Shown here piece by piece: positions 1 through 64,000 of a stretch of DNA of 64,000 nt (positions are counted from its first letter, which is position 1; every line of letters begins with the position of its first letter). Made by a program: the position numbers and the translations under genes. Where the stretch lies: NCBI GenBank assembly GCA_016887505.1, contig CP069393.1, positions 1,598,001-1,662,000 of the forward strand. Reading direction: 5' to 3'. Below the pieces are notes generated by a model. It saw nothing but the letters and a program-made list of their open reading frames with translations, made no database searches and had not been told where the DNA came from. Source of the DNA: Clostridia bacterium (GTDB lineage Bacteria; Bacillota; TC1; UBA5767).

Positions 1-1036
1 AGTCTCCAAAGAGAATCGTCTTTTCACCAGCGGCGATTGTCGGCATATACTGAGATGTAAGGACTGGTCGGTTGATGACGGTATCCGGTGTTCCTGCCTG
101 AACAGAAGGCTGCCAGAGGTACTGACCTTGACCATCTTTTAGTTTTCTGATGGCTTTGATGGTAGCATCGTTCACAAGGAAGGTCGCATTCTTTCGATAG
201 GCCGACTTCAAACTATGGTAAAGGTCCAACACCTCGTCAAGGGTGATGGCCGTTGCACTGGCTGTTGTTAAACCAAGACTAGCACCACCAGTAGCATTCA
301 AAAGTCCGGTAGGCTTGGCTGTACCATTACCAACAAGAAACGCTTCCTCCTCTGATGCACCAATTCTTCTTGCAAACTCTGCTGCGATATATGCTTCAAG
401 GTCGAAGTAGCTATCATTAAGAAGCTCATCAGATACTTTTAGCATCGTTCCGAGTTTATAAGCAGATAAGGTCACCTGGGTAAAGGCGTCATCGCTCTCT
501 GCAAAAGCACCCTCTTCATCCATCCAGGCTGCGGAGCCATGACTTGCCACCACAGGGATTTTTCTATCACCATTGCTAGTGTTGATCACATGACAAAGGT
601 TTCTCAGTAAATTGGCTTCCTGCAGAGCCTGAATCAACTGGTTCTCATATTCATCTGGTACCAGAAAGCCTCCTTCTGAATCTGTCCCAATCTGCAGTGC
701 GTTTTGAACCGATGGGTTTATCTTGTTTCTCATGGCACCCCAGAAGGCAGTCCGATAATTGTCCGAGGCTCTTCCAGTCTTTTCTTCGCTCATCTTCTCT
801 GGTCTTGAAGCAAGAGGTTTGCTGATTGCAGCTGAAAGTTCTCTGTCCATCATCTCTTGACGCTCAAGACGTTCGATCTCCTTACCGAAGCTTATCACTT
901 CATCTTCCATCTTTTCATAGACTGCATTATCTTCAGGTCCAATCAGACCATTCTCCTGTCGATGTTCATCAAGGAATGCCTTGGCCTGTTCCCAAACCTT
1001 CGCGCGTTGTTCTCTTAGTTCTTGAATTTTACTCAT
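1..1036 (-). CDS. Phage major capsid protein, HK97 family (C-terminus cut by window edge)
   Basis: This is the main shell protein of the phage head. The start is ATG at 1036, and the frame stays open to base 1, so the C-terminal part is outside the window. The first ~110 residues are charged and helical (MSKIQELREQRAKVWEQ...), as in the scaffolding delta domain that the prohead protease removes. The mature fold follows: a GGFLVPDE segment near residue 140, then GASEEEAFLVGNG and TKPTGLLN, which are typical of HK97 gp5-like capsids. It lies five bases downstream of the ClpP-like protease, in the usual portal-protease-capsid order. Identity is confident; only the end is missing. Confidence 0.93.
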   Translation of the reverse strand, partial: MSKIQELREQRAKVWEQAKAFLDEHRQENGLIGPEDNAVYEKMEDEVISFGKEIERLERQEMMDRELSAAISKPLASRPEKMSEEKTGRASDNYRTAFWGAMRNKINPSVQNALQIGTDSEGGFLVPDEYENQLIQALQEANLLRNLCHVINTSNGDRKIPVVASHGSAAWMDEEGAFAESDDAFTQVTLSAYKLGTMLKVSDELLNDSYFDLEAYIAAEFARRIGASEEEAFLVGNGTAKPTGLLNATGGASLGLTTASATAITLDEVLDLYHSLKSAYRKNATFLVNDATIKAIRKLKDGQGQYLWQPSVQAGTPDTVINRPVLTSQYMPTIAAGEKTILFGD

Positions 1037-1041
1037 ATTTA

Positions 1042-1863
1042 TTACCTCCAATTTTCAATCAGCTCCAGCCGTTTTTGTAGCTGGGCAATGGGTATCTGGT
1101 TTTCTGAAATGGCAGGACCCTTTGGGTCCTCTGTAACCGGTAGTTCAAACTCCACATTCTTTTCAGGGTCTGCTTCTTTATCTTTATCCGTGTTTGCCTT
1201 AAGGTACTTCATCCTCGCCTGAATTCCAGGTAGCTTATTTCTTAGAGCGTTTGTCACTGTCATCTGGTCAAAGATAAAGCCACCGGACTTTTCATCTACC
1301 GGTTCTGATTCATAGAGAATCTTGTCGGCAAACTTGAGCTCAATGGCTTTGTTGGCACTCATCCAAGTTTCAGCATCCATCATGTGTGAGATTTTTGCTC
1401 TTGAAAGTCCCGTCTTTGTCTGATAAGCATTGATAATACTTTCCTTTACTTCACTCAGTAGATTGATTCCCACTTGAAGATCCGCAACCTCCCCAGCAAT
1501 AAGCATCGCTGGATTATGAACCATGATTACTGATAGGGGAGATACACACACTTCATCACCTGCCATAGCAATCACAGAAGCGGCACTGGCTGCAAGGCCA
1601 TCCACATGCACACTGATTTTTCCGGGATATTCTTTTAACATGTTGTAAATCTGTGCAGCAGCAAAAGTATCACCACCTGGTGAATGTATCTTCACGACAA
1701 TGGAATCCGAAAGCGGACCACTGCCATAAAGCTCTGTCTTAAACTGTTTAGGGGTGATATCATCATCAAACCAAGAAGACTCTGCAATATAACCTTCAAG
1801 ATGCAAGGTTCTCGCATTAGGCTCGCCTGCTTCGTTCACCACCCATCGCCAAAATTTATCCAT
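1042..1863 (-). CDS. ClpP-like prohead maturation protease
   Basis: This is a serine protease of the ClpP/S14 type that in HK97-like phages trims the capsid delta domain during head maturation. The 273-aa protein shows KIHSPGGDTFAAAQIYN at about 58-74, the nucleophile region GLAASAAS (Ser93 matches the ClpP serine), and VHNP with His116 at the position of the ClpP histidine. The acidic third residue would lie in the 163-180 segment (MDAETWMSANKA). The C-terminal ~80 residues are charged and not part of the protease fold. It sits between portal and capsid genes, which supports the role. The ATG at 1863 is preceded by GGAGG. Confidence 0.92.
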   Translation of the reverse strand: MDKFWRWVVNEAGEPNARTLHLEGYIAESSWFDDDITPKQFKTELYGSGPLSDSIVVKIHSPGGDTFAAAQIYNMLKEYPGKISVHVDGLAASAASVIAMAGDEVCVSPLSVIMVHNPAMLIAGEVADLQVGINLLSEVKESIINAYQTKTGLSRAKISHMMDAETWMSANKAIELKFADKILYESEPVDEKSGGFIFDQMTVTNALRNKLPGIQARMKYLKANTDKDKEADPEKNVEFELPVTEDPKGPAISENQIPIAQLQKRLELIENWR

Positions 1864-1980
1864 AAAATCGACCTCCTTTTTTTGTATTAAAAAAACACTC
1901 CTCCATTTGAGAAATGCTGTTAATCCTTACATTTTAAGTTTTCCAAACAAATGGCCATAGTTAAACACTTATCTTCAAAA

Positions 1981-3210
1981 CTACTCACCACCACTTGCTT
2001 CAAGGGCCTTCTTAGCATAGGCACCGGCCATCTTAAGCGGTAACATATTACCATTGGTCAAGTACAACTCCCCGCCCTCATCTTGAGAAATGGGATCCAG
2101 GTTTTCCATCCGTCTTACATCGTTAACAGAGAAAAACCCGTTCTGAATTCCAATAGCATAGCCATCCATCCTGGATTTATAATCCCCTCGCATCAAGGCG
2201 GAAGCATTAAAAGAGACAAAACACTGGCCTTTTTCACTTTCATTGAAAAGCTTTCTGTTCATAGCCTGTTCAATTCTAACCAGCCACGGTCTGATGGTAT
2301 GGACCACAAAGCTAATGGACTGATTCTCGATGTTACTGAATGAACTCTTACTCAGGTCAGCTACCATGTGGGGAGGCACCTGAAATATCCGGCATATTTC
2401 TTCTATCTGAAACTTCCTGGTCTCAAGAAACTGGGCATCGGAGTTGGGCATACTGATGGCTTGATATTGCAGGCCATCTTCAAGCACTGCCACCTTGTTG
2501 CTGTTGTTAACACCACCATAGGCTGATTGCCAGGCATCCCTTACCTTGGTCGGATCCTTGATGGTTCCTTGAGTTGAAAGAATACCACTTGGCGTAGCAT
2601 TGTTAGCAAAGAACCTACCACCATATTCTTCAGCGGCAATATTAAGACCGATTGCATTTTTGGCAAGAGCCACTGGTGAATAGCCCATCACACCATCAAA
2701 CCCAAGCCCAGGCACATGAAGTATATCTTCAGGACCTAGATAATGAGTGGTGCCATCTTTCCTGTAAGCGTAATAAAGATCACCATTACTATCCCGGTCC
2801 ACTGTCATCTTTTCAGGCAGAAGGGGATACAAATGCACCACTTCACCTCTACCGTTTCGAATGATCTGACAATAGGCGTTACCCCAAAGGAGAATGTGGG
2901 TCATCATGGTTTCCCGTAAGGTGAAGGAAGTCATCTCTGGATTAGGTTCATCATGTAAAAGTCTATATAGCGGATGAGTGTACATCTTCTCCTTTCCATC
3001 CCCTTTATACTGGTAGGTATGAAGTGGTAAAGACGCCACCGTCTCTGCAATGATTCTCACACAGGCAAAAACCGCTGTGGTCTGCATGGCACTTCGTTCG
3101 TTGACGATTTTCCCTGATACGCTTTGCCCCATATAAAAATTCGGGGCACTACTGACACTGTCCGTCGGTTCTGCTCTTGCCTTAAAAGGCCATCTAAAGA
3201 AATTTGCCAC
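1981..3210 (-). CDS. Phage portal protein, HK97 family
   Basis: This protein forms the dodecameric ring at the capsid vertex through which DNA enters and leaves, and it docks the terminase. Its 409 residues are normal for HK97-type portals. Recognisable stretches are AVFACVRIIAETVASLPLH near 47-65, HPLYRLLHDEPNP near 79-91, LLWGNAYCQI near 107-116 and the conserved FQVPPHMVADLSKSSFSN region near 276-293. It is placed directly after the large terminase (18-base gap) and before the protease. The start ATG at 3210 follows GGGGAG. Nothing is broken. Confidence 0.95.
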   Translation of the reverse strand: MANFFRWPFKARAEPTDSVSSAPNFYMGQSVSGKIVNERSAMQTTAVFACVRIIAETVASLPLHTYQYKGDGKEKMYTHPLYRLLHDEPNPEMTSFTLRETMMTHILLWGNAYCQIIRNGRGEVVHLYPLLPEKMTVDRDSNGDLYYAYRKDGTTHYLGPEDILHVPGLGFDGVMGYSPVALAKNAIGLNIAAEEYGGRFFANNATPSGILSTQGTIKDPTKVRDAWQSAYGGVNNSNKVAVLEDGLQYQAISMPNSDAQFLETRKFQIEEICRIFQVPPHMVADLSKSSFSNIENQSISFVVHTIRPWLVRIEQAMNRKLFNESEKGQCFVSFNASALMRGDYKSRMDGYAIGIQNGFFSVNDVRRMENLDPISQDEGGELYLTNGNMLPLKMAGAYAKKALEASGGE

Positions 3211-3228
3211 TATATATTCACTCCCCTT

Positions 3229-5826
3229 CTATCCTAAAATAATCATGTCTCTTTCATCATAGATGGAAACATCATCTGGCGGATTTACTGTTGCTCTGGC
3301 AAGTCCCATGATGAGCGCTACAATTCCATCAATCTTCTCTGCTGATTTTTCTTTATCCACTTTGATGTTTCCAGCAGGATCCATCCTAACCACAATGTTG
3401 TCTGCCATCCACCGAAGCACCGGATGACCTCCATGAGCAATCTGCTTGCTTAAGATAAGCCGCATAAGTTCTTTTGTCGGTGGAGACATATCTTTAAAGC
3501 CTTGTCCGAATGGCACGACGTTAAAACCCATCCCTTCAAGGTTCTGGCTCATCTGCGTTGCTCCCCAACGGTCATAGACAATCTCTCTTATGTTGTACCT
3601 CTCTCCTAGCTTTTCAATAAACTTCTCAATGAATCCATAATGAACCACGTTCCCTTCTGTAAGCTCGATAAATCCATTCTTATGCCAAATATCATAAGGC
3701 ACTTTATCTTTTCTTACTCTTTGATAGAGGGTCTCTTCAGGAAGCCACAAATAAGGCAGTACATGAAACTTATCACCTTCCTCAATCGGCGGAAATACCA
3801 ATACAAAAGCAGTAATGTCACTGGTGGATGATAGGTCAAGACCTCCATAACACACTCTACCTTCTAAATCATCAGGGTCCACAGGGTAGTTGCAAAGATC
3901 CCATTTATCCATGGGCATCCACTTGATTTCCTGTTTTAACCACATGTTTAGTCTCAGCTGTTTAAAAAGAGCTAAATCCGCAGGATCATCTTTGACTTGA
4001 CTAAAGTGTTCTCGCACGCGTTCTATCTGAATGGTATGGCCAAGACTCGGATTGGTCTTATACCAGTTTTTTTCATCGCTAATATCCGCATCATCCTCCA
4101 GCCCATAGATAATGGATAGGAATGTAGGATCAATACGACTCCCATCCAGTACAGCTTTTGCTTTTTGGTGCATCTCCCAGCCATAACCAGAAAGTTTATT
4201 CCCGGCGGTAGTGAGGTATAGAAAGAGCGGCTGCATTCTCGCATCTCCTGACCCAGTGGTGAGCATCTTCGCAAGGTCAGGATTGGGATAGGTCCAAATC
4301 TCATCGAGGATAACACAGGATGCATTGATGCCGGATTTTGACTTTACGTCAGAACTTAATACCTGATAGAAACTGCCTGTCTTTGGATAGACGATTCGTT
4401 TTGTAGACCTTACCAGATTGGTTACTTTAGAAAGTGTCGGATTCCCTTCAACAAAGTTCATGCTGGTATTAAAGATGATGCTGGCTTGCTGTCTGTCACA
4501 AGCGGCTACATACACTTCTGCATTCGGCTCTCCATCAGCAAGCAGCATATACAGGGCGATGGCTGCTCCGAGTTCACTGTTATGAGTGGGAACCATTGCT
4601 TTTCCAGCTAAATACAGTCGGGAAGGGCTATCCACCTGGATGCATTTTACTGGTACTGATTTTACTTTCTTGATATCTATAATGGATCTAAAAGAGTTCT
4701 TCGTAGGTTTTTCAGGCTCATCTTTAAGTCTTTCATTCTTTCTTTGCAAAGAAAAAACAGGATTACTCCTGTATGCATAAAAATGAATCCTATATTTTAT
4801 TCCATAATCTTTGCCGTCTAATTTTGCTACTCCTTCGTTTATTGAACACTTGAAACCTAAACTTCTAATAAGTTCAGTCACATCTTGAGCTAGTTTCCTG
4901 CTGACTGTTGTATATTCACATTCTCCAGCTTTTGAAACATATCCATCGCAGTCCATAAGCCCTTTCAGTAATTCTAATCTTTGTTCATATGCTGCTCGTA
5001 GGTATTCATTTGGAATATGCTTATTGCAAAACAATCCCATTTTTCTCATCTTGGATTGCCAAGAAACATTTCTCGCTGCTTGTCTTTTATCTCCATTCCT
5101 AAACGCTAACTGGACACTACCTGTATTTGTTGATTTCCATTCTCGAAGTTCCACACCTAGTCTATTCAGTTTTTCCACGATATCAAGATCGTTTACATTG
5201 CAGGTAAAACTCGCATTATAGCTACTCCCATCTGCAAGCCAGACACCCAACATATATGGCGGTATTAACAATTTCTTTTCTTCAAGCTCAAGTGCTTTTT
5301 GCACTGGAATCCGGTAATGATAACAGTCATTCTTGAATTTGATCTGATCCTTCATCATCTCGGTACTGAGTATTCTTGTCGCACAACTTGGACTTCTATG
5401 CGGTTTGTATTCTTCGACCTGCCACAAGTGTTCCGCATCAGCAATAATGCTTTCTTTATCTGATAAAGTCACCTCATAACAAGAGTGCCCATACATTACT
5501 TCCGTGCAACTTACTACCTTGCAAGGTTTTCCGTTTTCATCAAATACTTCATCTCCAACTTTTAAGGCTTCCATGGTCGTCCACCCCGCAGGGGTTGGTA
5601 AAAGCGTGTTGATAGCCAGGGCTTTCCCATTTTTCTTACCTATTTCAACATAAGCAGTTCGGTACTGGCGGGTACCATCTTCTCTCAAAGTTCCAAAGAG
5701 CCTGCTTACTAGATCTTTCTCCCAAGAAAGTAACTTAAAAGGCTGACCGGCCCATCTGCCTTTGGTCAGCTTCAGTTGTTCGATAAAGTTAATAGCGTGA
5801 TTCGCATGAGCTTCACTAAATGGCAT
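3229..5826 (-). CDS. terL: Terminase large subunit interrupted in frame by an intein
   Basis: This is the packaging motor ATPase and nuclease that cuts and loads phage DNA. The precursor is 865 aa, far longer than the ~517 aa left once residues 69-416 (the intein) are removed. The exteins join as GKKNGK/SELGA, rebuilding the Walker A loop across the insertion point. Walker B is VILDE near 505-509 (Asp508, Glu509). The C-terminal half carries GGLDLSSTSDITAF, which resembles the start of a terminase RNase H-like nuclease. It lies between TerS (5848-6357) and portal. Activity should depend on protein splicing, because the insertion splits the ATP-binding loop. Confidence 0.95.
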   Translation of the reverse strand: MPFSEAHANHAINFIEQLKLTKGRWAGQPFKLLSWEKDLVSRLFGTLREDGTRQYRTAYVEIGKKNGKALAINTLLPTPAGWTTMEALKVGDEVFDENGKPCKVVSCTEVMYGHSCYEVTLSDKESIIADAEHLWQVEEYKPHRSPSCATRILSTEMMKDQIKFKNDCYHYRIPVQKALELEEKKLLIPPYMLGVWLADGSSYNASFTCNVNDLDIVEKLNRLGVELREWKSTNTGSVQLAFRNGDKRQAARNVSWQSKMRKMGLFCNKHIPNEYLRAAYEQRLELLKGLMDCDGYVSKAGECEYTTVSRKLAQDVTELIRSLGFKCSINEGVAKLDGKDYGIKYRIHFYAYRSNPVFSLQRKNERLKDEPEKPTKNSFRSIIDIKKVKSVPVKCIQVDSPSRLYLAGKAMVPTHNSELGAAIALYMLLADGEPNAEVYVAACDRQQASIIFNTSMNFVEGNPTLSKVTNLVRSTKRIVYPKTGSFYQVLSSDVKSKSGINASCVILDEIWTYPNPDLAKMLTTGSGDARMQPLFLYLTTAGNKLSGYGWEMHQKAKAVLDGSRIDPTFLSIIYGLEDDADISDEKNWYKTNPSLGHTIQIERVREHFSQVKDDPADLALFKQLRLNMWLKQEIKWMPMDKWDLCNYPVDPDDLEGRVCYGGLDLSSTSDITAFVLVFPPIEEGDKFHVLPYLWLPEETLYQRVRKDKVPYDIWHKNGFIELTEGNVVHYGFIEKFIEKLGERYNIREIVYDRWGATQMSQNLEGMGFNVVPFGQGFKDMSPPTKELMRLILSKQIAHGGHPVLRWMADNIVVRMDPAGNIKVDKEKSAEKIDGIVALIMGLARATVNPPDDVSIYDERDMIILG
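4579..5622 (-). other. Intein (class 3 type) with LAGLIDADG homing endonuclease, inside terL
   Basis: A 348-residue in-frame insert lies between Lys68 and Ser417 of the terminase. It starts with Ala, not Cys or Ser, and ends THN followed by Ser+1. In intein numbering, block B has His65 and Trp67 (AEHLWQ), block F has Cys327 (VPVKCIQV) and block G has Thr346-His347-Asn348. The Trp-Cys-Thr set with a non-nucleophilic first residue is the known hallmark of class 3 inteins, which start splicing at the block F cysteine. Two dodecapeptide motifs, MLGVWLADG at 124-132 and LLKGLMDCDG at 218-227, mark a LAGLIDADG endonuclease. All expected residues look intact, so splicing and homing may be active. 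Confidence 0.9.
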
Positions 5827-5847
5827 ATTGCCTGGCTCCTTTCATTA

Positions 5848-6357
5848 TTAATCATCACACTTCTTCAAAATATCCTCTGCCCTTGGTACATTGCAAAGCA
5901 GTTCTTCCATGGCATTTCCTTCGATGGTGTTCGCAGAATTATTGATGTTTAGTCTGCTTCTAGCTGATGGACTGAGTCCCAGTTCGGAGCAGAAGTTTCG
6001 AATCTGTTTTAGGTTCTGCTGTGCAATGGACACCTGAGGAATCTGCTGAATATATCCAGAATTCGTTTTAAGAATAGATCCGTGCTTTGAAATGAATTCT
6101 TCTGCTTCTTTCCATCTGGCAAAAGCCTGACAGTACCCTGCAAAAGCAGCCATGTCCACCTCCGTCAGCAGTCCCATGGCTTCCAGTTCTTTTGAAAGTC
6201 TTCTCCATTCTTTCTTGGCATCCCGTTCAAGCCATGACGGGCACTTCGGTGCTCTTTGTTTAGGCTTTGGTTCATTTTTGTTGAGCGGTCGTTTCCCAGG
6301 ATTGCCTTCCAGCTCCTTGATTGCTGTGGGTTTTGGTGGTCTTCCTCTCCCAGCCAT
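5848..6357 (-). CDS. terS: Terminase small subunit, P27 family
   Basis: This subunit recognises the packaging site and guides the large subunit to it. The 169-aa protein opens with the family signature GRGRPPKPTAIKELEGNPGK. A helical core follows, with a WKEAEEFI segment and the later QIRNFCSELGLSPSARSRL stretch typical of P27 proteins. ATG at 6357 is chosen because GGAGG lies eight bases upstream; a GTG at 6366 overlaps that site and is less likely. It is 21 bases upstream of terL. Confidence 0.9.
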   Translation of the reverse strand: MAGRGRPPKPTAIKELEGNPGKRPLNKNEPKPKQRAPKCPSWLERDAKKEWRRLSKELEAMGLLTEVDMAAFAGYCQAFARWKEAEEFISKHGSILKTNSGYIQQIPQVSIAQQNLKQIRNFCSELGLSPSARSRLNINNSANTIEGNAMEELLCNVPRAEDILKKCDD

Positions 6358-6392
6358 ACTTCTCACCTCCCCTCGTTGGCTTTAGTGCCATG

Positions 6393-6420
6393 AAAAAAAG
6401 ACCTCCTAAGAAGTCTTTTG
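6393..6420 (-). terminator. Rho-independent terminator after the lipoprotein gene
   Basis: An 8-bp stem (arms 6398-6405 and 6410-6417, one G-T pair) with a four-base loop is followed on the minus strand by a run of T. It separates the lipoprotein gene from terS, so the packaging genes may need their own promoter or antitermination. Confidence 0.7.
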
Positions 6421-6467
6421 CTTTTCTAATTCAGGCTCTGTACAGTACTGTTTTTCATTATTTTATG

Positions 6468-7424
6468 CTACGCGTCACCAACGTAGATATTATAGATCGA
6501 CATGCTGGTAATAATTTCATCAGATAAATTCTCATATGAAATGTCATTTTCATTAAGTCTAAACTCTATCACATAACCATCATCGTTTAGTTTAAAGATA
6601 TATTCGCTTCTTTCTTCATATAGTTTACCATCTACATTTCTTTCATATTTCTTCTCGTATATTTGCATCACCTCTTTGGCAGAATCTCCAACCATCACAC
6701 CTTCTTTTGTACAGAATCCTTTAGTTCTAACAAATATACTCATTATTGTATTTTTTATTGGATCCAAATCAACACCAGCTACAGCTTCATCCCCAAAAGA
6801 ATACCCCATCATATTAGGTCCATTACTCTTATTGTATTCGTCACCCCATACGACGACTGCTTTTTCAAAGATATCACCAATTTTTACCCCAGCGATAGAT
6901 TCTGTATCATCCGAGAGCGAGGCGCTATACTCAACTTCCTTAAGGCTATCAAGTGGAACATAGCCAAAATTATTCAAATAATTAGTTAAATCCGGATACT
7001 CAACCAGCACCCAATCCTCACCGTCTTCATTACGTACGAGGGCATGTATAATAACATCCTTTTCCTTTAGAGGCCAAGGTGCATTTGTACTTTTTCTTAG
7101 GGCGGCAGCCTCATCATATGGATGTGTTCTTAGGTATGTTGGTCCAGCGACATGCATGGCACGCGGAAGGTACTCGAATTTTCGCTCATTAAATCCTTTA
7201 CTATACACGCTATTATCCACTGGTCTAGTCAACTCACCTATCACCACACTTAAATCCTCAAGTTCTTCTTCTCTGTGTTCTACTCTCTCTTCCAACTCTT
7301 TTATGTATTCTGCCTGCGTTTCGATTTGCGCGTTTAATGGCGCGGTTTGTTCGTCAATTTTTTGCTGCTCACTGCATCCAGTTGCCAACAAAATTATGAA
7401 TATGACTACTAATAATTTTTTCAT
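6468..7424 (-). CDS. Lipoprotein with coiled coil and SH3-like region, probable prophage cargo gene
   Basis: The 318-aa protein begins with a short positive stretch and hydrophobic core (MKKLLVVIFIILL) ending in the lipobox ATGC, so Cys17 should be lipidated and the protein anchored outside the membrane. Residues ~30-65 form a charged coiled coil rich in E and K. The middle (YLRTHPYDEAA... to FGYVPLDSLKEVEY, ~100-165) looks like a bacterial SH3 domain. The C-terminal third resembles secreted beta-rich domains of unknown role. It is an unusual insertion between methyltransferase-side genes and terS, ends in its own terminator, and is more AT-rich than its neighbours, as expected for a moron (cargo gene expressed in lysogens). 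Function is unknown. Confidence 0.75.
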   Translation of the reverse strand: MKKLLVVIFIILLATGCSEQQKIDEQTAPLNAQIETQAEYIKELEERVEHREEELEDLSVVIGELTRPVDNSVYSKGFNERKFEYLPRAMHVAGPTYLRTHPYDEAAALRKSTNAPWPLKEKDVIIHALVRNEDGEDWVLVEYPDLTNYLNNFGYVPLDSLKEVEYSASLSDDTESIAGVKIGDIFEKAVVVWGDEYNKSNGPNMMGYSFGDEAVAGVDLDPIKNTIMSIFVRTKGFCTKEGVMVGDSAKEVMQIYEKKYERNVDGKLYEERSEYIFKLNDDGYVIEFRLNENDISYENLSDEIITSMSIYNIYVGDA

Positions 7425-7468
7425 ACGTCCCCCAGATTAAACTTCTTACAATAAAAGAGCTCTCATAT

Positions 7469-7585
7469 TTAATAATCGCCTTGAACAACTTTCTTGTTAC
7501 CTTTTCGCAATGTAAGTATATTATATATACCGTGTTTTGTAAAATCATACTCATCTAAGTAGTCTTTTACATTGTTAATTTCCAC
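7469..7585 (-). pseudogene. Short coding-like fragment, possible 3' part of a broken small gene
   Basis: From a GTG at 7585 the frame reads VEINNVKDYLDEYDFTK... and ends RKGNKKVVQGDY at 7469, 38 residues. The composition looks coding (acidic/aromatic), but no convincing ribosome site precedes it. It directly follows another short frame (7604-7714), and the two may be halves of one small gene broken by a frameshift. I do not recognise a family. Confidence 0.35.
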
Positions 7586-7603
7586 GAAGTATTACTCAAA
7601 CTG

Positions 7604-7714
7604 TCAATCCTTATCAGCATCTTCGACCCTGGTCCACACCAATGCATCTAATGCTTTTGGCCATTCATTTTCGTTAACATATAATGGAATCTCTAATTCG
7701 TCATCGGAATACAT
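7604..7714 (-). CDS. Hypothetical 36-aa ORF, possibly the 5' part of a broken gene
   Basis: ATG at 7714 opens MYSDDELEIPLYVNENEWPK and ends with ...RVEDADKD at 7604. The upstream GGTGGTGG is a weak ribosome site. The very acidic short product lies between the lipoprotein gene and the DUF4314 gene. It may be a real small protein, or the N-terminal half of a gene continued by the frame at 7469-7585. No function can be assigned. Confidence 0.35.
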   Translation of the reverse strand: MYSDDELEIPLYVNENEWPKALDALVWTRVEDADKD

Positions 7715-7787
7715 AATAACCACCACCGCGAATATACTTAGGGCAGGTGATCTCGGATAGGATTTTACGTTTTAAAACATAAAGTTA

Positions 7788-8009
7788 TTACCCTACAATT
7801 ATTCTGCAGCTGTCTTCACCATAAACTATACTAAGTCCACTGCCATTGTCCCAGGACACCATTATGGAACCGATATCGTCCACACCGACTACCGTCCCCT
7901 GCGTTCCGGTTGGAGGTGCCTGCTTATCATCCATCCTTATTAGTTCAACTCTGGTTCCAGGCGGGTACTGATTCTTTAGTCTCTCAACTATTTCTTTGTT
8001 AGTAAACAT
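7788..8009 (-). CDS. DUF4314 phage protein
   Basis: A 73-aa small beta-rich protein (PPGTRVELIRMDD, GTQGTVVGVDD, SIMVSWDNGSGL) that I recognise as DUF4314, a family seen in Firmicutes phages and conjugative elements, with no established function. The motif pattern suggests an SH3-like barrel. ATG at 8009 is preferred over 8015 because AGGAG then lies at a normal seven-base spacing. It forms a pair with the gene at 8039-8362. Confidence 0.75.
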   Translation of the reverse strand: MFTNKEIVERLKNQYPPGTRVELIRMDDKQAPPTGTQGTVVGVDDIGSIMVSWDNGSGLSIVYGEDSCRIIVG

Positions 8010-8038
8010 CTTCATTCTCCTCTAGACATAGGTTTGCG

Positions 8039-8362
8039 CTAATCTTCAAGAGCTGTGTACCGGCTATAATCATAGCCTTCGCTACTCACTAGGACCCTTT
8101 CACCAGTCTCAGTATTAATCACCCGGATGCATCTCAATTCACCTTTTTCATTAGAGCCGCCATCGGACTTTTCAATCCAAGGTTGCTCTTTAAAAAAGTC
8201 CTCGGCAAAAGCTTTGAACTCATCGTCATTAAAAGCTATCTCTTTTGTCACTTCATATAAGCTGCCTTGCTTCCTATCTTTTTTCGCATAAAAGGTAGCA
8301 TCCTTGAGTTCCTCGAGGTCATTAAACTTTCTTCCGAACAAGGCTCTTGGTTTATTCGTCAT
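8039..8362 (-). CDS. Hypothetical phage protein paired with DUF4314
   Basis: A 107-aa soluble acidic protein starting MTNKPRALFGRKF. The C-terminal part holds ECIRVINTETGERVL-like text (RCIRVINTETGERVLVSSEGYDYSRY) suggesting a small alpha/beta domain. ATG at 8362 is chosen because it overlaps the stop of a tiny upstream frame (8352-8408) that carries the strong ribosome site. A TTG at 8401 would give 120 residues but has no proper site. Proteins of this kind often accompany DUF4314 genes in phages; I do not know a role. Confidence 0.6.
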   Translation of the reverse strand: MTNKPRALFGRKFNDLEELKDATFYAKKDRKQGSLYEVTKEIAFNDDEFKAFAEDFFKEQPWIEKSDGGSNEKGELRCIRVINTETGERVLVSSEGYDYSRYTALED

Positions 8363-8408
8363 GGTTGTCACCATCTTTTCGCTTTTCACATGTTGTTCCA
8401 ATACGCAT
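8352..8408 (-). CDS. Possible leader ORF translationally coupled to the gene at 8039-8362
   Basis: An 18-residue frame MRIGTTCEKRKDGDNHDE begins at ATG 8408, nine bases after a perfect AGGAGG. Its stop overlaps the ATG at 8362 of the next gene by several bases. The strong ribosome site serves this frame, not the larger gene, which suggests coupling. It could also be the remnant end of a lost gene. Confidence 0.4.
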   Translation of the reverse strand: MRIGTTCEKRKDGDNHDE

Positions 8409-8481
8409 TAACTCATACCTCCTTTATTCTCGGTACTACATACATCACTCTACAGGAGATATAAGTCAAGCGTAGATGCGT

Positions 8482-9744
8482 TTAAATAACCTTTACTTCA
8501 CTATCTTCTTGTTTCAAATCTGAATAAGGGATTTCCCTGCCATCTCGCAGAAGAAAAACATCTGCATCGCTTCCAACATGGGCTGTGTATCTTTTTGCAA
8601 TTACATCCACAAATTTTTCATCAATCTCAGCTGTATAACAAATTCTATCTGTCTGGTCACAAGCAATTAAAGTACTACCCGATCCACCAAAAGGATCAAC
8701 AACAATTGAATTTACACTAGAACTATTCTTAATGGGATATGCGATTAATGGAACTGGCTTCATCGTACTATGAAGACTGCTCTTTGATGGCTTATCGAAT
8801 TCCCAAACTGTAGTTTCACTTCGCCCTGCATACCATTTATGTTTCCCTTTTTTCTTCCATCCAAAAAGACACGGTTCATGTTTCCACTGATAAGGGCTAC
8901 GTCCTAATACCAAAGACTGTTTCACCCACTGACAAACACCTGAAAGATAGAATCCAGCATCCTGAAAGGCCTTTCTAAAAATGTAGCCTTTTGTATCTGC
9001 ATGAAATACATAAATAGAAGCATCCATAGCCATAATACTCTCCATGTTTTTAAATGCATCAAAAAGAAACCTGTAAAACTCTTCATCCTTCAAATTGTCA
9101 TTTTGAATAGTTCCTTGGCTCCCATCATAGGAAACGCCATATGGAGGATCCGTTACGACTAAATTCGCTTTCTTTCCGTCCATCAGCCTCTCATAAGTTT
9201 CGGCTTGAGTGCTGTCTCCACATATCAATCGATGTTTGCCTAACAGCCAAATGTCACCTTGTTTTGAAATTGGTTCTTCTTCTAGGGCAGCCTCTACATC
9301 AAAGTCATCGTCGCTCACATCTTTATCATGGACCTGACTGAAGAGATCCTCGATTTCTGCAGCATCAAATCCCGTTAGGGTCACATCAAAGTCCTGAGCT
9401 TCCAGGTCTTTAATTAAATCAGCCAGCGCTTCAACCTCCCAGTCGCCCGTTACTTTATTAAGAGCCACGTTTAATGCTTTTTCTCTTTCAGCAGTCAACT
9501 TAACAATGACACATTCAACTTCCGTATGTCCTTCTTCAATAAGAACTTTATACCTTTGATGCCCTCCAACAATATTGCCAGTCTCTTCATTCCAGATGAT
9601 AGGCTCCACATAGCCAAACTCAGTCATGGACCTTTTCAGTTTTTCATAAGCCGGGTCCCCTTGCTTCAAATCTTTTCTTGGATTATACTCCGCCGGATTG
9701 ATACCAGTCACCGGTACTTTTCTTATAATCATTTCCTGTCCCAT
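8482..9744 (-). CDS. ParB-like/DNA methyltransferase fusion
   Basis: The 420-aa protein joins a ParB/Srx-type N-terminal domain (NPRKDL at 21-26, GGHQRYK at 60-66) to an adenine or cytosine N-methyltransferase. DPPYGVSYDG starts at 199 (catalytic motif IV) and VVDPFGGSGSTL near 365 is the SAM-binding motif. The order motif IV then I is that of beta-class enzymes. Such fusions are common in Firmicutes phages, where they modify phage DNA and probably protect it from host restriction. ATG at 9744 follows GGAGG by seven bases. The same phage carries metK, which could supply the methyl donor (inference). Confidence 0.88.
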   Translation of the reverse strand: MGQEMIIRKVPVTGINPAEYNPRKDLKQGDPAYEKLKRSMTEFGYVEPIIWNEETGNIVGGHQRYKVLIEEGHTEVECVIVKLTAEREKALNVALNKVTGDWEVEALADLIKDLEAQDFDVTLTGFDAAEIEDLFSQVHDKDVSDDDFDVEAALEEEPISKQGDIWLLGKHRLICGDSTQAETYERLMDGKKANLVVTDPPYGVSYDGSQGTIQNDNLKDEEFYRFLFDAFKNMESIMAMDASIYVFHADTKGYIFRKAFQDAGFYLSGVCQWVKQSLVLGRSPYQWKHEPCLFGWKKKGKHKWYAGRSETTVWEFDKPSKSSLHSTMKPVPLIAYPIKNSSSVNSIVVDPFGGSGSTLIACDQTDRICYTAEIDEKFVDVIAKRYTAHVGSDADVFLLRDGREIPYSDLKQEDSEVKVI

Positions 9745-9768
9745 CAGATTACCTCCGTTTCGTTGCAT

Positions 9769-9801
9769 AAAAAAAGCCCGTGATCACTGTCATCAGGCTA
9801 A
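9769..9801 (-). terminator. Terminator-like hairpin upstream of the methyltransferase gene
   Basis: On the minus strand a GC-rich stem (AGCC...GGCT with inner pairs) is followed by seven T. It lies between the HNH gene and the methyltransferase gene, and would end early transcription before the packaging genes. Confidence 0.6.
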
Positions 9802-10039
9802 AACTCATAGAAAAATGTTTGCTTTTCAAGGTTGTATTAAGTTCACATCGATTACACTTTTTATTTATTAAGGGTGTGCTGCGTCCCACTATTCATACGA
9901 GTTACAAAATATGTTACTTCATTTTATTTATCGCTAGTATCTCAGGATATACCCCCCTAGCGATTTTCGCGATTTTTCACACAAAACCCCAGCGCGTTGG
10001 CGTACCAAGGGTTCTAGCGCGATTCAGACCCCCTACCCC
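9802..10039 (-). other. Non-coding region after HNH gene; candidate cos site
   Basis: No gene is visible in these 238 bases. Close to the HNH stop there are repeated G runs on the minus strand (GGGGGTAGGGGG), then GCGCTAG, CGCGCTGGGG and an inverted repeat TCGCTAG/CTAGCGA around 9930-9962. HNH genes next to terminase genes are known to help cleave cos sites, and GC-rich dyads beside them are where cos usually lies. The assignment is inference. Confidence 0.35.
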
Positions 10040-10399
10040 CTACAATTTAAGTGTATTACCAAAGCCTCCATCTTCCTTTGCGGTCTTCCTCGCGTGACAG
10101 CTTTTACATAGTGGCTGCCAGTTTTTCTTGTTCCAGAATAGCTTCCGGTCTCCACCGTGTGGTTTGATGTGGTCCACCTCTGTTGCCGGGGTGAGTCTTC
10201 CTTCTCTTTTACAGTTAACACACAGGGGATACTTCTTAAGAAACTCCTTGCTGGTCTTTCGCCAACTATAGGTGTACATCTTCGAGCTTCTTTCATTTTG
10301 TCTCTTTGTCATCTCTTTCTTGTGCTTCTCACAGTATCTATCATGGGTCAGTGTTTGACACCCAGGATAGTTGCAAATATGCTTTGGTTTCCAAGGCAT
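10040..10399 (-). CDS. Phage HNH endonuclease (packaging-associated type)
   Basis: A 119-aa HNH nuclease. Cysteines CNYPGC near 7-12 and CEKH near 21-24 form a zinc site. The second pair CVNCKREG near 61-68 and the catalytic ATEVDHIKPHGGD near 73-85 with CKSCHARKT near 100-108 form the HNH motif. This type sits upstream of terminase genes in many HK97-like phages and is needed for cos cleavage there. ATG at 10399 is chosen because AGGAGG lies eight bases upstream; a GTG at 10408 overlaps that site. A close counterpart starts at 63969 in prophage 2. Confidence 0.88.
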   Translation of the reverse strand: MPWKPKHICNYPGCQTLTHDRYCEKHKKEMTKRQNERSSKMYTYSWRKTSKEFLKKYPLCVNCKREGRLTPATEVDHIKPHGGDRKLFWNKKNWQPLCKSCHARKTAKEDGGFGNTLKL

Positions 10400-10437
10400 C
10401 AAAGTCACCTCCTGTTTTCTCGCTTAAAAAAAGGTAA

Positions 10438-10468
10438 AGAAAAAGCTCCAGTTCATTAACCAGAGCTT
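10438..10468 (-). terminator. Rho-independent terminator upstream of HNH, possible attenuator
   Basis: Arms 10443-10451 and 10460-10468 form a 9-bp stem with two G-T pairs and an eight-base loop, followed by TTTTTCTTT on the minus strand. The outer three base pairs overlap a CCTAAG segment (10466-10471) that could pair instead with CTTAGG at 10491-10496, giving an alternative fold. Confidence 0.7.
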
Positions 10469-10587
10469 AGGATCCAAGAATGCTGCGTTTCCTAAGATTC
10501 GAATCGATATAGCTTAGGCGTATGCTACAACATATGGTGTACGTGGATTTTCTATACCTTTACACCATAACTATAACACAGATTGCT

Positions 10588-10627
10588 ACTGACATTCACT
10601 GACATTTACTGACATTTACTGACATCT
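10588..10627 (-). repeat. Four tandem 10-bp repeats at the end of the late regulator gene
   Basis: Units ACTGACATTC, ACTGACATTT, ACTGACATTT and ACTGACATCT follow each other at 10-bp spacing, one helical turn, just beyond and overlapping the stop of the gene at 10616. This resembles a protein binding array; on the coding strand the core is GTCAGT. Confidence 0.75.
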
Positions 10628-11038
10628 TTTCGTATTTTCGAATTCTTTTAGGGCTTTACCATGAAGCCTAAACACAGTTCTTGGATCGTATCTCATTGAA
10701 ACTGCAATCTCATCCCACCCTTTACCATTCAGGTATCTTAGTTCAAGCAAGAGCTGTTGGTTGATGTCATCCATTTTGTTGATCGTATCTTGAATATCCT
10801 TCTTAAGATCAACCAAGCGGTCAATATCATCACTGATTTCATTTTCCATATCAATGACTTTCACAATGGCGCTTTCCATCTTACTCTTCGGTGTGTTCCC
10901 CCCACATATCCTCTCTGCAGTAAAACTCGAGGTGACTTTCATAGAAAGGCTTTTCAATGTTTCCAACTGTTCTAACTTACTCTCAACGACCTGATCAAGC
11001 CAAATGGCCTGAGACAAATATCCCTTTGCATTCATCAT
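10616..11038 (-). CDS. Sigma-70 region 4-like phage regulator (DUF1492 type)
   Basis: A 140-aa protein ending in a helix-turn-helix: LLLELRYLNGKGWDEIAVSM then TVFRLHGKALKEF. This is the layout of sigma-like late transcription regulators (DUF1492/ArpU-like) found before the HNH and terminase genes in Firmicutes phages. The N-terminal half is a long helix pair (ESKLEQLETLKSL). The start overlaps the stop of the preceding gene (ATGA). The downstream tandem repeats at 10588-10627 are a possible target (inference). The prophage 2 counterpart is at 63419-63850 and shares the LELRYL...W.EIAV...R.VFRLHG.AL pattern. Confidence 0.75.
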   Translation of the reverse strand: MMNAKGYLSQAIWLDQVVESKLEQLETLKSLSMKVTSSFTAERICGGNTPKSKMESAIVKVIDMENEISDDIDRLVDLKKDIQDTINKMDDINQQLLLELRYLNGKGWDEIAVSMRYDPRTVFRLHGKALKEFENTKRCQ

Positions 11039-11457
11039 CTCGTACCACCAGTCTCCTTACACCCTGTTGTAAAATATCTGACTCGTATGTTCCATCTTTT
11101 TGCGCTTTTGATCTCAACGGACATACCGGAAGATATCTTATCTCCAAATACCCAAAGTTCATGACATTTCCCAAGAAGCACAAGCCCCAAGTCTAAGCCC
11201 AACTGTCTTTCTTCAGGGTCAGTTTCTTCAAGGAACTGCGGATACATCAAATGGGTTATAATCGGGACCGTCTTCTGTGTTACTGCAAATCTTCCGTATC
11301 TCCTGGCTCTTTTCGTGCTCCAGTCGATATCACCCGCAAAAGGACTGCAGATGAAAACAATCTTCTTCTTTTGCTTTTTTACTTTTTCAATATTAGTTAA
11401 TGCCTCAAAGGCGGTTGGATCGTAGTAGCCTTCAGCATTGAACTTATTAACGCTCAT
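11035..11457 (-). CDS. DUF4406-like phage protein (nucleoside deoxyribosyltransferase-like fold)
   Basis: The 140-aa protein contains FICSPFAGDIDWSTKRARRYGRFAV at 36-60, then ITHLMYPQFLEE and LGLVLLGKCHELWVFGD. This pattern (substrate loop SPF, helix, HxxYPQF, E/D-LWVFG) is that of DUF4406 and related proteins with a nucleoside 2-deoxyribosyltransferase-like fold. A nucleotide-handling role is possible but unproven. ATG at 11457 has GGAGG eight bases upstream, and the gene overlaps the SNF2 stop. The prophage 2 homologue (58182-58604) has the same length but lies before the primase gene. Confidence 0.75.
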   Translation of the reverse strand: MSVNKFNAEGYYDPTAFEALTNIEKVKKQKKKIVFICSPFAGDIDWSTKRARRYGRFAVTQKTVPIITHLMYPQFLEETDPEERQLGLDLGLVLLGKCHELWVFGDKISSGMSVEIKSAKRWNIRVRYFTTGCKETGGTR

Positions 11458-12847
11458 CGTTTCTTCCTCCATTTTTTAAATTGTTTATTCTAGCCTTCAC
11501 AGCTTCAATCAAAGCCTTCTGACCTGTGTCTTTGTTATCAAGTGCTCTCATCACTCTCTGATCGATGGTGTCCTTGGCCAGGATATGATGGATCACTACT
11601 GTTGATTTTTGTCCCTGTCTCCACAGTCTGGCATTTGCCTGTTGGTAGAGTTCAAGACTCCAAGTGATACCAAACCAGATGATGGTTGAACCGCCTTCTT
11701 GAAGGTTTAGCCCGTGCCCTGCAGATGCTGGATGGCACAGTGCAATTTTCATTTCTCCCCGGTTCCACTTGGCTATATCCTCCGAGGTGTTAATAACTCC
11801 TGTATCAAATCGTTTCTTGATGCGATCTCTTTCATGCTTGAAGCCGTAGTAGATGAGAACAGGTTTTCCATTGGTCGCTTCAATGAGATCTTCTAAAGCA
11901 TTGAGCTTCCTATCGTGAATCTGGTGTACATCTCCATATTCGTCATAGACAGTACCACCAGACATTTGAAGGAGCTTATTTGAAAGCACCGCTGCGTTGG
12001 CAGCATCCACATCACTATCTGCAAGCGGTAGGAGCAGATCTCGTTCCAACTGACGGTAGAGTCTCATCTCCTTATCTGACAAGGTGACTTCCACTTTGTT
12101 ATAGATAATCGCCGGCATCTTAAGATAATCAAGAGCTTTCATACTGATGCAAATATCAGATATCTTACGGTAGATCTTTTCTTCAGCATCATCGTTTAGC
12201 GCGTAGTCTGTTGGAATGCTGCCACTTACATACTTCTGCGGATGAAAGTATCTGCCACGATAACCGCTGTAGGTTCTCCCCAAGCGCTCACCACAATCAA
12301 GAAGATAGATCTGACTCCAGATATCCAAGAGTCCATTGGGAGCTGGCGTTCCAGTAAGTCCCACAATCCTTTTGATCTTATGTCTTACTTTCTTTAGAGC
12401 CCTGAACCTTTTAGCTGATGGCGACTTGAAACTCGAAAGTTCATCGACGATCACCATATCAAAGGGCCAGTCGTTTTTATAGAACTCCACCAACCAAGGT
12501 ACATTCTCACGGTTGATTGTGTAGATATCCGCCTTTTTATAAAGAGCCATTGTTCTATTTTTTTTACTGCCCAGCACCTTTGAAACCTTGAGGCCTTTCA
12601 GATGCTCCCACTTGAGCACTTCATCCAGCCAGGTGGTGTTTGCCACTCGAAGTGGTGCAATCACCAGAACCTTTGATACTTCAAACCTGTTATGAAGCAG
12701 GTCCGTTAGGGCGGTTAATGTAATAACGCTTTTCCCAAGTCCACACTCTAAAAAAATACCAGCTGATTTGTTCTCAAGGATGAACTCGGTGCAATGGGTT
12801 TGATAATCATGAGGGTGATACTCACACCTTCCGCTGTTCAATGCCAT
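11447..12847 (-). CDS. SNF2-type DEAD/DEAH helicase of phage replication module
   Basis: The 466-aa SF2 helicase has CGLGKSVITLTAL (Walker A) near 36-48, VDELSSF (Walker B, DELS) near 136-142, LTGTPAPN (motif III) and the C-terminal motif QANARLWRQGQKSTV (motif VI with arginine fingers). This compact SNF2 family is standard in Clostridia phage early modules beside VRR-NUC and VapE, where it probably remodels DNA at forks or recombination intermediates. ATG at 12847 follows AGGAGG by eight bases and overlaps the VRR-NUC gene by 26 bases, indicating coupled translation. The counterpart in prophage 2 is at 61991-63361. Confidence 0.9.
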   Translation of the reverse strand: MALNSGRCEYHPHDYQTHCTEFILENKSAGIFLECGLGKSVITLTALTDLLHNRFEVSKVLVIAPLRVANTTWLDEVLKWEHLKGLKVSKVLGSKKNRTMALYKKADIYTINRENVPWLVEFYKNDWPFDMVIVDELSSFKSPSAKRFRALKKVRHKIKRIVGLTGTPAPNGLLDIWSQIYLLDCGERLGRTYSGYRGRYFHPQKYVSGSIPTDYALNDDAEEKIYRKISDICISMKALDYLKMPAIIYNKVEVTLSDKEMRLYRQLERDLLLPLADSDVDAANAAVLSNKLLQMSGGTVYDEYGDVHQIHDRKLNALEDLIEATNGKPVLIYYGFKHERDRIKKRFDTGVINTSEDIAKWNRGEMKIALCHPASAGHGLNLQEGGSTIIWFGITWSLELYQQANARLWRQGQKSTVVIHHILAKDTIDQRVMRALDNKDTGQKALIEAVKARINNLKNGGRNDER

Positions 12848-13109
12848 CCACCACACCTCCTATGTATTCTGGATCGTCTAAGCAATAAACCAAAAATCCT
12901 AGCCCTTCCAGCTCACCTTTTCTCTTTATTTGGTTAGGCCGCATCTTCTTGCCTGGTGCTTTCACTTCTACAAACCCAGTCTTGCCGTTAGGCAACAGCA
13001 CCAACCTGTCAGGCACACCATTTATGCCAGGGGAGATGAACTTGAAAGCTCTCCCGCCTCTTCTTTTCACTTCTTTTACGAGCATCAGCTCAATTTCTTT
13101 TTCCGTCAT
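12822..13109 (-). CDS. VRR-NUC domain nuclease
   Basis: A 95-aa stand-alone VRR-NUC nuclease of the PD-(D/E)XK superfamily. Visible are an N-terminal helix with RRGGRAFKFISPG, then GVPDRLVLLPNGKTGFVEVKAPG, containing the PD...ExK catalytic set, and a final QIKRKGELEGLGFLVYCLDD. Members act on branched or flap DNA in replication and repair; here it is coupled to the SNF2 helicase. ATG at 13109 follows GAGGTGA; an upstream in-frame ATG at 13139 lacks a site. Confidence 0.9.
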   Translation of the reverse strand: MTEKEIELMLVKEVKRRGGRAFKFISPGINGVPDRLVLLPNGKTGFVEVKAPGKKMRPNQIKRKGELEGLGFLVYCLDDPEYIGGVVDGIEQRKV

Positions 13110-13376
13110 ACCCTTCACCTCAATTATTGAACTCTTCAAATTAGAAGATTATTCGCTTCCCATTCTCTGTTCCTAGGAGTGTTCTTAAGTGTTTCAAAAA
13201 CCCTACGCGTGTATATGTGTTTATATACCTATATATATATTAGTATCTATACTTTCTAGTAGAGATAAGAACATAAGAACAAATAGCTTATAGCCCTTGT
13301 AGTTACAGGCTTTTGGGGTGTTCCTGAAAATGTTTCTTCACCAATCCTAGGTATCTTAGGAACATCAACTCTGTTC
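13110..13376 (-). other. AT-rich non-coding gap between primase and VRR-NUC genes; candidate origin
   Basis: No gene is seen. The region contains an AT-rich run (TATACCTATATATATATTAG near 13223-13242), repeated GTTCTTA/TAAGAAC words and the motif CACGCGTAG on the minus strand near 13207. The equivalent gap in prophage 2 (60919-61144) also has CACGCGTAG next to AT-rich DNA. A replication origin or promoter is possible. Confidence 0.35.
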
Positions 13377-15779
13377 TTATGCTTTTTCCCCATTTTCCCG
13401 TACATAGGTCAGCTGAGGACCGTAAATTGGAAGTCTCATCTTCCCATTCTTATTGCCACCATATCGTTTCCAGCCACCGATTTTAACTAGGATACCTTGT
13501 ATCTCGAAAGAGTCCGTTCTCCTTAAATCCTCTTTCTTCTTTCCAAAGCACTCGCACCAAATTTCCTGAAGACTTACTCTCATCTTTTTAACGCTTCCTA
13601 CTAACTTATCAGAGCCAAACTCAGTATCTCCAGCTAGAAAACTACGTCTCTCGAATAGGTCCATATCATCCCAACTCTCAGGTATCAATATATCCAGATA
13701 TTCTCTGACCAAACCTTCTCTATCATCTTCTTCCATTGATTCTTGTTGGCTCCTATAAGCAAACACTGCCGCTTCACCTTTTAGGTTCAAATCTTCACCC
13801 GCTTGATATTTTACGATTGCTTCAGCCCAAACCTGAGCCACTTTCGAATCAGTGAGATCATCCCAAATGCTTTTCTTTCCTACCTTTACGTAGACTGGCC
13901 AAAACCGCCTATTCCCTGTTACATCCCTAAGGAACCCTTTCTCAGCATTTGTTGTGCCCACTATGACGCACTGCCTCGGATGATTTTCTACGTTAACACC
14001 ATAACTTTGTCTAAACTTATCATCTGTCCTTGTAATGAAAGATTTCACTGTTTCCACATCCATCTTCCTAAGGCCTGCCAATTCTCCAAGCTCCAAAATC
14101 CAGTATCCCTGCAGCTTCTCAGCAGCAGCCTTATCTCGCATATCTGAGACTGTCAGACTATCCGAAAACCACTTACCGGCCAGTTTGGCAAAAAAGGTTG
14201 ATTTGCCAATCCCTTGATCACCGTTTAGGATTAGCACATAGTCGAACTTAATACCCGGCTCATAGATCCTGGCCACAGCAGCACATAGTGTCTTGCGCAT
14301 TACTGATCGGGTATAGATGTTGTCCTCTGCACCTAGATAGTCGATAAGCAGTCGATCCACTCTCTCGGTTCCGTCCCAAACAGGTAATTCACTGAAATAC
14401 TGCTTAACGGGATGGAACATTCGCTCGGATACCGCTGTCAACAAGCCATCTTTAAACTTTCCAGGAGACCAGATTCCATATTTCATATCAAAATATACCT
14501 TCGCCCGAGATAAATCTGAATCGTTCCAACCGGATTTCACCTGTTTCCAGGGCAGGGTACCATTCACATCAATAGCATGAGAAAGCTCGTTATACGCGAT
14601 TGCTTGAAACATGGGATCATGACGGAGTATTTCTGTGATATTGATTAACGTGTCTTTGACAGTTCCGTTCTTATTAAGTTCAAGGCTTAGCTCCCAATCC
14701 TGTGACTCTGCGCTCTTAACATCTTGCTGGACGGCAAACTCCTCCTTAACCTCTTCCTCACGTTCTTTGGCGAGCTGTTTTCTTACCGACTTGTCTTCCG
14801 TACAAAACTCAAGCATCGCTTTATATGAGGGTAGCTGCTTCTTCTCATCTGCATCTTCATCCATCTCACCGAACTTATGAATTCTGACAAGGTCAAAGGA
14901 ATTCGATAATTTTCCACAAGCAGGATCTGTTGCATGATGGGAGTATGCGTATCTGCTACCATAAATCACCACTCCTGCTGTTGAATCAGCTGGAATATAG
15001 TCGTATCTTTCAGGCATGACACTTGGCGTGTACACTTCTGAGAGAAATGTATCAATAGCGTCTTCCACTGCATAGGCCCTACAAAAAGCTCCCACCATAC
15101 CTTCTTTCTTCGATGGATCAGCCTGCTTCTTCATCAGCTTCTCTAAAAGAGTTGTCTGTCTTGATGATACTGGCCATGATGACGTGTCCTGCCAGTTCTC
15201 ATACAGATTTAGAATTGCATCCGGATTCAGTAAACTCCCTTCAATACTTCTAAAGAAATATTCCCCATCGGATGATGTGCTAGGCCAATACATAAGCCTG
15301 TTGGGTTCATATGTTGTATCATCAAAACTCTCAATTCCGATCTCTTGAGCTATCCTTCTACTGATAGCTTGATACTCATCAGCGGATACTGATCTCGATA
15401 ATGGAATGATTAGCCTCAATCTTGGCGTTTCTTTAGTATGTTTATGGGTTGAGTAGATGCAGCAAGCATAGCCATAAAGAAGCTCAATGCTCTCTGCTAT
15501 ACCTTCAGCATCATCTCCATGGTCCATGTCCAAAGTCAGCATGGACCGATGGATTACACACTCTTTTCTTCTCCTGCCATCTTTGAGCTTTCCAGCTACA
15601 AAACCACCTACGTCTTTTACATCGTCCTGTTGATACTTTTTCATTTTCAGGTACTCTTCCCTAGTTTCACTTGTGATTGTTGTTTGAGAGAGTCGATGTA
15701 TGAACTCAACCCAGGACACTGTCTGTTCTTTCCAAAACTTGTCTTTACGACTATTGCCTGTCGAAATAGTGAATTTCAT
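13377..15779 (-). CDS. Primase-helicase: archaeo-eukaryotic primase-like domain fused to VapE ATPase
   Basis: An 800-aa replication protein. The N-terminal part shows primase-like motifs: LTLDMDHGDD near 83-92 (metal-binding DxD), CIYSTHKHT near 111-119 and FDDTTYEPNRLMYWPS near 155-170. The C-terminal part is a VapE helicase with Walker A LNGDQGIGKSTFFAKLAG near 518-535, LGELAGLRKMD, FITRTDDKFR and the GTTNAEKGFLRD...GNRRFWPV block. It probably primes and unwinds phage DNA with the polymerase encoded next. ATG at 15779 follows GGAGG. The prophage 2 homologue (58594-60918) is 774 aa with the same motifs. Confidence 0.9.
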   Translation of the reverse strand: MKFTISTGNSRKDKFWKEQTVSWVEFIHRLSQTTITSETREEYLKMKKYQQDDVKDVGGFVAGKLKDGRRRKECVIHRSMLTLDMDHGDDAEGIAESIELLYGYACCIYSTHKHTKETPRLRLIIPLSRSVSADEYQAISRRIAQEIGIESFDDTTYEPNRLMYWPSTSSDGEYFFRSIEGSLLNPDAILNLYENWQDTSSWPVSSRQTTLLEKLMKKQADPSKKEGMVGAFCRAYAVEDAIDTFLSEVYTPSVMPERYDYIPADSTAGVVIYGSRYAYSHHATDPACGKLSNSFDLVRIHKFGEMDEDADEKKQLPSYKAMLEFCTEDKSVRKQLAKEREEEVKEEFAVQQDVKSAESQDWELSLELNKNGTVKDTLINITEILRHDPMFQAIAYNELSHAIDVNGTLPWKQVKSGWNDSDLSRAKVYFDMKYGIWSPGKFKDGLLTAVSERMFHPVKQYFSELPVWDGTERVDRLLIDYLGAEDNIYTRSVMRKTLCAAVARIYEPGIKFDYVLILNGDQGIGKSTFFAKLAGKWFSDSLTVSDMRDKAAAEKLQGYWILELGELAGLRKMDVETVKSFITRTDDKFRQSYGVNVENHPRQCVIVGTTNAEKGFLRDVTGNRRFWPVYVKVGKKSIWDDLTDSKVAQVWAEAIVKYQAGEDLNLKGEAAVFAYRSQQESMEEDDREGLVREYLDILIPESWDDMDLFERRSFLAGDTEFGSDKLVGSVKKMRVSLQEIWCECFGKKKEDLRRTDSFEIQGILVKIGGWKRYGGNKNGKMRLPIYGPQLTYVRENGEKA

Positions 15780-15848
15780 GGCGTCCTCCTTCTTTCTTGA
15801 ATTTATTTAGTGCTTCCGTTACTTCTTGAAATGCAATTGGTTCTTTGG

Positions 15849-17804
15849 TTAATCTTTCTTGTAAAAAGCGCACTCGTAACCATCTGCATCTAGAGGTAAT
15901 CCTTCAGACCACTTGGGACTCTCGCTCATGATGCTGCAAACTTCTTCTACGCTTGACTCGTCCATTGGCACTTCACAGATGACCTCATCATGCACGTGAG
16001 CTACGATAGCAAACCCTCTTTTATCTAGTCTGAGCATGGCTTCTGCCAATAAGTCTCTTGATGCAGCTTGCACAATATTCTCCACAATCTTTGGTCCGTA
16101 GGTTTCAATTCTCTCCCATTTCTTGGTGATACCAATACCTTCATAAGTGAGTCCTTCTCTTCCAAATTTGTTCAGCTTGAGTTTTGGCTTCACATACACT
16201 AAATCTCGCCTAGATGGAAGGGTTACAAAAAGCATGCCACTTTTATAGGTGAAGCAGATGCCGTGAGTGCTTGTCTTGGTTCGTTCCTTCACTGCGGTAA
16301 TGGCTGCCTTATCTACATCCCACCAAAACTTAACAATCCTCGGGTTCGCTGTGCGCCAGTTATTGATAAGACCTTGCAGTTCATGCTCTTCCACACCCAT
16401 CTCAAGTGCTCCCATGGCCTTCAACGCTCCGACTCCCCCGCCGTAACCACATGCTAATTCTGATATTTTCCCTTTTTGTCTCAGGGGGCTACCTTTCGTA
16501 ATCTCATCAATGGGTACATGGAACATTTGTGCTGCTGAAGCTTCATAGATTTTCCCGTGGGACTGAAACACTTCAAGCCGCCATTTCTCTCCTGCAAGCC
16601 AAGATAACACTCTTGCTTCTATAGCTGAGAAGTCAGCTACGATGAACCGATGGCCTTCTTTGGGAATAAAAGCGGTCCTTATCAGTTCCGATAAGACACC
16701 CGGTGTATTGCCAAAGAGCATCTGCAGATCATCAAAACGTCCTTCTATCACTAGGTCTCTTGCCAATTTCAAATCCTTCAAATGGTTCTGAGGTAGGTTT
16801 TGAAACTGAATCAGTCTCCCAGAAAATCTACCAGTACGATTGGCCCCATAGAATTGAAAGAGTCCGTGAACTCTATCATCAGAGCACACTGCCCTTTCAA
16901 TAGCCTCGTACTTTCTGACACTGGTCTTAGCCATAAGAAGTCTCAACTTTAACGCTTCTTCCACTTCACCATCAGTCTCATCTACCAGTTCTTTCACATT
17001 TTTCTTGGATAGACTTTCAACCTCAACACCACGATCTGATAACCAATCTTTTAACTGGGATACGGAGTTTGGATTCTCAAGCCCCGTGAGTTCATAGGCT
17101 CTTTCTGTTGCTGCTACCGTGAACTGCCTATCACAAGATATTGCTTCGTCGACTAATGCCATATCTGCCATAATGCCTAGGTCATTAATCCTCTGATCCA
17201 GCTCATAGAGAGCCTGTTCTGACTTAGGTATTGGATAGTCTTTTATCTTTTCCCTGATGGCCAATTCCACTTCTACGTCTCTGATATTGTACTTTTTGAA
17301 GAGCTCCCATTTATCTGGTGCATCCGATGGCAAGTTTCGATTCCTACCACCATTGGCTGCTGTTGGTTTGCAGGGTAGGCAGAAGTACCGAATCAGAGCT
17401 TTTCCTTCTGCCATCTTCTGCGCATCCAGTTTGAGTACTTTTGCTACACCCTCCAGATGGAGGGGAAGTCCAAGCATTGCTGCCTGAACCTCACTACATC
17501 TCCATGAGGATGGGTTGAGATAGATTTCTTTACTGAGTTTCCTTGTGAGATATCTCATCAATGCAACCCGCTCAAAGTTGGCGTTAAAGGCTGTCTTGAT
17601 GACCTTTGGATCCAGCAGATCGTTGGTGATTTCTTTTGACATGTCTTCTCCACTAGCCAAATCTATTAGTTTCACCGGACCACCATCCATGCTGTAAGCA
17701 AAGAGTAAGATGTCGAAGTTTGGGCTGTCAGTGTAGCGGTAAACTCCACTCTTTCTTAAGTCGATATCTGAAAATGTCTCGATATCTATAGATAAAATCT
17801 TCAT
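15849..17804 (-). CDS. Phage DNA polymerase I-like (family A) with 3'-5' exonuclease domain
   Basis: A 651-aa replicative polymerase. The N-terminus has the exonuclease motif LSIDIETFSDIDL at 4-16 and further exo residues (FNANFERVAL, YNIRDVEVEL). Polymerase motif A is VADFSAIEARVLSWL near 391-405, motif B is LRQKGKISELACGYGGG near 436-452, and motif C is VAHVHDEVICEVP near 607-619. Length and motif order match phage family A enzymes found with DUF2800 and DUF2815. It synthesises phage DNA together with the primase-helicase. All catalytic carboxylates are present. Confidence 0.95.
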   Translation of the reverse strand: MKILSIDIETFSDIDLRKSGVYRYTDSPNFDILLFAYSMDGGPVKLIDLASGEDMSKEITNDLLDPKVIKTAFNANFERVALMRYLTRKLSKEIYLNPSSWRCSEVQAAMLGLPLHLEGVAKVLKLDAQKMAEGKALIRYFCLPCKPTAANGGRNRNLPSDAPDKWELFKKYNIRDVEVELAIREKIKDYPIPKSEQALYELDQRINDLGIMADMALVDEAISCDRQFTVAATERAYELTGLENPNSVSQLKDWLSDRGVEVESLSKKNVKELVDETDGEVEEALKLRLLMAKTSVRKYEAIERAVCSDDRVHGLFQFYGANRTGRFSGRLIQFQNLPQNHLKDLKLARDLVIEGRFDDLQMLFGNTPGVLSELIRTAFIPKEGHRFIVADFSAIEARVLSWLAGEKWRLEVFQSHGKIYEASAAQMFHVPIDEITKGSPLRQKGKISELACGYGGGVGALKAMGALEMGVEEHELQGLINNWRTANPRIVKFWWDVDKAAITAVKERTKTSTHGICFTYKSGMLFVTLPSRRDLVYVKPKLKLNKFGREGLTYEGIGITKKWERIETYGPKIVENIVQAASRDLLAEAMLRLDKRGFAIVAHVHDEVICEVPMDESSVEEVCSIMSESPKWSEGLPLDADGYECAFYKKD

Positions 17805-17833
17805 AGGTTTACCGCCTCCTCACATGCTGAGAC

Positions 17834-18367
17834 CTAGGACATGAAATCATCATCGTCCTCAATCTCAAAGTCATCTTCAGCTCTTGTCATGCCACCCAAG
17901 GGCTCACCGTCTCTAAGCTTCTGTGCATTGCCGAGGCCTGCTGCTATCCCTCGGTTACCATTCACATTGAAGGCATAAAAGTTGATACTTACCTTCCCAT
18001 AACAGCCACTGTAAACTTCACTTCGGTCAAGAACGGCTTGAATCTTGCTATCTACAATCTGAGGTGCGTTCTTTGAATTAGCATTAATGAAATAGGCATC
18101 AGCATAATTGGGATCATCTGGTCTGTCGATATCACCATCACGAAGAGGTGTCTTAAGATTTGCAGGTACCTTGCCGCCAAACTTTGGAGCGCCTTCTTCC
18201 TTCGCTTCTTCAATAGCTTTTAAAATCATGTTGATGGTCTTTTTGTCACTCTTAGGAATGATCACCGATACGCTATACTTTGGATCCGAGCCGTTGATAC
18301 TCTTTGGTTCGAACAAATTCACGAAACTAAGTCTTCCAGGAACGACCACTCTTGTACTTTTACTCAT
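17834..18367 (-). CDS. DUF2815 phage protein, probable single-strand DNA-binding protein
   Basis: A 177-aa protein with the DUF2815 signatures KSINGSDPKYSVSVIIPKSD near 22-41, TPLRDGDIDRPDDP near 72-85, YFINANSK, and the acidic C-terminal tail EIEDDDDFMS. An acidic tail after a compact beta domain is the layout of phage single-strand-binding proteins such as T7 gp2.5, and the family lies next to the polymerase, so that role is likely but inferred. It is preceded by GGAGG and lies between DUF2800 and the polymerase, as in prophage 2. Confidence 0.88.
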   Translation of the reverse strand: MSKSTRVVVPGRLSFVNLFEPKSINGSDPKYSVSVIIPKSDKKTINMILKAIEEAKEEGAPKFGGKVPANLKTPLRDGDIDRPDDPNYADAYFINANSKNAPQIVDSKIQAVLDRSEVYSGCYGKVSINFYAFNVNGNRGIAAGLGNAQKLRDGEPLGGMTRAEDDFEIEDDDDFMS

Positions 18368-18418
18368 AATATTTTCCTCCTTGAATTTGGCTCTCTCAAG
18401 CCTTCAACTGTTTGTTAA

Positions 18419-19555
18419 CTACTCTTCTATTTGGAACTCTGCTTCTATAGGTTCTACTGCTTCTCGCTTGTCTGTTTCAGAGACAAGTGTCAGCTTGCCT
18501 TTTGGCTTTTCCACTAAGCTTCCAAGTATCTGCTTAAATTTCTGTTTGCTCATCAATTTCTCCATTTCAGTAATACTGATAAGACTCTGTTTGAAAATGT
18601 CGGTATAGCCCTGAGCCTTTGCAGCTTCCGCGACAGCAATTTCATCAGTGTACTTTCTTCTGGTTCTGCCCTCTACAAGCTTGAACCCATCCCACTGCCT
18701 TCCTTCATTAATGGCTAGAGCAGTCGCGTAGGTGTAGACATCCCCTGCCCATTTGGATAGCTCATTTGCTAGACCAATGATTTCAGCAATTTCCTTATCC
18801 AACAAAAGTGCTGGATCTTGAAACTCATACTTGAGCAGTTCTAAATTTTTAACAGCCCTCGCTCTACATTGGTTTCTAGCTCTACAGAACCGGCAATGAT
18901 CGCCAGCACAAAACTCGCCTTCTCCATTACTAGCAAGAAGTGCTTTAGGCTTCAGTTCTTTTTCAGCCCAAGAGAGAAGCTCATCCACACTTACTTCATA
19001 GGTGGAGAAGTTTTCCACTCTTGGTTGAATAATGGTCATGGATACTTTTTCAATGTCATAGAGCATTTCAAATAAGGAAAGTGCACCTAATGCATAGAGC
19101 ATCATTTGAGGATTTTTATCAGCTGATACGATTACTCCGCGACCGTACTTCAGATCCACCACATGGAGGGTTCCACTACCTACAACCACCAAGTCACCCG
19201 TCCCAAACCCTTCAGGCACGTAGTCACTAAAGTCCAGCTTCTGCTCGATTAATATCTGCAGGTCCTGGCATTCTTCTTTTGCTTTTTCGATGATGCCAAG
19301 ACAGTACTCCACATAAAGATCTGTCATCTCATCCATTTCATCTGAATGAAACTTACTGGTAGGTTTTCTTGACCGCATCTTCAGTGCTTTCCTCAGTTTG
19401 TGTTCTGCCAGGTCATGGGCCGCTGTCCCTTCTTCAGCAAAGACACTGGTTTCATTGGGGAACTGCTGTTCAAGGATTGCCGAAGGCATACACGTCATCC
19501 ACCGATGTGCTCCTGAAGCTGAGAGCATCGAATGGGCATTAGTTGATCCACTCAT
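18419..19555 (-). CDS. DUF2800 phage protein, Cas4/RecB-like exonuclease fold
   Basis: This 378-aa protein begins MSGSTNAHSMLSASGAHRWM and carries SVFAEEGTAAHDLAEHKLR near 36-54, VPEGFGTGDLVVVGSGTLHVVDLKYG (GTGD...VVDLKYG is the D...DxK set of RecB-type nucleases), then CAGDHCRFCRARNQCRAR with cysteines suited to an Fe-S cluster. The fold and cysteine pattern match the PD-(D/E)XK exonucleases related to Cas4. A recombination or end-processing role with DUF2815 is likely. Its ATG overlaps the previous gene's stop (TAAATGA arrangement). Confidence 0.88.
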   Translation of the reverse strand: MSGSTNAHSMLSASGAHRWMTCMPSAILEQQFPNETSVFAEEGTAAHDLAEHKLRKALKMRSRKPTSKFHSDEMDEMTDLYVEYCLGIIEKAKEECQDLQILIEQKLDFSDYVPEGFGTGDLVVVGSGTLHVVDLKYGRGVIVSADKNPQMMLYALGALSLFEMLYDIEKVSMTIIQPRVENFSTYEVSVDELLSWAEKELKPKALLASNGEGEFCAGDHCRFCRARNQCRARAVKNLELLKYEFQDPALLLDKEIAEIIGLANELSKWAGDVYTYATALAINEGRQWDGFKLVEGRTRRKYTDEIAVAEAAKAQGYTDIFKQSLISITEMEKLMSKQKFKQILGSLVEKPKGKLTLVSETDKREAVEPIEAEFQIEE

Positions 19556-19908
19556 TTAAGCTCACCTACTTCCTCTAGCACCTGTTCGTAATATGAAGTG
19601 TCAAGAGATGTTAGCTTCTCTGCCCCATATTTGTTGATGATGGCTTTTACCGCCTCTCTGTGACCGTCTCTATTTTTCTCTGCCATCAAGGCTCTCACTT
19701 CTTCAAGGGTTGGAGCTGCATCTTCAGGCTGTTCTTCTACCTTCCGCTTCTTTACATTTTTTGTTTTTGGAACTGCCTTCTCTGTTATTTCTGGAATATC
19801 TTCAGGTGCTGATTCTTGAGCTTCTATGGCCTGAACCAGGTATGCGATACTGGTGGCCAATGCCTTCATGTTCTCTACAACCTCAAGTGCCCGTTTGTTT
19901 CTACTCAT
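19552..19908 (-). CDS. Conserved phage early protein, rRNA-like repeated position upstream of DUF2800
   Basis: A 118-aa protein with two parts: an N-terminal helix (ALEVVENMKALATSIAYLVQAIEAQ) and a C-terminal TLEEVRALMAEKNRDGHREAVK...YGAEKLTSLDTSYYEQVLEEVGEL. A Lys/Glu/Pro-rich linker joins them. The C-terminal module resembles the small 'VRAVLAEKSRNGHTAKVRELLEKHGA' domain of phage single-strand annealing or rRNA-biogenesis-like proteins, and the prophage 2 homologue at 52957-53277 has the same two-part layout. Function is not known. Translation is coupled to DUF2800. Confidence 0.7.
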   Translation of the reverse strand: MSRNKRALEVVENMKALATSIAYLVQAIEAQESAPEDIPEITEKAVPKTKNVKKRKVEEQPEDAAPTLEEVRALMAEKNRDGHREAVKAIINKYGAEKLTSLDTSYYEQVLEEVGELK

Positions 19909-21121
19909 GATCTTGTCCCCCTTTCTTCTTTAAATAGTCCTCTGTTAGTTCTTTTAGGATGCCAACCATGTCGAGCATCTCCCAGGGCGTATTCTTCACG
20001 ACACCACCCTCAAGCATCTTCGCTCTACCAAAATGGCCATAAGCTGCAAACTGTTTATAGATGGGCCGTTTCAATCCAAAAGACTTTATGATTGTGCCGG
20101 GCCTCATATCAATAAGTGAGGAAACAATAGCGGTGAGTGCTTCATCATCAAGTTTGCCAGTGCCAAAGGTATTGATATTAAAAGAAACGGGTTCTGCTAC
20201 ACCAATCGCGTAAGACACTTGCACTTCGCATTCCCTAGCAAGACCTGCTGCCACTATGTTCTTTGCGATGTATCTTGCTAGATAAGCTCCAGAGCGATCA
20301 ACCTTTGTCGGGTCTTTTCCAGAGAAAGCGCCACCGCCATGTCTACCTTTGCTACCATAGGTATCCACGATGATCTTTCTTCCTGTAAGACCTGAATCTG
20401 CAGCCGGACCACCCAAGACGAATCTACCGGTAGGATTGATTAGGACCTTGGTGTCTTTATCAAAGAGTGCGGATGGAATACTCTTCCTAATAATGTGTCT
20501 TAGTACATCTTCTCTGAGCTTTTGAGGGTCGATCTCTTCACTGTGCTGAGTTGAAACCACAATAGTTTTCACAGAAAGAGGTTTATGGTCTTGGTCGTAT
20601 TCCACAGAAACCTGCGCCTTTCCATCAGGTTTAAGACATGGAAGTTCACCAGACTTTCTCGCATCAGCAAGTCTTCTACAAAGTCTATGGGCTAGAACTA
20701 CGGGTAAAGGCAGCATCGCATCCGTTTCATCGCAGGCGTATCCAAACATCATGCCCTGGTCGCCAGCACCTAGCTCCTTGCCATCAACACCCATTGCGAT
20801 ATCCGGTGACTGTTTGTTAATGCTGATCAGCATCCTGTAGAACTCCCCGTCGGTGGAAAGCTCATCTGCCCTGTAACCAATGGAATCGATGGTGTCGCGC
20901 ACGATCTTCTTGTAGTCCACTCTTGCCTTTGTTCGTGCTTCTCCAAAGACATGGATGAATCCATCTGCTGCAGTTACCTCAATGGCTGTCCTTGCTTCTG
21001 GATCCTCTCTTAAAATGGCATCCAAGATCGCATCTGCAATTTGGTCGCACATCTTGTCCGGATGGCCCTCCGTCACAGACTCAGAGGTAAAAATGTAAGC
21101 TGGTTTCTGTTTTTTATTCAT
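19901..21121 (-). CDS. metK: S-adenosylmethionine synthetase carried by the prophage
   Basis: A 406-aa enzyme that joins methionine and ATP to make SAM. Signatures are SVTEGHPDKMCDQIADAILD (ATP and metal binding), GAGDQGMMFGYACDET, and GGGAFSGKDPTKVDRSGAY (the GGGAFSxKDxxKVDRSxAY signature). All look intact and the length is normal. ATG at 21121 is chosen because GGAG precedes it and the MetK N-terminus normally starts about here; the in-frame upstream extension has no family match. The gene sits inside the early operon (overlapping 21114-21290 and 19552-19908 by 8 bases each), so it is phage cargo. It may supply methyl donor for the methyltransferase at 8482-9744. Confidence 0.93.
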   Translation of the reverse strand: MNKKQKPAYIFTSESVTEGHPDKMCDQIADAILDAILREDPEARTAIEVTAADGFIHVFGEARTKARVDYKKIVRDTIDSIGYRADELSTDGEFYRMLISINKQSPDIAMGVDGKELGAGDQGMMFGYACDETDAMLPLPVVLAHRLCRRLADARKSGELPCLKPDGKAQVSVEYDQDHKPLSVKTIVVSTQHSEEIDPQKLREDVLRHIIRKSIPSALFDKDTKVLINPTGRFVLGGPAADSGLTGRKIIVDTYGSKGRHGGGAFSGKDPTKVDRSGAYLARYIAKNIVAAGLARECEVQVSYAIGVAEPVSFNINTFGTGKLDDEALTAIVSSLIDMRPGTIIKSFGLKRPIYKQFAAYGHFGRAKMLEGGVVKNTPWEMLDMVGILKELTEDYLKKKGGQDHE

Positions 21122-21290
21122 TCGTGTTCTCCTCTCTTTGTTCTTCAGGTTTTTCTTCATCTTCCTCAAGTTCAAGTAGCCTGTTGGCCAACCTCTTCGA
21201 TACAATGCTGATGGCGGTTAAGACTCCCACCATCTCATCTTGAATTTCCTTACTTGCGTTCATGTTCTCGTCTCCCTTTTTTTGGGTCAT
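21114..21290 (-). CDS. Small conserved early phage protein
   Basis: A 58-aa protein whose core EMVGVLTAISIVSKRLANRLLEL is shared with the 66-aa product at 52791-52991 (ELAGILTAISVVSKRLAKKL), in the same position upstream of the 118-aa/106-aa gene. Charged Glu-rich tail. ATG at 21290 is used because GGAGGTGA lies just upstream; ATG at 21263 is also possible. Function unknown; the core is probably one amphipathic helix. Confidence 0.65.
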   Translation of the reverse strand: MTQKKGDENMNASKEIQDEMVGVLTAISIVSKRLANRLLELEEDEEKPEEQREENTNE

Positions 21291-21366
21291 ATCTAGGTCA
21301 CCTCCTTCCACTTCACAACCCCTTCACTTATTAGCCAATGGGGGAGGTGGTTTGTTAACCAAGTTT

Positions 21367-21798
21367 CTAAAAAAACTTTCTAAGTTTGTCCAAAACTTTG
21401 TTTCTACGCTTCATGACTGCTACCGGGGAGATATTTTCCTTCTCAGCAACTTCACGTAAAGTGAGTTCTTCATAAAAGAGATCATTGATAAGCTCCTGCT
21501 CTTTTCTATTCAGCTCCTTCATGGCTTCCTGTAGGATGATGAGCATGGCTTTATCTATTACCAAATCTTCCACCGACTGATTACCTGCAAAGTCATTTCC
21601 CTTGTCCATTAACCTTTCAATGGAATCTTCCTTGCTAGGCTTGTAGGTTACCTCGCCTGTTTCAGCATCAACATCACTACTTCCAACCTTGATATCTTCT
21701 TCCAGATACCGCTGCCGACGTTGCATCTTGTAGTACTCCTTGTAAATTTTCTCGCTCACCTGTACTGAAACTTTTCCAATCTTAATCTCTTTACTCAT
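21367..21798 (-). CDS. Sigma-70-like phage regulator
   Basis: The 143-aa product starts MSKEIKIGKVSVQVSEKIYKEY and ends with a sigma region 4-like helix-turn-helix: AMKELNRKEQELINDLFYEELTLREVAEKENISPVAVMKRRNKVLDKLRKFF. ATG at 21798 has AGGAGG six bases upstream. It opens the early operon after a terminator, so it is likely a positive transcription regulator of the phage. The protein at 52019-52705 in prophage 2 occupies the same position with a similar C-terminal HTH. Confidence 0.75.
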   Translation of the reverse strand: MSKEIKIGKVSVQVSEKIYKEYYKMQRRQRYLEEDIKVGSSDVDAETGEVTYKPSKEDSIERLMDKGNDFAGNQSVEDLVIDKAMLIILQEAMKELNRKEQELINDLFYEELTLREVAEKENISPVAVMKRRNKVLDKLRKFF

Positions 21799-21852
21799 AG
21801 CTCTTTCCTCCTTGGAATAGATTTGTAGGAGGAAGTGTTTCAAAAATGGGCG

Positions 21853-21892
21853 CAAAAAAAGCCCCAATACGCATACTCGCGTGCTGGGGCCA
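21853..21892 (-). terminator. Strong rho-independent terminator
   Basis: On the minus strand GCCCCAGCACG pairs with CGTATTGGGGC (one mismatch) around a short loop, followed by seven T. It separates the regulator gene at 22106 from the sigma-like gene at 21367. Confidence 0.75.
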
Positions 21893-21909
21893 ATGCCCGA
21901 TAACTAAAA

Positions 21910-21955
21910 TAGCCGCTTTGATTAAAACCCTTAAGAGTTCTAGTCAAAGCGGCTA
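21910..21955 (-). terminator. 12-bp perfect inverted repeat, weak terminator
   Basis: TAGCCGCTTTGA at 21910-21921 pairs perfectly with TCAAAGCGGCTA at 21944-21955. On the minus strand a short ATTTT run follows. It overlaps the stop of the small frame at 21953-22093. It may be a terminator in tandem with the one at 21853 or a structured RNA element. Confidence 0.6.
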
Positions 21956-22093
21956 CCAGCTATGATATTCAATATTTGACGCACTTCCTACTATACTTAT
22001 CATAAGAGGTAGGAGCCACCAATACAATTTCAAAAAGCTTCCTGAATCCTGCCACTGCACTTCCACTGCCAGCAGGTTCTCAATAACTGTCAT
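21953..22093 (-). CDS. Hypothetical small protein with one hydrophobic segment
   Basis: A 46-residue frame from ATG 22093: MTVIENLLAVEVQWQDSGSF, then a hydrophobic stretch LKLYWWLLPLMISIVGSAS that could span a membrane. The upstream GAGAACGGGAA is a poor ribosome site. It follows the regulator gene by 12 bases and ends at an inverted repeat. It could be real or chance. Confidence 0.35.
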   Translation of the reverse strand: MTVIENLLAVEVQWQDSGSFLKLYWWLLPLMISIVGSASNIEYHSW

Positions 22094-22105
22094 TTCCCGT
22101 TCTCG

Positions 22106-22672
22106 TTATTGAAGGTTTTTCCAATGATTCTTCAATGGGGGGATAATATAACCCCAAAGCGCTATCCCCATAAGCTCAATGGCCTGTTTCTTGTAGCGAT
22201 AATAGGTCGTCTGAGCAATATTCAGATCATGCATGATGGCCGCATCACACATGATTTGCTTGTCAATGTAGCACTTAGTAATGATATCGTGGTAGATTTT
22301 CCCGTGCTTCGGGTGCATTTTCAGATGCACCAATGCCCTATCTATTATGTCGATCATCTGTTTCGTCTCGGCTATGCACATTAAACGTTCTTCCACCGCT
22401 TCCTTGTCTTTGGCAAGATCGTACTCATCAAGCTCAAGACTTAGAAAATCCATCAACTCGGATATTCTCTTACCACCGTATTCATCAGCGGTATCTTGAA
22501 CTTCATAGATAGCACTTTCTATCCTCCATACTACAGTCCGATAAATTAACAGGAGTAGCTTCGTCTTATGGTATTGACGTGAATCTGGTTTCCTGGATTC
22601 CCTGATTTGTTTCACCCCCTTTGATGTTTGGGAAGATAGTTTGCGGTGTTGAATCTTCGTTTCCCTCTGCAT
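22106..22672 (-). CDS. Putative phage transcription regulator, sigma/ArpU-like
   Basis: A 188-aa basic, helical protein. The C-terminal part (KHGKIYHDIITKCYIDKQIM...DLNIAQTTYYRYKKQAIELMGIALWGY) is an HTH pattern like that of ArpU/RinA-type phage regulators. ATG at 22672 is supported by AGGAGG six bases upstream. It is the first gene of the leftward prophage transcript and lies behind a promoter with a SOS box (22720-22749), so induction by DNA damage should switch it on directly. Identity of the family is moderate. Confidence 0.65.
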   Translation of the reverse strand: MQRETKIQHRKLSSQTSKGVKQIRESRKPDSRQYHKTKLLLLIYRTVVWRIESAIYEVQDTADEYGGKRISELMDFLSLELDEYDLAKDKEAVEERLMCIAETKQMIDIIDRALVHLKMHPKHGKIYHDIITKCYIDKQIMCDAAIMHDLNIAQTTYYRYKKQAIELMGIALWGYIIPPLKNHWKNLQ

Positions 22673-22719
22673 GTATTGCCTCCTTTTCAAGTTGATTTGT
22701 GGCGAAAAGGCTTATCTAT

Positions 22720-22749
22720 ATTATAAAACCGAACATTTGTTCTGTCCAA
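22720..22749 (-). promoter_or_regulatory. Sigma-A promoter with LexA (SOS) box in the spacer
   Basis: On the minus strand TTGGAC (22744-22749) and TATAAT (22720-22725) are 18 bases apart. The spacer contains AGAACAAATGTTCG (22730-22743), which fits the Firmicute LexA consensus CGAAC-N4-GTTC; the plus strand reads CGAACATTTGTTCT. LexA bound here would block RNA polymerase. It drives the leftward early genes starting at 22672. Confidence 0.85.
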
Positions 22750-22873
22750 TATAATATTTATAAATCTTTTCTTGACAGTCATATCCATCGATTGGTACTT
22801 TCATACTTTCTTAACACAATAATAGTTTGTTGCTTTCTGGCTCTACAACTTTCTATTTTCATTGTACTTTGCA

Positions 22874-22902
22874 TTGACTTTGAGTGCAACGAAAATTATA
22901 AT
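22874..22902 (+). promoter_or_regulatory. Sigma-A promoter for the DUF6076 gene
   Basis: TTGACT (22874-22879), 17-base spacer, TATAAT (22897-22902), close to consensus. The start of the gene at 22975 is about 65 bases downstream. A 14-base direct repeat AACTTTCTATTTTC lies on either side (about 22848 and 22921) and could be an operator. Confidence 0.8.
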
Positions 22903-22974
22903 GTTGCTATAGAGTAATGTAACTTTCTATTTTCCGGCTAAAACAACTATCAAAAATGAAAGTGAGGTCGTAGC

Positions 22975-24279
22975 TTGTTAGTAAAATTCACTAATCACGG
23001 ATATAGCTATACTGATGTAGATGGTACATCTTTTTATGATGAAGACAAGGAACATAAAGGATTATTCGATTTTTTGGATGCAGATTTGTCATCTCTCCCA
23101 AAAATCTTAGAAAGCTATATTTCAAAAATAATTGATAAAGAGACTTTCAAACTTACTGGATACGAGCCTTCATATAACGATTTACGAGATGTCGACTATG
23201 TACTCGACTACATACATCCATATTTTGAAATTAATTCGTCAGAAGAGATTAATAATGCAATCGCTGATTACTTCAATGCTCTACTGCTACAAAGAAGTTA
23301 TAGCGAAGATGACTACACATACTCACCTATTTATGATGAAAAGTGGTATATGGAAACGCTAAGTGCACTTCTGAAAGATTGCTATTATGAAAATGAAAAA
23401 GAAAAACATATAAAGAGCTTCTATGAAAATTATCTGTCAATAGTGAAACCCGATGATGACGCCGATCTACCACCCTATATCGAACTACCACCGAAAGGTT
23501 TTAGCGGATTAATTTCTTTACAAGACCATCTGCGTAGTATGGTATTCTGGATGCTTGATGCATCAGCCCTTTATTTAAACGAACTGTCAATTTCTGAAAG
23601 AGTTTGGGTATACGGTAACGTGCATAGTACAATCTCCGACATGCCACATATGACCGTGACAAAGCAAATTTCATTCACAGATCCGCATCGAAACAGCCTT
23701 GGCTATAGCTTCAATTTTCATGATTTTCTTGATGGTATTAGTGATTCTTCTACGCTATATGGCAATTTGATGAATTTTCATAACAACCAAGAAGATGTTC
23801 GTCCAAAAGCCGTTGATACTTTAAAAAGCATAATTGAAAGGGCGAAGATGGGATATTCGGAAGGGATTTATGAGGAGTATAAAGTAGACAGCTTATTTGA
23901 AGTGTTATTCTTAGAAATTTACTATATGATTTTAGAACAGGTTTTAGTAAAGAAATGCAGAAATTGCGGGAAATACTTCGTTCTGAAAAATAAAAATGTA
24001 GAGTACTGTAATAGATTGATAGATGAGTATGATGACAATACCGATGATAGAACTTGTTCAGATGTTGGGCCAAAACTTTCATATCAGAAGAAACTAGAAG
24101 CGGATCAACCACTAAAGTCATATAGCAGAGCTTACAAAACACATTATGCTAGAATCAAGAGTGGGAAACTTACTAAACCAGGTTTTTTCGAATGGCAGCA
24201 AGAAGCAAAAGAAAAACTTGAACAGGTCAGATCTGGCGAGTACGATCTTGAAGATTATAAGAAGTGGCTCAAGAATTAA
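22975..24279 (+). CDS. DUF6076-type protein with C-terminal zinc ribbon
   Basis: A 434-aa acidic protein. The N-terminal ~300 residues have no motif I recognise. From ~325 it has VKKCRNCGKYFVLKNKNVEYC and then RTCSDVG, a four-cysteine zinc ribbon, followed by a basic helical region (SYSRAYKTHYARIKSGK) ending EYDLEDYKKWLKN. This C-terminal arrangement is that of DUF6076, a family of unknown role found in Firmicutes mobile regions. The start is TTG at 22975 with GAGG upstream and a consensus promoter. It is the only plus-strand gene between the two prophages and is distinctly AT-rich. Confidence 0.7.
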   Translation: MLVKFTNHGYSYTDVDGTSFYDEDKEHKGLFDFLDADLSSLPKILESYISKIIDKETFKLTGYEPSYNDLRDVDYVLDYIHPYFEINSSEEINNAIADYFNALLLQRSYSEDDYTYSPIYDEKWYMETLSALLKDCYYENEKEKHIKSFYENYLSIVKPDDDADLPPYIELPPKGFSGLISLQDHLRSMVFWMLDASALYLNELSISERVWVYGNVHSTISDMPHMTVTKQISFTDPHRNSLGYSFNFHDFLDGISDSSTLYGNLMNFHNNQEDVRPKAVDTLKSIIERAKMGYSEGIYEEYKVDSLFEVLFLEIYYMILEQVLVKKCRNCGKYFVLKNKNVEYCNRLIDEYDDNTDDRTCSDVGPKLSYQKKLEADQPLKSYSRAYKTHYARIKSGKLTKPGFFEWQQEAKEKLEQVRSGEYDLEDYKKWLKN

Positions 24280-24281
24280 AA

Positions 24282-24320
24282 AGACCATGACCAGCAGCTC
24301 TTAACTGCCAATCATGGTCT
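24282..24320 (-). terminator. Hairpin between convergent genes
   Basis: AGACCATGA (24282-24290) pairs perfectly with TCATGGTCT (24312-24320). On the minus strand the stem is followed by TTTTTAATT, so it mainly ends the gene at 24323; it may also stop the plus-strand gene. Confidence 0.7.
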
Positions 24321-24322
24321 GC

Positions 24323-25078
24323 TTATCCATGCGCTTTAATGGCTTCTACGAGTGAATTGCATAATCTAGAAACTGAGTTCTTATTTGATATAGGTAAATC
24401 TAATTCACAATATGATTCTAATTGCTTGCTTATAATTTCTTCTATTTTTTGCCAAGTTATCCAAGCTGTATGGTGTTTAATCAATTCTTTTATTTCTTCT
24501 ATAGCTAGGGGATGATCCTCAGTATTAAGCACAATTCCTTCCAAAGGTGAACGAATTGAATCTTCAATAGATTGTCTTCCTTTTCCCTTTACCAATACTG
24601 GAGGCTCCTGTCCCAATATTAAAAAAAGCAAAGGACTTTTACCTCTTGCTTCTTTTGTGGCTAAAACAAATTCTCTTGCTAGCTGTTTTTCTTGAAATGA
24701 ATTGTGTCTTATCCTTTTTGCTTCAATGACAGTATAAATTGAATCGAATTCAATAATGCCATCAGGTTGAACTGCATGTTTCGTCTGATGAGAATCTCCA
24801 CTGGGCTTTAAATAAAAATTACCAGGTAGTAAGGTAAACACTCCCATTTCAATTTCTTTCTTCATTTTGGTTTTCAAATCATCGTTATCCATATTCAATT
24901 CATCAATGATGGAACCTAAAAAATGTTCACGCGGAAGAAAATCAAGAATTTGAAATACTTCGGCAGTTAAGACATTTTCATAACCAATTCCACCATTTCT
25001 GTAGTTTCTTATACTTCTTCCTTCCCATGATAATTCTCTTAATAAATTTCTTATTATGCTTCTGTCATCATTTTCCAT
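24323..25078 (-). CDS. PD-(D/E)XK nuclease-like protein
   Basis: A 251-aa protein with a nuclease core: VQPDGIIEFD (Asp106) then TVIEAKRIRHN with Glu119 and Lys121, fitting PD-x12-ExK. A later FLILGQEPPV stretch suits a core strand. The N-terminal part (RELSWEGRSI, GIGYENVLTAEVFQILDFLP) and the C-terminal helices are not recognised. Such stand-alone nucleases occur in defence islands and restriction loci. No partner gene is adjacent apart from the HD gene 84 bases upstream, read in the same direction. Function is inferred from the motif only. Confidence 0.6.
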   Translation of the reverse strand: MENDDRSIIRNLLRELSWEGRSIRNYRNGGIGYENVLTAEVFQILDFLPREHFLGSIIDELNMDNDDLKTKMKKEIEMGVFTLLPGNFYLKPSGDSHQTKHAVQPDGIIEFDSIYTVIEAKRIRHNSFQEKQLAREFVLATKEARGKSPLLFLILGQEPPVLVKGKGRQSIEDSIRSPLEGIVLNTEDHPLAIEEIKELIKHHTAWITWQKIEEIISKQLESYCELDLPISNKNSVSRLCNSLVEAIKAHG

Positions 25079-25161
25079 AAAATCCTCCTCTACGTAATCA
25101 TATTTTTAGCCTGAATTGTAATTACAACTTGAACTAGTATTCCTGTAACCTATGTTTCTAT

Positions 25162-26223
25162 TTAGTACAATTTCGCATATAACTGAAAATGCCCATCTAT
25201 AATGTTATCAACACTTGGCTTTTGAAAATCAAATTTATTCATTAGAAGCGTTATCTTGATACCAAAGACATTAATTTTAGTGATGAAGCATTCTACACCA
25301 CCATAGAGGACGGGAATAGGACTTCCCACCTCATGAACAACTCCAGCTATCCTCGTAGTTGGGCATTCAGTAGCTTTATCATCGTCATTTAGGCAAAAAG
25401 CCGATTGTGAAATATTCTGATGACTGTATTTGTAGTCGTACTCAAGTGTTTCACATAGACGAGAATAATCACTTCTATTTATATCATAATATTCAATCTC
25501 ATTAAGGAATACCTCAGCTGAACACTTTGGTACAGCATATAGTTCTGCAATAATGTCAGTTGCATTGGTCCGATTTTCAAATTCTTTCTTATCAATAGAA
25601 TATATCAGACTCATTGGATTATTACACTGAAGATTACCCTTTACTAGATAGTGATTCTTGCCTTTATTCACAGAGATTACTTTCACATCAGCAATTTGAA
25701 CAAGACCTCTTTCACTGACATTTACATTTTTTATTCGAGACAAGACATCATTGAGTTCTTTAAAAAATGGGCTTCTTTTCGCAAATTCCAAGTAGTGTCT
25801 TATTGTTTCTTCAACATATTTTTCTCTAAACTTCAGATCTGCTTTTTCAGAATCCTTAAGATTTTGTATTCTATCAGAAACCTTTACTATGAATGCAAGA
25901 TTGTTCGCTTTGATATTAGTTAAGTATTGTTCTGTATCAATTTCCCTCGTTTTTGTTAGTAATACGACAGCTTCTACGATGTTTTCGTTACCAAGCTGCT
26001 CAATTTCGGTAACTGTTGCGTCAGTGTCTTCTAGTAAATCGTGAAATAGTGCAGTTAGCAAAAATTCATTTCTATAACCTTTACTATAAAGATAATTTGC
26101 TACCGCTATCGGATGGTCAATATATTGAGATCCACCGAGTCTCATTTGCCCTTTATGTTTTTCGATAGCAAATCTCAGTGCTTTCTTTTCATGCAATGTT
26201 GCTTCCCAGCATAATTCTTCCAT
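25162..26223 (-). CDS. RelA/SpoT-type HD hydrolase domain with unknown C-terminal domain
   Basis: 353 aa. Residues 1-165 match the (p)ppGpp hydrolase domain of RSH enzymes: YIDHPIAVANYL (His37), LFHDLLEDTD (His61-Asp62, Glu65-Asp66) and VKVSDRIQNLKD (Asp117, matching the LADRxHNL motif). No synthetase domain follows. Residues ~170-353 are a different, beta-rich domain (VKVISVNKGKNHYLVKGNL, later VLYGGVECFITKINVFGI) that I do not recognise. It may degrade alarmones or another nucleotide. ATG at 26223 is preferred over 26247 because GGGGAGG lies five bases upstream. It lies in a run of unlinked AT-rich genes. Confidence 0.7.
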   Translation of the reverse strand: MEELCWEATLHEKKALRFAIEKHKGQMRLGGSQYIDHPIAVANYLYSKGYRNEFLLTALFHDLLEDTDATVTEIEQLGNENIVEAVVLLTKTREIDTEQYLTNIKANNLAFIVKVSDRIQNLKDSEKADLKFREKYVEETIRHYLEFAKRSPFFKELNDVLSRIKNVNVSERGLVQIADVKVISVNKGKNHYLVKGNLQCNNPMSLIYSIDKKEFENRTNATDIIAELYAVPKCSAEVFLNEIEYYDINRSDYSRLCETLEYDYKYSHQNISQSAFCLNDDDKATECPTTRIAGVVHEVGSPIPVLYGGVECFITKINVFGIKITLLMNKFDFQKPSVDNIIDGHFQLYAKLY

Positions 26224-26273
26224 GAAGCCCTCCCCTATAAAGGTCATACTCTAGAAATATTCAGACTTTCTTG

Positions 26274-26522
26274 TTAGATTTTGTAATCCTCATTGATATT
26301 CAAATCACCAACAATCATTTCAGTCGCCGGTAATCCTCTATCGCTTTCCGATTGATATTGATAGTCATTTTTTTTCAAGTATTCCGCCAAATCAATCAAT
26401 TCCTTTGCCTTTGCTAAATCTATCCCAACACCGTTTCCCTCTGCATTGTTCTGGTCAACCGAAATTGTAATACCTTGTGCTAGTTTGCATATACCATCAA
26501 ACTCTCGCTGGGTGTTACAATT
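26274..26522 (-). pseudogene. Start-less 3' gene remnant
   Basis: The frame from 26522 down to the TAA at 26274 reads coding-like text (NTQREFDGICKLAQGITI, then GVGIDLAKAKELIDLAEYLK and ATEMIVGDLNINEDYKI) but has an in-frame stop immediately upstream and no plausible start near its beginning. It looks like the C-terminal ~80 residues of a deleted gene. The family is not recognised. It shows that this AT-rich stretch has lost DNA. Confidence 0.5.
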
Positions 26523-26695
26523 TCACTATAGCAGAACATACTTAGCTAGAAAAACGCTCACACTAGCTACAAGGCTATATAAAAACATACACTTCATGGC
26601 AAAACTATTTCTGCTAAAAAACATGTACTCTTCATGTTGTTTATATAAGTTTTAACTTTGCGCATATTGTGGCTATTACCATATTGATCTCGAGG

Positions 26696-27541
26696 TTATT
26701 GATAAGTTTTTGCCTCATCTGATATCTTTTTCCAAACTAGATATTTACGCTTATTTGTTTCCTCAACATCCAAGGCAAATACTCCTTTGAATCTATACAG
26801 GATAGAACCTAAATTATCCTTACCACGAGCAAAAACAATCCGCCTCTTCTGATTGTCTGCAAGAACCTTCTGGTAATGTTTCTCTGCTATCTTAGTATCT
26901 CGATTCTTTTCATAGATATAGAGACCATCTCTCGTGAGCTCATTATCCCACTCATCATTAGGATATAATTTAGGGAACCAAATTAAAGTATCTTTTTCTT
27001 TAGGATGCGTAGCGCCACCACGCTGAAATCCCTTATAATTGAGCCCAAAGCATCGGCAAGTATCAACGATTCTGTGAAAAGCAACATTATCAACGAGGCT
27101 GATACATCCCTTATCAATATAAGTTTGAGGATTATACTCAGAGTCGATATCCCAGGGAATGAATGTATTACCCAATTCTTCTCTTTTGCTGCGGATTTCT
27201 TTAACAACATCATCAATTTGTTGATGAATGTTTTCAATACCTCCCATTATCTCTATGCTGAATACATCATGATCAGTTGCTGTAACAATATCTCTTTCTC
27301 GATCCCTATCCTTTAATTCAATTTTTATGTGATATGGTTCTTTAATTTCAATATGTAATTTTACTTGTGGGAAATACATATCCGTTAAAGCATATCCTTC
27401 CGGTCGAACTACATATTGCTGAGTCACGAACTTGTAATCTAAACTATTTAGCAAATTCCATATTCTAGTCACTACATAATTCTCATATTTCTTCTTGTTT
27501 GTCTTTCCAATCTGCTGAATAATATACTCCATTTTGTCCAT
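26696..27541 (-). CDS. PvuRts1I/AbaSI-like modification-dependent restriction endonuclease
   Basis: A 281-aa enzyme. The N-terminal nuclease domain (1-125) has KKKYENYVVTRIWNLL, FVTQQYVVRPEGYALTDMYFPQ and LHIEIKEPYH, with Asp54, Glu65 and Lys67 fitting D-x10-E-x-K. The C-terminal part (from ~130: IPWDIDSEYNPQTYIDKG, RGGATHPKEKDTLIWFPKLY, NDEWDNELTRDGLYIYE) fits the SRA-like base-reading domain of this family. Known members cut DNA containing 5-hydroxymethylcytosine or its glucosylated form, a defence against T-even-like phages. It has no methyltransferase partner, as expected for a type IV enzyme. The assignment rests on remembered family sequences. Confidence 0.72.
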   Translation of the reverse strand: MDKMEYIIQQIGKTNKKKYENYVVTRIWNLLNSLDYKFVTQQYVVRPEGYALTDMYFPQVKLHIEIKEPYHIKIELKDRDRERDIVTATDHDVFSIEIMGGIENIHQQIDDVVKEIRSKREELGNTFIPWDIDSEYNPQTYIDKGCISLVDNVAFHRIVDTCRCFGLNYKGFQRGGATHPKEKDTLIWFPKLYPNDEWDNELTRDGLYIYEKNRDTKIAEKHYQKVLADNQKRRIVFARGKDNLGSILYRFKGVFALDVEETNKRKYLVWKKISDEAKTYQ

Positions 27542-27698
27542 GTCAGTACCCTTTCTTATTGAAGATCTTCCTACTCAATGCAAAAGTACAGAGTGAAATT
27601 AAAAAATATTTATTTATAAAATCTCATGGTTACTTTTAATACGCTTATGTTTTCTTTAAGTTCAAACTTAATTTTTGCCATCTCTTTCAGGGCTTTCA

Positions 27699-28022
27699 TT
27701 AATAAAACGATATCTTTTTAAATTTGATACTATGACAATTTAATGCTTCCTCAAAGGCAAAAAGATCATCTCTATGAGCTAAAAAATCACAGAACGCCTC
27801 TGTGGAATACGCTATGTCCGAAACGTTTAACACTTTAGTGAGAAAGCTGTGCCAGTCTTCTGTAAGTAATTCGTAGTGAAAATCATCAGCCGCTTCAAAA
27901 TTAACGGCTACGCCAACCATCTCACCGTCAGTATCCAGCCAAATGTAATAATCAACAATACCATTTACCATTACTCTGTCGCCTGTAATATATCCTTGTT
28001 TCAGCCAGTCATCACTATACAT
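27699..28022 (-). CDS. Hypothetical small acidic protein
   Basis: 107 aa from ATG 28022 (MYSDDWLKQGYITGDRVMVN), preceded by GGGGAAG; an earlier ATG at 28052 would add ten residues. The protein is acidic and aromatic, with WLDTDGEMVGVAVNFEAADDFHYELL as a likely beta-strand stretch. Size and composition are like immunity proteins of contact-dependent toxins, but I see no family match and no toxin beside it. Standing alone with ~150-base gaps on both sides. Confidence 0.5.
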   Translation of the reverse strand: MYSDDWLKQGYITGDRVMVNGIVDYYIWLDTDGEMVGVAVNFEAADDFHYELLTEDWHSFLTKVLNVSDIAYSTEAFCDFLAHRDDLFAFEEALNCHSIKFKKISFY

Positions 28023-28159
28023 TGCTTCCCCTTTATTGTTATCCATTTTCACTCATTTCGTTTGAACTTACTCGTTTATCCTTTAAACCATATAACCAGA
28101 CCTGAATTACAAGATGAAATTGAACAAAATAATGAATTTTGTACGGTATACTAGTTCTT

Positions 28160-29251
28160 CTAGTTCTCTTTCTCTGAATTATAAACCCTTTCTAACAATC
28201 GATGCCATTTTCTTAATCTTGTATTCCTCAGCATTTCTATGAACTTTTTTTGCTCCTTTTCCTGCAACGACTCATACCATTCCTTTGAAACTGAACCTGA
28301 TAGTTCGTGTGGATAATGCTCAATCGGTATCTGGTCGTCGGCTAACAAGATGTTTAGTATTTCCTCGGGATTCGTTCCTACATATTTTTTCCTCAAAGAA
28401 TTCATTTCCATAATACGTATTTCATTTCTCTTGTCAGACAGAGCGATTATAACATCTCTCCAAAAATACTTGCCGATACTGAAACACTTTTCAATCAACC
28501 CTTGAATCTCTAGCAGTGTCAACTTATTTAATTCCGCTTCTGATATATAACACCAAGCAGAATCCCAATATTGGCTATCGATTTCCTCAATAACAATCCT
28601 TTCCAGTCGTTGGACTAGCGGCAATTCAGATAGACAGGCCAAATATTTTTTGTACTCTATTCGTTTGCGGTTTTCTTCTTCCCATTTACGTGTTTTTTCT
28701 TTCAGTTCATTAAGCCACTTATCCATGTCGTCATCATACGCCTTGCATAAATCTGGTGAATACATTATGTTCTTCCCACGGTTTTCGTATCTTAATGTGT
28801 CTTTTAGCTTCGTACGCGCAGAATAATCTCTTGCCAATACCGGTGAGGCACATTGAATCAGTATTTCTAGCTTATCCTCTGTGAGTCGTTTTCCAAAAAG
28901 CGTCCAAACGAGCAATTTATTCGCTAACTCTGCATCGCTTATCGCTAAAGAAAAATACCTTTCATAGAGTCTCTGAAAACGTTCGTGGCTCATGCATTTC
29001 AAAATCGATCCTATTGCTCTTCCATTATCACGAACGACATCAAACTTAATTCTATGAAGATCATCTGCATTGAGTTCCATCATCTGATTGAACAATTCAT
29101 CGGAATAGATTGACAAACTTAAGGCCTTTGTAAAATCCATTTCCAGACCTATTGGTCCCCCACACGTAGTGCAACCTGGATGATCACAATGTGCAAGTCC
29201 TCCCAACGCTTCGATAAGTTTACCTTTGGATTCTTGATATGAATTATTCAT
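28160..29251 (-). CDS. Hypothetical helical protein with N-terminal Cys/His cluster
   Basis: 363 aa. Near the start CDHPGCTTCGG (22-32) has three cysteines and one histidine placed as in a metal-binding knuckle. The rest is helical and charged (MDKWLNELKEKTRKWEEENRKR near 170-192; QEKEQKKFIEMLRNTRLRKW near the end). I do not recognise the family. Its start overlaps the end of a gene remnant (29244-29393) whose last 66 bases recur upstream of the gene at 32466, so both genes appear to have been attached to related broken genes. Confidence 0.55.
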   Translation of the reverse strand: MNNSYQESKGKLIEALGGLAHCDHPGCTTCGGPIGLEMDFTKALSLSIYSDELFNQMMELNADDLHRIKFDVVRDNGRAIGSILKCMSHERFQRLYERYFSLAISDAELANKLLVWTLFGKRLTEDKLEILIQCASPVLARDYSARTKLKDTLRYENRGKNIMYSPDLCKAYDDDMDKWLNELKEKTRKWEEENRKRIEYKKYLACLSELPLVQRLERIVIEEIDSQYWDSAWCYISEAELNKLTLLEIQGLIEKCFSIGKYFWRDVIIALSDKRNEIRIMEMNSLRKKYVGTNPEEILNILLADDQIPIEHYPHELSGSVSKEWYESLQEKEQKKFIEMLRNTRLRKWHRLLERVYNSEKEN

Positions 29252-29393
29252 ACTTGCCTCCAGTCACCTTGTCAAATCCTAGCGATTCGAAATCAAGCTC
29301 TAATCCTAAATGAACTTGTGTCCCATTATTGTCAAGAACTTTATGATTAGCAATTCTTCCCTTATTAATACTATTACAATAACTGGCAATTCC
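29244..29393 (-). pseudogene. 3' remnant of a gene, first copy of a repeated coding tail
   Basis: Between an upstream TAA and the TAA at 29244 the frame reads GIASYCNSINKGRIANHKVL and ...LGLELDFESLGFDKVTGGKYE. It has no start codon. The same coding tail (LGLELDFESLGF) recurs at 33045-33143. The stop overlaps the ATG of the next gene (29251), the arrangement of two translationally coupled genes, of which the upstream one has been deleted. Confidence 0.5.
29273..29338. repeat. 66-bp direct repeat, copy 1
   Basis: Matches 33065-33130 in 58 of 66 positions by direct reading, in the same orientation. A second short match (TATTAYAATAACTGGCA) lies ~35 bases beyond both copies. The repeat encodes the shared LGLELDFESLGF tail. 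Confidence 0.85.
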
Positions 29394-29405
29394 TTATAAA
29401 CCATA

Positions 29406-30554
29406 CTATTCATCTAGCGATAATAATACCATTTTTTTTCTCTCATATTCATCTTCTGTGATAGCACCCAAATCGAGCAACTCTTTCAATCCTTTAATTT
29501 CATCAATGTAGTTCGTAACGGAATTATCAGATACTTTTTCTCCACTCTTTTTACTAGTTTCATTCTCTACCAGTTTGTTGATCTCTTTATTCTTAATTTT
29601 TCCATACCTTCGGTTGAATTCATAATAAATTGTTATTCCTTTAAACTCCACATCTTCTTTCTTGTTAGTAATTAGTTGCACTACTCTTGCATCGTTAATT
29701 GAATGTGATGTGTTTAAAGCAAATTTACTGATGTTCTTTAAAATCGAATAGGATGAGCCGAATATAACCTCTGAAAGCACGGTACCAACTCCTGGCTTTT
29801 CCCCTGATACACTCACATTACTTTCCATCAGTTGTGTCCCGTAGACTTGAAAATCCTTAATATCCTTTTTCTTAATAACAATTTTATCTGTCAGCTTTCT
29901 ATAATCATAAGCAAAACTTCTTCCATCTATAAAACCCCTTCCATTCGGGTCATCATTTTTTCTTTTTACCTTCAATTCTCCGAATGGGACTAGCATTAGT
30001 ATTAAGTTATCATCATTATCAAATACGTATATGTATCTTCCTGACTTGATATCTATCCTAGTAGATCGTGTAACATCTACAAAACCATAACTTGTCATAT
30101 CTACTGATTCTGCTAGCTTGTCCAAACGCTTAAGTGACTCATCTTTAACAATTGACAATAATTCCTTTCCTCTTAATCCTTGAATATCTCCTCTTAATCC
30201 TTGAATATCAAAAATCACGAAATCCTTATTTGCCTGAACTAAGTCATTTGTAATGGCTTTTTTAATAATCTGCTCAATTATACTAATCGGCTTTGCTTGA
30301 AGTTCCTTTGAAAACACATCTTTCCAATCAATTGCATGCCCTTCATCAATCCTCTTTGATAAGGTTTTGTACAAGTCTGCGCTCATACTTTTTTTCGAAA
30401 AATAAACAAAAATAACAACAGCAAATGCAAAAATATAAGTTGAGAACAATAGAGGTAAAGGTATTTCGTCAAAGCCCTGAAAGGCCATCATATAAAACAC
30501 AAAGCTGATACCCCAAGCTTTCAAAAATAAAAAAAACATTTCCCATTTACTCAT
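29406..30554 (-). CDS. Membrane protein with C-terminal SHOCT-like domain
   Basis: 382 aa. Two hydrophobic segments (LFLKAWGISFVFYMMAFQG at ~8-26 and a second at ~33-51) put the protein in the membrane with most of it in the cytoplasm. The centre (~100-300) is beta-rich and includes a perfect heptad duplication DIQGLRG/DIQGLRG near 118-131. The last ~30 residues, IKGLKELLDLGAITEDEYERKK, match the SHOCT motif often found at ends of membrane-linked bacterial proteins. Specific function unknown. Confidence 0.65.
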   Translation of the reverse strand: MSKWEMFFLFLKAWGISFVFYMMAFQGFDEIPLPLLFSTYIFAFAVVIFVYFSKKSMSADLYKTLSKRIDEGHAIDWKDVFSKELQAKPISIIEQIIKKAITNDLVQANKDFVIFDIQGLRGDIQGLRGKELLSIVKDESLKRLDKLAESVDMTSYGFVDVTRSTRIDIKSGRYIYVFDNDDNLILMLVPFGELKVKRKNDDPNGRGFIDGRSFAYDYRKLTDKIVIKKKDIKDFQVYGTQLMESNVSVSGEKPGVGTVLSEVIFGSSYSILKNISKFALNTSHSINDARVVQLITNKKEDVEFKGITIYYEFNRRYGKIKNKEINKLVENETSKKSGEKVSDNSVTNYIDEIKGLKELLDLGAITEDEYERKKMVLLSLDE

Positions 30555-30656
30555 TCTCTCTCCTCCTATATTTATTAGTAATTATAAACTTTAAGGGTCT
30601 TGTTTTTTTTCATAGATAACCTACGTTCTTAAAGCTAAATTGCTAAACTAATTACG

Positions 30657-31148
30657 TCAATCTGATACAACATCATAAAAAATAATTCCATCACTAATAA
30701 AGAGAAATGTACTGTCGCTATTAGTTGGATTAATGATTGCTATAGAATAGCCCGGCGAAACGTCTAGAATCCTTTCAGACAAGTCGGTCATTACATCAAC
30801 AAGAGCGTTCCAGCTTTTCTTAGCTCTTTCATCTCCATTCAAGGCTAAAATAACTTCATCGGTAAAAGATACATCATACGGAGTAATCGTTATTATTTGT
30901 GTTTCATCATCAAATTGGATGTAGGCAATATCAGAAAAATTTTCCTCAATTATTCTAACAACCTCCTCATCCTGGGATAACACTGATTTCTTATTATCTG
31001 ACAAGCTTTCAAGATCGCCTGTCGGATGGGAATTATCTAACAAACTCTCATTTTCATATTGGGAATCATTTTCTTGCAGATGCTGTGTTGAACACCCACA
31101 GCATCCCAAGATAAGTACAGCAATAATGGTGATTGCTATTTGCTTCAT
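30657..31148 (-). CDS. Putative lipoprotein
   Basis: 163 aa with a lipoprotein signal peptide: MKQIAITIIAVLILGCCGCS, where the cysteine at 19 (or 16/17) fits the lipobox. Low-complexity acidic segment follows, then ~100 residues with a predicted alpha/beta pattern (VVRIIEENFSDIAYIQFDD). No family recognised. It lies in the same orientation as the TPR protein upstream. Confidence 0.6.
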   Translation of the reverse strand: MKQIAITIIAVLILGCCGCSTQHLQENDSQYENESLLDNSHPTGDLESLSDNKKSVLSQDEEVVRIIEENFSDIAYIQFDDETQIITITPYDVSFTDEVILALNGDERAKKSWNALVDVMTDLSERILDVSPGYSIAIINPTNSDSTFLFISDGIIFYDVVSD

Positions 31149-31227
31149 AATAGTACTATTCCTTTTCCAAGTTTAGAAAAACTGTATGCCTTGCTAAATG
31201 ACTTGTTTATAACATTAGTAAAACCTA

Positions 31228-32127
31228 CTAGTTCTCAATACCATCCCTGTCAGGATCACATTCATCACAATAAAAATCCCACGGGTCATATGTCTTATTC
31301 TGACAGGTGTCATTCTTGCCCATGCACCAGTACTCACCTGGGCCTAGCGTACTACTATTACTTGTTGGCTTTGAGGCTGCTGCTTTTGAGGCTGCTGCTT
31401 TTGCTGCTGCAGCTTTTGTTGCTGCCGCTTTTGCTGCTGCTTCCTTTTCATCACTAATTGCTTTATCAATTTTTCCAGAAAGTCCCATAATTTTATCAGA
31501 ATTTTCGAATCCCATTGCCTTCTTGATATTTATACGAGCAGCAACAGTATTGTCAGAATTATAGGCCTTATAGCTAATCTGATAGTATTCTTCAGCAAGA
31601 AAATGGTTTGCGTCTCCGATCAATTCTATAGCAGAAAAATAATTATCATCATCTTCTATCACACTTGATAAATGAAATATGGCACTTTCATATTTTCCAT
31701 CATTAAACACCGAAGATCCCTTTTCAAAAGAAGAATTTGACAAACTAATTTTTGACAAATGAATTAACCCTTGTGCTTCAGCGTACCTTAACTTATCATT
31801 TTCTAAAACAAGTTCAAGATACCTAATTGTTCCCTCATAATCTTGATTATTATAGGCGTCTACTCCCATCAAGTAGGAGCTCTTGGATTGATTTAATTCC
31901 CTTGTTTCTCCTATTAATTCTTCAACCTCAAGGATTTTTTCACTATGTATGAAGCCTATGCTATATGATAAAGCTTCAGTTAGATTTATTTCTGCTTCAG
32001 CATACTCCTCAATATCAAAATTCATAATCCCTTGTTCTACTAATCCCGTGAATCTGTTGTTCTGAATTATCATATACGCGAACACAGTGGTACATATTAG
32101 CGCAATGATGACTATTATTTTTTTCAT
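31228..32127 (-). CDS. TPR-like membrane-anchored protein with Ala/Lys repeat and Cys-rich tail
   Basis: 299 aa. An N-terminal hydrophobic segment (MKKIIVIIALICTTVFAYMI) is a signal anchor. Residues ~30-205 are helical repeats of TPR type (AYNNQDYEGTIRYLELVLEN, VFNDGKYESAIFHLSSVIED). Then an Ala/Lys/Ser repeat, encoded by GC-rich triplets in otherwise AT-rich DNA, leads to a short cysteine-rich end (YWCMGKNDTCQNK...FYCDECDPDRDG), four cysteines that could bind metal or form disulfides. ATG at 32127 is chosen; the GTG at 32151 precedes no signal-like sequence. Role unknown. Confidence 0.6.
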   Translation of the reverse strand: MKKIIVIIALICTTVFAYMIIQNNRFTGLVEQGIMNFDIEEYAEAEINLTEALSYSIGFIHSEKILEVEELIGETRELNQSKSSYLMGVDAYNNQDYEGTIRYLELVLENDKLRYAEAQGLIHLSKISLSNSSFEKGSSVFNDGKYESAIFHLSSVIEDDDNYFSAIELIGDANHFLAEEYYQISYKAYNSDNTVAARINIKKAMGFENSDKIMGLSGKIDKAISDEKEAAAKAAATKAAAAKAAASKAAASKPTSNSSTLGPGEYWCMGKNDTCQNKTYDPWDFYCDECDPDRDGIEN

Positions 32128-32151
32128 AGTTAACCTACTTTCCTGAATCAC

Positions 32152-32465
32152 AATAATTCTAAACTTAATAAACCCTTATAATCTTCTTGAATGCTTACTC
32201 TACTGTACTCTTTGCTTCGAACTTATGCATTTATTCGAATAACTACACCTACGCTTATGGGACTATAAATAGCGTGTCCACTTTTTCACTACGCCCCCTT
32301 ATCGAAATCCATTTGTAATTCTATCGGTTCCCGCAAGTTGTACAACTAGATTAATCACAGTGTGAGCAACCCCCTAACTATTTGATAAGCCTTTTCTTAT
32401 ATCGGTTATTCAGTCCTCCTCATTCTGAACCACTTTAGATTTCTTCTAGAAATAATTTTGTTTAT
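32152..32465. other. Non-coding gap, no feature identified
   Basis: No coding frame or clear hairpin is supported. On the minus strand a stretch near 32236-32262 (AAGCGTAGGTGTAG) faintly recalls an IS66-type terminus, but no partner end or transposase is seen. Confidence 0.3.
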
Positions 32466-33044
32466 CTAATAAGTCGTTCTCAAAGAATTATTAACCATCT
32501 TCCAGAACATCTCCCATTCCTTGGGAAAAGCATTATAGCCACATTTCTTTATTTTGTATTTATCCGTTTCAATTTCAATTGTCCATGATTTGCCATCACA
32601 CATAAGCACAGTAGACTTTTCATCCCATAGGAGCACATTACATTCCTTCAAGCCATCTAAAAATTCTTTCTCCATTCCAGGCCTAATAGGTTCTTCTTTT
32701 GATCTGCTGTTGTACCCCTCTATTGAATAACCATATCTATGATTTTCGAAATCGACGTAATAGTCGTTGTCTTCATCCCAGGATCGCTCATAATGAAATT
32801 TGAATTTTTTAATACTATCATAGGTGACTATAATTCGAGGCAATAAATCAGCCAATCCTTTAATCTCTTCTAGTGAAAGAGTTACCCCTTCACCTATTTC
32901 ATCATGCTCATGATTCCAACTACGTAAATCATATTGGTGCAACCCATCATTCTGCCTGATGATATTCAACTCTTTTGTCCATCCAAATTCGCTAGTAGCG
33001 ATAACACCAACATGTTCAATGATTTCAAAATTCGGTTCACTCAT
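32466..33044 (-). CDS. PC4/YdbC-like domain protein with unknown C-terminal domain
   Basis: 192 aa. Residues ~13-70 (VIATSEFGWTKELNIIRQND, then YDLRSWNHEHDEIGEGVTLS and EEIKGLADLL) match the PC4/YdbC fold, a single-stranded nucleic-acid-binding domain. Residues ~78-192 form another domain (RPGMEKEFLDGLKECNVLLW, SWTIEIETDKYKIKKCGYNA) that I do not recognise; it looks alpha/beta. ATG at 33044 follows GGAGG. The frame is open upstream into the repeated coding tail (33045-33143), so the gene may once have been downstream of, or fused to, the same lost gene family as 29244. Confidence 0.6.
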   Translation of the reverse strand: MSEPNFEIIEHVGVIATSEFGWTKELNIIRQNDGLHQYDLRSWNHEHDEIGEGVTLSLEEIKGLADLLPRIIVTYDSIKKFKFHYERSWDEDNDYYVDFENHRYGYSIEGYNSRSKEEPIRPGMEKEFLDGLKECNVLLWDEKSTVLMCDGKSWTIEIETDKYKIKKCGYNAFPKEWEMFWKMVNNSLRTTY

Positions 33045-33064
33045 ATATACCTCCTGTTTCCTAC

Positions 33065-33130
33065 CAAATCCTAGTGATTCGAAATCAAGTTCTAATCCTA
33101 AATAAACATGTGTATCATCATAGTCAAGAA
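33065..33130. repeat. 66-bp direct repeat, copy 2
   Basis: Partner of 29273-29338. Here the coding tail (VYLGLELDFESLGF) runs without a stop into the ATG at 33044. The ~3.8 kb between copies could have been inserted by, or could be lost through, recombination between them. Confidence 0.85.
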
Positions 33131-33396
33131 ATCTGGTATAGAACTATTTCATTTATAACTCATTTTATTATAATAACTGGCAGTATAAGGGCATATAAGT
33201 CCCTGTCTATTAAATATATTCAATATTTAAGTAATAAAAACAAAAAAACTAGACAGACTTAGGTCCATCTAGTTGTACTATTCCAAAAAATTCATTTTTT
33301 TTCATTATTGTTTCCTCCAGTCATTGCTTTCGGAAACTCCCTTTTTTCATTATACCTAATATTTTCCATTTGTGCATTAAACATTTCATATTATCA

Positions 33397-33512
33397 ACCA
33401 ACTAAATGCTTACCTTCAACCTATCCTTTCCTAATCATATTCATTGCTTCAATACCCGCTAAGGTACTGCGTTGTAGCATTGGTTCAGGTATTGGACAAG
33501 GCTGAGATAGCC
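33397..33512 (-). pseudogene. Probable remnant of an IS6-type transposase C-terminus
   Basis: The frame reads PMLQRSTLAGIEAMNMIRKG, stop, VEGKHLVG. The GIEAMNMIRKG(Q)VEG pattern recalls the C-terminal end of IS6/IS240-like DDE transposases, with the expected Gln codon mutated to TAG. No intact transposase or terminal repeats remain. It marks the junction between the AT-rich genes and the defence operon. Confidence 0.4.
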
Positions 33513-33661
33513 CAGTCTTTTCTGGACTCTTTACTGATAATTCTTCCCTATTTCATGTTTTCTTTCAAAACACACCTAAAATACATCCATCATCTTATTC
33601 CCTCAAACTACAGAAACCCTCGAAAATGCTATATATCAGGCATTCCCAAGGGTTTCTAGTC

Positions 33662-33800
33662 TCATTTTCTTTCCAGCCTTACCACTGTCTCCACGTACAT
33701 TGGCTGCGTAACCATAATCATATAGTTTCGCCAGATAATGCACCCACTGGGTGCATACAATTCAGTAAAACTGTGTGCATTCTTCTAGCTTCACCTGAAT
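33662..33800 (-). pseudogene. Coding-like remnant ending VETVVRLERK
   Basis: On the minus strand a frame ends ...MIMVTQPMYVETVVRLERK at a TGA (33662-33664), followed by a long imperfect hairpin (about 33611-33659, arms AGAAACCCT/AGGGTTTCT) like a terminator. The tail recalls the HVETVV end of RlmD-type 23S rRNA uracil-5-methyltransferases, whose 3' end is a known integration target for mobile elements. The match is short, so this is tentative. Confidence 0.3.
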
Positions 33801-33818
33801 TCTATCCCTAGAATACAT

Positions 33819-33844
33819 AAAAGCCTTTGAAATCAAAGGCTTCA
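33819..33844 (-). terminator. Terminator of the defence operon
   Basis: AAGCCTTTGA (33821-33830) and TCAAAGGCTT (33833-33842) form a perfect 10-bp stem with a two-base spacing; on the minus strand TTTTATG follows. It is ~180 bases past the stop of the last operon gene (34025). Confidence 0.75.
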
Positions 33845-34024
33845 CGGTGTATCAATATTGGGGTTTACATATGGCAAAGGAACTAACTATTGATAAAATG
33901 CACCGCTCGAATCAAATCGTTAAAATTTGCACCGCTTTTGCACCACCACAGTGTCTATATCCAAATCCTTAAAATTTAGTATGGTAAATGCTGATTTTTC
34001 GGTGCTCACGGCATATTTCGTCTT

Positions 34025-37021
34025 CTATGAGCAGATCAGCGTCAACGGGATTGCGTATGTATCCTTCAGATAAGCCTCTGCACTGCAAAGTACCTGATGC
34101 ATTGAGGTAGTAATTTGGGTGCTATCGACACCCGGTTGAACTATATAAACCCTAAACTCCGATGAATAGACTTTCAGTTTGTTTTTTAGGATAAACATTA
34201 ACTTGTTGTCTCCAATCTCATATCGCGAGGGTTTCCCATTACTGGCCCTGTCGCTTTCGCGTCTCATAAGTCGTTCCAGCATAGATTTTGAATCACTTGC
34301 CCATTTAATACATTTTTCCGTTTGCCCACAAACTTCATATAAATCCCCGACCCTCGCTCCAGCCTTTGGCGCACTCGAATATTTACAATGGTATAATTCA
34401 AATAAAAGTTTGTTATTTGCAACGTCTTCTTGAACTGCGATGACATCTGCCACTTCTCCAGAACCGTCATCATCGAAAATAAGACAGTATTTACCTGATG
34501 CTTTTAATTCTGAAATAAGTTTATATTGAATGCTTTCCGTCGCTTTGTCTGTCCCCTGGGATTCTTTACTGATATCGATCCCAGACCAATCCCACGGGAT
34601 AATGCTATCTGTAGGAAATGTAACTGGACGGGCTGTTTTTAGTTTGACAAGAAGATTGCCCTCAAGGGACGACCCATCAACAAACCATATTGTCGGAGGG
34701 TTATCCATGAAAAAGTCTCTAATGAGCATCTCTCTGCCGCGGCTGAAACGTATGCTTATAATTGAACCGCTTTTATGGCTAACCGAATACCCAGTCGATG
34801 TTATTTTAAGAGTGAACTCCTCTTTGAAGTCATCGTTTCCCACTGAAAAAGTTAATTCTGATGTTTCATCAAATGAAGTCAACCTTATGTCCATAAGGAA
34901 CGACTTGGAATCAGTTAGAGCCGTTTTTACGGTGATTGATCCTTTCCAGTCTTCTTCAATTTCCGATGGAAAGTCGATTCGATAAGGAACAACCGCAGGC
35001 CGTGCGGTGATTTCCTCTGGAACAAGCGCACCTTTTAGTACGGTCGTGGTATCAATAGCCGAGTTTAAAATTTTCTCCGCTTGTTTATCGCACCAGTCTT
35101 TCCAGTAATTTATGGTCTCAACCCACTTTGCCCAAATCGTCCCTTTGTAGGAACAACCAATACTTATACTGCTCCCATTTTCATAACCCACGCCAAACAG
35201 GTTTGATTTTGTTGCGGTACCTGTAGTTGCCCCGGTTATTCCTTCAGCAACGTCGACACCGGCGAACATTCTGTAGCGGATATGATGATTGGAAACGGCG
35301 GTCTTAAGCCCAACAGTAGAAAGCATCAATCTGTTTATTCCTGAAAGGCAACGGAACACATCTTCTCCGGCTATTCGTTTATAGTTGTCAAAAACAGCTT
35401 CAGCCAACCTATCAGCTATTCCTTTATCGGTCGTGTTGATGAAAAATACGTTTTTCGTTTCGTTCCAGTAAAGAATGTGCAGATTCCAGTTGTCATCCGT
35501 TATGTCGCGACAAGTGGTCCAGTCCACGTTGCTTGTGCGAAGCTCCGTAATTATCAAAATTTTCTCTGTTTCATTTACGTAGTGGTGACTATGCTCCTCG
35601 TTGAAGACCTTGCTCCATCGCCGCCAATACCACTGGGACTCGGTCGTTGTATACATAAACATACTGATTTTCGGTCTTATCTGATTTAGTGGAATGACTT
35701 CTGTCCCCGTGAAGCCACGAGCCAATTTCTGCAATTCTACTTCTCGACCGATTTTTTCATCCGACGTGTCTTTGAGTATTTTATTCCAGTCCGCATCTTG
35801 CGAATACAATTCTTCCAAGGACTCCTGAATGTCGTCGTCGACAATATTGGCCACAACGGAGGCTTCGCCAAGGTCAGCCTGTGTCCGGGCAAATCGTCCA
35901 ATGAACTGCATCGTTATAGGCAAGGACATATATTTGTCGTGGATTGCACATATCTTCAACTGTGGGATGTTTATCCCTTCGCTAAACATATCTACACAGA
36001 CGATGATTTTTGAAGTCCCGTCATTGACCTTCTGGAGAGCAGTCCGATTATCGGTTGCTTTGTTTCCACTAACGATTAAAACTGGGGAGTATTTTGCATA
36101 TTTACTCTGGTACACGTTTTCATATAGCGCTTTCGCACGGGTTTGTGTCGAAGCCCGAACCAGTAGTAAATGCGGGTATCCTTTTGCTATGTCCGCCTCA
36201 AGAAGATCAATCGCTTTTGCTGCTACAGAAAAGTCCTTTTTGTCATTATCGAATTCATAAATCGGATAAAAGTTTATCGGCTTGAAATACCCACGCTCTT
36301 GGGCAAGAGCAAGCGGAAAATTATAAATGATATCGCCATCTATCTTTTTCCCATCATTTCGGAATGGTGTGGCTGTAAATTGCAAGCACTCAACGGATTC
36401 AAACACTTTTTTGACTTTCTTCCATGAATTTGCCGGAACGTGATGTGATTCATCAATAATAAGTGTGTCGCACATTGATGCCAAAAGTCGTAAAAACTCA
36501 TCTTTGAAGTGACCAGAATTAAGCAATGACATTGTTGTTATGATAAGGTTGCTCTTATCGAGTAGTTCCTGTAGTTCGGTTATGTCTTTTGGCGACGAAA
36601 CAAGGCACCCGATAACTGGATTTTCAAAGGAATCATTTATTGCTCCTATCTCGCGTAATTTGCCAAGAGAACAAAATCTTGAAATCGTTTGTTTTCGCAA
36701 TAAGTCACTTGGCACTATTATGCAGGTTTTTGAACGATGTTCAGACACTACTGTGGCTATCATCACCTCGGTCTTTCCTGTTCCTGTTGGCATAACAATC
36801 GTGGCAGCAGAAGACGATACTGTCCAGTGCGACTTTATAGCATAGATGGCTCCCAACTGGGCAGAGCGAAAACCAGCATCAGTATCAAACTTGCTCTCAG
36901 GAAGACTGAAACTGTTATTTTTCCATGACGAAAGAACTTCGTCAACGCTTATCCAATCTGCTCCCCTTGGAACGTGAGCGATGAAGTTCTTGTCACCAAT
37001 TTTCTGTTTTGAAAAACTCAT
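34025..37021 (-). CDS. SF2 DEAD/DEAH helicase with long unique C-terminal region, last gene of the defence operon
   Basis: 998 aa. Helicase motifs: VMPTGTGKTEVM near 75-86 (I), IIDESHHVPANSW near 186-198 (II), QFTATPFRND near 209-218 (III), CVDMFSEGINIPQLK (V) and QFIGRFARTQADLG (VI). Only the first ~450 residues are helicase; the remaining ~550 have no motif I know, apart from an alternating beta pattern near 680-780 and a last part (LIFDDDGSGEVADVIAV...LFELYHCKYSS) that looks like a restriction-nuclease-type core with D...ExxxCK spacing. ATG at 37021 follows GGAGGG. It overlaps nothing but is 28 bases after the AAA gene stop; the whole run is co-directional with type III R-M genes. Confidence 0.75.
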   Translation of the reverse strand: MSFSKQKIGDKNFIAHVPRGADWISVDEVLSSWKNNSFSLPESKFDTDAGFRSAQLGAIYAIKSHWTVSSSAATIVMPTGTGKTEVMIATVVSEHRSKTCIIVPSDLLRKQTISRFCSLGKLREIGAINDSFENPVIGCLVSSPKDITELQELLDKSNLIITTMSLLNSGHFKDEFLRLLASMCDTLIIDESHHVPANSWKKVKKVFESVECLQFTATPFRNDGKKIDGDIIYNFPLALAQERGYFKPINFYPIYEFDNDKKDFSVAAKAIDLLEADIAKGYPHLLLVRASTQTRAKALYENVYQSKYAKYSPVLIVSGNKATDNRTALQKVNDGTSKIIVCVDMFSEGINIPQLKICAIHDKYMSLPITMQFIGRFARTQADLGEASVVANIVDDDIQESLEELYSQDADWNKILKDTSDEKIGREVELQKLARGFTGTEVIPLNQIRPKISMFMYTTTESQWYWRRWSKVFNEEHSHHYVNETEKILIITELRTSNVDWTTCRDITDDNWNLHILYWNETKNVFFINTTDKGIADRLAEAVFDNYKRIAGEDVFRCLSGINRLMLSTVGLKTAVSNHHIRYRMFAGVDVAEGITGATTGTATKSNLFGVGYENGSSISIGCSYKGTIWAKWVETINYWKDWCDKQAEKILNSAIDTTTVLKGALVPEEITARPAVVPYRIDFPSEIEEDWKGSITVKTALTDSKSFLMDIRLTSFDETSELTFSVGNDDFKEEFTLKITSTGYSVSHKSGSIISIRFSRGREMLIRDFFMDNPPTIWFVDGSSLEGNLLVKLKTARPVTFPTDSIIPWDWSGIDISKESQGTDKATESIQYKLISELKASGKYCLIFDDDGSGEVADVIAVQEDVANNKLLFELYHCKYSSAPKAGARVGDLYEVCGQTEKCIKWASDSKSMLERLMRRESDRASNGKPSRYEIGDNKLMFILKNKLKVYSSEFRVYIVQPGVDSTQITTSMHQVLCSAEAYLKDTYAIPLTLICS

Positions 37022-37049
37022 TTTCAACCCTCCTGCTACTTTTGTAGAA

Positions 37050-39344
37050 TTATACAACTTCTTCGCCCGTCATCATTTTGTAATGCTGTTCCTGCTCCAA
37101 GGCTTCAAAAATTAATTTGAACACATCCTTATACAGCGTGATGTCGGTGCAATCATCAACATAATTCAAACCATCGCTAAACCCTACGGAGTTGGCATTG
37201 ATATAAGACAACATAGCCGTGGCGAGGTGGTACTTCGTGTAGTCGGGTAACCCTTCGTCTGGCGTTTCCACGAACTTATCTCTATGTTCATCAAGAACCC
37301 TCTTGCGGATATTCACACCGTCGTAACCACAAAGTTGCATGAAGTAATATTCCAAAATACGGCGTATTACGTTCATTAGCGGAATAACTGTATCCACTTC
37401 TCTGTACTCACCCCAGAGGGCAGCGTAGGAGTTTTGGACAGGGTTGAAGTTTTCTTGCTCGGTTGGCTTAGATATACATTGTCGGACACAATGCTTGATT
37501 GTGGAATTGTTACTCGCTTTGTTTATCACATAGAACGATACGCAATGATAGCGGGATGCTTGGTTATAGGTTATCTCCCTATGGAAATAGACGTTGTGGG
37601 TCAAGATAAAAATCTGCTTTATATAGTCGCCCTGAACCTCACGTTCCTGTTCACGATATTCAGCGTTGTTAAAGCAGACACCTACCATCTCCCGCACCAA
37701 GGTGCTGACGATGAATAGGACGCAGCTATCCATACTGGAAACGGGGTCGTCTATTACGACAATTTTATCCTTGCTAACATCAGCATCGGTATGACTTCCG
37801 CGAACGAGGTGATAGAAGTACAGGAACGCAATGAAATTCCTCTCGCCCTCACTTAGCTTATCCGCAACTGTCCCGTCTTGGCGCACAACCTCGTAGACAT
37901 TTTGCTGACCTCGCTTTTCCCGCAGGGTGAAGCCCTGGAAACCTGAATCTCGAAGTAAATCGTTTATGCTTTTGATGGTTGGGGCGGTACTAACCACTCG
38001 TTTGTTAAGTTCTGCAATTTCATTTTCTAAAGCTCGTGATGCCTTAGCACCGTCATCGACCAGCTTAATCAATGCAGTAATCTCGTCATCAAAGGTCTTG
38101 CGCCGTAATCTATAGGTCGAAACATCACTTTGAAGTGTAAATGCAATAAGTTCCCAGACTTTCCTGGTGCACTCGGTTTGCTTCTGACGCTTCGCACCGA
38201 CAATGTCGTTGTTTGCTTGAATCTGTTTATTAAAACCCTCGATTAGGACGTTTATTTCATCACGCAGAGTTTTGACGTTTTCAAGTGTGATAACTGAAGA
38301 CGGCTCTTTCAACTTGTCAGTTATCCGTTGGATATTGATTTCAATCATTTTCTCTAAGAGCGCAAGTTTCGTCTTATATTCAGTAAGATCAAGTTTCGGG
38401 AAAGCATCCTGGAGATTGCCGTTAAGTACATCAAGGAAGCCTTGCATATCGCTTACATAGTCCTCTTGAAATTGCCGAAGGGCACTAATATCCTCTTGAT
38501 ACTGGCCATCAAAACAGGCAGAGATTTGTTTTTCAAAATCGTCGGGTAATTCCTGTTGGCAATAAGGGCATTTTCCTTCTGATTTTTCGGCGAAATGTTC
38601 ATGCCCTTGGCGTATCCAGTCCGTAGCTTTAATCGCTTTTATGAAAGCAGCAAAAGGTGTGTCACTACTGCTCGTAATGGATTTATTAAGTAGTTCGTTG
38701 CCGGATGACCCTTTTAATCTTTCCGTGCCTCCAGTAGGCTGAAAATTCTTATATGTAGCAGCTTTTGGGTCAAATGCCGTTTCGTACAGAGTTCTTAACT
38801 CTCCTATATCATGCTGAGTAGGGTTTCCTATTTGCAATACTTTCTCGGCAAACTGAGCCTTCCGCTTAAAGCCGCTCTGCGTAGCGTCAAATACGTCTCG
38901 GATGGCTTTCGTTTTATCCCAACAGGTTCCTTGAAAGTCGTCGAGCAAGGTGTTTCGTGCTGACTCCTTGCGGTCCTTTGTTATGGTATTTTCGCCATTT
39001 AGCTTTTCCTGCTCAGCCCGCTGAGTGTTTTTTTCAGCAATGTCAGCTTGAATCTTTATGTTCTGCTCGCCAACGGTGAATACGCCCTTGAGTTTGCCGT
39101 AGTCACGGAAGTTCGCTTCTACAAACTCCTGATTATAGACAAGCACGGAGTAGTCATCTGCGGATTTTCCCGCTTGCCAAGACAAACCCTCATTGGCATG
39201 GACAGCCCTCGCTATGGTAGATTTTCCCGTGCCGTTGTTTCCATAAAAGAAGTTGATAAGCGTGGGCTCAACCGGAATGCCGTGAAAAGTCGCAGCGTTT
39301 AGCATAAGTTTTTCGATTGCGGAAGTTATTTTAGTATTCATCAT
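37050..39344 (-). CDS. RloC-like AAA (AAA_13) ATPase with zinc hook
   Basis: 764 aa ABC-type ATPase: Walker A FYGNNGTGKSTIARAV near 33-48, signature KLSEGERNFIAF near 495-506, Walker B KIVVIDDPVSSMDS near 526-539 and ILTHNVYFHRE (H-loop). Between the ATPase halves are long coiled coils with CPYCQQELP at about 258, a Rad50-like zinc hook as known from RloC. The C-terminal segment NVIRRILEYYF and the later TKYHLATAM could be the Arg/Glu/His set of the PrrC/RloC anticodon nuclease, but I cannot confirm this. Such proteins cut host tRNA when a linked restriction enzyme is impaired. The start overlaps the DUF2130 stop. Confidence 0.72.
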   Translation of the reverse strand: MMNTKITSAIEKLMLNAATFHGIPVEPTLINFFYGNNGTGKSTIARAVHANEGLSWQAGKSADDYSVLVYNQEFVEANFRDYGKLKGVFTVGEQNIKIQADIAEKNTQRAEQEKLNGENTITKDRKESARNTLLDDFQGTCWDKTKAIRDVFDATQSGFKRKAQFAEKVLQIGNPTQHDIGELRTLYETAFDPKAATYKNFQPTGGTERLKGSSGNELLNKSITSSSDTPFAAFIKAIKATDWIRQGHEHFAEKSEGKCPYCQQELPDDFEKQISACFDGQYQEDISALRQFQEDYVSDMQGFLDVLNGNLQDAFPKLDLTEYKTKLALLEKMIEINIQRITDKLKEPSSVITLENVKTLRDEINVLIEGFNKQIQANNDIVGAKRQKQTECTRKVWELIAFTLQSDVSTYRLRRKTFDDEITALIKLVDDGAKASRALENEIAELNKRVVSTAPTIKSINDLLRDSGFQGFTLREKRGQQNVYEVVRQDGTVADKLSEGERNFIAFLYFYHLVRGSHTDADVSKDKIVVIDDPVSSMDSCVLFIVSTLVREMVGVCFNNAEYREQEREVQGDYIKQIFILTHNVYFHREITYNQASRYHCVSFYVINKASNNSTIKHCVRQCISKPTEQENFNPVQNSYAALWGEYREVDTVIPLMNVIRRILEYYFMQLCGYDGVNIRKRVLDEHRDKFVETPDEGLPDYTKYHLATAMLSYINANSVGFSDGLNYVDDCTDITLYKDVFKLIFEALEQEQHYKMMTGEEVV

Positions 39345-40656
39345 CTATATCCTCCGTTCGTTTTCGCGGCTCCGATATACGTGGCTTTATAGCCGGAATT
39401 TCTTCTTCGTCATCTCCGAGAGCGGGCAACGCAATTATCTCCCGGCCGGCTATACCTTGGAGATCGCCGCTCATACCATAGAGACTATTTGTGACCTTTT
39501 GCAAGATTTTTTCCTGTGCTGCCCAGCGTTTCTGGGCTTGTTTCTTCTCGGTGTCGAGCTGCTTTGCCATTTCGTCGTAGGACTCAAGGATATAACGAAT
39601 CCGGTTACTAAACTCGCCACCGGTCAGATAGTTGTATATCAGTTCAACCTTCACATCTTTGCCTTCAGCAGCGCGATTAGCCGCAAAGACCTTGACGATT
39701 GCTTCCCGCAATAACGTGGCGAGCATTATCACATAGCGCGGCTTCACAAGCCAGATATTATCAGCAAGCTGTTTGAAGTCGTCGCCTCCTCCGTCAGTGG
39801 GATTGAACACAATAACTCCCATTTGAGCTTTTTCTGATGCAATTTCATCTTTCAGTTTGCCGAGCCAGCTTGCCTGATAGGTCTTGGCATTTTTACACTC
39901 CCATAAAATCAAGCCGCAGTTCATATAAAACTGCTCGTTGACCACTTGGCGAATGTCCGAACCGCGTTCGCCCTTTTTGACTTCCTCGACTGTATCGAAC
40001 GGGAAACCGCTGCGGAGGGCATTTTCGATATCCAGTTCGAGGATTTCACCCTGTAACTGCTGTGAACCTTGTTCCGCTACCTGTTTAGCTGTGGTTAATT
40101 GCTCACGTAACCGGTTGATGGTTTCCTCCTGCTCGCGGATTTTTGTGTTGAAGTCCTCGGAGGCTTTTTGCGCCGCCTCGGCACGTATGCCTTTTTCTTT
40201 TTCGAGCAGTTCCTTGCGGGCCGTGAGTTCTGCATCCTCACGCGCCTTATTTGCCTTGGAGAGTTCTTCGAGCAAATCCGATAACTGCTTACGGAGCTGC
40301 TTTTCGCTTTCCTTTGAAGCGGTGGCTTCACGGCGCAGACGCTCGGTTTCGAGTTCCGTGGTCTGCTTTGCCTTTTCAACTTCAAGTTCAGTAGTTTGGC
40401 GAGCCTTGTCCAGTTCAAGTTTAGCAGTCTGCCGCTCCCGTTCAATTTGAAGCTGTGCCGCCTGTTGTGCCTCGGATATAGCATTTTCCACGGCTTGCTT
40501 TAACTTTATCTCGGCAGCGGCATCATACTCCTTGCGGAGTGTCTCCGACTGCTCAGTTTTTGCCCGAAGCAACTCATCCTCAATCTGGTGCTGTATGGCA
40601 TCAGATATTTCAAAAGACTTTTTGCAATTCGGACATATAATAGTAGCCCCACCCAT
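39331..40656 (-). CDS. DUF2130 protein: zinc ribbon, coiled coil and nuclease-like domain
   Basis: 441 aa. N-terminal CPNCKKSFEISDAIQ (one CxxC) is followed by ~190 residues of coiled coil rich in E/K/A/Q (three repeats of QTTELE...KA near 75-105). The C-terminal DUF2130 domain starts about 210 (GEILELDIENALRSGFPFDTVEEVKKGERGSDI) and contains LILWECKNAKTYQASWLGKLK, with ...DI...ExK placement like restriction-type nucleases. Function is not proven; DUF2130 genes often lie near restriction genes. ATG at 40656 follows GGGAGAG. Confidence 0.82.
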   Translation of the reverse strand: MGGATIICPNCKKSFEISDAIQHQIEDELLRAKTEQSETLRKEYDAAAEIKLKQAVENAISEAQQAAQLQIERERQTAKLELDKARQTTELEVEKAKQTTELETERLRREATASKESEKQLRKQLSDLLEELSKANKAREDAELTARKELLEKEKGIRAEAAQKASEDFNTKIREQEETINRLREQLTTAKQVAEQGSQQLQGEILELDIENALRSGFPFDTVEEVKKGERGSDIRQVVNEQFYMNCGLILWECKNAKTYQASWLGKLKDEIASEKAQMGVIVFNPTDGGGDDFKQLADNIWLVKPRYVIMLATLLREAIVKVFAANRAAEGKDVKVELIYNYLTGGEFSNRIRYILESYDEMAKQLDTEKKQAQKRWAAQEKILQKVTNSLYGMSGDLQGIAGREIIALPALGDDEEEIPAIKPRISEPRKRTEDIDDEY

Positions 40657-40680
40657 ATTTTCTCTCCCCTCAGACTATTT

Positions 40681-43600
40681 TTATCCCTGTACCAGCTCCC
40701 ACAGCTTGTCATAGCTGTCAACTACATCGTATTTCACCTTATCGCCGCTGATAGCACGGAAATGCTCACGGGCGCAGTGTGCTTTGGCTTCCTCGATTTT
40801 GCGTAGTTCCATCGAGGACATATCACCTTTCGTTTCAGCAACGAAATAAATGTGTTTCACTTTACCTTCATAGAACGCAATCGCCCAGTCGGGGTTATAC
40901 TTGCCCACAGGGGTGTTGATATAAAATCCGCGTGGCAACTTGACATAGACCTCTACTTCTTGGCTGTGCGCTTCTAACGCGGAAGCGAAATCACGCTCGT
41001 TGGTTGAATCGTAAATAACATAATCATATAAGTGGCGCTTTGCCTCCATGGCGTTCACGCCAAGGCTACCTTTTTTAAGATCAGGTTCGGTGAATATATC
41101 AGTACCAAAAGCAGCGGTCAGCTTATCGTAGGTTATGTGTTCGATAATTGCTGTGGCTTTCTGTTCGTTGATGATGTTAGACGCGCGGATAATATACTCT
41201 TCGGGGTTGTCTCCAAACTGGTCAAAGATTACTTTTTCGAGCCTGACCATAATCTTTGTCACGGCTTTTCTGGTTAGTCCCGTCTCTGCTACGATTTTTC
41301 CAACAAGATCGTAGTGGACGGATGAACTTGCCCGCATCGTCATGAATGAAGCCGCTTCCTCGCGCACCATATCCTTTCGAACAAATGCTTCTCCGTACTC
41401 AAGCTGTTCCTTGGAGTCAATATTCTTTGCCTGTTCGCCCGTCTCAACCCTGAAATAAATCTTCGAAACGCGCAGTCGTGCATTCAGTTCCTTTACAGCC
41501 TTTTCCACCAATTCATCTTCATCAAATCCTACGACATAGTAGCTTTTGTGGTTAATGCGTGACCACAGTTCTTGGAATGCCTTGCTATCCAGTTTTCCCT
41601 TATCAAGCGTGACCTCGACGGTGTTTTTGCGAGCGTTTTCAGGCTTATTGGCATTCGGATCGTAGACAGAATCCAGTACGGCTATGACATCAGCAGTTTG
41701 TCCGGCTGCTTCTTCAGGTACTTCTATAGTGCCGTTTTTCTTATCCTCGTAATATTTCTCGGTTAGTTCGCCTCGCTTCACATAACCGTTTTCTATTAAG
41801 CTCTCATATATAGCAAGGGCTGTATCTTCGCCGAACTTCTCTGTGAACAGCTTTGCTTCCACCTTGCGCGGACGATCGCCGACAGCTTCGGCAATTTCGC
41901 TTTGCAATCCCTTGGCGAAGCTATCGTAGCTTTCGTTTGCAATAACCGTCAGTACGTTGATATTGTGGACTTCCTCGCGGGATAGGAGGGTTTCATCCAT
42001 ACGTTCGCCGCCTTGATTGACGGCAAGGCGCAGCCCACGCCCGACTTCCTGGCGTTTACGAACATCGCTTCCGCTCTGTTTCAAAGTACAAATCTGAAAA
42101 ACATTCGGGTTATCCCAGCCTTCGCGCAAGGCAGAGTGGGAAAAGATAAACCGCACAGGCTCTCGGCGGTCAAGCAGGCGTTCCTTGTCCTTCATGATGA
42201 GGTCATAGGCATCCGCGTCGTCGGATGTGCGTTCTTTTCTATCGCCGAGCTTACTGTCTACCATACGACCACTTTTCTTATCAATTGAAAAGTAACCAGC
42301 ATGTGTCCGCTCGACCTCAATACCGTCAAGATACGCAAGGTACTCCGTCGTGTCAGTTAAGGCAAGCTGCATACTGCCGACGATGGCTTTGTACTCCTCC
42401 TCGAAAATCTCAGCATAGGTGCCGCCCTGTGCGTTGCCTGAAGCATCATACTGCTTGTACTTCGCCACTTCATCAATAAAGAAAAGCGATAAAACCTTCA
42501 CGCCTTTGGTAAATAACTGCCGCTCCCGCTCGATATGGGACAGGATGGTTTCCCGTATCTGAATACGACGCAACTGATCCTCACTGACCGCACCGATAAC
42601 ATCCCCGGCAAACAACTTCTTACCGTTTGTAAATTCAACGGAAGAATCTCTGCCGTCAATTCGCAAAACGGTATAGCCGTCCTTATATTCGGCAAGCTCA
42701 CCGGAGTTATCGAACAGGCTATAACCTTCGGTTACTACCCGTGTTTTTGGGCTGAACCCGGTCTTATTCTTTATGTCAAATTCGATTGTCGCCGTGGGGT
42801 TGCCCTTCGAAAGGTTTATGCTCTGCACATAAACATACCCTTCTGTGGCGGTGCTACCGGAAACCGAAATACCCTTGACGGCTATCTTTTTTACGAGCCG
42901 TTTGTTATAAGCCTCGATCGCATCCAAGCGGTAAATCATATTGTACAGGCTGTCAGCTTTGTGGGTCGCAGAATATCGAAGGGTGACAAGGGGAGCGAAC
43001 TCCTTCAATCGCTCTTTGGTTGCCGCACCCTCGACCGACTGTGGCTCATCTATAATCAATATCGGGTTTGTTTTTGCAATGATATCAATCGGACGGCGTG
43101 AGCGAAACTCGTCCAGCTTCATATAGATACGCCGGGCATCCTTGCCCCTTGCGTTAAATGCTTGGCTGTTGATGATCATCACATTAATTGCACTATCAGA
43201 AGCGAACCGGTCAATCTCAGTGAGCTGCGAGGAATTATAAATGAAATAACGGATTTTCTTACCGTAATCCTCGGCAAAATGCTCCTCCGTCATTTGGAAG
43301 GACTTATAAACCCCCTCACGAATAGCTACACTTGGCACAACGATGATAAATTTACTCCAGCCATACCGTTTGTTAAGCTCGTACATGGTCTTGATATATG
43401 TATAGGTTTTGCCAACACCTGTTTCCATCTCAATGGTTAGGTTAAAACGGCCTACAAGTGAATCGGACGGTTTTATACCACCTTGCCGCTGAGTGGTGCG
43501 GATATGCTCCAGTATTTTGTCATCAGTAACAACTATAGGCGCATTGCTGAAGCCCGTAAAATCCTGTGTTTGGGATAGGGAAAGCTGTCCCAAACCGGAA

Positions 43601-43704
43601 TCTATCATATATGTTGGGGTGCGAAACGGTTGACCTGCGAACGCATCGCAGACCGCTTTTGCTGCGTCTGCCTGAAAAGGCTGATGCCGGAATTGTAGTT
43701 TCAT
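40681..43704 (-). CDS. res: Type III restriction enzyme Res subunit (helicase-nuclease)
   Basis: 1007 aa. SF2 motifs: [13 protein letters not shown] near 95-107 (I), [12 protein letters not shown] near 217-228 (II, DEPQ), LRYSATHK (III), [24 protein letters not shown] (V) and [15 protein letters not shown] (VI). The C-terminal nuclease is [12 protein letters not shown] then YFVAETKGD, a PD-ExK set. This is the cutting subunit that works with Mod (43739-45556) after both bind their target. ATG at 43704 is preferred to 43722. The gene is full length with all motifs present. Confidence 0.92.
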   Translation of the reverse strand: [1007 protein letters not shown]

Positions 43705-43738
43705 TCGCCAGCACCTCCGCATTCTTTTTTAGTTTTCA

Positions 43739-45556
43739 TCATATCACCCTCACATTCGTGTTGGGTGCAAGCAGCTTGAAGATTTCAAACACGTTTATTT
43801 TTTCAGGCGAACTGGAAAAGCTGCTGTCGCGGAACACGGCACGCAAGGGCTTGCGGCTTGCTATCTCGCGGATTGCCTTTTCGCTGATACGATCTTCAAA
43901 GCAAGCAATCAGGTCACCGTCGTTGTAGGTATGGACGGTGAAGCCGTCGATTTTTTCGTGGGTGTGGGGCATGGATAGCGGCAAGCCCCATTCGAGCAGG
44001 CAACCGTAGAGCAAATCCATATCGGTGCGGTCGGGCTTAATGTTGCTTTCCATTTGCAAAATCAAGTCCTGCGTATAGTCACCCGCCGCGTAGTACACAT
44101 CGTTCATGTTGGTATCGTCCAGCTTGAGGACACGGAAACCGATATCGAGATTCAGCGCGGTCAACCCCGCTTCAGCTTTGATTTTATCCCCGGCACGACG
44201 GATGCGTTCTTTGCCGATTTCACAGATATTTTTATAGCCCGCTTTGTAGGCTTCAGATTTTTCATCGGTGACTTCGGGCAGCTGCACCATTATAAATTTT
44301 CGCTTGCCGCCGTCCTCGGCGTTGAGTTGCATTAAAGCGTCTCCCGTTGTTCCGCTTCCAGAGAAAAAGTCGAAAACGATATCATTACCTTTGACAACAA
44401 CCTTTAGAAGATATTTCATAAGATTCAACGGTTTTGGATTATCAAACTTTACTTCTGTAATAAGTTTTTTTAAGTAAACCGTTGTGCTTTGTGCATCAAA
44501 GACACCCCAGTTGCTTTTGATTGCTTTATTCTCATTGGTCATTTCTCGCATGAATTCCTTCTGTTTTGGAAGGGTATCTTTCCATAAGATCCGGTTTTCC
44601 TGTATCATCCTTTCCAGCGATTCTTTTGAGAACGCCCAAGTATTTGTATATTCTCTACCTGTATTGGGATCGGTTATTGTAAAGGAATCTTCAATTGGCT
44701 TTGTCGTGCTTTTAATATTTGACTCGCGCCACGGTCCCCTTGGGTCATTATCTGGGTTTTTGAACCCATCCGTCTCCTCATTGCGCTCTTCACCAATAAA
44801 ACTAAACTTGTCGCTTCTCTGGTAAACGACTATGTATTCATGGACATTGACCATCATATTTCTTGGGGGGACACCTTTTGCGGAGGACTTTTTATCCCAT
44901 ACAACGGAGTCTACATAGTTAGCTTCACCAAAAATTTCATCCATCATGGCTTTTAAGGTTGAATGCTCGTGTTCATCGATACTCACAAAAATTGCCCCAT
45001 CTTCCGTTAATAAATCCCTTGCAATCCGTAAACGAGAATATATCATACTACACCAGTCAGAATGCATACGGGGGTTGCTGATAGTATTTTCGCGGAAGTT
45101 TCTTTGCCCGCTCTCATCGAACATATCTACTGCCTCTTCATATTCGTCATCGTCAGCACGATAATTATCAGGATACAGGAAACTATCGCTCCCTGTGTTG
45201 TACGGCGGATCTATGTAGATCATCTTGACTTTGCCCAAATAGCTCTCTTGCAAGAGTTTGAGCACGTCAAGGTTGTCGCCCTCTATGTAAAGATTTTCGG
45301 TTGTATCCCAATCCTTGCTTTCCTCCACGCAGGGGCGGAGTGTCTTGCGGATAGGTCTTCCGGCCTCGGCAATGGCGGCGCGTTTGCCCACCCATGTAAA
45401 TTCGTACGCTTCATCGCCGTATACATCCTCACCAAGCATGGAGCGCAGTAGGTCAAAATTAACCTTCCCCTCGGTCACTACGCCGGGGAAAAGTTCGGCA
45501 ATTTTCGTCACATTCTCGGCGGTGAGATTCGGGGTTTCGAATTTCATTTTATCCAT
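43739..45556 (-). CDS. mod: Type III DNA methyltransferase Mod subunit
   Basis: 605 aa beta-class adenine methyltransferase. IYIDPPYNTGSDSFLYPDNY near 114-133 is motif IV, and VFDFFSGSGTTGDALMQL near 394-411 is motif I. The region between is the target-recognition domain (KKSSAKGVPPRNMMVNVHEY etc.). The conserved N-terminal part (ELFPGVVTEGKVNFDLLRSML) is normal for Mod. It methylates one strand of a short asymmetric site and gives specificity to Res. It follows the small coiled-coil gene and precedes res by 34 bases. Confidence 0.93.
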   Translation of the reverse strand: MDKMKFETPNLTAENVTKIAELFPGVVTEGKVNFDLLRSMLGEDVYGDEAYEFTWVGKRAAIAEAGRPIRKTLRPCVEESKDWDTTENLYIEGDNLDVLKLLQESYLGKVKMIYIDPPYNTGSDSFLYPDNYRADDDEYEEAVDMFDESGQRNFRENTISNPRMHSDWCSMIYSRLRIARDLLTEDGAIFVSIDEHEHSTLKAMMDEIFGEANYVDSVVWDKKSSAKGVPPRNMMVNVHEYIVVYQRSDKFSFIGEERNEETDGFKNPDNDPRGPWRESNIKSTTKPIEDSFTITDPNTGREYTNTWAFSKESLERMIQENRILWKDTLPKQKEFMREMTNENKAIKSNWGVFDAQSTTVYLKKLITEVKFDNPKPLNLMKYLLKVVVKGNDIVFDFFSGSGTTGDALMQLNAEDGGKRKFIMVQLPEVTDEKSEAYKAGYKNICEIGKERIRRAGDKIKAEAGLTALNLDIGFRVLKLDDTNMNDVYYAAGDYTQDLILQMESNIKPDRTDMDLLYGCLLEWGLPLSMPHTHEKIDGFTVHTYNDGDLIACFEDRISEKAIREIASRKPLRAVFRDSSFSSSPEKINVFEIFKLLAPNTNVRVI

Positions 45557-45573
45557 ATCAATTATCCTCCTAT

Positions 45574-46044
45574 TTATGGCAGTTTCTCAATGATCGGTTG
45601 AGCCAAGTTCCAAACAGCCGTGGCGTAACCTGCTATCTTTGCAAGGGTTTCTGCATCCTTGATTGTTTGCGTTATCCTGCCCATAACCTTGGTATAGACG
45701 GATTTCGCTTCGGCTTGGCTTCTTGCCTTGGCGATGGTCAATACTTCGGCAATTATCTCAATCAATTCATCTTGCTGCTCATTGCTCTTGCTGATAAGGT
45801 CAACAAGTGTATAGAGGTTCGCCGTGTTTTGCTCGATGGCGCGGAGGCTTCGGATTGTTTCTTCACGATAGGCGGCTTCTGCTGCTTCTTTTCGTTCACG
45901 CTCTCTTTGGACAGCTTGCATCGACCGCTCCATGTCACGTTGATTTGCAGCTATCGAGTCAGCTACCGAATTAGCAAGGTGATTTGTTGTTGAAAAATCT
46001 ATTCTCGGCATATTTGCCGGATCTAACTTGAATCCATCACTCAT
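45574..46044 (-). CDS. Small coiled-coil protein of the defence operon
   Basis: 156 aa, mostly helical. The middle (QRDMERSMQAVQRERERKEA near 35-55) is a charged coiled coil and the C-terminus (KIAGYATAVWNLAQPIIEKLP) is amphipathic. No enzymatic motif. It overlaps the DUF4391 gene by four bases (ATGA type), so it is co-translated. Its regular place between DUF4391 and Mod suggests a structural or coupling subunit; unknown family. Confidence 0.6.
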   Translation of the reverse strand: MSDGFKLDPANMPRIDFSTTNHLANSVADSIAANQRDMERSMQAVQRERERKEAAEAAYREETIRSLRAIEQNTANLYTLVDLISKSNEQQDELIEIIAEVLTIAKARSQAEAKSVYTKVMGRITQTIKDAETLAKIAGYATAVWNLAQPIIEKLP

Positions 46045-46652
46045 TGTAGTTCCTCCAGTTCTTTTTTAAGTCGTTTCAACTCGCCGTTCAACTCAACTTG
46101 TTTATTAAACTGCTTTTCACGCAGTAGTTTCTTTTCTAAGGCGACAATATCGCGTTCGAGTCTTTGCCGCTGTTTATCACGGTCTACGGCTTCTTCAATA
46201 TCGCCGTCCGTTCCGAGTCGACCACCCGATATCTGCCGCGCCAAGTTTTCGTACACCGCATCCAAATTTAACCCATCGAACCTCAACATAAAACCACCAA
46301 GCGGCTGCCAGTCGGTGTTGTAGAACGTGCCGGATGCTTCAATCCACACCTGCGCCTCGTCGCCGAACACGAGGATAAACAGGATTTTATACGGTATTGC
46401 TTTGGCAATGGCGGGCAGAACCCGCTTGTCGAGTTCCCGTTGGCGAAGCTGAATTTCAAATATCTGAATTTCCGCAACTGTTTCGCCTGCACTGATCGCC
46501 ATCGTGCTATCTGCAAGCTTGTTTCGCCAGAAGACTGAATCTATCTGGTCTTTTATCATGTCGCGCGACTGCGGCGTGAGAGTGGCGTTTTGGTAGAGCT
46601 TCTCTTTCGCAATGCGGCGGTTTACCTGCGTTGTGCGTGGCAATCCTAACAT
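46041..46652 (-). CDS. DUF4391 protein
   Basis: 203 aa. The N-terminal region (PRTTQVNRRIAKEKLYQNA, then DSVFWRNKLADSTMAI) and the central EIQIFEIQLRQRELDKRVLPAIAKAIPYKILFILVFGDEAQVWIE match DUF4391, a family found next to type III-like methyltransferases and helicases. The C-terminal ~45 residues are a coiled coil (LERDIVALEKKLLREKQFN). No activity known. It lies four bases after the helicase stop. Confidence 0.8.
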   Translation of the reverse strand: MLGLPRTTQVNRRIAKEKLYQNATLTPQSRDMIKDQIDSVFWRNKLADSTMAISAGETVAEIQIFEIQLRQRELDKRVLPAIAKAIPYKILFILVFGDEAQVWIEASGTFYNTDWQPLGGFMLRFDGLNLDAVYENLARQISGGRLGTDGDIEEAVDRDKQRQRLERDIVALEKKLLREKQFNKQVELNGELKRLKKELEELQ

Positions 46653-46656
46653 CTCG

Positions 46657-49600
46657 TCACCTCACCACAAGGAAGCAAATCAATTCAAAATCATCCAGCC
46701 CGCTGATATTGGTATTTAGGGCAGATGTGCCGCCCGGGCTGAACAAGCTATCGATATCGCTTTCCTCTTTTACTTCAATAATTGAGTTGATTGCATCCGA
46801 TAACAACGTGGACACGCCGCGCATATCTCGCCCGTCTTTTGTCTCTTTGTTGAAGTCTTGGCAGGCTTCCATCGTTGGTTCGGTTTTGCCCCTGCATAGA
46901 GACCGGAACTTGTCAAGCAGTTCCTTTGGGGAAAGATGGTCGCAAATGACTTCACCGTCCGTTCCTATATACACCATGTAAAACGGGTGGAGGCGGTTCT
47001 GCATATCAATGTTTACGCTGTTATTGCGGTTCTTCAACACGAACACAATTCCCGGCGGACAATCCTCCGAAGCGGGGACAACCGCATGAAGCCCAAAAGG
47101 AACTTTATCCATATCGCCATTGTTTTTAACATATTCAAGCAGGTCAAGCCTAAATTCGTTCAGTCCCAAATCCATAATGGAGATGCCCGACTGCATATCT
47201 TCTATATCCACAACTTCCTCTTGAAGTCGTTTGAGTTGCGCTTTGCGGTATTCAAGGTCGCCTTTTTCCTCGGCGTTGATAAGGTCGTCGTCACCGGTTG
47301 CGGTCATGACAGAAATCCGCATCCTTGTTTCCACCCTACCTTTAAGGGAGAGATACTCATCCAAATCCACGTCCGGCCAGAAGTTGACAAGCTGAATAAC
47401 CTCGTTGCGGCTGCCAATACGGTCAATCCGCCCGAAACGCTGAATAATACGGACGGGGTTCCAGTGAATGTCGTAGTTGACGCAATAGTCGCAGTCTTGC
47501 AGGTTCTGACCTTCTGATATGCAGTCTGTGGCAATCAGCACCGAAATGTCAGCGGTGTTGTTTGGCATCAACAGGTTTTTGTCCTTTGAAATCGGGGAGA
47601 ACAAGGTCAGCACCTCGTTCATAGAAGCCCGCTGTCCCTTTATCGTGGTTTTGCCATCAACGCTTCCCGTAATCATCGCCGTATCAAGCCCAAATTTAGA
47701 CTTCACGAATGAACTGACATGGTGGTACAGATACTCCGCCGTATCTGAGAATGCTGAGAATATCAGGATCTTTCGGTTTCTATCGTTAATCGGATTCGTC
47801 AGTTTGCCTTCGATAAGTCCGAAAAGCGTCTGGAGTTTTGTGTCGTGTTTTGGTGTGATATCGTCAATCAGCATTTTCAGTAAGGCAAGCTCCTCGCTGT
47901 CTTCTGAAAGCCTGTCCCGCCAGGTTTTATAATCCATGTCGCCAAGGTCAATTTTGATGCTGTGTTCGGCAGCAAAATACTCCGTATTGCGATCATCATC
48001 GTCGAAGTCTGCGTCGCCTGTGAGTTCCCGTCCGTCTATAACCGAATAGCCGCCACTTGTGTAGGCATCTATTTCGGCAATTGTGCTATCAATTAATTGC
48101 TTAACCCGCCCAACAGTGAGCCGAAAGGACTCTACGGAGCTTTCGAGTCGTTTCATTAGGTTTATGCTCATCAAGCGGCGTATGCCCATTTCACGCCCTG
48201 CGCGGTTGATGTTGCGGGAAGTATCAACATATTTATGGAGCATACTTGGGAATATGTAATCGGTAGGGATATACACCGAGAGATTCAATTTCATTAGCTG
48301 ATAGTAAATTTCGCTGTAGTTTATTGCGCTTTCTAAATCGGTCAGGCGCGGTCGCAAAGAGATGGGCTTCAATCGTTCGGGGAATGAGCCTATCTCCTTC
48401 ATATTGTAATATTTTTCTATATGTTTACGGGAGCGAGCGATGGTCACGCTGTCCAGCACCTCAAAAAAGTCGAAATCGAGTGACTTTAACAGCGAGTTCG
48501 TAGTTCTTTCGTCCTCTTCCTTCTTGTTCCACTGGTTGAATTGCTTTTGGGCGCTTCTAAAAATTTCATCTATTGTGCGATTTATGCCGAGTTTCTCATT
48601 GATGAGACTCGGATTGCCCTCATAAGCAAGTTCAAGCTGGTGGCGAAGATCGGTAAAACGGTTGTTGACTGGAGTTGCCGAAAGCATCAAAACCTTCGTC
48701 TTTACTCCCGTGCGTATAACACGGTTCATTAAACGAAGGTAGCGATTCTCGCGACGGTCTTCTCCATATACTTCACCGCCGTTTCTAAAGTTGTGGGACT
48801 CATCGATTACCACAAGGTCATAATTGCCCCAGTTAAGCCTATCCAAATCAAGCCCGTTGGATTTGCCGCGATCCCTTGAAAGGTCCGTATGATACAGCAC
48901 ATCATATCGCAAGCGGTCGGCAGCTATTGGGTTGTTCACATAGTTGTCTTTATATGTATTCCAGTTATCCGACAACTTCTTAGGGCACAAAACAAGCACG
49001 GAGCGGTTGCGATTTTCATAATACTTAACGACAGCAAGGGCGGTAAATGTTTTACCAAGTCCTACGCTGTCTGCAAGGATACATCCGTTATATGATTCAA
49101 GTTTGTTAATAATCGCAAGTACGGCGTCCTTTTGGAATGCATATAACATATTCCAGATTTTACTCTCTTTAAATCCCGTCGCTTCATTGGGTAAAACGTC
49201 CTCGGAGATATCCTCCAAGAACTCATTGAAGATATTGTATATTGCCACAAAGTAAATAAACTCTGGTGCGTTTTCGTTATAGGCCGCAGTGATACCATCG
49301 ATGACCTGCTCAGTCACATCTTGCATCAGGCTCTTGTCGTTCCAAATTTGATTAAACATACGGATATACTCGCCGGAGAGCGGCGCAAACATCTTATTAA
49401 CCGGATTAATGATATTGTTGCCACGCTCGCAACCGATGTCGGAAGTGGTGAACCCATGTAGTGGCATATAGGTCGTGCACTCATTTCCTTCAACATTCAT
49501 AAAACCGCTGATGTTCCCGCCTGTGAGGTTGGAACGGAATTTTACCTTCTTACGAATCCAGTCGGAACACTCGCGGGCAATTGCCTTTTGTGTCAATTCA

Positions 49601-49887
49601 TTACGAAGCTTCACTTCAAACTCCGTGCCGTAGAGTGAACGCTCACGGTTAAGACGTGGGATATAGAACTCTCGTTTTTCCTTGGGCGCCTTCTCATGCA
49701 GGAAAGTCGGTGAGGTGAAAATAAAACGCAACTCATTGATGCCATCAAGCTGTTTCTTGAGGGCTTGGTACGCATATATGGAGAAACAGGCAGCCGCTAT
49801 GGACAGCTTGTCGCCCTTGTTTATCGAAACGGTCAAGTCGTCCTTAACCGTTTTATTCACATTATCAAGCATTTCTGGCATCTGCAT
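46657..49887 (-). CDS. SNF2-type helicase with N-terminal PLD-like domain
   Basis: 1076 aa. The N-terminal ~240 residues resemble PLD-superfamily proteins (SINKGDKLSIAAACFSIYAY, TTYMPLHGFTTSDIG) though a full HKD motif is not seen. The helicase core has ILADSVGLGKTFTALAVV near 265-282 (I), VVIDESHNFRNGG (II), VLMLSATPVNNRF (III) and VRIIQRFGRIDRIGSRNEV (VI). Proteins of this build occur with DUF4391 and a beta-class methyltransferase in restriction-like loci. It follows the HTH gene and starts the core of the system. ATG at 49887; no ribosome site better than AAGGAGTC was seen. Confidence 0.82.
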   Translation of the reverse strand: MQMPEMLDNVNKTVKDDLTVSINKGDKLSIAAACFSIYAYQALKKQLDGINELRFIFTSPTFLHEKAPKEKREFYIPRLNRERSLYGTEFEVKLRNELTQKAIARECSDWIRKKVKFRSNLTGGNISGFMNVEGNECTTYMPLHGFTTSDIGCERGNNIINPVNKMFAPLSGEYIRMFNQIWNDKSLMQDVTEQVIDGITAAYNENAPEFIYFVAIYNIFNEFLEDISEDVLPNEATGFKESKIWNMLYAFQKDAVLAIINKLESYNGCILADSVGLGKTFTALAVVKYYENRNRSVLVLCPKKLSDNWNTYKDNYVNNPIAADRLRYDVLYHTDLSRDRGKSNGLDLDRLNWGNYDLVVIDESHNFRNGGEVYGEDRRENRYLRLMNRVIRTGVKTKVLMLSATPVNNRFTDLRHQLELAYEGNPSLINEKLGINRTIDEIFRSAQKQFNQWNKKEEDERTTNSLLKSLDFDFFEVLDSVTIARSRKHIEKYYNMKEIGSFPERLKPISLRPRLTDLESAINYSEIYYQLMKLNLSVYIPTDYIFPSMLHKYVDTSRNINRAGREMGIRRLMSINLMKRLESSVESFRLTVGRVKQLIDSTIAEIDAYTSGGYSVIDGRELTGDADFDDDDRNTEYFAAEHSIKIDLGDMDYKTWRDRLSEDSEELALLKMLIDDITPKHDTKLQTLFGLIEGKLTNPINDRNRKILIFSAFSDTAEYLYHHVSSFVKSKFGLDTAMITGSVDGKTTIKGQRASMNEVLTLFSPISKDKNLLMPNNTADISVLIATDCISEGQNLQDCDYCVNYDIHWNPVRIIQRFGRIDRIGSRNEVIQLVNFWPDVDLDEYLSLKGRVETRMRISVMTATGDDDLINAEEKGDLEYRKAQLKRLQEEVVDIEDMQSGISIMDLGLNEFRLDLLEYVKNNGDMDKVPFGLHAVVPASEDCPPGIVFVLKNRNNSVNIDMQNRLHPFYMVYIGTDGEVICDHLSPKELLDKFRSLCRGKTEPTMEACQDFNKETKDGRDMRGVSTLLSDAINSIIEVKEESDIDSLFSPGGTSALNTNISGLDDFELICFLVVR

Positions 49888-49916
49888 ATTATTGACTCCT
49901 TAGAATTTCATTCGAT

Positions 49917-50117
49917 TTACTCCTTGATTTTGCCCTTGCGTACCCACTCGTCAACTTCGGAGACTTTAAACTTATAGCGTTTCCCGGCTTTATTAACGGG
50001 GAGTTTACCTTCCCGCATCCACGTGCGGACAGTGTCCTTGCTTACACTGAGATACTCGGCGATATCCTCAAGATTCACCCATTTTTCGGTTATATTCTTA
50101 TCAATCTCGTTGCTCAT
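49917..50117 (-). CDS. Excisionase-type (MerR-like) HTH protein
   Basis: 66 aa. WVNLEDIAEYLSVSKDTVRTWMREGKLPVNKAGKRYKF then EVDEWVRKG is the winged helix of excisionase-family (HTH_17) proteins. It lies inside the operon, 30 bases before the helicase gene. It may regulate the operon (a candidate reader of the inverted repeat at 51895-51948) or be a structural DNA-binding subunit; no integrase is near, so an excision role is unlikely. Confidence 0.8.
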   Translation of the reverse strand: MSNEIDKNITEKWVNLEDIAEYLSVSKDTVRTWMREGKLPVNKAGKRYKFKVSEVDEWVRKGKIKE

Positions 50118-50166
50118 GTCAAAACCTCCATAATGTATATATCTCGTTTTGTTGTGGTTACAACTC

Positions 50167-50796
50167 TTAAAACAGAGTGTTTATTACATCTGCTTTGCGC
50201 AGCTTCTCAATTAGATTTATCTGTTTTATCGTCCAATGTGTACGATCAAATTCATTAAATGCCGAAGCGCTATCGATAGAGAGTTCACAAGTAAGCTCAT
50301 TGAGTCGGCGCTGCGATATGGCGTACAGCAAATGAAAACACACCTTGATGCCGTTATCTTGAACTATTACTTCATCAACAAATCCGAGATAGGCATCTTG
50401 ATTTTCACCTGCACGACCATATTGATGATTTCTGCTTGCGAATATAGCCGGGAAGGTTTTTATTGCTGTAATGGCCCCCATATCTAATTTGGCGTATTTG
50501 GCTTTTAATTCGGGTGCTATACTCTCGGTCAAAGCACATTCCTTCGGTACCATAAAATGGCCTCCGGTGAACAATTCATCACCAATAACGAAAAGACTAT
50601 AATAATTCTCATTTACAGTGCGTCTTGTCGGAAGCGTGACCCCACTTGTCTGAACTACAGGAATATACACGCTTTTCATATTCACTGCATTCGCGTGAGC
50701 AATCAGCGTGTTCCCATCACCGGGTAGGTTTATATTTGCCGATGCACCACTCGACGGAAGAACGGTGGATGAGATCGGTTTCAGTTTATCACTCAT
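50167..50796 (-). CDS. Unknown protein, second gene of the defence operon
   Basis: 209 aa, start overlapping the previous gene by eight bases. After a flexible Ser/Ala/Asn-rich start (~30 residues) there is a compact domain with alternating strands (SVYIPVVQTSGVTLPTRRTV, YYSLFVIGDELFTGGHFMVP). A YGRAGENQDAYLGFVDEVIV motif near 128-147 and a helical end (HWTIKQINLIEKLRKADVI) follow. I do not recognise the family and see no catalytic motif. The tight coupling to the 310-aa gene suggests that the two products act together. Confidence 0.6.
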   Translation of the reverse strand: MSDKLKPISSTVLPSSGASANINLPGDGNTLIAHANAVNMKSVYIPVVQTSGVTLPTRRTVNENYYSLFVIGDELFTGGHFMVPKECALTESIAPELKAKYAKLDMGAITAIKTFPAIFASRNHQYGRAGENQDAYLGFVDEVIVQDNGIKVCFHLLYAISQRRLNELTCELSIDSASAFNEFDRTHWTIKQINLIEKLRKADVINTLF

Positions 50797-51721
50797 CTTT
50801 TTGCCCTCCGTTATTAATATTTACTGTATCTACATGATTATAGAAACTGTTGTTATTGCCGGATATGTTGAAATTGAAGAATGTAGGATTGTTGTTTATA
50901 ACCTGCTGCGTCAAGATGGATGCGTCAGGCTCTTTCTCTGCCGACTGTTCCTCATTAGGACTTTCATCATTTGTCATTGGTTCGTCCACTAATGGCTCAT
51001 CAACAATTTCAGCATCGACACTTTCTCCAAAGCCTTCACAATAGTTTAGCGTAATATTCCTTGAAATGAGGTTTGCAAGGTTCCCTTTATATTCACGCTT
51101 TCCCCCTCCGGTTGAAGGACACCATAAATTGATTGTTTCCTTGCCAAAAGTATTCTTTTCTGAACGGGTTACTGCAAAATGCCAAACACCTAATAAAAAT
51201 GATTGCAGGCAAACACTTGTTGCTTTGAGAATGTCGGATTTTGTTATTGCATCACCGCTTTCCGAAGCAAAGAAAAGTTGATTATCACCGATGGAGTCAT
51301 CAGCTTCAATCAAGGCTAAAAGTTCTATAACCAATCTTTCGTCTTTTCTCATGCTGCCTGTATCAATGAGCAATGCTATTACCTTAGACATTTCGGCTAA
51401 TACGGAGGGGTAATTATCTTTGATTCGCGTATTGAATGCAGTCAGTGCCGCATCGTCACCAAAAGGATATATTGAGCCTCCTTCATTTTTACAGGTCTTA
51501 TATTCTGAAGTATTGCCGCTAACTGTGCTGTCAGCGAATACAAATATGTTCTGCCAGTCAGGAACGATCACCTTAGATAAGGCGAACAGAGCTATGGGTT
51601 CGGAATAAGGCTCCGGATTCCCCGTATAATATTCATTTGCTCCACGTAGGGGCTTTCTTGCACGTAAAAACAATGTAAGGAAAGTGCCGCCGCAAAGACG
51701 CTGCTTTACTATTTTTGCCAT
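50789..51721 (-). CDS. Unknown protein, first gene of the defence operon
   Basis: 310 aa. The first ~220 residues form one domain (KIVKQRLCGGTFLTLFLRAR, SEYKTCKNEGGSIYPFGDDA, FNTRIKDNYPSVLAEMSKVI, LFFASESGDAITKSDILKAT). An acidic linker (~225-265) leads to a short beta-type tail NNNPTFFNFNISGNNNSFYN followed by HVDTVNIN. No catalytic motif is evident. The tail pattern suggests oligomer contact or target docking. ATG at 51721 overlaps the leader frame stop. It is the likely sensor or first-acting component by position only. Confidence 0.6.
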   Translation of the reverse strand: MAKIVKQRLCGGTFLTLFLRARKPLRGANEYYTGNPEPYSEPIALFALSKVIVPDWQNIFVFADSTVSGNTSEYKTCKNEGGSIYPFGDDAALTAFNTRIKDNYPSVLAEMSKVIALLIDTGSMRKDERLVIELLALIEADDSIGDNQLFFASESGDAITKSDILKATSVCLQSFLLGVWHFAVTRSEKNTFGKETINLWCPSTGGGKREYKGNLANLISRNITLNYCEGFGESVDAEIVDEPLVDEPMTNDESPNEEQSAEKEPDASILTQQVINNNPTFFNFNISGNNNSFYNHVDTVNINNGGQKDE

Positions 51722-51804
51722 ATATTTTCACCGCTTTTCAAAAAACTAACTCGGCGAACTCTAACCAACTCTACGAAGTATGGTTGGCGAACTCGGCGAA
51801 CCAT
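51709..51804 (-). CDS. Leader ORF upstream of the defence operon
   Basis: 31 residues from ATG 51804: MVRRVRQPYFVELVRVRRVS..., very basic with a repeated VRRVR/RVRRV. AAGGA lies six bases upstream and its TAG overlaps the ATG of the 310-aa gene. Direct repeats GTTCGCCGAGTT in the DNA (51745-51757 and 51789-51801) are part of the same stretch. It could tune translation of the operon; reality is uncertain. Confidence 0.4.
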   Translation of the reverse strand: MVRRVRQPYFVELVRVRRVSFLKSGENIWQK

Positions 51805-51894
51805 TTTATGTCCTTGTGAGAAATCGCAGGGGCATTTTTTGTTGCTCTTGTACGGTGGCGAAGGTGCAAAAGCCAAAATAACAACCCACACTAA

Positions 51895-51948
51895 ACACTG
51901 TTAAACCATTATATCACGCACCAATCCGAAAAACAATGATAACAGTGT
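51895..51948 (-). promoter_or_regulatory. Defence operon promoter flanked by a 9-bp inverted repeat
   Basis: Minus strand: -35 TTGTTT (51931-51936), 17-base spacer, -10 TATAAT (51908-51913). ACACTGTTA (51895-51903) and TAACAGTGT (51940-51948) are perfect inverted copies on either side of the promoter, a classic repressor arrangement. The mRNA leader would be about 180 bases. The region also separates the operon from the divergent prophage 2 gene at 52019. Confidence 0.75.
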
Positions 51949-52018
51949 GAATCTGTACAAACTTCCATATTTCCTCCCTGCGATTGCTCACGCAATTCAA
52001 ATCACAGGAGGAAATCTG

Positions 52019-52705
52019 ATGAAAAACCAAGCAAATCAAAGCCAAAACAAGTCTTTCAAACCCACCCCCATTCCACACCGCACGAAATCCGGTGAACCGA
52101 TGGCCTACTACATCCTATCGGAGGATGGAGCACAGGAATTCAAAGTACCAAGAGCAGAGTGCCTTGCCCGTTCCGAAGAACCCGAAAAACCCTTTCCACA
52201 ACGCTGGTATGTCGATGAGGAATCCGGCCTTGTTGTCCGTCTGCCCCGTAACCAGATGGGGGAAGACCTTGCGCGGGAGAATATGCGCTCTATATGGCGA
52301 GAGCAAAAATATCAAGAGCGGAAATTTCAATGCGTATGGAAAGGAACAAGCAAGTGTAACCAAAAATGTGAGACTTGTAAGTCCCGCACGAGCCGCACTG
52401 TTGAACTTGATAAGCCATTGGGTAACGATTCTGACGGCTCGGATACATTTTACGAACCTGCCGATCCCACTGATATCACAGAATTTTTAGAACAAAAGGC
52501 TGTATTAGACACCCTCTATGCCGCACTTGCTACCCTCACTCAAAAAGACCGTGAGCTTATAACAGACCGCATTATCCATGAAAAAACCGTGCGTGAATTA
52601 GCGCCTAAGTACGATTTTAAATCATCACGCAGCATTACCGTTCATGTCCGCCGTGTCCTTGACATCCTGCGAAATGACGAAGCCCTGAAGAAGTTTTTTG
52701 AGTAA
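52019..52705 (+). CDS. Sigma-70-like regulator opening prophage 2
   Basis: 228 aa. The first ~150 residues contain a PRxQ-type segment, CNQKCETCKSRTSR (two CxxC) and other early-phage features; the C-terminal part (ALATLTQKDRELITDRIIHEKTVRELAPKYDF...SITVHVRRVLDILRNDEALKKFFE) is a sigma region 4-like HTH. ATG at 52019 has AGGAGG seven bases upstream; an ATG at 51947 without a site is rejected. It is the positional match of 21367-21798. Confidence 0.75.
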   Translation: MKNQANQSQNKSFKPTPIPHRTKSGEPMAYYILSEDGAQEFKVPRAECLARSEEPEKPFPQRWYVDEESGLVVRLPRNQMGEDLARENMRSIWREQKYQERKFQCVWKGTSKCNQKCETCKSRTSRTVELDKPLGNDSDGSDTFYEPADPTDITEFLEQKAVLDTLYAALATLTQKDRELITDRIIHEKTVRELAPKYDFKSSRSITVHVRRVLDILRNDEALKKFFE

Positions 52706-52724
52706 CCACTCTTCGTGGTACGCA

Positions 52725-52762
52725 ACCGCCCCTCTTCTGTCTGTAGACGGTAGAGGGGCGGT
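52725..52762 (+). other. Conserved intergenic hairpin, copy 1
   Basis: ACCGCCCCTCT and AGAGGGGCGGT form a perfect 11-bp stem around a loop with GTCTGTAGAC. A related element lies at 57068-57103 with compensatory changes in the stem. It sits between the sigma-like gene and the next gene. Function unknown. Confidence 0.7.
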
Positions 52763-52790
52763 AATGCTTCTCGGAAACGGAGGTAAGAAA

Positions 52791-52991
52791 ATGCAAACAG
52801 AAGCAACTGAAAGGAACGCGGAAATGCGTGATGCCGAGCTGGACGAAGAACTTGCAGGCATCCTCACGGCAATAAGTGTCGTGTCTAAACGTCTTGCCAA
52901 GAAGCTGCTCGCACTTCAAAAGCAGAAAGAATCCACCAGGGAAGGAGGTGCACCAGATGAGCAAGATGGGCGAACTCGACCTCTGTGTTAG
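52791..52991 (+). CDS. Small conserved early phage protein (match to 21114-21290)
   Basis: 66 aa; core ELAGILTAISVVSKRLAKKL is shared with the prophage 1 protein. ATG at 52791 has GGAGG eight bases upstream; the ATG at 52698 has none. Its last part (ESTREGGAPDEQDGRTRPLC) overlaps the start of the next gene by 35 bases in another frame. Function unknown. Confidence 0.65.
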   Translation: MQTEATERNAEMRDAELDEELAGILTAISVVSKRLAKKLLALQKQKESTREGGAPDEQDGRTRPLC

Positions 52992-53277
52992 CGAACTTCG
53001 TAGTGTTGCACAGTCCCTGAACACCGTAGCTGATAGTTTGACTTCTCTTTTCAGCGGCAGCCAACCCAGAACGTCGGTACAGCCAGAATCAAAGCCAACT
53101 TCAAAACCTCTAACGCTGGAAGATGTTAGAGCAGTACTTGCGGAAAAATCTCGCAATGGTCATACCGCCAAGGTTCGGGAACTGCTCGAAAAGCATGGCG
53201 CTGCGAAGCTATCAGAAATCGACCCCCAAAAGTACGCTGCCCTGCTCGCAGAAGCGGAGGTACTGGGCAATGGGTAA
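52957..53277 (+). CDS. Conserved early phage protein (match to 19552-19908)
   Basis: 106 aa: LCVSELRSVAQSLNTVADSL helix, Ser/Thr/Pro linker, then LTLEDVRAVLAEKSRNGHTA with KVRELLEKHGAAKLSEIDPQK. ATG at 52957 follows AGGAGG by eight bases. It overlaps the DUF2800 start by 8 bases. The C-terminal module aligns with that of prophage 1; function is not established. Confidence 0.7.
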   Translation: MSKMGELDLCVSELRSVAQSLNTVADSLTSLFSGSQPRTSVQPESKPTSKPLTLEDVRAVLAEKSRNGHTAKVRELLEKHGAAKLSEIDPQKYAALLAEAEVLGNG

Positions 53278-54412
53278 ACATGCACTTCTCTCTGCTTCTT
53301 CAAGCCACCGATGGTTGAACTGCCCTCCCTCGGCCCGGCTTGGAGAGCAGTACGAAGATAACGGCAGCAGTTATGCCGCTGAAGGCACGGAGGCACACAC
53401 CCTTTGTGAGTACAAGTTGAAAACGGCTCTCGGCATCCGCACCAAAGACCCAACCATCAGCCTGACCTACTACTCCGAGGAGATGGAACAATGCGCCAAC
53501 GGATATGCCGCCTACATCATGGAACTGGTGGAAACGGCAAAGCAAAATTGCGCCGACCCTGTGGTGCTGATTGAGCAGCGTCTCGACTTTTCTAAGTATG
53601 TCGAGGGTGGCTTTGGCACCGGCGACTGCGTGATCATCGCTGACGGCACGCTCCACATCGTGGATTACAAGCACGGACAAGGTGTACTGATCGAATCTGA
53701 CGACAACCCGCAAATGAAACTATACGCCTTGGGTGCTCTGGAGTTGTTTGACGGAATCTATGACATCGACACAGTCAGCATGACCATTTACCAGCCAAGG
53801 AGGGATAACATCAGCACCCACACAGTTTTCAAGGAATCACTTTATCAGTGGGCAGCAGAAACCTTAAAACCTATCGCAGAACTTGCCTACGACGGTGAGG
53901 GCGAATTCCGGTGTGGCGATTGGTGCCAGTTCTGCAAGGCGAAGCATGACTGCCGCAAACGGGCAGAGCAAAACCTTGAACTCGCAAAATACGAATTCAA
54001 GTTGCCTCCCCTTTTGGAAGATGATGAAATCGAATCCATTCTTGGCAAGATAGACGATCTTGTTTCGTGGGCTTCTGACATCAAGGACTATGCTCTTCAA
54101 AGTGCACTCAGCGGCAAGCACTGGACAGGTTGGAAACTGGTTGAAGGTCGTTCTAACCGCAGGTACACAAATGATGAGGCAGTCGCTGATGCCGTCAGCG
54201 CGGCAGGCTACGACCCATATGAACACAAGGTGATGGGCATCACCGCAATGGAAAAGGCTCTCGGCAAGGTAAAGTTCTCCGAACTGCTCGGCAGTCTGGT
54301 CGAGAAGCCACAAGGCAAACCAACGCTCGTACCGGAGGGCGACAAACGTCCGGCAATCCATACAGCAAAACACGATTTTAATGATTATGAGGAGGAAAAT
54401 TCCAATGGCTAA
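53270..54412 (+). CDS. DUF2800 phage protein, Cas4/RecB-like fold
   Basis: 380 aa, homologue of 18419-19555. Motifs: HALLSASSSHRWLNCPPSAR, YAAEGTEAHTLCEYKLK, EGGFGTGDCVIIADGTLHIVDYKHG (GTGD...VDYK), and CGDWCQFCKAKHDCRKR (cysteines for an Fe-S cluster or zinc). The start at 53270 is set by overlap with the previous stop and by family length. It probably processes DNA ends in phage recombination. Confidence 0.88.
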   Translation: MGKHALLSASSSHRWLNCPPSARLGEQYEDNGSSYAAEGTEAHTLCEYKLKTALGIRTKDPTISLTYYSEEMEQCANGYAAYIMELVETAKQNCADPVVLIEQRLDFSKYVEGGFGTGDCVIIADGTLHIVDYKHGQGVLIESDDNPQMKLYALGALELFDGIYDIDTVSMTIYQPRRDNISTHTVFKESLYQWAAETLKPIAELAYDGEGEFRCGDWCQFCKAKHDCRKRAEQNLELAKYEFKLPPLLEDDEIESILGKIDDLVSWASDIKDYALQSALSGKHWTGWKLVEGRSNRRYTNDEAVADAVSAAGYDPYEHKVMGITAMEKALGKVKFSELLGSLVEKPQGKPTLVPEGDKRPAIHTAKHDFNDYEEENSNG

Positions 54413-54992
54413 CACGACAAACAATGTAAACACACAGACTCAAAACCCTATGAAGGTCATCACAGGACCCGATACCCGCTGGTCTTACGCTAATGTGTGG
54501 GAAGCGAAATCCATCAACGGCGGCACGCCGAAGTTTTCGGTATCACTCATTATCCCCAAGTCCGATACCAAAACCATCGCTAAAATCAAGACAGCGATTG
54601 AAGCGGCTTACCGCGAAGGTGAGGCGAAACTAAAAGGCAACGGCAAAACCGTACCGCCCCTTGCCGCCCTCAAGACCCCGCTCCGTGATGGCGACACCGA
54701 AAGACCCGATGATCCCGCTTACAACAATGCCTATTTTATCAACGCCAACAGTGCGACCGCACCAGGCGTGGTTGATGCAGACCGTCAGGAAATTATAAAC
54801 CGCTCGGAAATTTACAGCGGTGTATATGGCAGAGCGAGCATCAATTTCTACGCTTTCAACAGTAACGGCAATAAAGGTATTGCCTGTGGCCTGAACAACC
54901 TGCAGAAAATTCGCGACGGCGAACCCCTCGGCGGTAAATCCCGTGCAGAGGATGATTTTGCCACCTACGACGACGAGGATTTCCTCGGATAA
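54405..54992 (+). CDS. DUF2815 phage protein, probable single-strand DNA-binding protein
   Basis: 195 aa; WEAKSINGGTPKFSVSLIIP, KTPLRDGDTERPDDPAYN, YFINANSATAPG and the acidic tail EDDFATYDDEDFLG. Slightly longer at the N-terminus than the prophage 1 homologue (177 aa). ATG at 54405 has GGAGG nine bases upstream, and overlaps the DUF2800 stop by 8 bases. Position before the polymerase supports a replication role (inference). Confidence 0.88.
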   Translation: MANTTNNVNTQTQNPMKVITGPDTRWSYANVWEAKSINGGTPKFSVSLIIPKSDTKTIAKIKTAIEAAYREGEAKLKGNGKTVPPLAALKTPLRDGDTERPDDPAYNNAYFINANSATAPGVVDADRQEIINRSEIYSGVYGRASINFYAFNSNGNKGIACGLNNLQKIRDGEPLGGKSRAEDDFATYDDEDFLG

Positions 54993-55057
54993 ATACATTA
55001 CACCAACTACGGAGGGCGGCAGGGCAACTTGCCGCCTTTTTCGATTATGGAGGTCTT

Positions 55058-57052
55058 ATGAAAACATTATCCATAGATATTGAAACCTATAGCGGCTACG
55101 ACCTTTCCAAAAGCGGTGTGTACAAGTACGCCGAGTCGCCCGACTTCGATATTCTCCTGTTCGCTTATTCCGTAGATGGCGACGATGTTCAGGTCATCGA
55201 CCTTGCGGCGGGCGAACATCTACCGCCGGAAATCCTCAACGCACTAACAGACGATAATGTTCAAAAATGGGCGTTCAACGCCAATTTTGAGAGGGTCTGT
55301 CTCTCTCGATACCTTTCGGATATGGACATCAGTCTTGACCCCTTCGCCGACAACCACCACTCTGCTGAAATCCTCGGCAAGGCGAAATACCTTAACCCCG
55401 CATCATGGCGTTGTGCAATGGTCTGGTCAGCATACATGGGGTTGCCCCTCTCCCTCGAAGGCGCGGGAGCGGTCTTGGGACTTGAGAAGCAGAAACTAAC
55501 CAAGGGCAAGGATCTCATCAGATATTTCTGCTCACCCTGTAAACCCACCGCCACAAACGGTCAGCGGATGCGTAACCGACCCGAACACGCCCCCGACAAA
55601 TGGGAAGCGTTCAAAGCATACAATCGCCGTGACGTTGAGACGGAACTCTCTATCCAAGAGCGGCTTGCCAAGTTTCCCGTACCTGATACTGTATGGGAAG
55701 AATACGCCCATGATCAAGAGATTAACGATCGTGGCGTAGCTTTGGACATGGCGCTCGTCCGCAATGCCATCAAAGCGGATGCACGCTCCCGTACTGAGTT
55801 GACCCGTTTGATGAAAGAACTAACTGATCTGGATAATCCAAATTCAGTACAACAAATGAAACAGTGGCTCGCCGATAACGGTATGGAAACTGATTCCCTC
55901 GGAAAAAAAGTGGTAACGGAGCTGCTTAAGGATGCACCTGAGCCACTTGGAAAAGTCCTATCGCTCCGACAGCAATTAGCAAAATCCTCAATCAAGAAAT
56001 ATCAGACGATGGAAAACGCTATCTGCGCTGACGGTCGCGCCCGTGGAATGTTTCAGTTTTACGGCGCTAACAGAACCGGCAGATGGGCCGGGCGGCTCAT
56101 TCAAATGCAAAACCTGCCGCAAAACCATCTGGCCGACCTTGAAGATGCACGATGGCTTGTTCATGATGGCGAGTTCGCCGCTTTGGAACTGCTCTATGAC
56201 AACATTCCTGATGTTCTCTCCCAGTTGATTCGCACAGCCTTCGTACCGAAGGATGGCTACAAGCTAATTGTCGCTGACTTTTCGGCGATTGAAGCCCGCG
56301 TCATCGCTTGGCTTGCCGGAGAGCGGTGGCGAAACGATGTGTTTGCCACCCACGGCAAGATTTACGAAGCTTCAGCAAGCCAGATGTTCCATGTTCCGAT
56401 TGAGGAAGTTACCAAGGGTAGCCCACTCCGACAAAAAGGAAAGATTGCCGAACTTGCCCTCGGCTACGGCGGCTCGGTCGGTGCACTCAAAGCGATGGGC
56501 GCCTTAGAGATGGGTTTATTTGAAGAAGAACTCCGTCCGCTCGTTTCAGCATGGCGGTCGGCGAACCCAAATATCGTGAGGTTTTGGTGGGATGTTGACC
56601 GTGCGGCTATGAAAGCAGTCAGGGACAGGACTGTAACCGAGACTCACGGCATTCGCTTTGGTTATCAAAGCGGGATGCTGTTTATCGTGCTTCCCTCAGG
56701 CAGACGGCTTTCCTACGTCAAGCCACGTATCGGAACAAACCAATTCGGCTCAGACTGTGTGACCTACGAAGGCGTCGGTGGCACAAAGAAATGGGAACGT
56801 ATCGAAAGCTATGGTCCCAAGTTCGTGGAGAATATTGTGCAGGCGATCAGCCGGGATATTTTATCCTTCGCCATGCAGACGCTCCGTCATTGCTCCATCG
56901 TGATGCACATCCACGACGAAGTCGTTATCGAAACCGGTCCAGAGATGTCTGCCGAAATTTTATGTCAGCAAATGAGCCGGACGCCGCCTTGGGCTGAGGG
57001 ACTTTTACTCATTGCCGATGGGTTCGATTGCTCATTTTATAAAAAAGATTAA
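55058..57052 (+). CDS. Phage DNA polymerase I-like (family A)
   Basis: 664 aa. Exonuclease motif LSIDIETYSGYDL at 4-16, polymerase motif A VADFSAIEARVIAWL near 405-419, motif B LRQKGKIAELALGYGGS near 450-466 and motif C VMHIHDEVVIETG near 620-632. It is homologous along its length to the prophage 1 enzyme. ATG at 55058 follows GGAGG. After it comes a hairpin element (57068-57103), and then the antirepressor. Confidence 0.95.
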   Translation: MKTLSIDIETYSGYDLSKSGVYKYAESPDFDILLFAYSVDGDDVQVIDLAAGEHLPPEILNALTDDNVQKWAFNANFERVCLSRYLSDMDISLDPFADNHHSAEILGKAKYLNPASWRCAMVWSAYMGLPLSLEGAGAVLGLEKQKLTKGKDLIRYFCSPCKPTATNGQRMRNRPEHAPDKWEAFKAYNRRDVETELSIQERLAKFPVPDTVWEEYAHDQEINDRGVALDMALVRNAIKADARSRTELTRLMKELTDLDNPNSVQQMKQWLADNGMETDSLGKKVVTELLKDAPEPLGKVLSLRQQLAKSSIKKYQTMENAICADGRARGMFQFYGANRTGRWAGRLIQMQNLPQNHLADLEDARWLVHDGEFAALELLYDNIPDVLSQLIRTAFVPKDGYKLIVADFSAIEARVIAWLAGERWRNDVFATHGKIYEASASQMFHVPIEEVTKGSPLRQKGKIAELALGYGGSVGALKAMGALEMGLFEEELRPLVSAWRSANPNIVRFWWDVDRAAMKAVRDRTVTETHGIRFGYQSGMLFIVLPSGRRLSYVKPRIGTNQFGSDCVTYEGVGGTKKWERIESYGPKFVENIVQAISRDILSFAMQTLRHCSIVMHIHDEVVIETGPEMSAEILCQQMSRTPPWAEGLLLIADGFDCSFYKKD

Positions 57053-57067
57053 ATGCCGGTACGCAAA

Positions 57068-57103
57068 ACAACCCCTCCTGTCTGTAGGCAGTAGAGGGGT
57101 TGT
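57068..57103 (+). other. Conserved intergenic hairpin, copy 2
   Basis: ACAACCCCTC pairs with GAGGGGTTGT (10 bp) around a GTCTGTAGG loop. Compared with copy 1 (52725-52762), several stem pairs differ but stay paired (for example G-C in one, A-T in the other), which argues for a selected RNA structure. It separates the polymerase gene from the antirepressor gene. Confidence 0.7.
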
Positions 57104-57138
57104 TGCCTCTCGAAAAATAACTTTTCAGGAGGTTCAAT

Positions 57139-57918
57139 ATGAACGGATTACAAGTGTTCTCATATGAAGGGAACGAAGTCAGGACTGTTAAAAAGGGTAG
57201 CGATATTCTCTGGGTGCTTAAGGATGTGTGCGGCATTCTCGGGATTGAGAAATATCGCGACGCAGCAGCACGATTAGACGACGATGAAAGGGAGCCGGTA
57301 TTAGTGGACACCCTTGGTGGCCGACAGGAAATGATCGCAGTTACTGAAAGCGGGCTTTACAGCATTATTCTGTTATCCCGCAAGCCCGAAGCCAAAAAGT
57401 TCAAACGCTGGGTCACCCATGAAGTGCTTCCCACCATCCGCAAGCACGGCGCGTATGTCACTCCCGCCAAATTAGAAGAGTTGATGAATGATCCCGACTC
57501 ATGGATTAAAGTTCTGACCGCCCTTAAGGAAGAGCGCGCTGCCAAGGAACGGCTACAACTGGAAGCCACCGAGAATAAACCAAAGGTTATCTTCGCCGAT
57601 GCGGTATCTGTCTCCGAGGGCACCATTCTTATTGGTGAGTTGGCGAAAATCCTCAAAGGCAACGGTATCGAAATCGGCCAGAACCGTCTGTTTGAAAAAC
57701 TTCGTCAGGACGGCTACCTCATCAAGCGCAAGGGATCGGATTATAACGCGCCAACCCAAAGGGCGATGGAGTTGGGGCTTTTCCGGGTCAAGGAAACCGC
57801 CATCACTCATTCAGACGGTCATGTCACCATCAGTAAAACAACCAAGGTTACAGGCAAGGGGCAGCAATATTTCATCAATCTGTTCCTTGGGAAAGGGGTA
57901 AACGAAAATGAATATTGA
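57139..57918 (+). CDS. Phage antirepressor, BRO-N and KilAC domains
   Basis: 259 aa. N-terminal BRO-N: LQVFSYEGNEVRTVKKGSDI, WVLKDVCGILGIEKYRD and GLYSIILLSRKPEAKKFKRWV. C-terminal KilAC: VIFADAVSVSEGTILIGELAK and LFEKLRQDGYLIKRKGSDYN with FRVKETAI. Two-domain antirepressors inactivate or compete with the phage repressor on induction. It has no counterpart in prophage 1's module in this window. ATG at 57139 follows AGGAGG. Confidence 0.9.
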   Translation: MNGLQVFSYEGNEVRTVKKGSDILWVLKDVCGILGIEKYRDAAARLDDDEREPVLVDTLGGRQEMIAVTESGLYSIILLSRKPEAKKFKRWVTHEVLPTIRKHGAYVTPAKLEELMNDPDSWIKVLTALKEERAAKERLQLEATENKPKVIFADAVSVSEGTILIGELAKILKGNGIEIGQNRLFEKLRQDGYLIKRKGSDYNAPTQRAMELGLFRVKETAITHSDGHVTISKTTKVTGKGQQYFINLFLGKGVNENEY

Positions 57919-58198
57919 GAAAAAGCAAGCTATCAAGACGGCTCTGAAGAAGGTTGGGAAGGCAATATGGTCAGCGCTCCCGTGGGTATTGATGTGGATC
58001 GGGCTGACATGCTTCTTCTCACTCCTGTTTATCAGCGCGGATAAAAGTGCAGAACGGTCAAAACAGCTTGCTGCGCTTGAAGCTGAGAACGCTATGTACG
58101 AATCGGTAAACGCCCGCCTTGATGAAGAAATCGACTGGCTGCGTTCACTCGTTGAGCAGTATTACCAAGGGGAGGTGCCCGATGGACAAGTACAATAG
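57908..58198 (+). CDS. Small single-pass membrane protein
   Basis: 96 aa. After a basic start there is one hydrophobic segment (ALPWVLMWIGLTCFFSLLFI, ~23-43), then a coiled coil (SKQLAALEAENAMYESVNAR). The start overlaps the antirepressor stop by 11 bases and the end overlaps the next gene by 17. The layout resembles small phage proteins that sit in the inner membrane; function unknown. Confidence 0.65.
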   Translation: MNIEKKQAIKTALKKVGKAIWSALPWVLMWIGLTCFFSLLFISADKSAERSKQLAALEAENAMYESVNARLDEEIDWLRSLVEQYYQGEVPDGQVQ

Positions 58199-58604
58199 CG
58201 AGGGTTATCCCGATCCGACCGCCTATGAAGCATTGACGGCGGTTGCCAAGTCAGAAGTTCCAGTGAAAACTTACCGTCCGCTTGTTTACATCGCTTCACC
58301 TTTCGCAGAAGACACAGAAAGAAACATGGAACGGGCACGAGGATATTGTCGCTTTGCTGTTTCCAAGGGATGCATCCCGGTTGCTCCCCACCTCCACTAC
58401 CCGCAGTTCATGGATGATGATGACAGAGAGCAGCGCGAATTGGGAATGTTCTTTGCCCTGGTCCTGCTTGGCAAATGCGATGAGCTATGGGTTTTCGGCA
58501 AACATTCAGAGGGTATGTCCCGCGAGGTCGCTAAGGCAAAAAAGCGCGGTATACCTATTAAGTACTACAACCACAAATGTGAGGTGCTGGAATATGGAAC
58601 TTAA
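58182..58604 (+). CDS. DUF4406-like phage protein
   Basis: 140 aa; YIASPFAEDTERNMERARGY, then VAPHLHYPQFMDDDD and LGKCDELWVFGKHSEGMSRE. Same family and length as 11035-11457, here placed before the primase gene. Nucleoside deoxyribosyltransferase-like fold is likely, exact activity unknown. ATG at 58182 has GGAGG seven bases upstream; its stop overlaps the next gene by 11 bases. Confidence 0.75.
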   Translation: MDKYNSEGYPDPTAYEALTAVAKSEVPVKTYRPLVYIASPFAEDTERNMERARGYCRFAVSKGCIPVAPHLHYPQFMDDDDREQRELGMFFALVLLGKCDELWVFGKHSEGMSREVAKAKKRGIPIKYYNHKCEVLEYGT

Positions 58605-60918
58605 AATCGCATATGGCGACAGCCGTCTTTCAAAACGGTGGATCAATAAAAAGACCACATTTGAAGGATTGTGCGAGCGGTTCAAAGTCACTCGCCGCAC
58701 AACTGAAACTGTCGCAGAATACAAGAGATTCACCAAAGACCGTCGCGATGCCGCAAAAGATGTAGGTGGCTATGTTCTCGGGCATCTCAAGGGTGGCAGA
58801 CGTAAAAAGGATACGGTAGAAAGCCGCTCGGGGATAACCCTTGATGCCGATCACGCCGGTAGTAATTTTATTGACACGGTGGAGATGCTGTTTCCTCACA
58901 AGTGCGTGATCTATTCTACCCACAGCCATACACCCGAAGAACCCCGGCTTCGCATGGTTATTCCACTTGCCCGCGAGGTTTCGCCGGACGAATACGCTGC
59001 TGTTTCCCGACTGGTAGCGGAAGTCATCGGCATGGACTTCTTTGATGACAGCACCTATGAACCGGAGCGTTTGATGTACTGGCCGTCCACACCTTCCGAC
59101 GGTGAATACATTTTTAAAGAAATCGATGGCGATGTCCTCGATCCAGACGCATACCTCTCCAAGCTCTCCGATTGGCACGACTGCTCACTCTGGCCTACAT
59201 CAAGCCGTCAGTCCGAAGTGATACAGCGCAGCATCAGGCAGCAGCAAGATCCGCTCGAAAAAGATGGCGTGGTCGGCGCTTTCTGCCGCGCTTATTCGAT
59301 TGAAGATGTGATTGCAACATTTCTATCTGATGTATACGAGGCGTCGGCAATGAGCGGCCGTTATGACTATATCCCTGCCGATAGTTCGGCGGGTGTGGTG
59401 CTGTATGAAAGCAAATGGTCGTATTCCCATCACGCCACCGACCCCGCCTGTGGCAGGCTGTTAAACGCCTTTGACCTCGTCCGCATCCATAAGTTCACCG
59501 ATCTTGACGAAAAGGCAGGCTTTAAGGCGATGAGCGCACTGGCAGTACAGGATGAAAATGTAAAACTACTGCTCGCCGAGGAGCGCATTGCCAAGGCAGA
59601 AAGCGACTTTGATGAAGATGCTGATTGGAAATCCCAGCTTCAGCGTGAGAAAAGCGGCATACTCTCCAATACCCTCGGCAACCTGCTCCTTATCCTGAAC
59701 AACGACGAAACCTTAACGGGTATAAGGCATAATCGCCTCGCCAACCAGATATACGGTGACGAACTGCCCTGGGAACGTCCACATAAGCCTTGGCGGGATG
59801 TCGATACCGCCCAGCTTGTGGCTTTCGTCGATAAACGCTATGGTACGTTTTCGGCACGAAATTATGAACTTGCGCTGGCTAAGGTTGCCGACGACCGTGC
59901 TTATCATCCGATTCGGGAATACCTCGAAGGCTTGCCAGAATGGGACAGAGTTCCTCGAATCGACACACTGCTTATTGATTACCTCGGTGCAGAAGATTCA
60001 CCTTATACCAGAGCCGTCACCCGTAAGACCCTCGTAGCGGCGGTGGCTCGGATTATTAGCCCCGGCACAAAGCACGACTCCATCCTTGTCCTCAACGGTA
60101 AGCAGGGTATTGGAAAATCCACACTCTTCTCCAAACTGGGGCAGCAATGGTATTCCGACAGCCTTTCTATATCTGATATGAAAGATAAAACTGCCCCGGA
60201 GAAGCTTCAGGGCTACTGGATTCTCGAACTCGGGGAACTTGCGGGCATTAAGAAAATGGATGTCGAGACAGTAAAATCGTTTATCACCCGCACAGATGAT
60301 AAGTATCGTCCTTCGTACGGCCGGGCGGTTGAGAGCCACCCGCGCCAGTGCATTATCGTAGGTACGACCAACTCAGACGGCGGATTTCTGCGGGACATCA
60401 CGGGCAACCGACGCTTCTGGCCTGTTTGGGTATCCGGCGAGAGTAAATACCGCGCTTGGGAGCTTGCGGACATAGATCAGATTTGGGCAGAAGCCCTCGT
60501 AAAATACCAAGGCGGCGAAGAATTGTTCTTAAAAGGCGATGTTGCTATGGCGGCGTTTGCCGAACAGCGCAACGCTATGGAAAACGACGAGCGCGAGGGC
60601 ATGGTTGTAGATTACCTTGAAACCCTGCTACCTGAAAGCTGGGATGCAATGGACCTTTATCGCAGGATCGAATACATCCGTTCACCTGACGACCCCACAA
60701 GAGCGAGCGGAAGCGTCCGCAGGAATCAAGTCTGCGTGATGGAGATATGGTGTGAGTGCTTTGGAAAGTCCCGCGAGTCCATAAAGAAAGCTGATTCCTA
60801 CGAAATCCAAGGTATCTTGAACCGTATCGGCGGCTGGTCTCTATTCGACGGAAATAAGACCGGCAAAAAATCCTTGCCCATCTATGGCATTCAGAGGGTG
60901 TTCGTCAGAACGGAATGA
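58594..60918 (+). CDS. Primase-helicase (VapE)
   Basis: 774 aa. Primase-like motifs ITLDADHAG near 82-90, VIYSTHSHT near 106-114 and FDDSTYEPERLMYWPS near 150-165; VapE Walker A LNGKQGIGKSTLFSKLG near 503-519, then LGELAGIKKMD, FITRTDDKYR and GTTNSDGGFLRD...GNRRFWPV. ATG at 58594 is preferred: the preceding gene overlaps only 11 bases and the length then matches the prophage 1 protein. An in-frame ATG at 58282 would fully overlap the previous gene. Confidence 0.9.
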   Translation: MELKIAYGDSRLSKRWINKKTTFEGLCERFKVTRRTTETVAEYKRFTKDRRDAAKDVGGYVLGHLKGGRRKKDTVESRSGITLDADHAGSNFIDTVEMLFPHKCVIYSTHSHTPEEPRLRMVIPLAREVSPDEYAAVSRLVAEVIGMDFFDDSTYEPERLMYWPSTPSDGEYIFKEIDGDVLDPDAYLSKLSDWHDCSLWPTSSRQSEVIQRSIRQQQDPLEKDGVVGAFCRAYSIEDVIATFLSDVYEASAMSGRYDYIPADSSAGVVLYESKWSYSHHATDPACGRLLNAFDLVRIHKFTDLDEKAGFKAMSALAVQDENVKLLLAEERIAKAESDFDEDADWKSQLQREKSGILSNTLGNLLLILNNDETLTGIRHNRLANQIYGDELPWERPHKPWRDVDTAQLVAFVDKRYGTFSARNYELALAKVADDRAYHPIREYLEGLPEWDRVPRIDTLLIDYLGAEDSPYTRAVTRKTLVAAVARIISPGTKHDSILVLNGKQGIGKSTLFSKLGQQWYSDSLSISDMKDKTAPEKLQGYWILELGELAGIKKMDVETVKSFITRTDDKYRPSYGRAVESHPRQCIIVGTTNSDGGFLRDITGNRRFWPVWVSGESKYRAWELADIDQIWAEALVKYQGGEELFLKGDVAMAAFAEQRNAMENDEREGMVVDYLETLLPESWDAMDLYRRIEYIRSPDDPTRASGSVRRNQVCVMEIWCECFGKSRESIKKADSYEIQGILNRIGGWSLFDGNKTGKKSLPIYGIQRVFVRTE

Positions 60919-61144
60919 AGCATTTTTATTGCCTGTCTGCTCGTTTTGGGGCTTAGGCAACCAAGCTCGGCAAAGTCGCAAGCCCCTACTAAATCAGTGT
61001 TCTACGGTTGCTCTTTCCCTTATTGCCCATTTTATTCTATTAATTTATATAGGTAAGGATAAGGGTAATAGGCACACGGGAAACGCACGCGTAGTAATTA
61101 TAGGAAAAATCGGGCAATCGGCAATTGAGAAATTGGAGGTTATC
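60919..61144 (+). other. Non-coding gap between primase and VRR-NUC genes
   Basis: No gene is supported. It contains an AT-rich block (ATTTTATTCTATTAATTTAT near 61030-61049) beside CACGCGTAG near 61086. The corresponding gap in prophage 1 (13110-13376) has the same word next to AT-rich DNA, so an origin or promoter is possible. Confidence 0.35.
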
Positions 61145-61486
61145 GTGAGAGAGAAAACCATAGAACAGAAACTCGTCCAAGCAGTCAAAGCAGTGGGCGG
61201 TATCGCACCTAAATTTACAAGTCCCGGTTTCGATGGAATGCCCGACCGCCTTATTCTCCTGCCACGTGGCAAAATCGCCTTTGTTGAAGTGAAGTGGCAT
61301 GGGGAGAAACCTCGACCTTTGCAGGAAGCGCGGCATGGGCTGCTTCGGCGTTTGGGTTTTGCGGTCTACGTTCTGGACGAAGGAGCGCAAATCGGAGAAA
61401 TCTTAGAGCAGATTGGAGGTGGTGCCGAATGCTTATCACTTGCGAAACATGCGGAAAACAATTTAACAGAAAGCCTTCACAAATAA
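61145..61486 (+). CDS. VRR-NUC domain nuclease
   Basis: 113 aa starting at GTG 61145 with GGAGG five bases upstream. VKAVGGIAPKFTSPGFDGMP, then DRLILLPRGKIAFVEVKWHG with PD...ExK catalytic residues, and LQEARHGLLRRLGFAVYVLD. Homologue of 12822-13109. The last ~19 residues lie in the overlap with the HNH gene, so the tail sequence was probably changed when that gene was inserted. Confidence 0.88.
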   Translation: MREKTIEQKLVQAVKAVGGIAPKFTSPGFDGMPDRLILLPRGKIAFVEVKWHGEKPRPLQEARHGLLRRLGFAVYVLDEGAQIGEILEQIGGGAECLSLAKHAENNLTESLHK

Positions 61487-62016
61487 AAGATCATAACTTC
61501 TGCAGCCGAAAGTGCTTAGGAACAGCTAATGGGATGCGGAGCCGTAAGAGCCATCAAATGACCTGCGATTATTGCGGGAAGGAATTTATTCAGAAAAATC
61601 GCCACGGTTCACGCAATAAGCAGTTCTATTGCAGTCGAGAATGCGGTTGGGCTGATAAAGTAAAAAAAATCGTAGTCATCTGCGAGTGGTGCGATCAGCC
61701 TTTTGAAAAGAAGCGTTCTGATGTAGCACGGTCGAGCCACAATCTGTGTGACCGTGGTTGCTATCAAGACTTCATCAATTTCGCACAAGCTGGCGCTGCC
61801 AATCAGTATGTAGCAGGTAAGGTCATATATCGCACACTTGCCGAAATAAAAATCGGCAGAGTGTTAACCAATGAAGAAGAAATCCATCATATAGACGGCA
61901 ATCATGCTAACAACGCATTAGATAACCTTGCTGTAGTCTCACGGGCAGAGCATATGTCGATTCATGCTGCCGAGAAAAGGAGGGACGCAAATGGACGCTT
62001 CTCTGACAAAGGCTGA
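61429..62016 (+). CDS. Zinc-ribbon HNH endonuclease, likely free-standing homing type
   Basis: 195 aa. Three zinc knuckles (CETCGKQFNRKPSQI...FCSRKC, CDYCGKEF...YCSREC, CEWCDQPFEKKRSDV...LCDRGC) precede the HNH core EIHHIDGNHANNALDNLAVV near 155-174 with SRAEHMSIH. Such proteins bind and cut DNA and are often homing nucleases of phages. It overlaps the VRR-NUC end by 58 bases and the SNF2 start by 26, and prophage 1 has no such gene here, so it looks like an insertion. ATG at 61429 has GGAGG about 8 bases upstream. Confidence 0.82.
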   Translation: MLITCETCGKQFNRKPSQIKDHNFCSRKCLGTANGMRSRKSHQMTCDYCGKEFIQKNRHGSRNKQFYCSRECGWADKVKKIVVICEWCDQPFEKKRSDVARSSHNLCDRGCYQDFINFAQAGAANQYVAGKVIYRTLAEIKIGRVLTNEEEIHHIDGNHANNALDNLAVVSRAEHMSIHAAEKRRDANGRFSDKG

Positions 62017-63361
62017 ATTACATCCCTATCAAACTTTTAGCGTAGAGTTTATCTGCTCCCACTCTCAAACAGCTATCTTTCTTGACTGTGGCTTGGGCAA
62101 AACGGTAACTACTCTGACAGCCTTGGATGAACTGCTGTTTGACAGCTTCGAAATCGGAAAGATTCTTGTTATTTGCCCGCTTCGTGTTAGTGCAGTCTGG
62201 GTTGAAGAAATAAGTAAATGGGAGCATCTTTCCGATCTGCGGTTATCCGTTGCTGTCGGCACGGAGACGGAGCGCAAAGCGGCGCTTCAGGCTAAAGCAG
62301 ATATTTACATCATCAACCGCGAAAACGTAGGGTGGCTGATCGAGGACAGCGGCATCCCTTTCGATTTCGACACCCTGGTGGTTGATGAACTATCCAGCTT
62401 CAAGAACCACCAGACAAAGCGGTTCAGGTCATTGATGAAGGTTCGCCCCAAGGTAGTACGCATCATCGGTCTGACAGGAACACCGAGTAGTAACGGTTTG
62501 ATGGATTTATGGGCTGAGTACCGGCTTCTCGACATGGGTCAGCGGCTCGGACGGTTCATCGGGCAGTATCGCAGCACATACTTTACACCCGACAAAAGAA
62601 ACGGTCAGGTCATATTCAGCTACAAGCCTCTGCCGTTTGCTGAAAAAGAAATATACGCCAAAATCGCCGACATTACCATATCCATGAAATCTACTGACCA
62701 CTTGATCATGCCGGATCTGGTAACAGCTGGGTATCCTGTGAAGCTATCAGACAAAGAGCGTGAGCGATATGACGAACTGCGGCAGGACTTGGTATTAAAA
62801 CTGGCTGGTGGCGATGTCACTGCCGCCAATGCCGCCGCCCTATCAGGAAAGCTCTGCCAAATGGCGAACGGTGCGGTCTATGGCGACGACGGCACAGTCC
62901 ACTACATCCATGACCGCAAACTGGATGCCCTTGAGGATTTAATCGAAGCCGCCAACGGCAAGCCCGTTCTCGTGGCCTACTGGTTCAAGCACGATTTGGA
63001 GCGAATATCAGCAAGGCTGAAAGATCGGCATATATCATTTGCAAAATTGGATACATCGGATAGTATCGCAAGCTGGAACGAGGGCAAATGGCCTGTCGCC
63101 TTAATCCACCCCGCTTCTGCCGGACACGGATTGAATCTCCAGTCGGGCGGCTCCACGATTATCTGGTTCGGGCTGACGTGGAGTTTGGAGCTCTACCAGC
63201 AGGCTAACGCCCGTCTGTGGCGGCAGGGTCAAACCGCCGAAACGGTGGTTCTCCACCACATTATCGCCAATGACACCATTGACGAACGGGTAATGAAAGC
63301 CCTGTCCGCCAAGGACAAAACACAAACCGCCTTAATTGATGCGGTAAAAGCAAATCTATGA
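61991..63361 (+). CDS. SNF2-type helicase
   Basis: 456 aa, homologue of 11447-12847. Motifs: LDCGLGKTVTTLTAL (I), VVDELSSFKNH (II), LTGTPSSNGLMDLW (III) and QQANARLWRQGQTAETV (VI). ATG at 61991 lies after AAAGGAGGGAC. It overlaps the HNH stop by 26 bases, as it overlaps the VRR-NUC in prophage 1. Confidence 0.9.
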   Translation: MDASLTKAELHPYQTFSVEFICSHSQTAIFLDCGLGKTVTTLTALDELLFDSFEIGKILVICPLRVSAVWVEEISKWEHLSDLRLSVAVGTETERKAALQAKADIYIINRENVGWLIEDSGIPFDFDTLVVDELSSFKNHQTKRFRSLMKVRPKVVRIIGLTGTPSSNGLMDLWAEYRLLDMGQRLGRFIGQYRSTYFTPDKRNGQVIFSYKPLPFAEKEIYAKIADITISMKSTDHLIMPDLVTAGYPVKLSDKERERYDELRQDLVLKLAGGDVTAANAAALSGKLCQMANGAVYGDDGTVHYIHDRKLDALEDLIEAANGKPVLVAYWFKHDLERISARLKDRHISFAKLDTSDSIASWNEGKWPVALIHPASAGHGLNLQSGGSTIIWFGLTWSLELYQQANARLWRQGQTAETVVLHHIIANDTIDERVMKALSAKDKTQTALIDAVKANL

Positions 63362-63418
63362 CAATCTATGGAGTCAAAAGCTGCCAATCCGAGTGGACTA
63401 AATTATCGGAGGTAGCCT

Positions 63419-63850
63419 ATGAACAAACCAAAACTATCGGCAAAGGATTATTTGTCCCAAGCCTATCGCATAGACCAGCGTATCAATAGCAAGATTGAGC
63501 AGGTGCAATCATTGCGAGAACTCGCCGGAAAAGCAAGTGCCACTCTGTCCGATGTGCCGCCAAGCAAGGGAAACCGCAATGTTCACCGCATGGAAGATGT
63601 TATCGCCAAGATGGTAGACCTGGAGTCTGAAATCAACGCTGACCTGACTCGCCTGATAAATCTGAAGCATGAAATCGTCACGGTGATTAAGTGCGTGGAA
63701 AGCCCCGAACTCCAGACGCTTCTGGAATTAAGGTATTTGTGTTTCAAGACATGGGAACAGATAGCGGTCGAGTTGCATTTTGACCTTCGCTGGGTTTACC
63801 GGCTTCATGGCCGGGCTTTGGACGAGATCGATGCCATACGCCACTGTTGA
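63419..63850 (+). CDS. Sigma-70 region 4-like regulator (DUF1492 type)
   Basis: 143 aa; N-terminal helices (YRIDQRINSKIEQVQSLREL), then LLELRYLCFKTWEQIAVELH and WVYRLHGRALDEI. Match to 10616-11038. ATG at 63419 has GGAGG six bases upstream. It is likely the late-gene activator. Unlike prophage 1, no tandem repeats follow. Confidence 0.75.
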   Translation: MNKPKLSAKDYLSQAYRIDQRINSKIEQVQSLRELAGKASATLSDVPPSKGNRNVHRMEDVIAKMVDLESEINADLTRLINLKHEIVTVIKCVESPELQTLLELRYLCFKTWEQIAVELHFDLRWVYRLHGRALDEIDAIRHC

Positions 63851-63911
63851 CCACTATAATTCCACTTAGAAGCCTGTTATTATTAAAATGGCAAAATTAA
63901 ATGCACACACG

Positions 63912-63945
63912 AGCCTCGCGGGAGCAATCCCACGGGGCTTTTCTT
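63912..63945 (+). terminator. Rho-independent terminator before the HNH gene
   Basis: AGCCTCGCGGGA and TCCCACGGGGCT form a 12-bp stem with one mismatch and one G-T pair around a GCAA tetraloop, followed by TTTTCTT. It has the same place as the terminator at 10438-10468 in prophage 1. Confidence 0.8.
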
Positions 63946-63968
63946 ATGCGCAGAACAGGAGGTGCAAC

Positions 63969-64000
63969 GTGCCATATAAAGCAAAGAAACCCTGCGCCTA
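63969..64000 (+). CDS. HNH endonuclease, 5' end only
   Basis: GTG at 63969, seven bases after AGGAGG, starts MPYKAKKPCA and runs off the window. The matching prophage 1 protein begins MPWKPKHICN, and the order regulator-terminator-HNH is the same, so the identity is likely despite only ten codons. Confidence 0.65.
   Translation, partial: MPYKAKKPCA

What the first reader, a model, noticed from the sequence alone, without database searches (positions are those of the whole stretch)
34025..51804. Extended type III restriction-modification-like defence operon
Eleven co-directional, overlapping or closely packed genes under one promoter combine Mod and Res with a PLD-like SNF2 helicase, DUF4391, a small coiled-coil protein, DUF2130, a RloC-like ATPase, a second SF2 helicase, an HTH protein and two unknown proteins. 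Ordinary type III systems need only mod and res. Three helicases and a possible tRNA-cutting back-up suggest a multi-part system that acts in stages. I do not know a named system with this complete set; it may be a described variant I cannot recall.
Basis: partly seen in the sequence, partly recalled or inferred. Interest (0 to 1): 0.75.

Follow-up and report, generated by a model that had tools for sequence, protein, structure and literature searches.

The report
Matched-motif relay fronting stacked defence operon
A prophage carries a type III restriction system bolted to a second, separately mobile defence unit whose first two proteins bear matching sticky tails in locus after locus, as if one switches on the other by prion-like contact, which would extend amyloid immune signalling to ordinary single-celled bacteria and to the back-up of restriction systems.

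Summary
The eleven co-directional genes are real, but they are not one indivisible system. Comparison with other loci resolves three layers. (1) A fixed core, SNF2 helicase-DUF4391-Mod-Res: every DUF4391 locus of a Bacillota sample with enough sequence has it. (2) A separately mobile unit, U1-U2-HTH plus an RloC-like ATPase (AAA), found in about 70 distinct loci, mostly prophages, next to type I, II, III or IV restriction genes. In the window this unit is split around the type III core. The same ten-gene order (slot gene variable) recurs in four other hosts; elsewhere AAA comes first, or a NACHT NLR replaces U2. (3) The last helicase, appended only in this prophage and a 99% twin.

New observation: U1's disordered C-tail and U2's disordered N-head carry the same short motif within each locus, although the motif itself changes between loci (0 of 20,000 permutations reach the observed match). 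The only other clear carriers are the NLR and DUF6650 proteins that stand in U2's place. U1-U2 and U1-NACHT fusions lack it. This is the signature of amyloid signalling motifs (BASS/RHIM-like), here mostly without an NLR and linked to restriction. I propose a U2-to-U1 relay that releases a translation-stopping nuclease when restriction fails. Amyloid formation and the trigger are inferred.

The parts
50789..51721 (-). U1: 310-aa protein, helical domain (1-230) plus disordered C-tail
   Evidence: AlphaFold2 mean pLDDT 81, most blocks of the domain above 85, tail below 50; no Pfam, NCBIfam, PADLOC, PHROG or PDB relative
50804..50881 (-). U1 C-tail motif FFNFNISGNNNSFYNHVDTVNINNGG (residues 281-306), matched to the U2 head
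50167..50796 (-). U2: 209-aa protein, disordered N-head plus beta-rich domain with E..R-THW-A/T-x-K motif; the same domain is fused to TIR in other bacteria
50671..50742 (-). U2 N-head motif SANINLPGDGNTLIAHANAVNMKS (residues 19-42)
49917..50117 (-). HTH: 66-aa excisionase/MerR-like DNA-binding protein (HTH_17), third gene of the cassette
   Evidence: found next to U2 in 49 of 61 loci
46657..49887 (-). SNF2-type helicase, first gene of the type III core; no HKD motif
46041..46652 (-). DUF4391, second gene of the type III core
45574..46044 (-). Coiled-coil protein in an exchangeable slot between DUF4391 and Mod
   Evidence: Replaced by unrelated genes in L199, L203, L254 and others
43739..45556 (-). 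Mod (type III N6 methyltransferase)
   Evidence: Pfam N6_N4_Mtase, PADLOC MTase_III 714 bits
44357..44959 (-). Mod residues about 200-400, exchangeable target-recognition region
   Evidence: 12-44% identity against 74-100% over residues 1-100 and 451-605
40681..43722 (-). Res (type III restriction subunit with C-terminal endonuclease domain)
   Evidence: PADLOC REase_III 957 bits, Pfam RE_endonuc
39331..40656 (-). DUF2130 protein; GSD...ECK residues suggest a PD-(D/E)XK-type nuclease (inference)
   Evidence: present in L199, L200, L202, L203 between Res and AAA
37050..39344 (-). RloC-like AAA_13 ATPase; fourth gene of the cassette, usually directly behind HTH
34025..37057 (-). SF2 helicase (ResIII/Helicase_C), appended; not part of the conserved set
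   Evidence: Homology to L199 and L200 stops at 37060; absent there and in L202, L203
33820..33843 (-). Terminator-like hairpin behind the operon (10 pairs)
   Evidence: Consensus match only

Best explanation
A composite prophage defence operon made of two units. Unit A (SNF2-DUF4391-slot-Mod-Res) is a type III R-M system with an obligate SNF2/DUF4391 pair and an exchangeable specificity block. Unit B (U1-U2-HTH ... AAA) is a mobile back-up module for restriction systems. Mechanism: U2 (or, in sister loci, a NACHT NLR) is the sensing arm. On a trigger, probably failed or antagonised restriction or modified/damaged phage DNA, its N-terminal head templates the matching C-terminal tail of U1, giving a homotypic cross-beta (RHIM/BASS-like) assembly. 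That assembly activates U1 and/or the RloC-like AAA protein, which stops translation by cutting tRNA. HTH controls expression. Shown: the two units and their separate mobility; the locus-specific pairing of the U1 and U2 motifs; motif sharing with NLR and DUF6650 substitutes; loss of the motif in fusions. Inferred: amyloid nature, direction of signalling, trigger, tRNA cutting.
For: Matched motif: own-pair score 52.0 against 29.3 for other pairs, 0 of 20,000 permutations, n=25 representatives under 60% identity; control segments 23.7 against 22.5. Specific to U2 heads: mean 54.9, 88% at 40 or more; all other gene classes mean 18-28. The clear non-U2 carriers are NLR and DUF6650 heads standing in U2's place. 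Fusions U1-U2 and U1-NACHT lack it. Not recent gene conversion: identical residues share codons 0.43 against background 0.37. Tail and head predicted disordered beside folded domains. Resemblance to the BASS3 peptide above shuffles, U2 heads 22.1 against 17.8, sd 0.37 (peptide from PMC8086366). Unit B: of 61 U1-U2 loci, AAA is the first recognised gene behind U1-U2(-HTH) in 49 and SNF2 in 8; HTH in 49; at least 41 of 72 loci have restriction/modification genes behind. Same composite in five hosts counting the window, two other arrangements. AAA: invariant zinc hook, R661-X3-E665.
Against: No experiment. The motifs could be ordinary docking strands rather than amyloid. In most loci U2 has no NTPase, unlike known amyloid receptors. 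AAA carries no matched motif, so the link from U1/U2 to AAA rests on gene order. The RloC catalytic His is not conserved at the described spacing: H706 in 23 of 57, while H754 at X88 is invariant. U2's PUA/YTH-like fold match is weak (E 0.011, TM 0.38-0.48) and a profile comparison with an EVE domain gave nothing.
Confidence: 0.5

Rival explanations
1. U1 and U2 form a constitutive complex: the matched motifs are short beta strands that dock the two subunits, a specificity tag without templating, and the complex regulates AAA or the R-M genes.
For: Explains the matching and the fusions without motif equally well; no amyloid data exist.
Against: The motif is Gly/Asn/Gln-rich, in predicted disordered tails, resembles BASS3 and sigma peptides above shuffles, and is shared with a NACHT NLR head in U2's place, which is the known amyloid-signalling layout (PMC7889193).
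Confidence: 0.3
2. U1-U2-HTH is a regulatory cassette of prophages and mobile elements that times expression of cargo R-M genes (like a C-protein switch), with AAA as an unrelated passenger.
For: HTH is excisionase/MerR-like; cassettes lie at prophage and ICE cargo sites.
Against: AAA is the first recognised gene behind the cassette in 49 of 61 loci and travels with it across many partner systems; the U2 domain is fused to TIR effectors and U1 to NACHT, which point to immune signalling.
Confidence: 0.12
3. One reading: one integrated eleven-gene type III system with three helicases acting in stages.
For: Ten-gene composite conserved in order in five hosts counting the window.
Against: Both units occur separately far more often; the last helicase is absent elsewhere and its homologue sits in a CBASS-type locus.
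Confidence: 0.05
4. Chance stack of unrelated defence genes in a prophage cargo site.
For: Defence genes cluster in islands; the last helicase fits this.
Against: U1 with the same type III core arose in three different arrangements; in an even sample of the phylum three of five other genomes with a full or fused U1 have it adjacent to DUF4391, against 33 of 399 genomes with DUF4391.
Confidence: 0.03

Closest known systems
Bacterial amyloid signalling sequences (BASS1-10) in NLR/Bell pairs (reviewed in PMC7889193; PMC8086366; PMC12261475)
   Same: Matching short Gly/Asn/Gln-rich motif at the C-terminus of one protein and the N-terminus of the partner encoded next door; also triplets; in L049/L065 the partner is a NACHT NLR
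   Different: In most loci, the window included, the partner is U2, without an NTPase; U1 is not a recognised Bell domain; hosts are single-celled Bacillota and their prophages; linked to restriction and an RloC-like ATPase
RloC anticodon nuclease (PMC2610378)
   Same: Split ABC ATPase with coiled-coil/zinc hook, R-X3-E near the C-terminus, link to R-M loci
   Different: RloC is described as rarely linked to R-M and as acting alone; here it travels with U1-U2-HTH; the catalytic His spacing is not conserved across the group
Type III restriction-modification (Mod/Res)
   Same: Mod and Res with full-length PADLOC matches; exchangeable TRD in Mod
   Different: Always preceded by SNF2 and DUF4391 in this clade, plus an accessory slot
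PrrC/EcoprrI
   Same: tRNase backing up a restriction system
   Different: PrrC is held by the type I enzyme itself; no U1/U2 pair
DISARM DrmD / HKD-SNF2 helicases (PADLOC C3a139, PLD_Helicase)
   Same: SNF2 helicase similarity
   Different: Scores far below curated cut-offs (150 of 610 bits for DrmD); no HKD motif

Membership tests
Type III R-M | Mod methyltransferase of type III with variable target-recognition domain | tested here: met
   PADLOC MTase_III E 4e-215; TRD 12-44% identity between near-identical operons
Type III R-M | Res with DEAD-type ATPase and endonuclease domain | tested here: met
   PADLOC REase_III E 4e-288; Pfam RE_endonuc E 9e-34
RloC | ABC ATPase split by coiled coil with CXXC zinc hook | tested here: met
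   AAA_13 E 2e-130; C259-P-Y-C262 conserved in at least 95% of 57 homologues
RloC | Arg-X3-Glu-X36-52-His catalytic triad (PMC2610378) | tested here: inconclusive
   R661 54/57, E665 51/57; H706 (X40) present in the window but only 23/57; H754 (X88) 57/57
RloC | tRNA anticodon cleavage | not testable with these tools
   Needs biochemistry
BASS amyloid signalling pair | Paired similar motifs at C- and N-termini of proteins of adjacent genes | tested here: met
BASS amyloid signalling pair | Receptor is an NLR | tested here: not met
   U2 has no NTPase domain; met only in sister loci L049/L065
BASS amyloid signalling pair | Effector is a Bell domain | tested here: inconclusive
   U1 is helical but matches no Pfam family or solved fold
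BASS amyloid signalling pair | Motif forms seeding cross-beta fibrils | not testable with these tools
   Only sequence resemblance to the BASS3 peptide above shuffles
DISARM | DrmD above its curated cut-off with DrmA/B/C/MII | tested here: not met
   150 bits against cut-off 610; no DrmA/B/C among the operon's proteins
Phospholipase D-type SNF2 nuclease-helicase | HxKx4D catalytic motif | tested here: not met
   Absent in the window protein and 48 homologues

The most novel reading that the evidence does not exclude
Prion-like signal relay exists in bacterial immunity without NLRs and outside multicellular bacteria: U2 and U1 are a new receptor/adaptor pair whose locus-specific amyloid code guards restriction systems of many types and fires an RloC-like nuclease (or, when U2 is fused, a TIR enzyme) when restriction fails.
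Probability: 0.33. Interest if true: 0.88.

Novelty: new variant of a known kind. Interest (0 to 1): 0.68.

Why it matters
Reviewers of amyloid signalling ask outright whether bacteria have signalling amyloids that do not depend on NLRs (PMC7889193); reported cases are mainly in filamentous, multicellular bacteria. Here matched motifs occur in dozens of loci of Clostridia, Bacilli and their prophages, with natural swaps (U2, NLR, fusions), so specificity and cross-seeding can be tested directly on two short peptides per locus. It also gives a concrete candidate for how an RloC-type tRNase could be coupled to restriction systems of every type, and it defines a mobile module (U1-U2-HTH-AAA) and a four-gene type III core that annotation tools currently miss.

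Tried and rejected
Promoter and terminator scan: promoters at chance level, no use for operon limits. Literature searches for DUF4391, DUF2130, VrlI, SNF2 with type III restriction, and NACHT with amyloid found no description of this set; the library holds open papers only. PDB sequence search with U1 and U2: nothing credible. U1 fold search: nothing. U2 fold search: weak PUA-like matches (YTH, Lon N-domain, cereblon; E 0.01 or worse), suggestive of a modified-base reader but not significant; profile comparison with an EVE domain negative. Recent gene conversion as the source of the motif match rejected by codon comparison. HEL as a member rejected. Two region requests failed on length and were repeated.
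Full report
What is there. The window lies in a 2.56-Mb single-contig genome of the phylum Bacillota (host groups), in a prophage: the genes right of the operon (51947-63850, plus strand) are phage replication and control genes (exonuclease, Gp2.5-like SSB, DNA polymerase, Ant antirepressor, primase/helicase). Families: U1 and U2 have none; HTH_17; SNF2 helicase; DUF4391; coiled coil; type III Mod; type III Res with endonuclease domain; DUF2130; AAA_13 (PADLOC PDC-S06); SF2 helicase.

Unit A, the type III core. In an even sample of 399 genomes of the phylum, DUF4391 occurs in 33. I read the surroundings of 33 DUF4391 places. Wherever the contig reaches, SNF2 lies upstream and Mod and Res downstream; some copies are broken or reduced (L217, L225, L228, L238). 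Between DUF4391 and Mod, and sometimes between Mod and Res, lies an exchangeable slot with unrelated genes. Between the window and L199, SNF2 and Res are 98-99% identical but Mod only 66%, because residues 200-400 (the target-recognition region) differ while the ends are 90-100% identical. A metagenomic twin of the window prophage (L254) is 99% identical on both sides but has 46069-43704 replaced: a different slot gene, a different Mod target region and an extra Abi_C gene. So unit A is a restriction system whose specificity block is swapped as a cassette. The SNF2 protein lacks an HKD motif in all 49 homologues.

Unit B, the mobile cassette. U2 relatives in phage and plasmid records led to loci in which U1-U2-HTH is followed directly by an AAA protein 43-51% identical to that of the window. 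Scans of viral and genome contigs gave 72 distinct U1 loci (U1 under 90% identical). 64 have U2 and 54 have AAA in the stretch held; at least 41 have restriction or modification genes behind: type I HsdM/S/R, the SNF2-type III core, Eco57I-type and EcoRI-type methylases, GmrSD, McrB/McrC. Many of the rest are cut by contig ends. In 61 U1-U2 loci, AAA is the first recognised gene behind U1-U2(-HTH) in 49 and SNF2 in 8; HTH is present in 49.

How the units combine. In the window, unit B is split: U1-U2-HTH, then unit A and DUF2130, then AAA. Exactly this order recurs in Syntrophomonas wolfei subsp. methylbutyratica (L199), a Clostridia MAG (L200), Desulfosporosinus sp. Tol-M (L202) and a Dethiobacter MAG (L203), with the slot gene replaced in two of them. 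Second arrangement: U1-U2-HTH-AAA-SNF2-DUF4391-Mod-Res (L204, L205, several viral contigs). Third: U1, a NACHT NLR and DUF6650 in place of U2, then SNF2-DUF4391-Mod-Res (L049, L065, L227), and in L226 U1 fused to the NACHT protein. Independent re-joining argues against chance. But unit A usually lacks unit B (4 of 33 DUF4391 loci have U1), and unit B usually lacks unit A. U1 and U2 diverge far faster than the rest: 36-47% identity where SNF2 is 90%. The last helicase is not part: homology between the window and L199 or L200 stops at 37060, the end of AAA, and its best relative in the sampled genomes lies beside a DncV-like cyclase and a SAVED protein.

The matched motif. U1 ends in a tail, and U2 begins with a head, that AlphaFold2 leaves disordered beside well-predicted domains. 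Tail and head carry a similar 15-25-residue motif within each locus, but the motif differs between loci: QKAEKIYYIDHVDN / QKAEKLYNIKHVEN (L068), EQSGKGTQIGFV / EQSGKGKQIGFV (L095), NGDGNVVMPNYGTI / DGNENVMVPNYGTV (L041). Among 25 representatives under 60% identity the own-pair score is 52.0 against 29.3 for other pairs; none of 20,000 permutations reaches it, and a control segment shows nothing. U2 heads score 54.9 on average against U1 tails, every other gene class 18-28. The clear exceptions are the NLR and DUF6650 heads in the loci where they replace U2; a few AAA N-termini reach 40-46 in gapped matches, in part over the P-loop region, which I take as noise. Fused U1-U2 (L105, L106, L149) and U1-NACHT (L226) proteins have no such motif: once joined, they no longer need it. 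Codon use at matched residues is near background (0.43 against 0.37), so this is not recent gene conversion. The permutation test does not remove shared ancestry of neighbouring loci, but two unrelated proteins matching each other is not explained by ancestry.

Mechanism. A C-terminal motif on one protein matching an N-terminal motif on the neighbour's product is the layout of NLR-based amyloid signalling (PMC7889193, PMC12261475). U2 heads resemble the published BASS3 peptide (QVGDGNVQI against QTGDKNTQI) well above shuffles. I infer that U2 (or the NLR) senses, U1 responds by templated assembly, and the RloC-like AAA is an executor. The AAA has the zinc hook and the R-X3-E of RloC (PMC2610378); the third catalytic residue is ambiguous. 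The U2 domain is also fused to TIR in Proteobacteria and Bacillota, so it reports to more than one effector. A weak PUA/YTH-like fold match would suit a reader of modified nucleotides, but is not significant. Steps shown: modular anatomy, motif pairing, substitutions and fusions. Steps inferred: amyloid, direction, trigger, tRNA cleavage.

Limits. The public paper library holds open papers only, so an existing description could be missed. Organism names of the genome search handles are hidden. Pfam labels for downstream genes rest on one representative per cluster. My ORF calling is simple and misses genes that overlap on the other strand; HTH counts were therefore redone with tblastn.

Noticed in passing
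L254 against window 43704-46069: A metagenomic twin of the prophage (99% identical) has the slot gene and Mod target region swapped and an Abi_C gene added between Mod and Res: a clean specificity-cassette exchange.
   Followed up: partly
L161, L162, L157, L159, L167, L151 and others; E. coli plasmids (L039): U2 domain fused to a C-terminal TIR domain in Proteobacteria, Bacteroidota and Bacillota, apparently an undescribed TIR effector class.
   Followed up: partly
L100, L101, L107, L109, L112, L152, L154, L156: Loci with two U2 genes in tandem behind U1 (or a U1 fragment).
   Followed up: no
L078:11163-11789: A 208-aa protein behind AAA begins with a third copy of the locus motif (INIPGDGHTFIGNA).
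   Followed up: no
L249:3267-11769: Homologue of the window's last helicase (46% identity) near a DncV-like cyclase and a SAVED protein (CBASS type).
   Followed up: partly
window 26696-27541: PvuRts1I-like SRA endonuclease (modification-dependent), a further defence gene left of the operon.
   Followed up: no
L251:6390-7946: U1 domain fused to an unknown 280-aa C-terminal domain, beside repeats and genes that look like a type I CRISPR-Cas locus.
   Followed up: no
L172, L174, L040: On Streptococcus/Veillonella elements and a Lactococcus plasmid U1-U2 lacks HTH and is followed by restriction-modification genes or a fragment of one.
   Followed up: partly
window 39331-40656: DUF2130 protein carries GSD...ECK residues typical of PD-(D/E)XK nucleases.
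   Followed up: no
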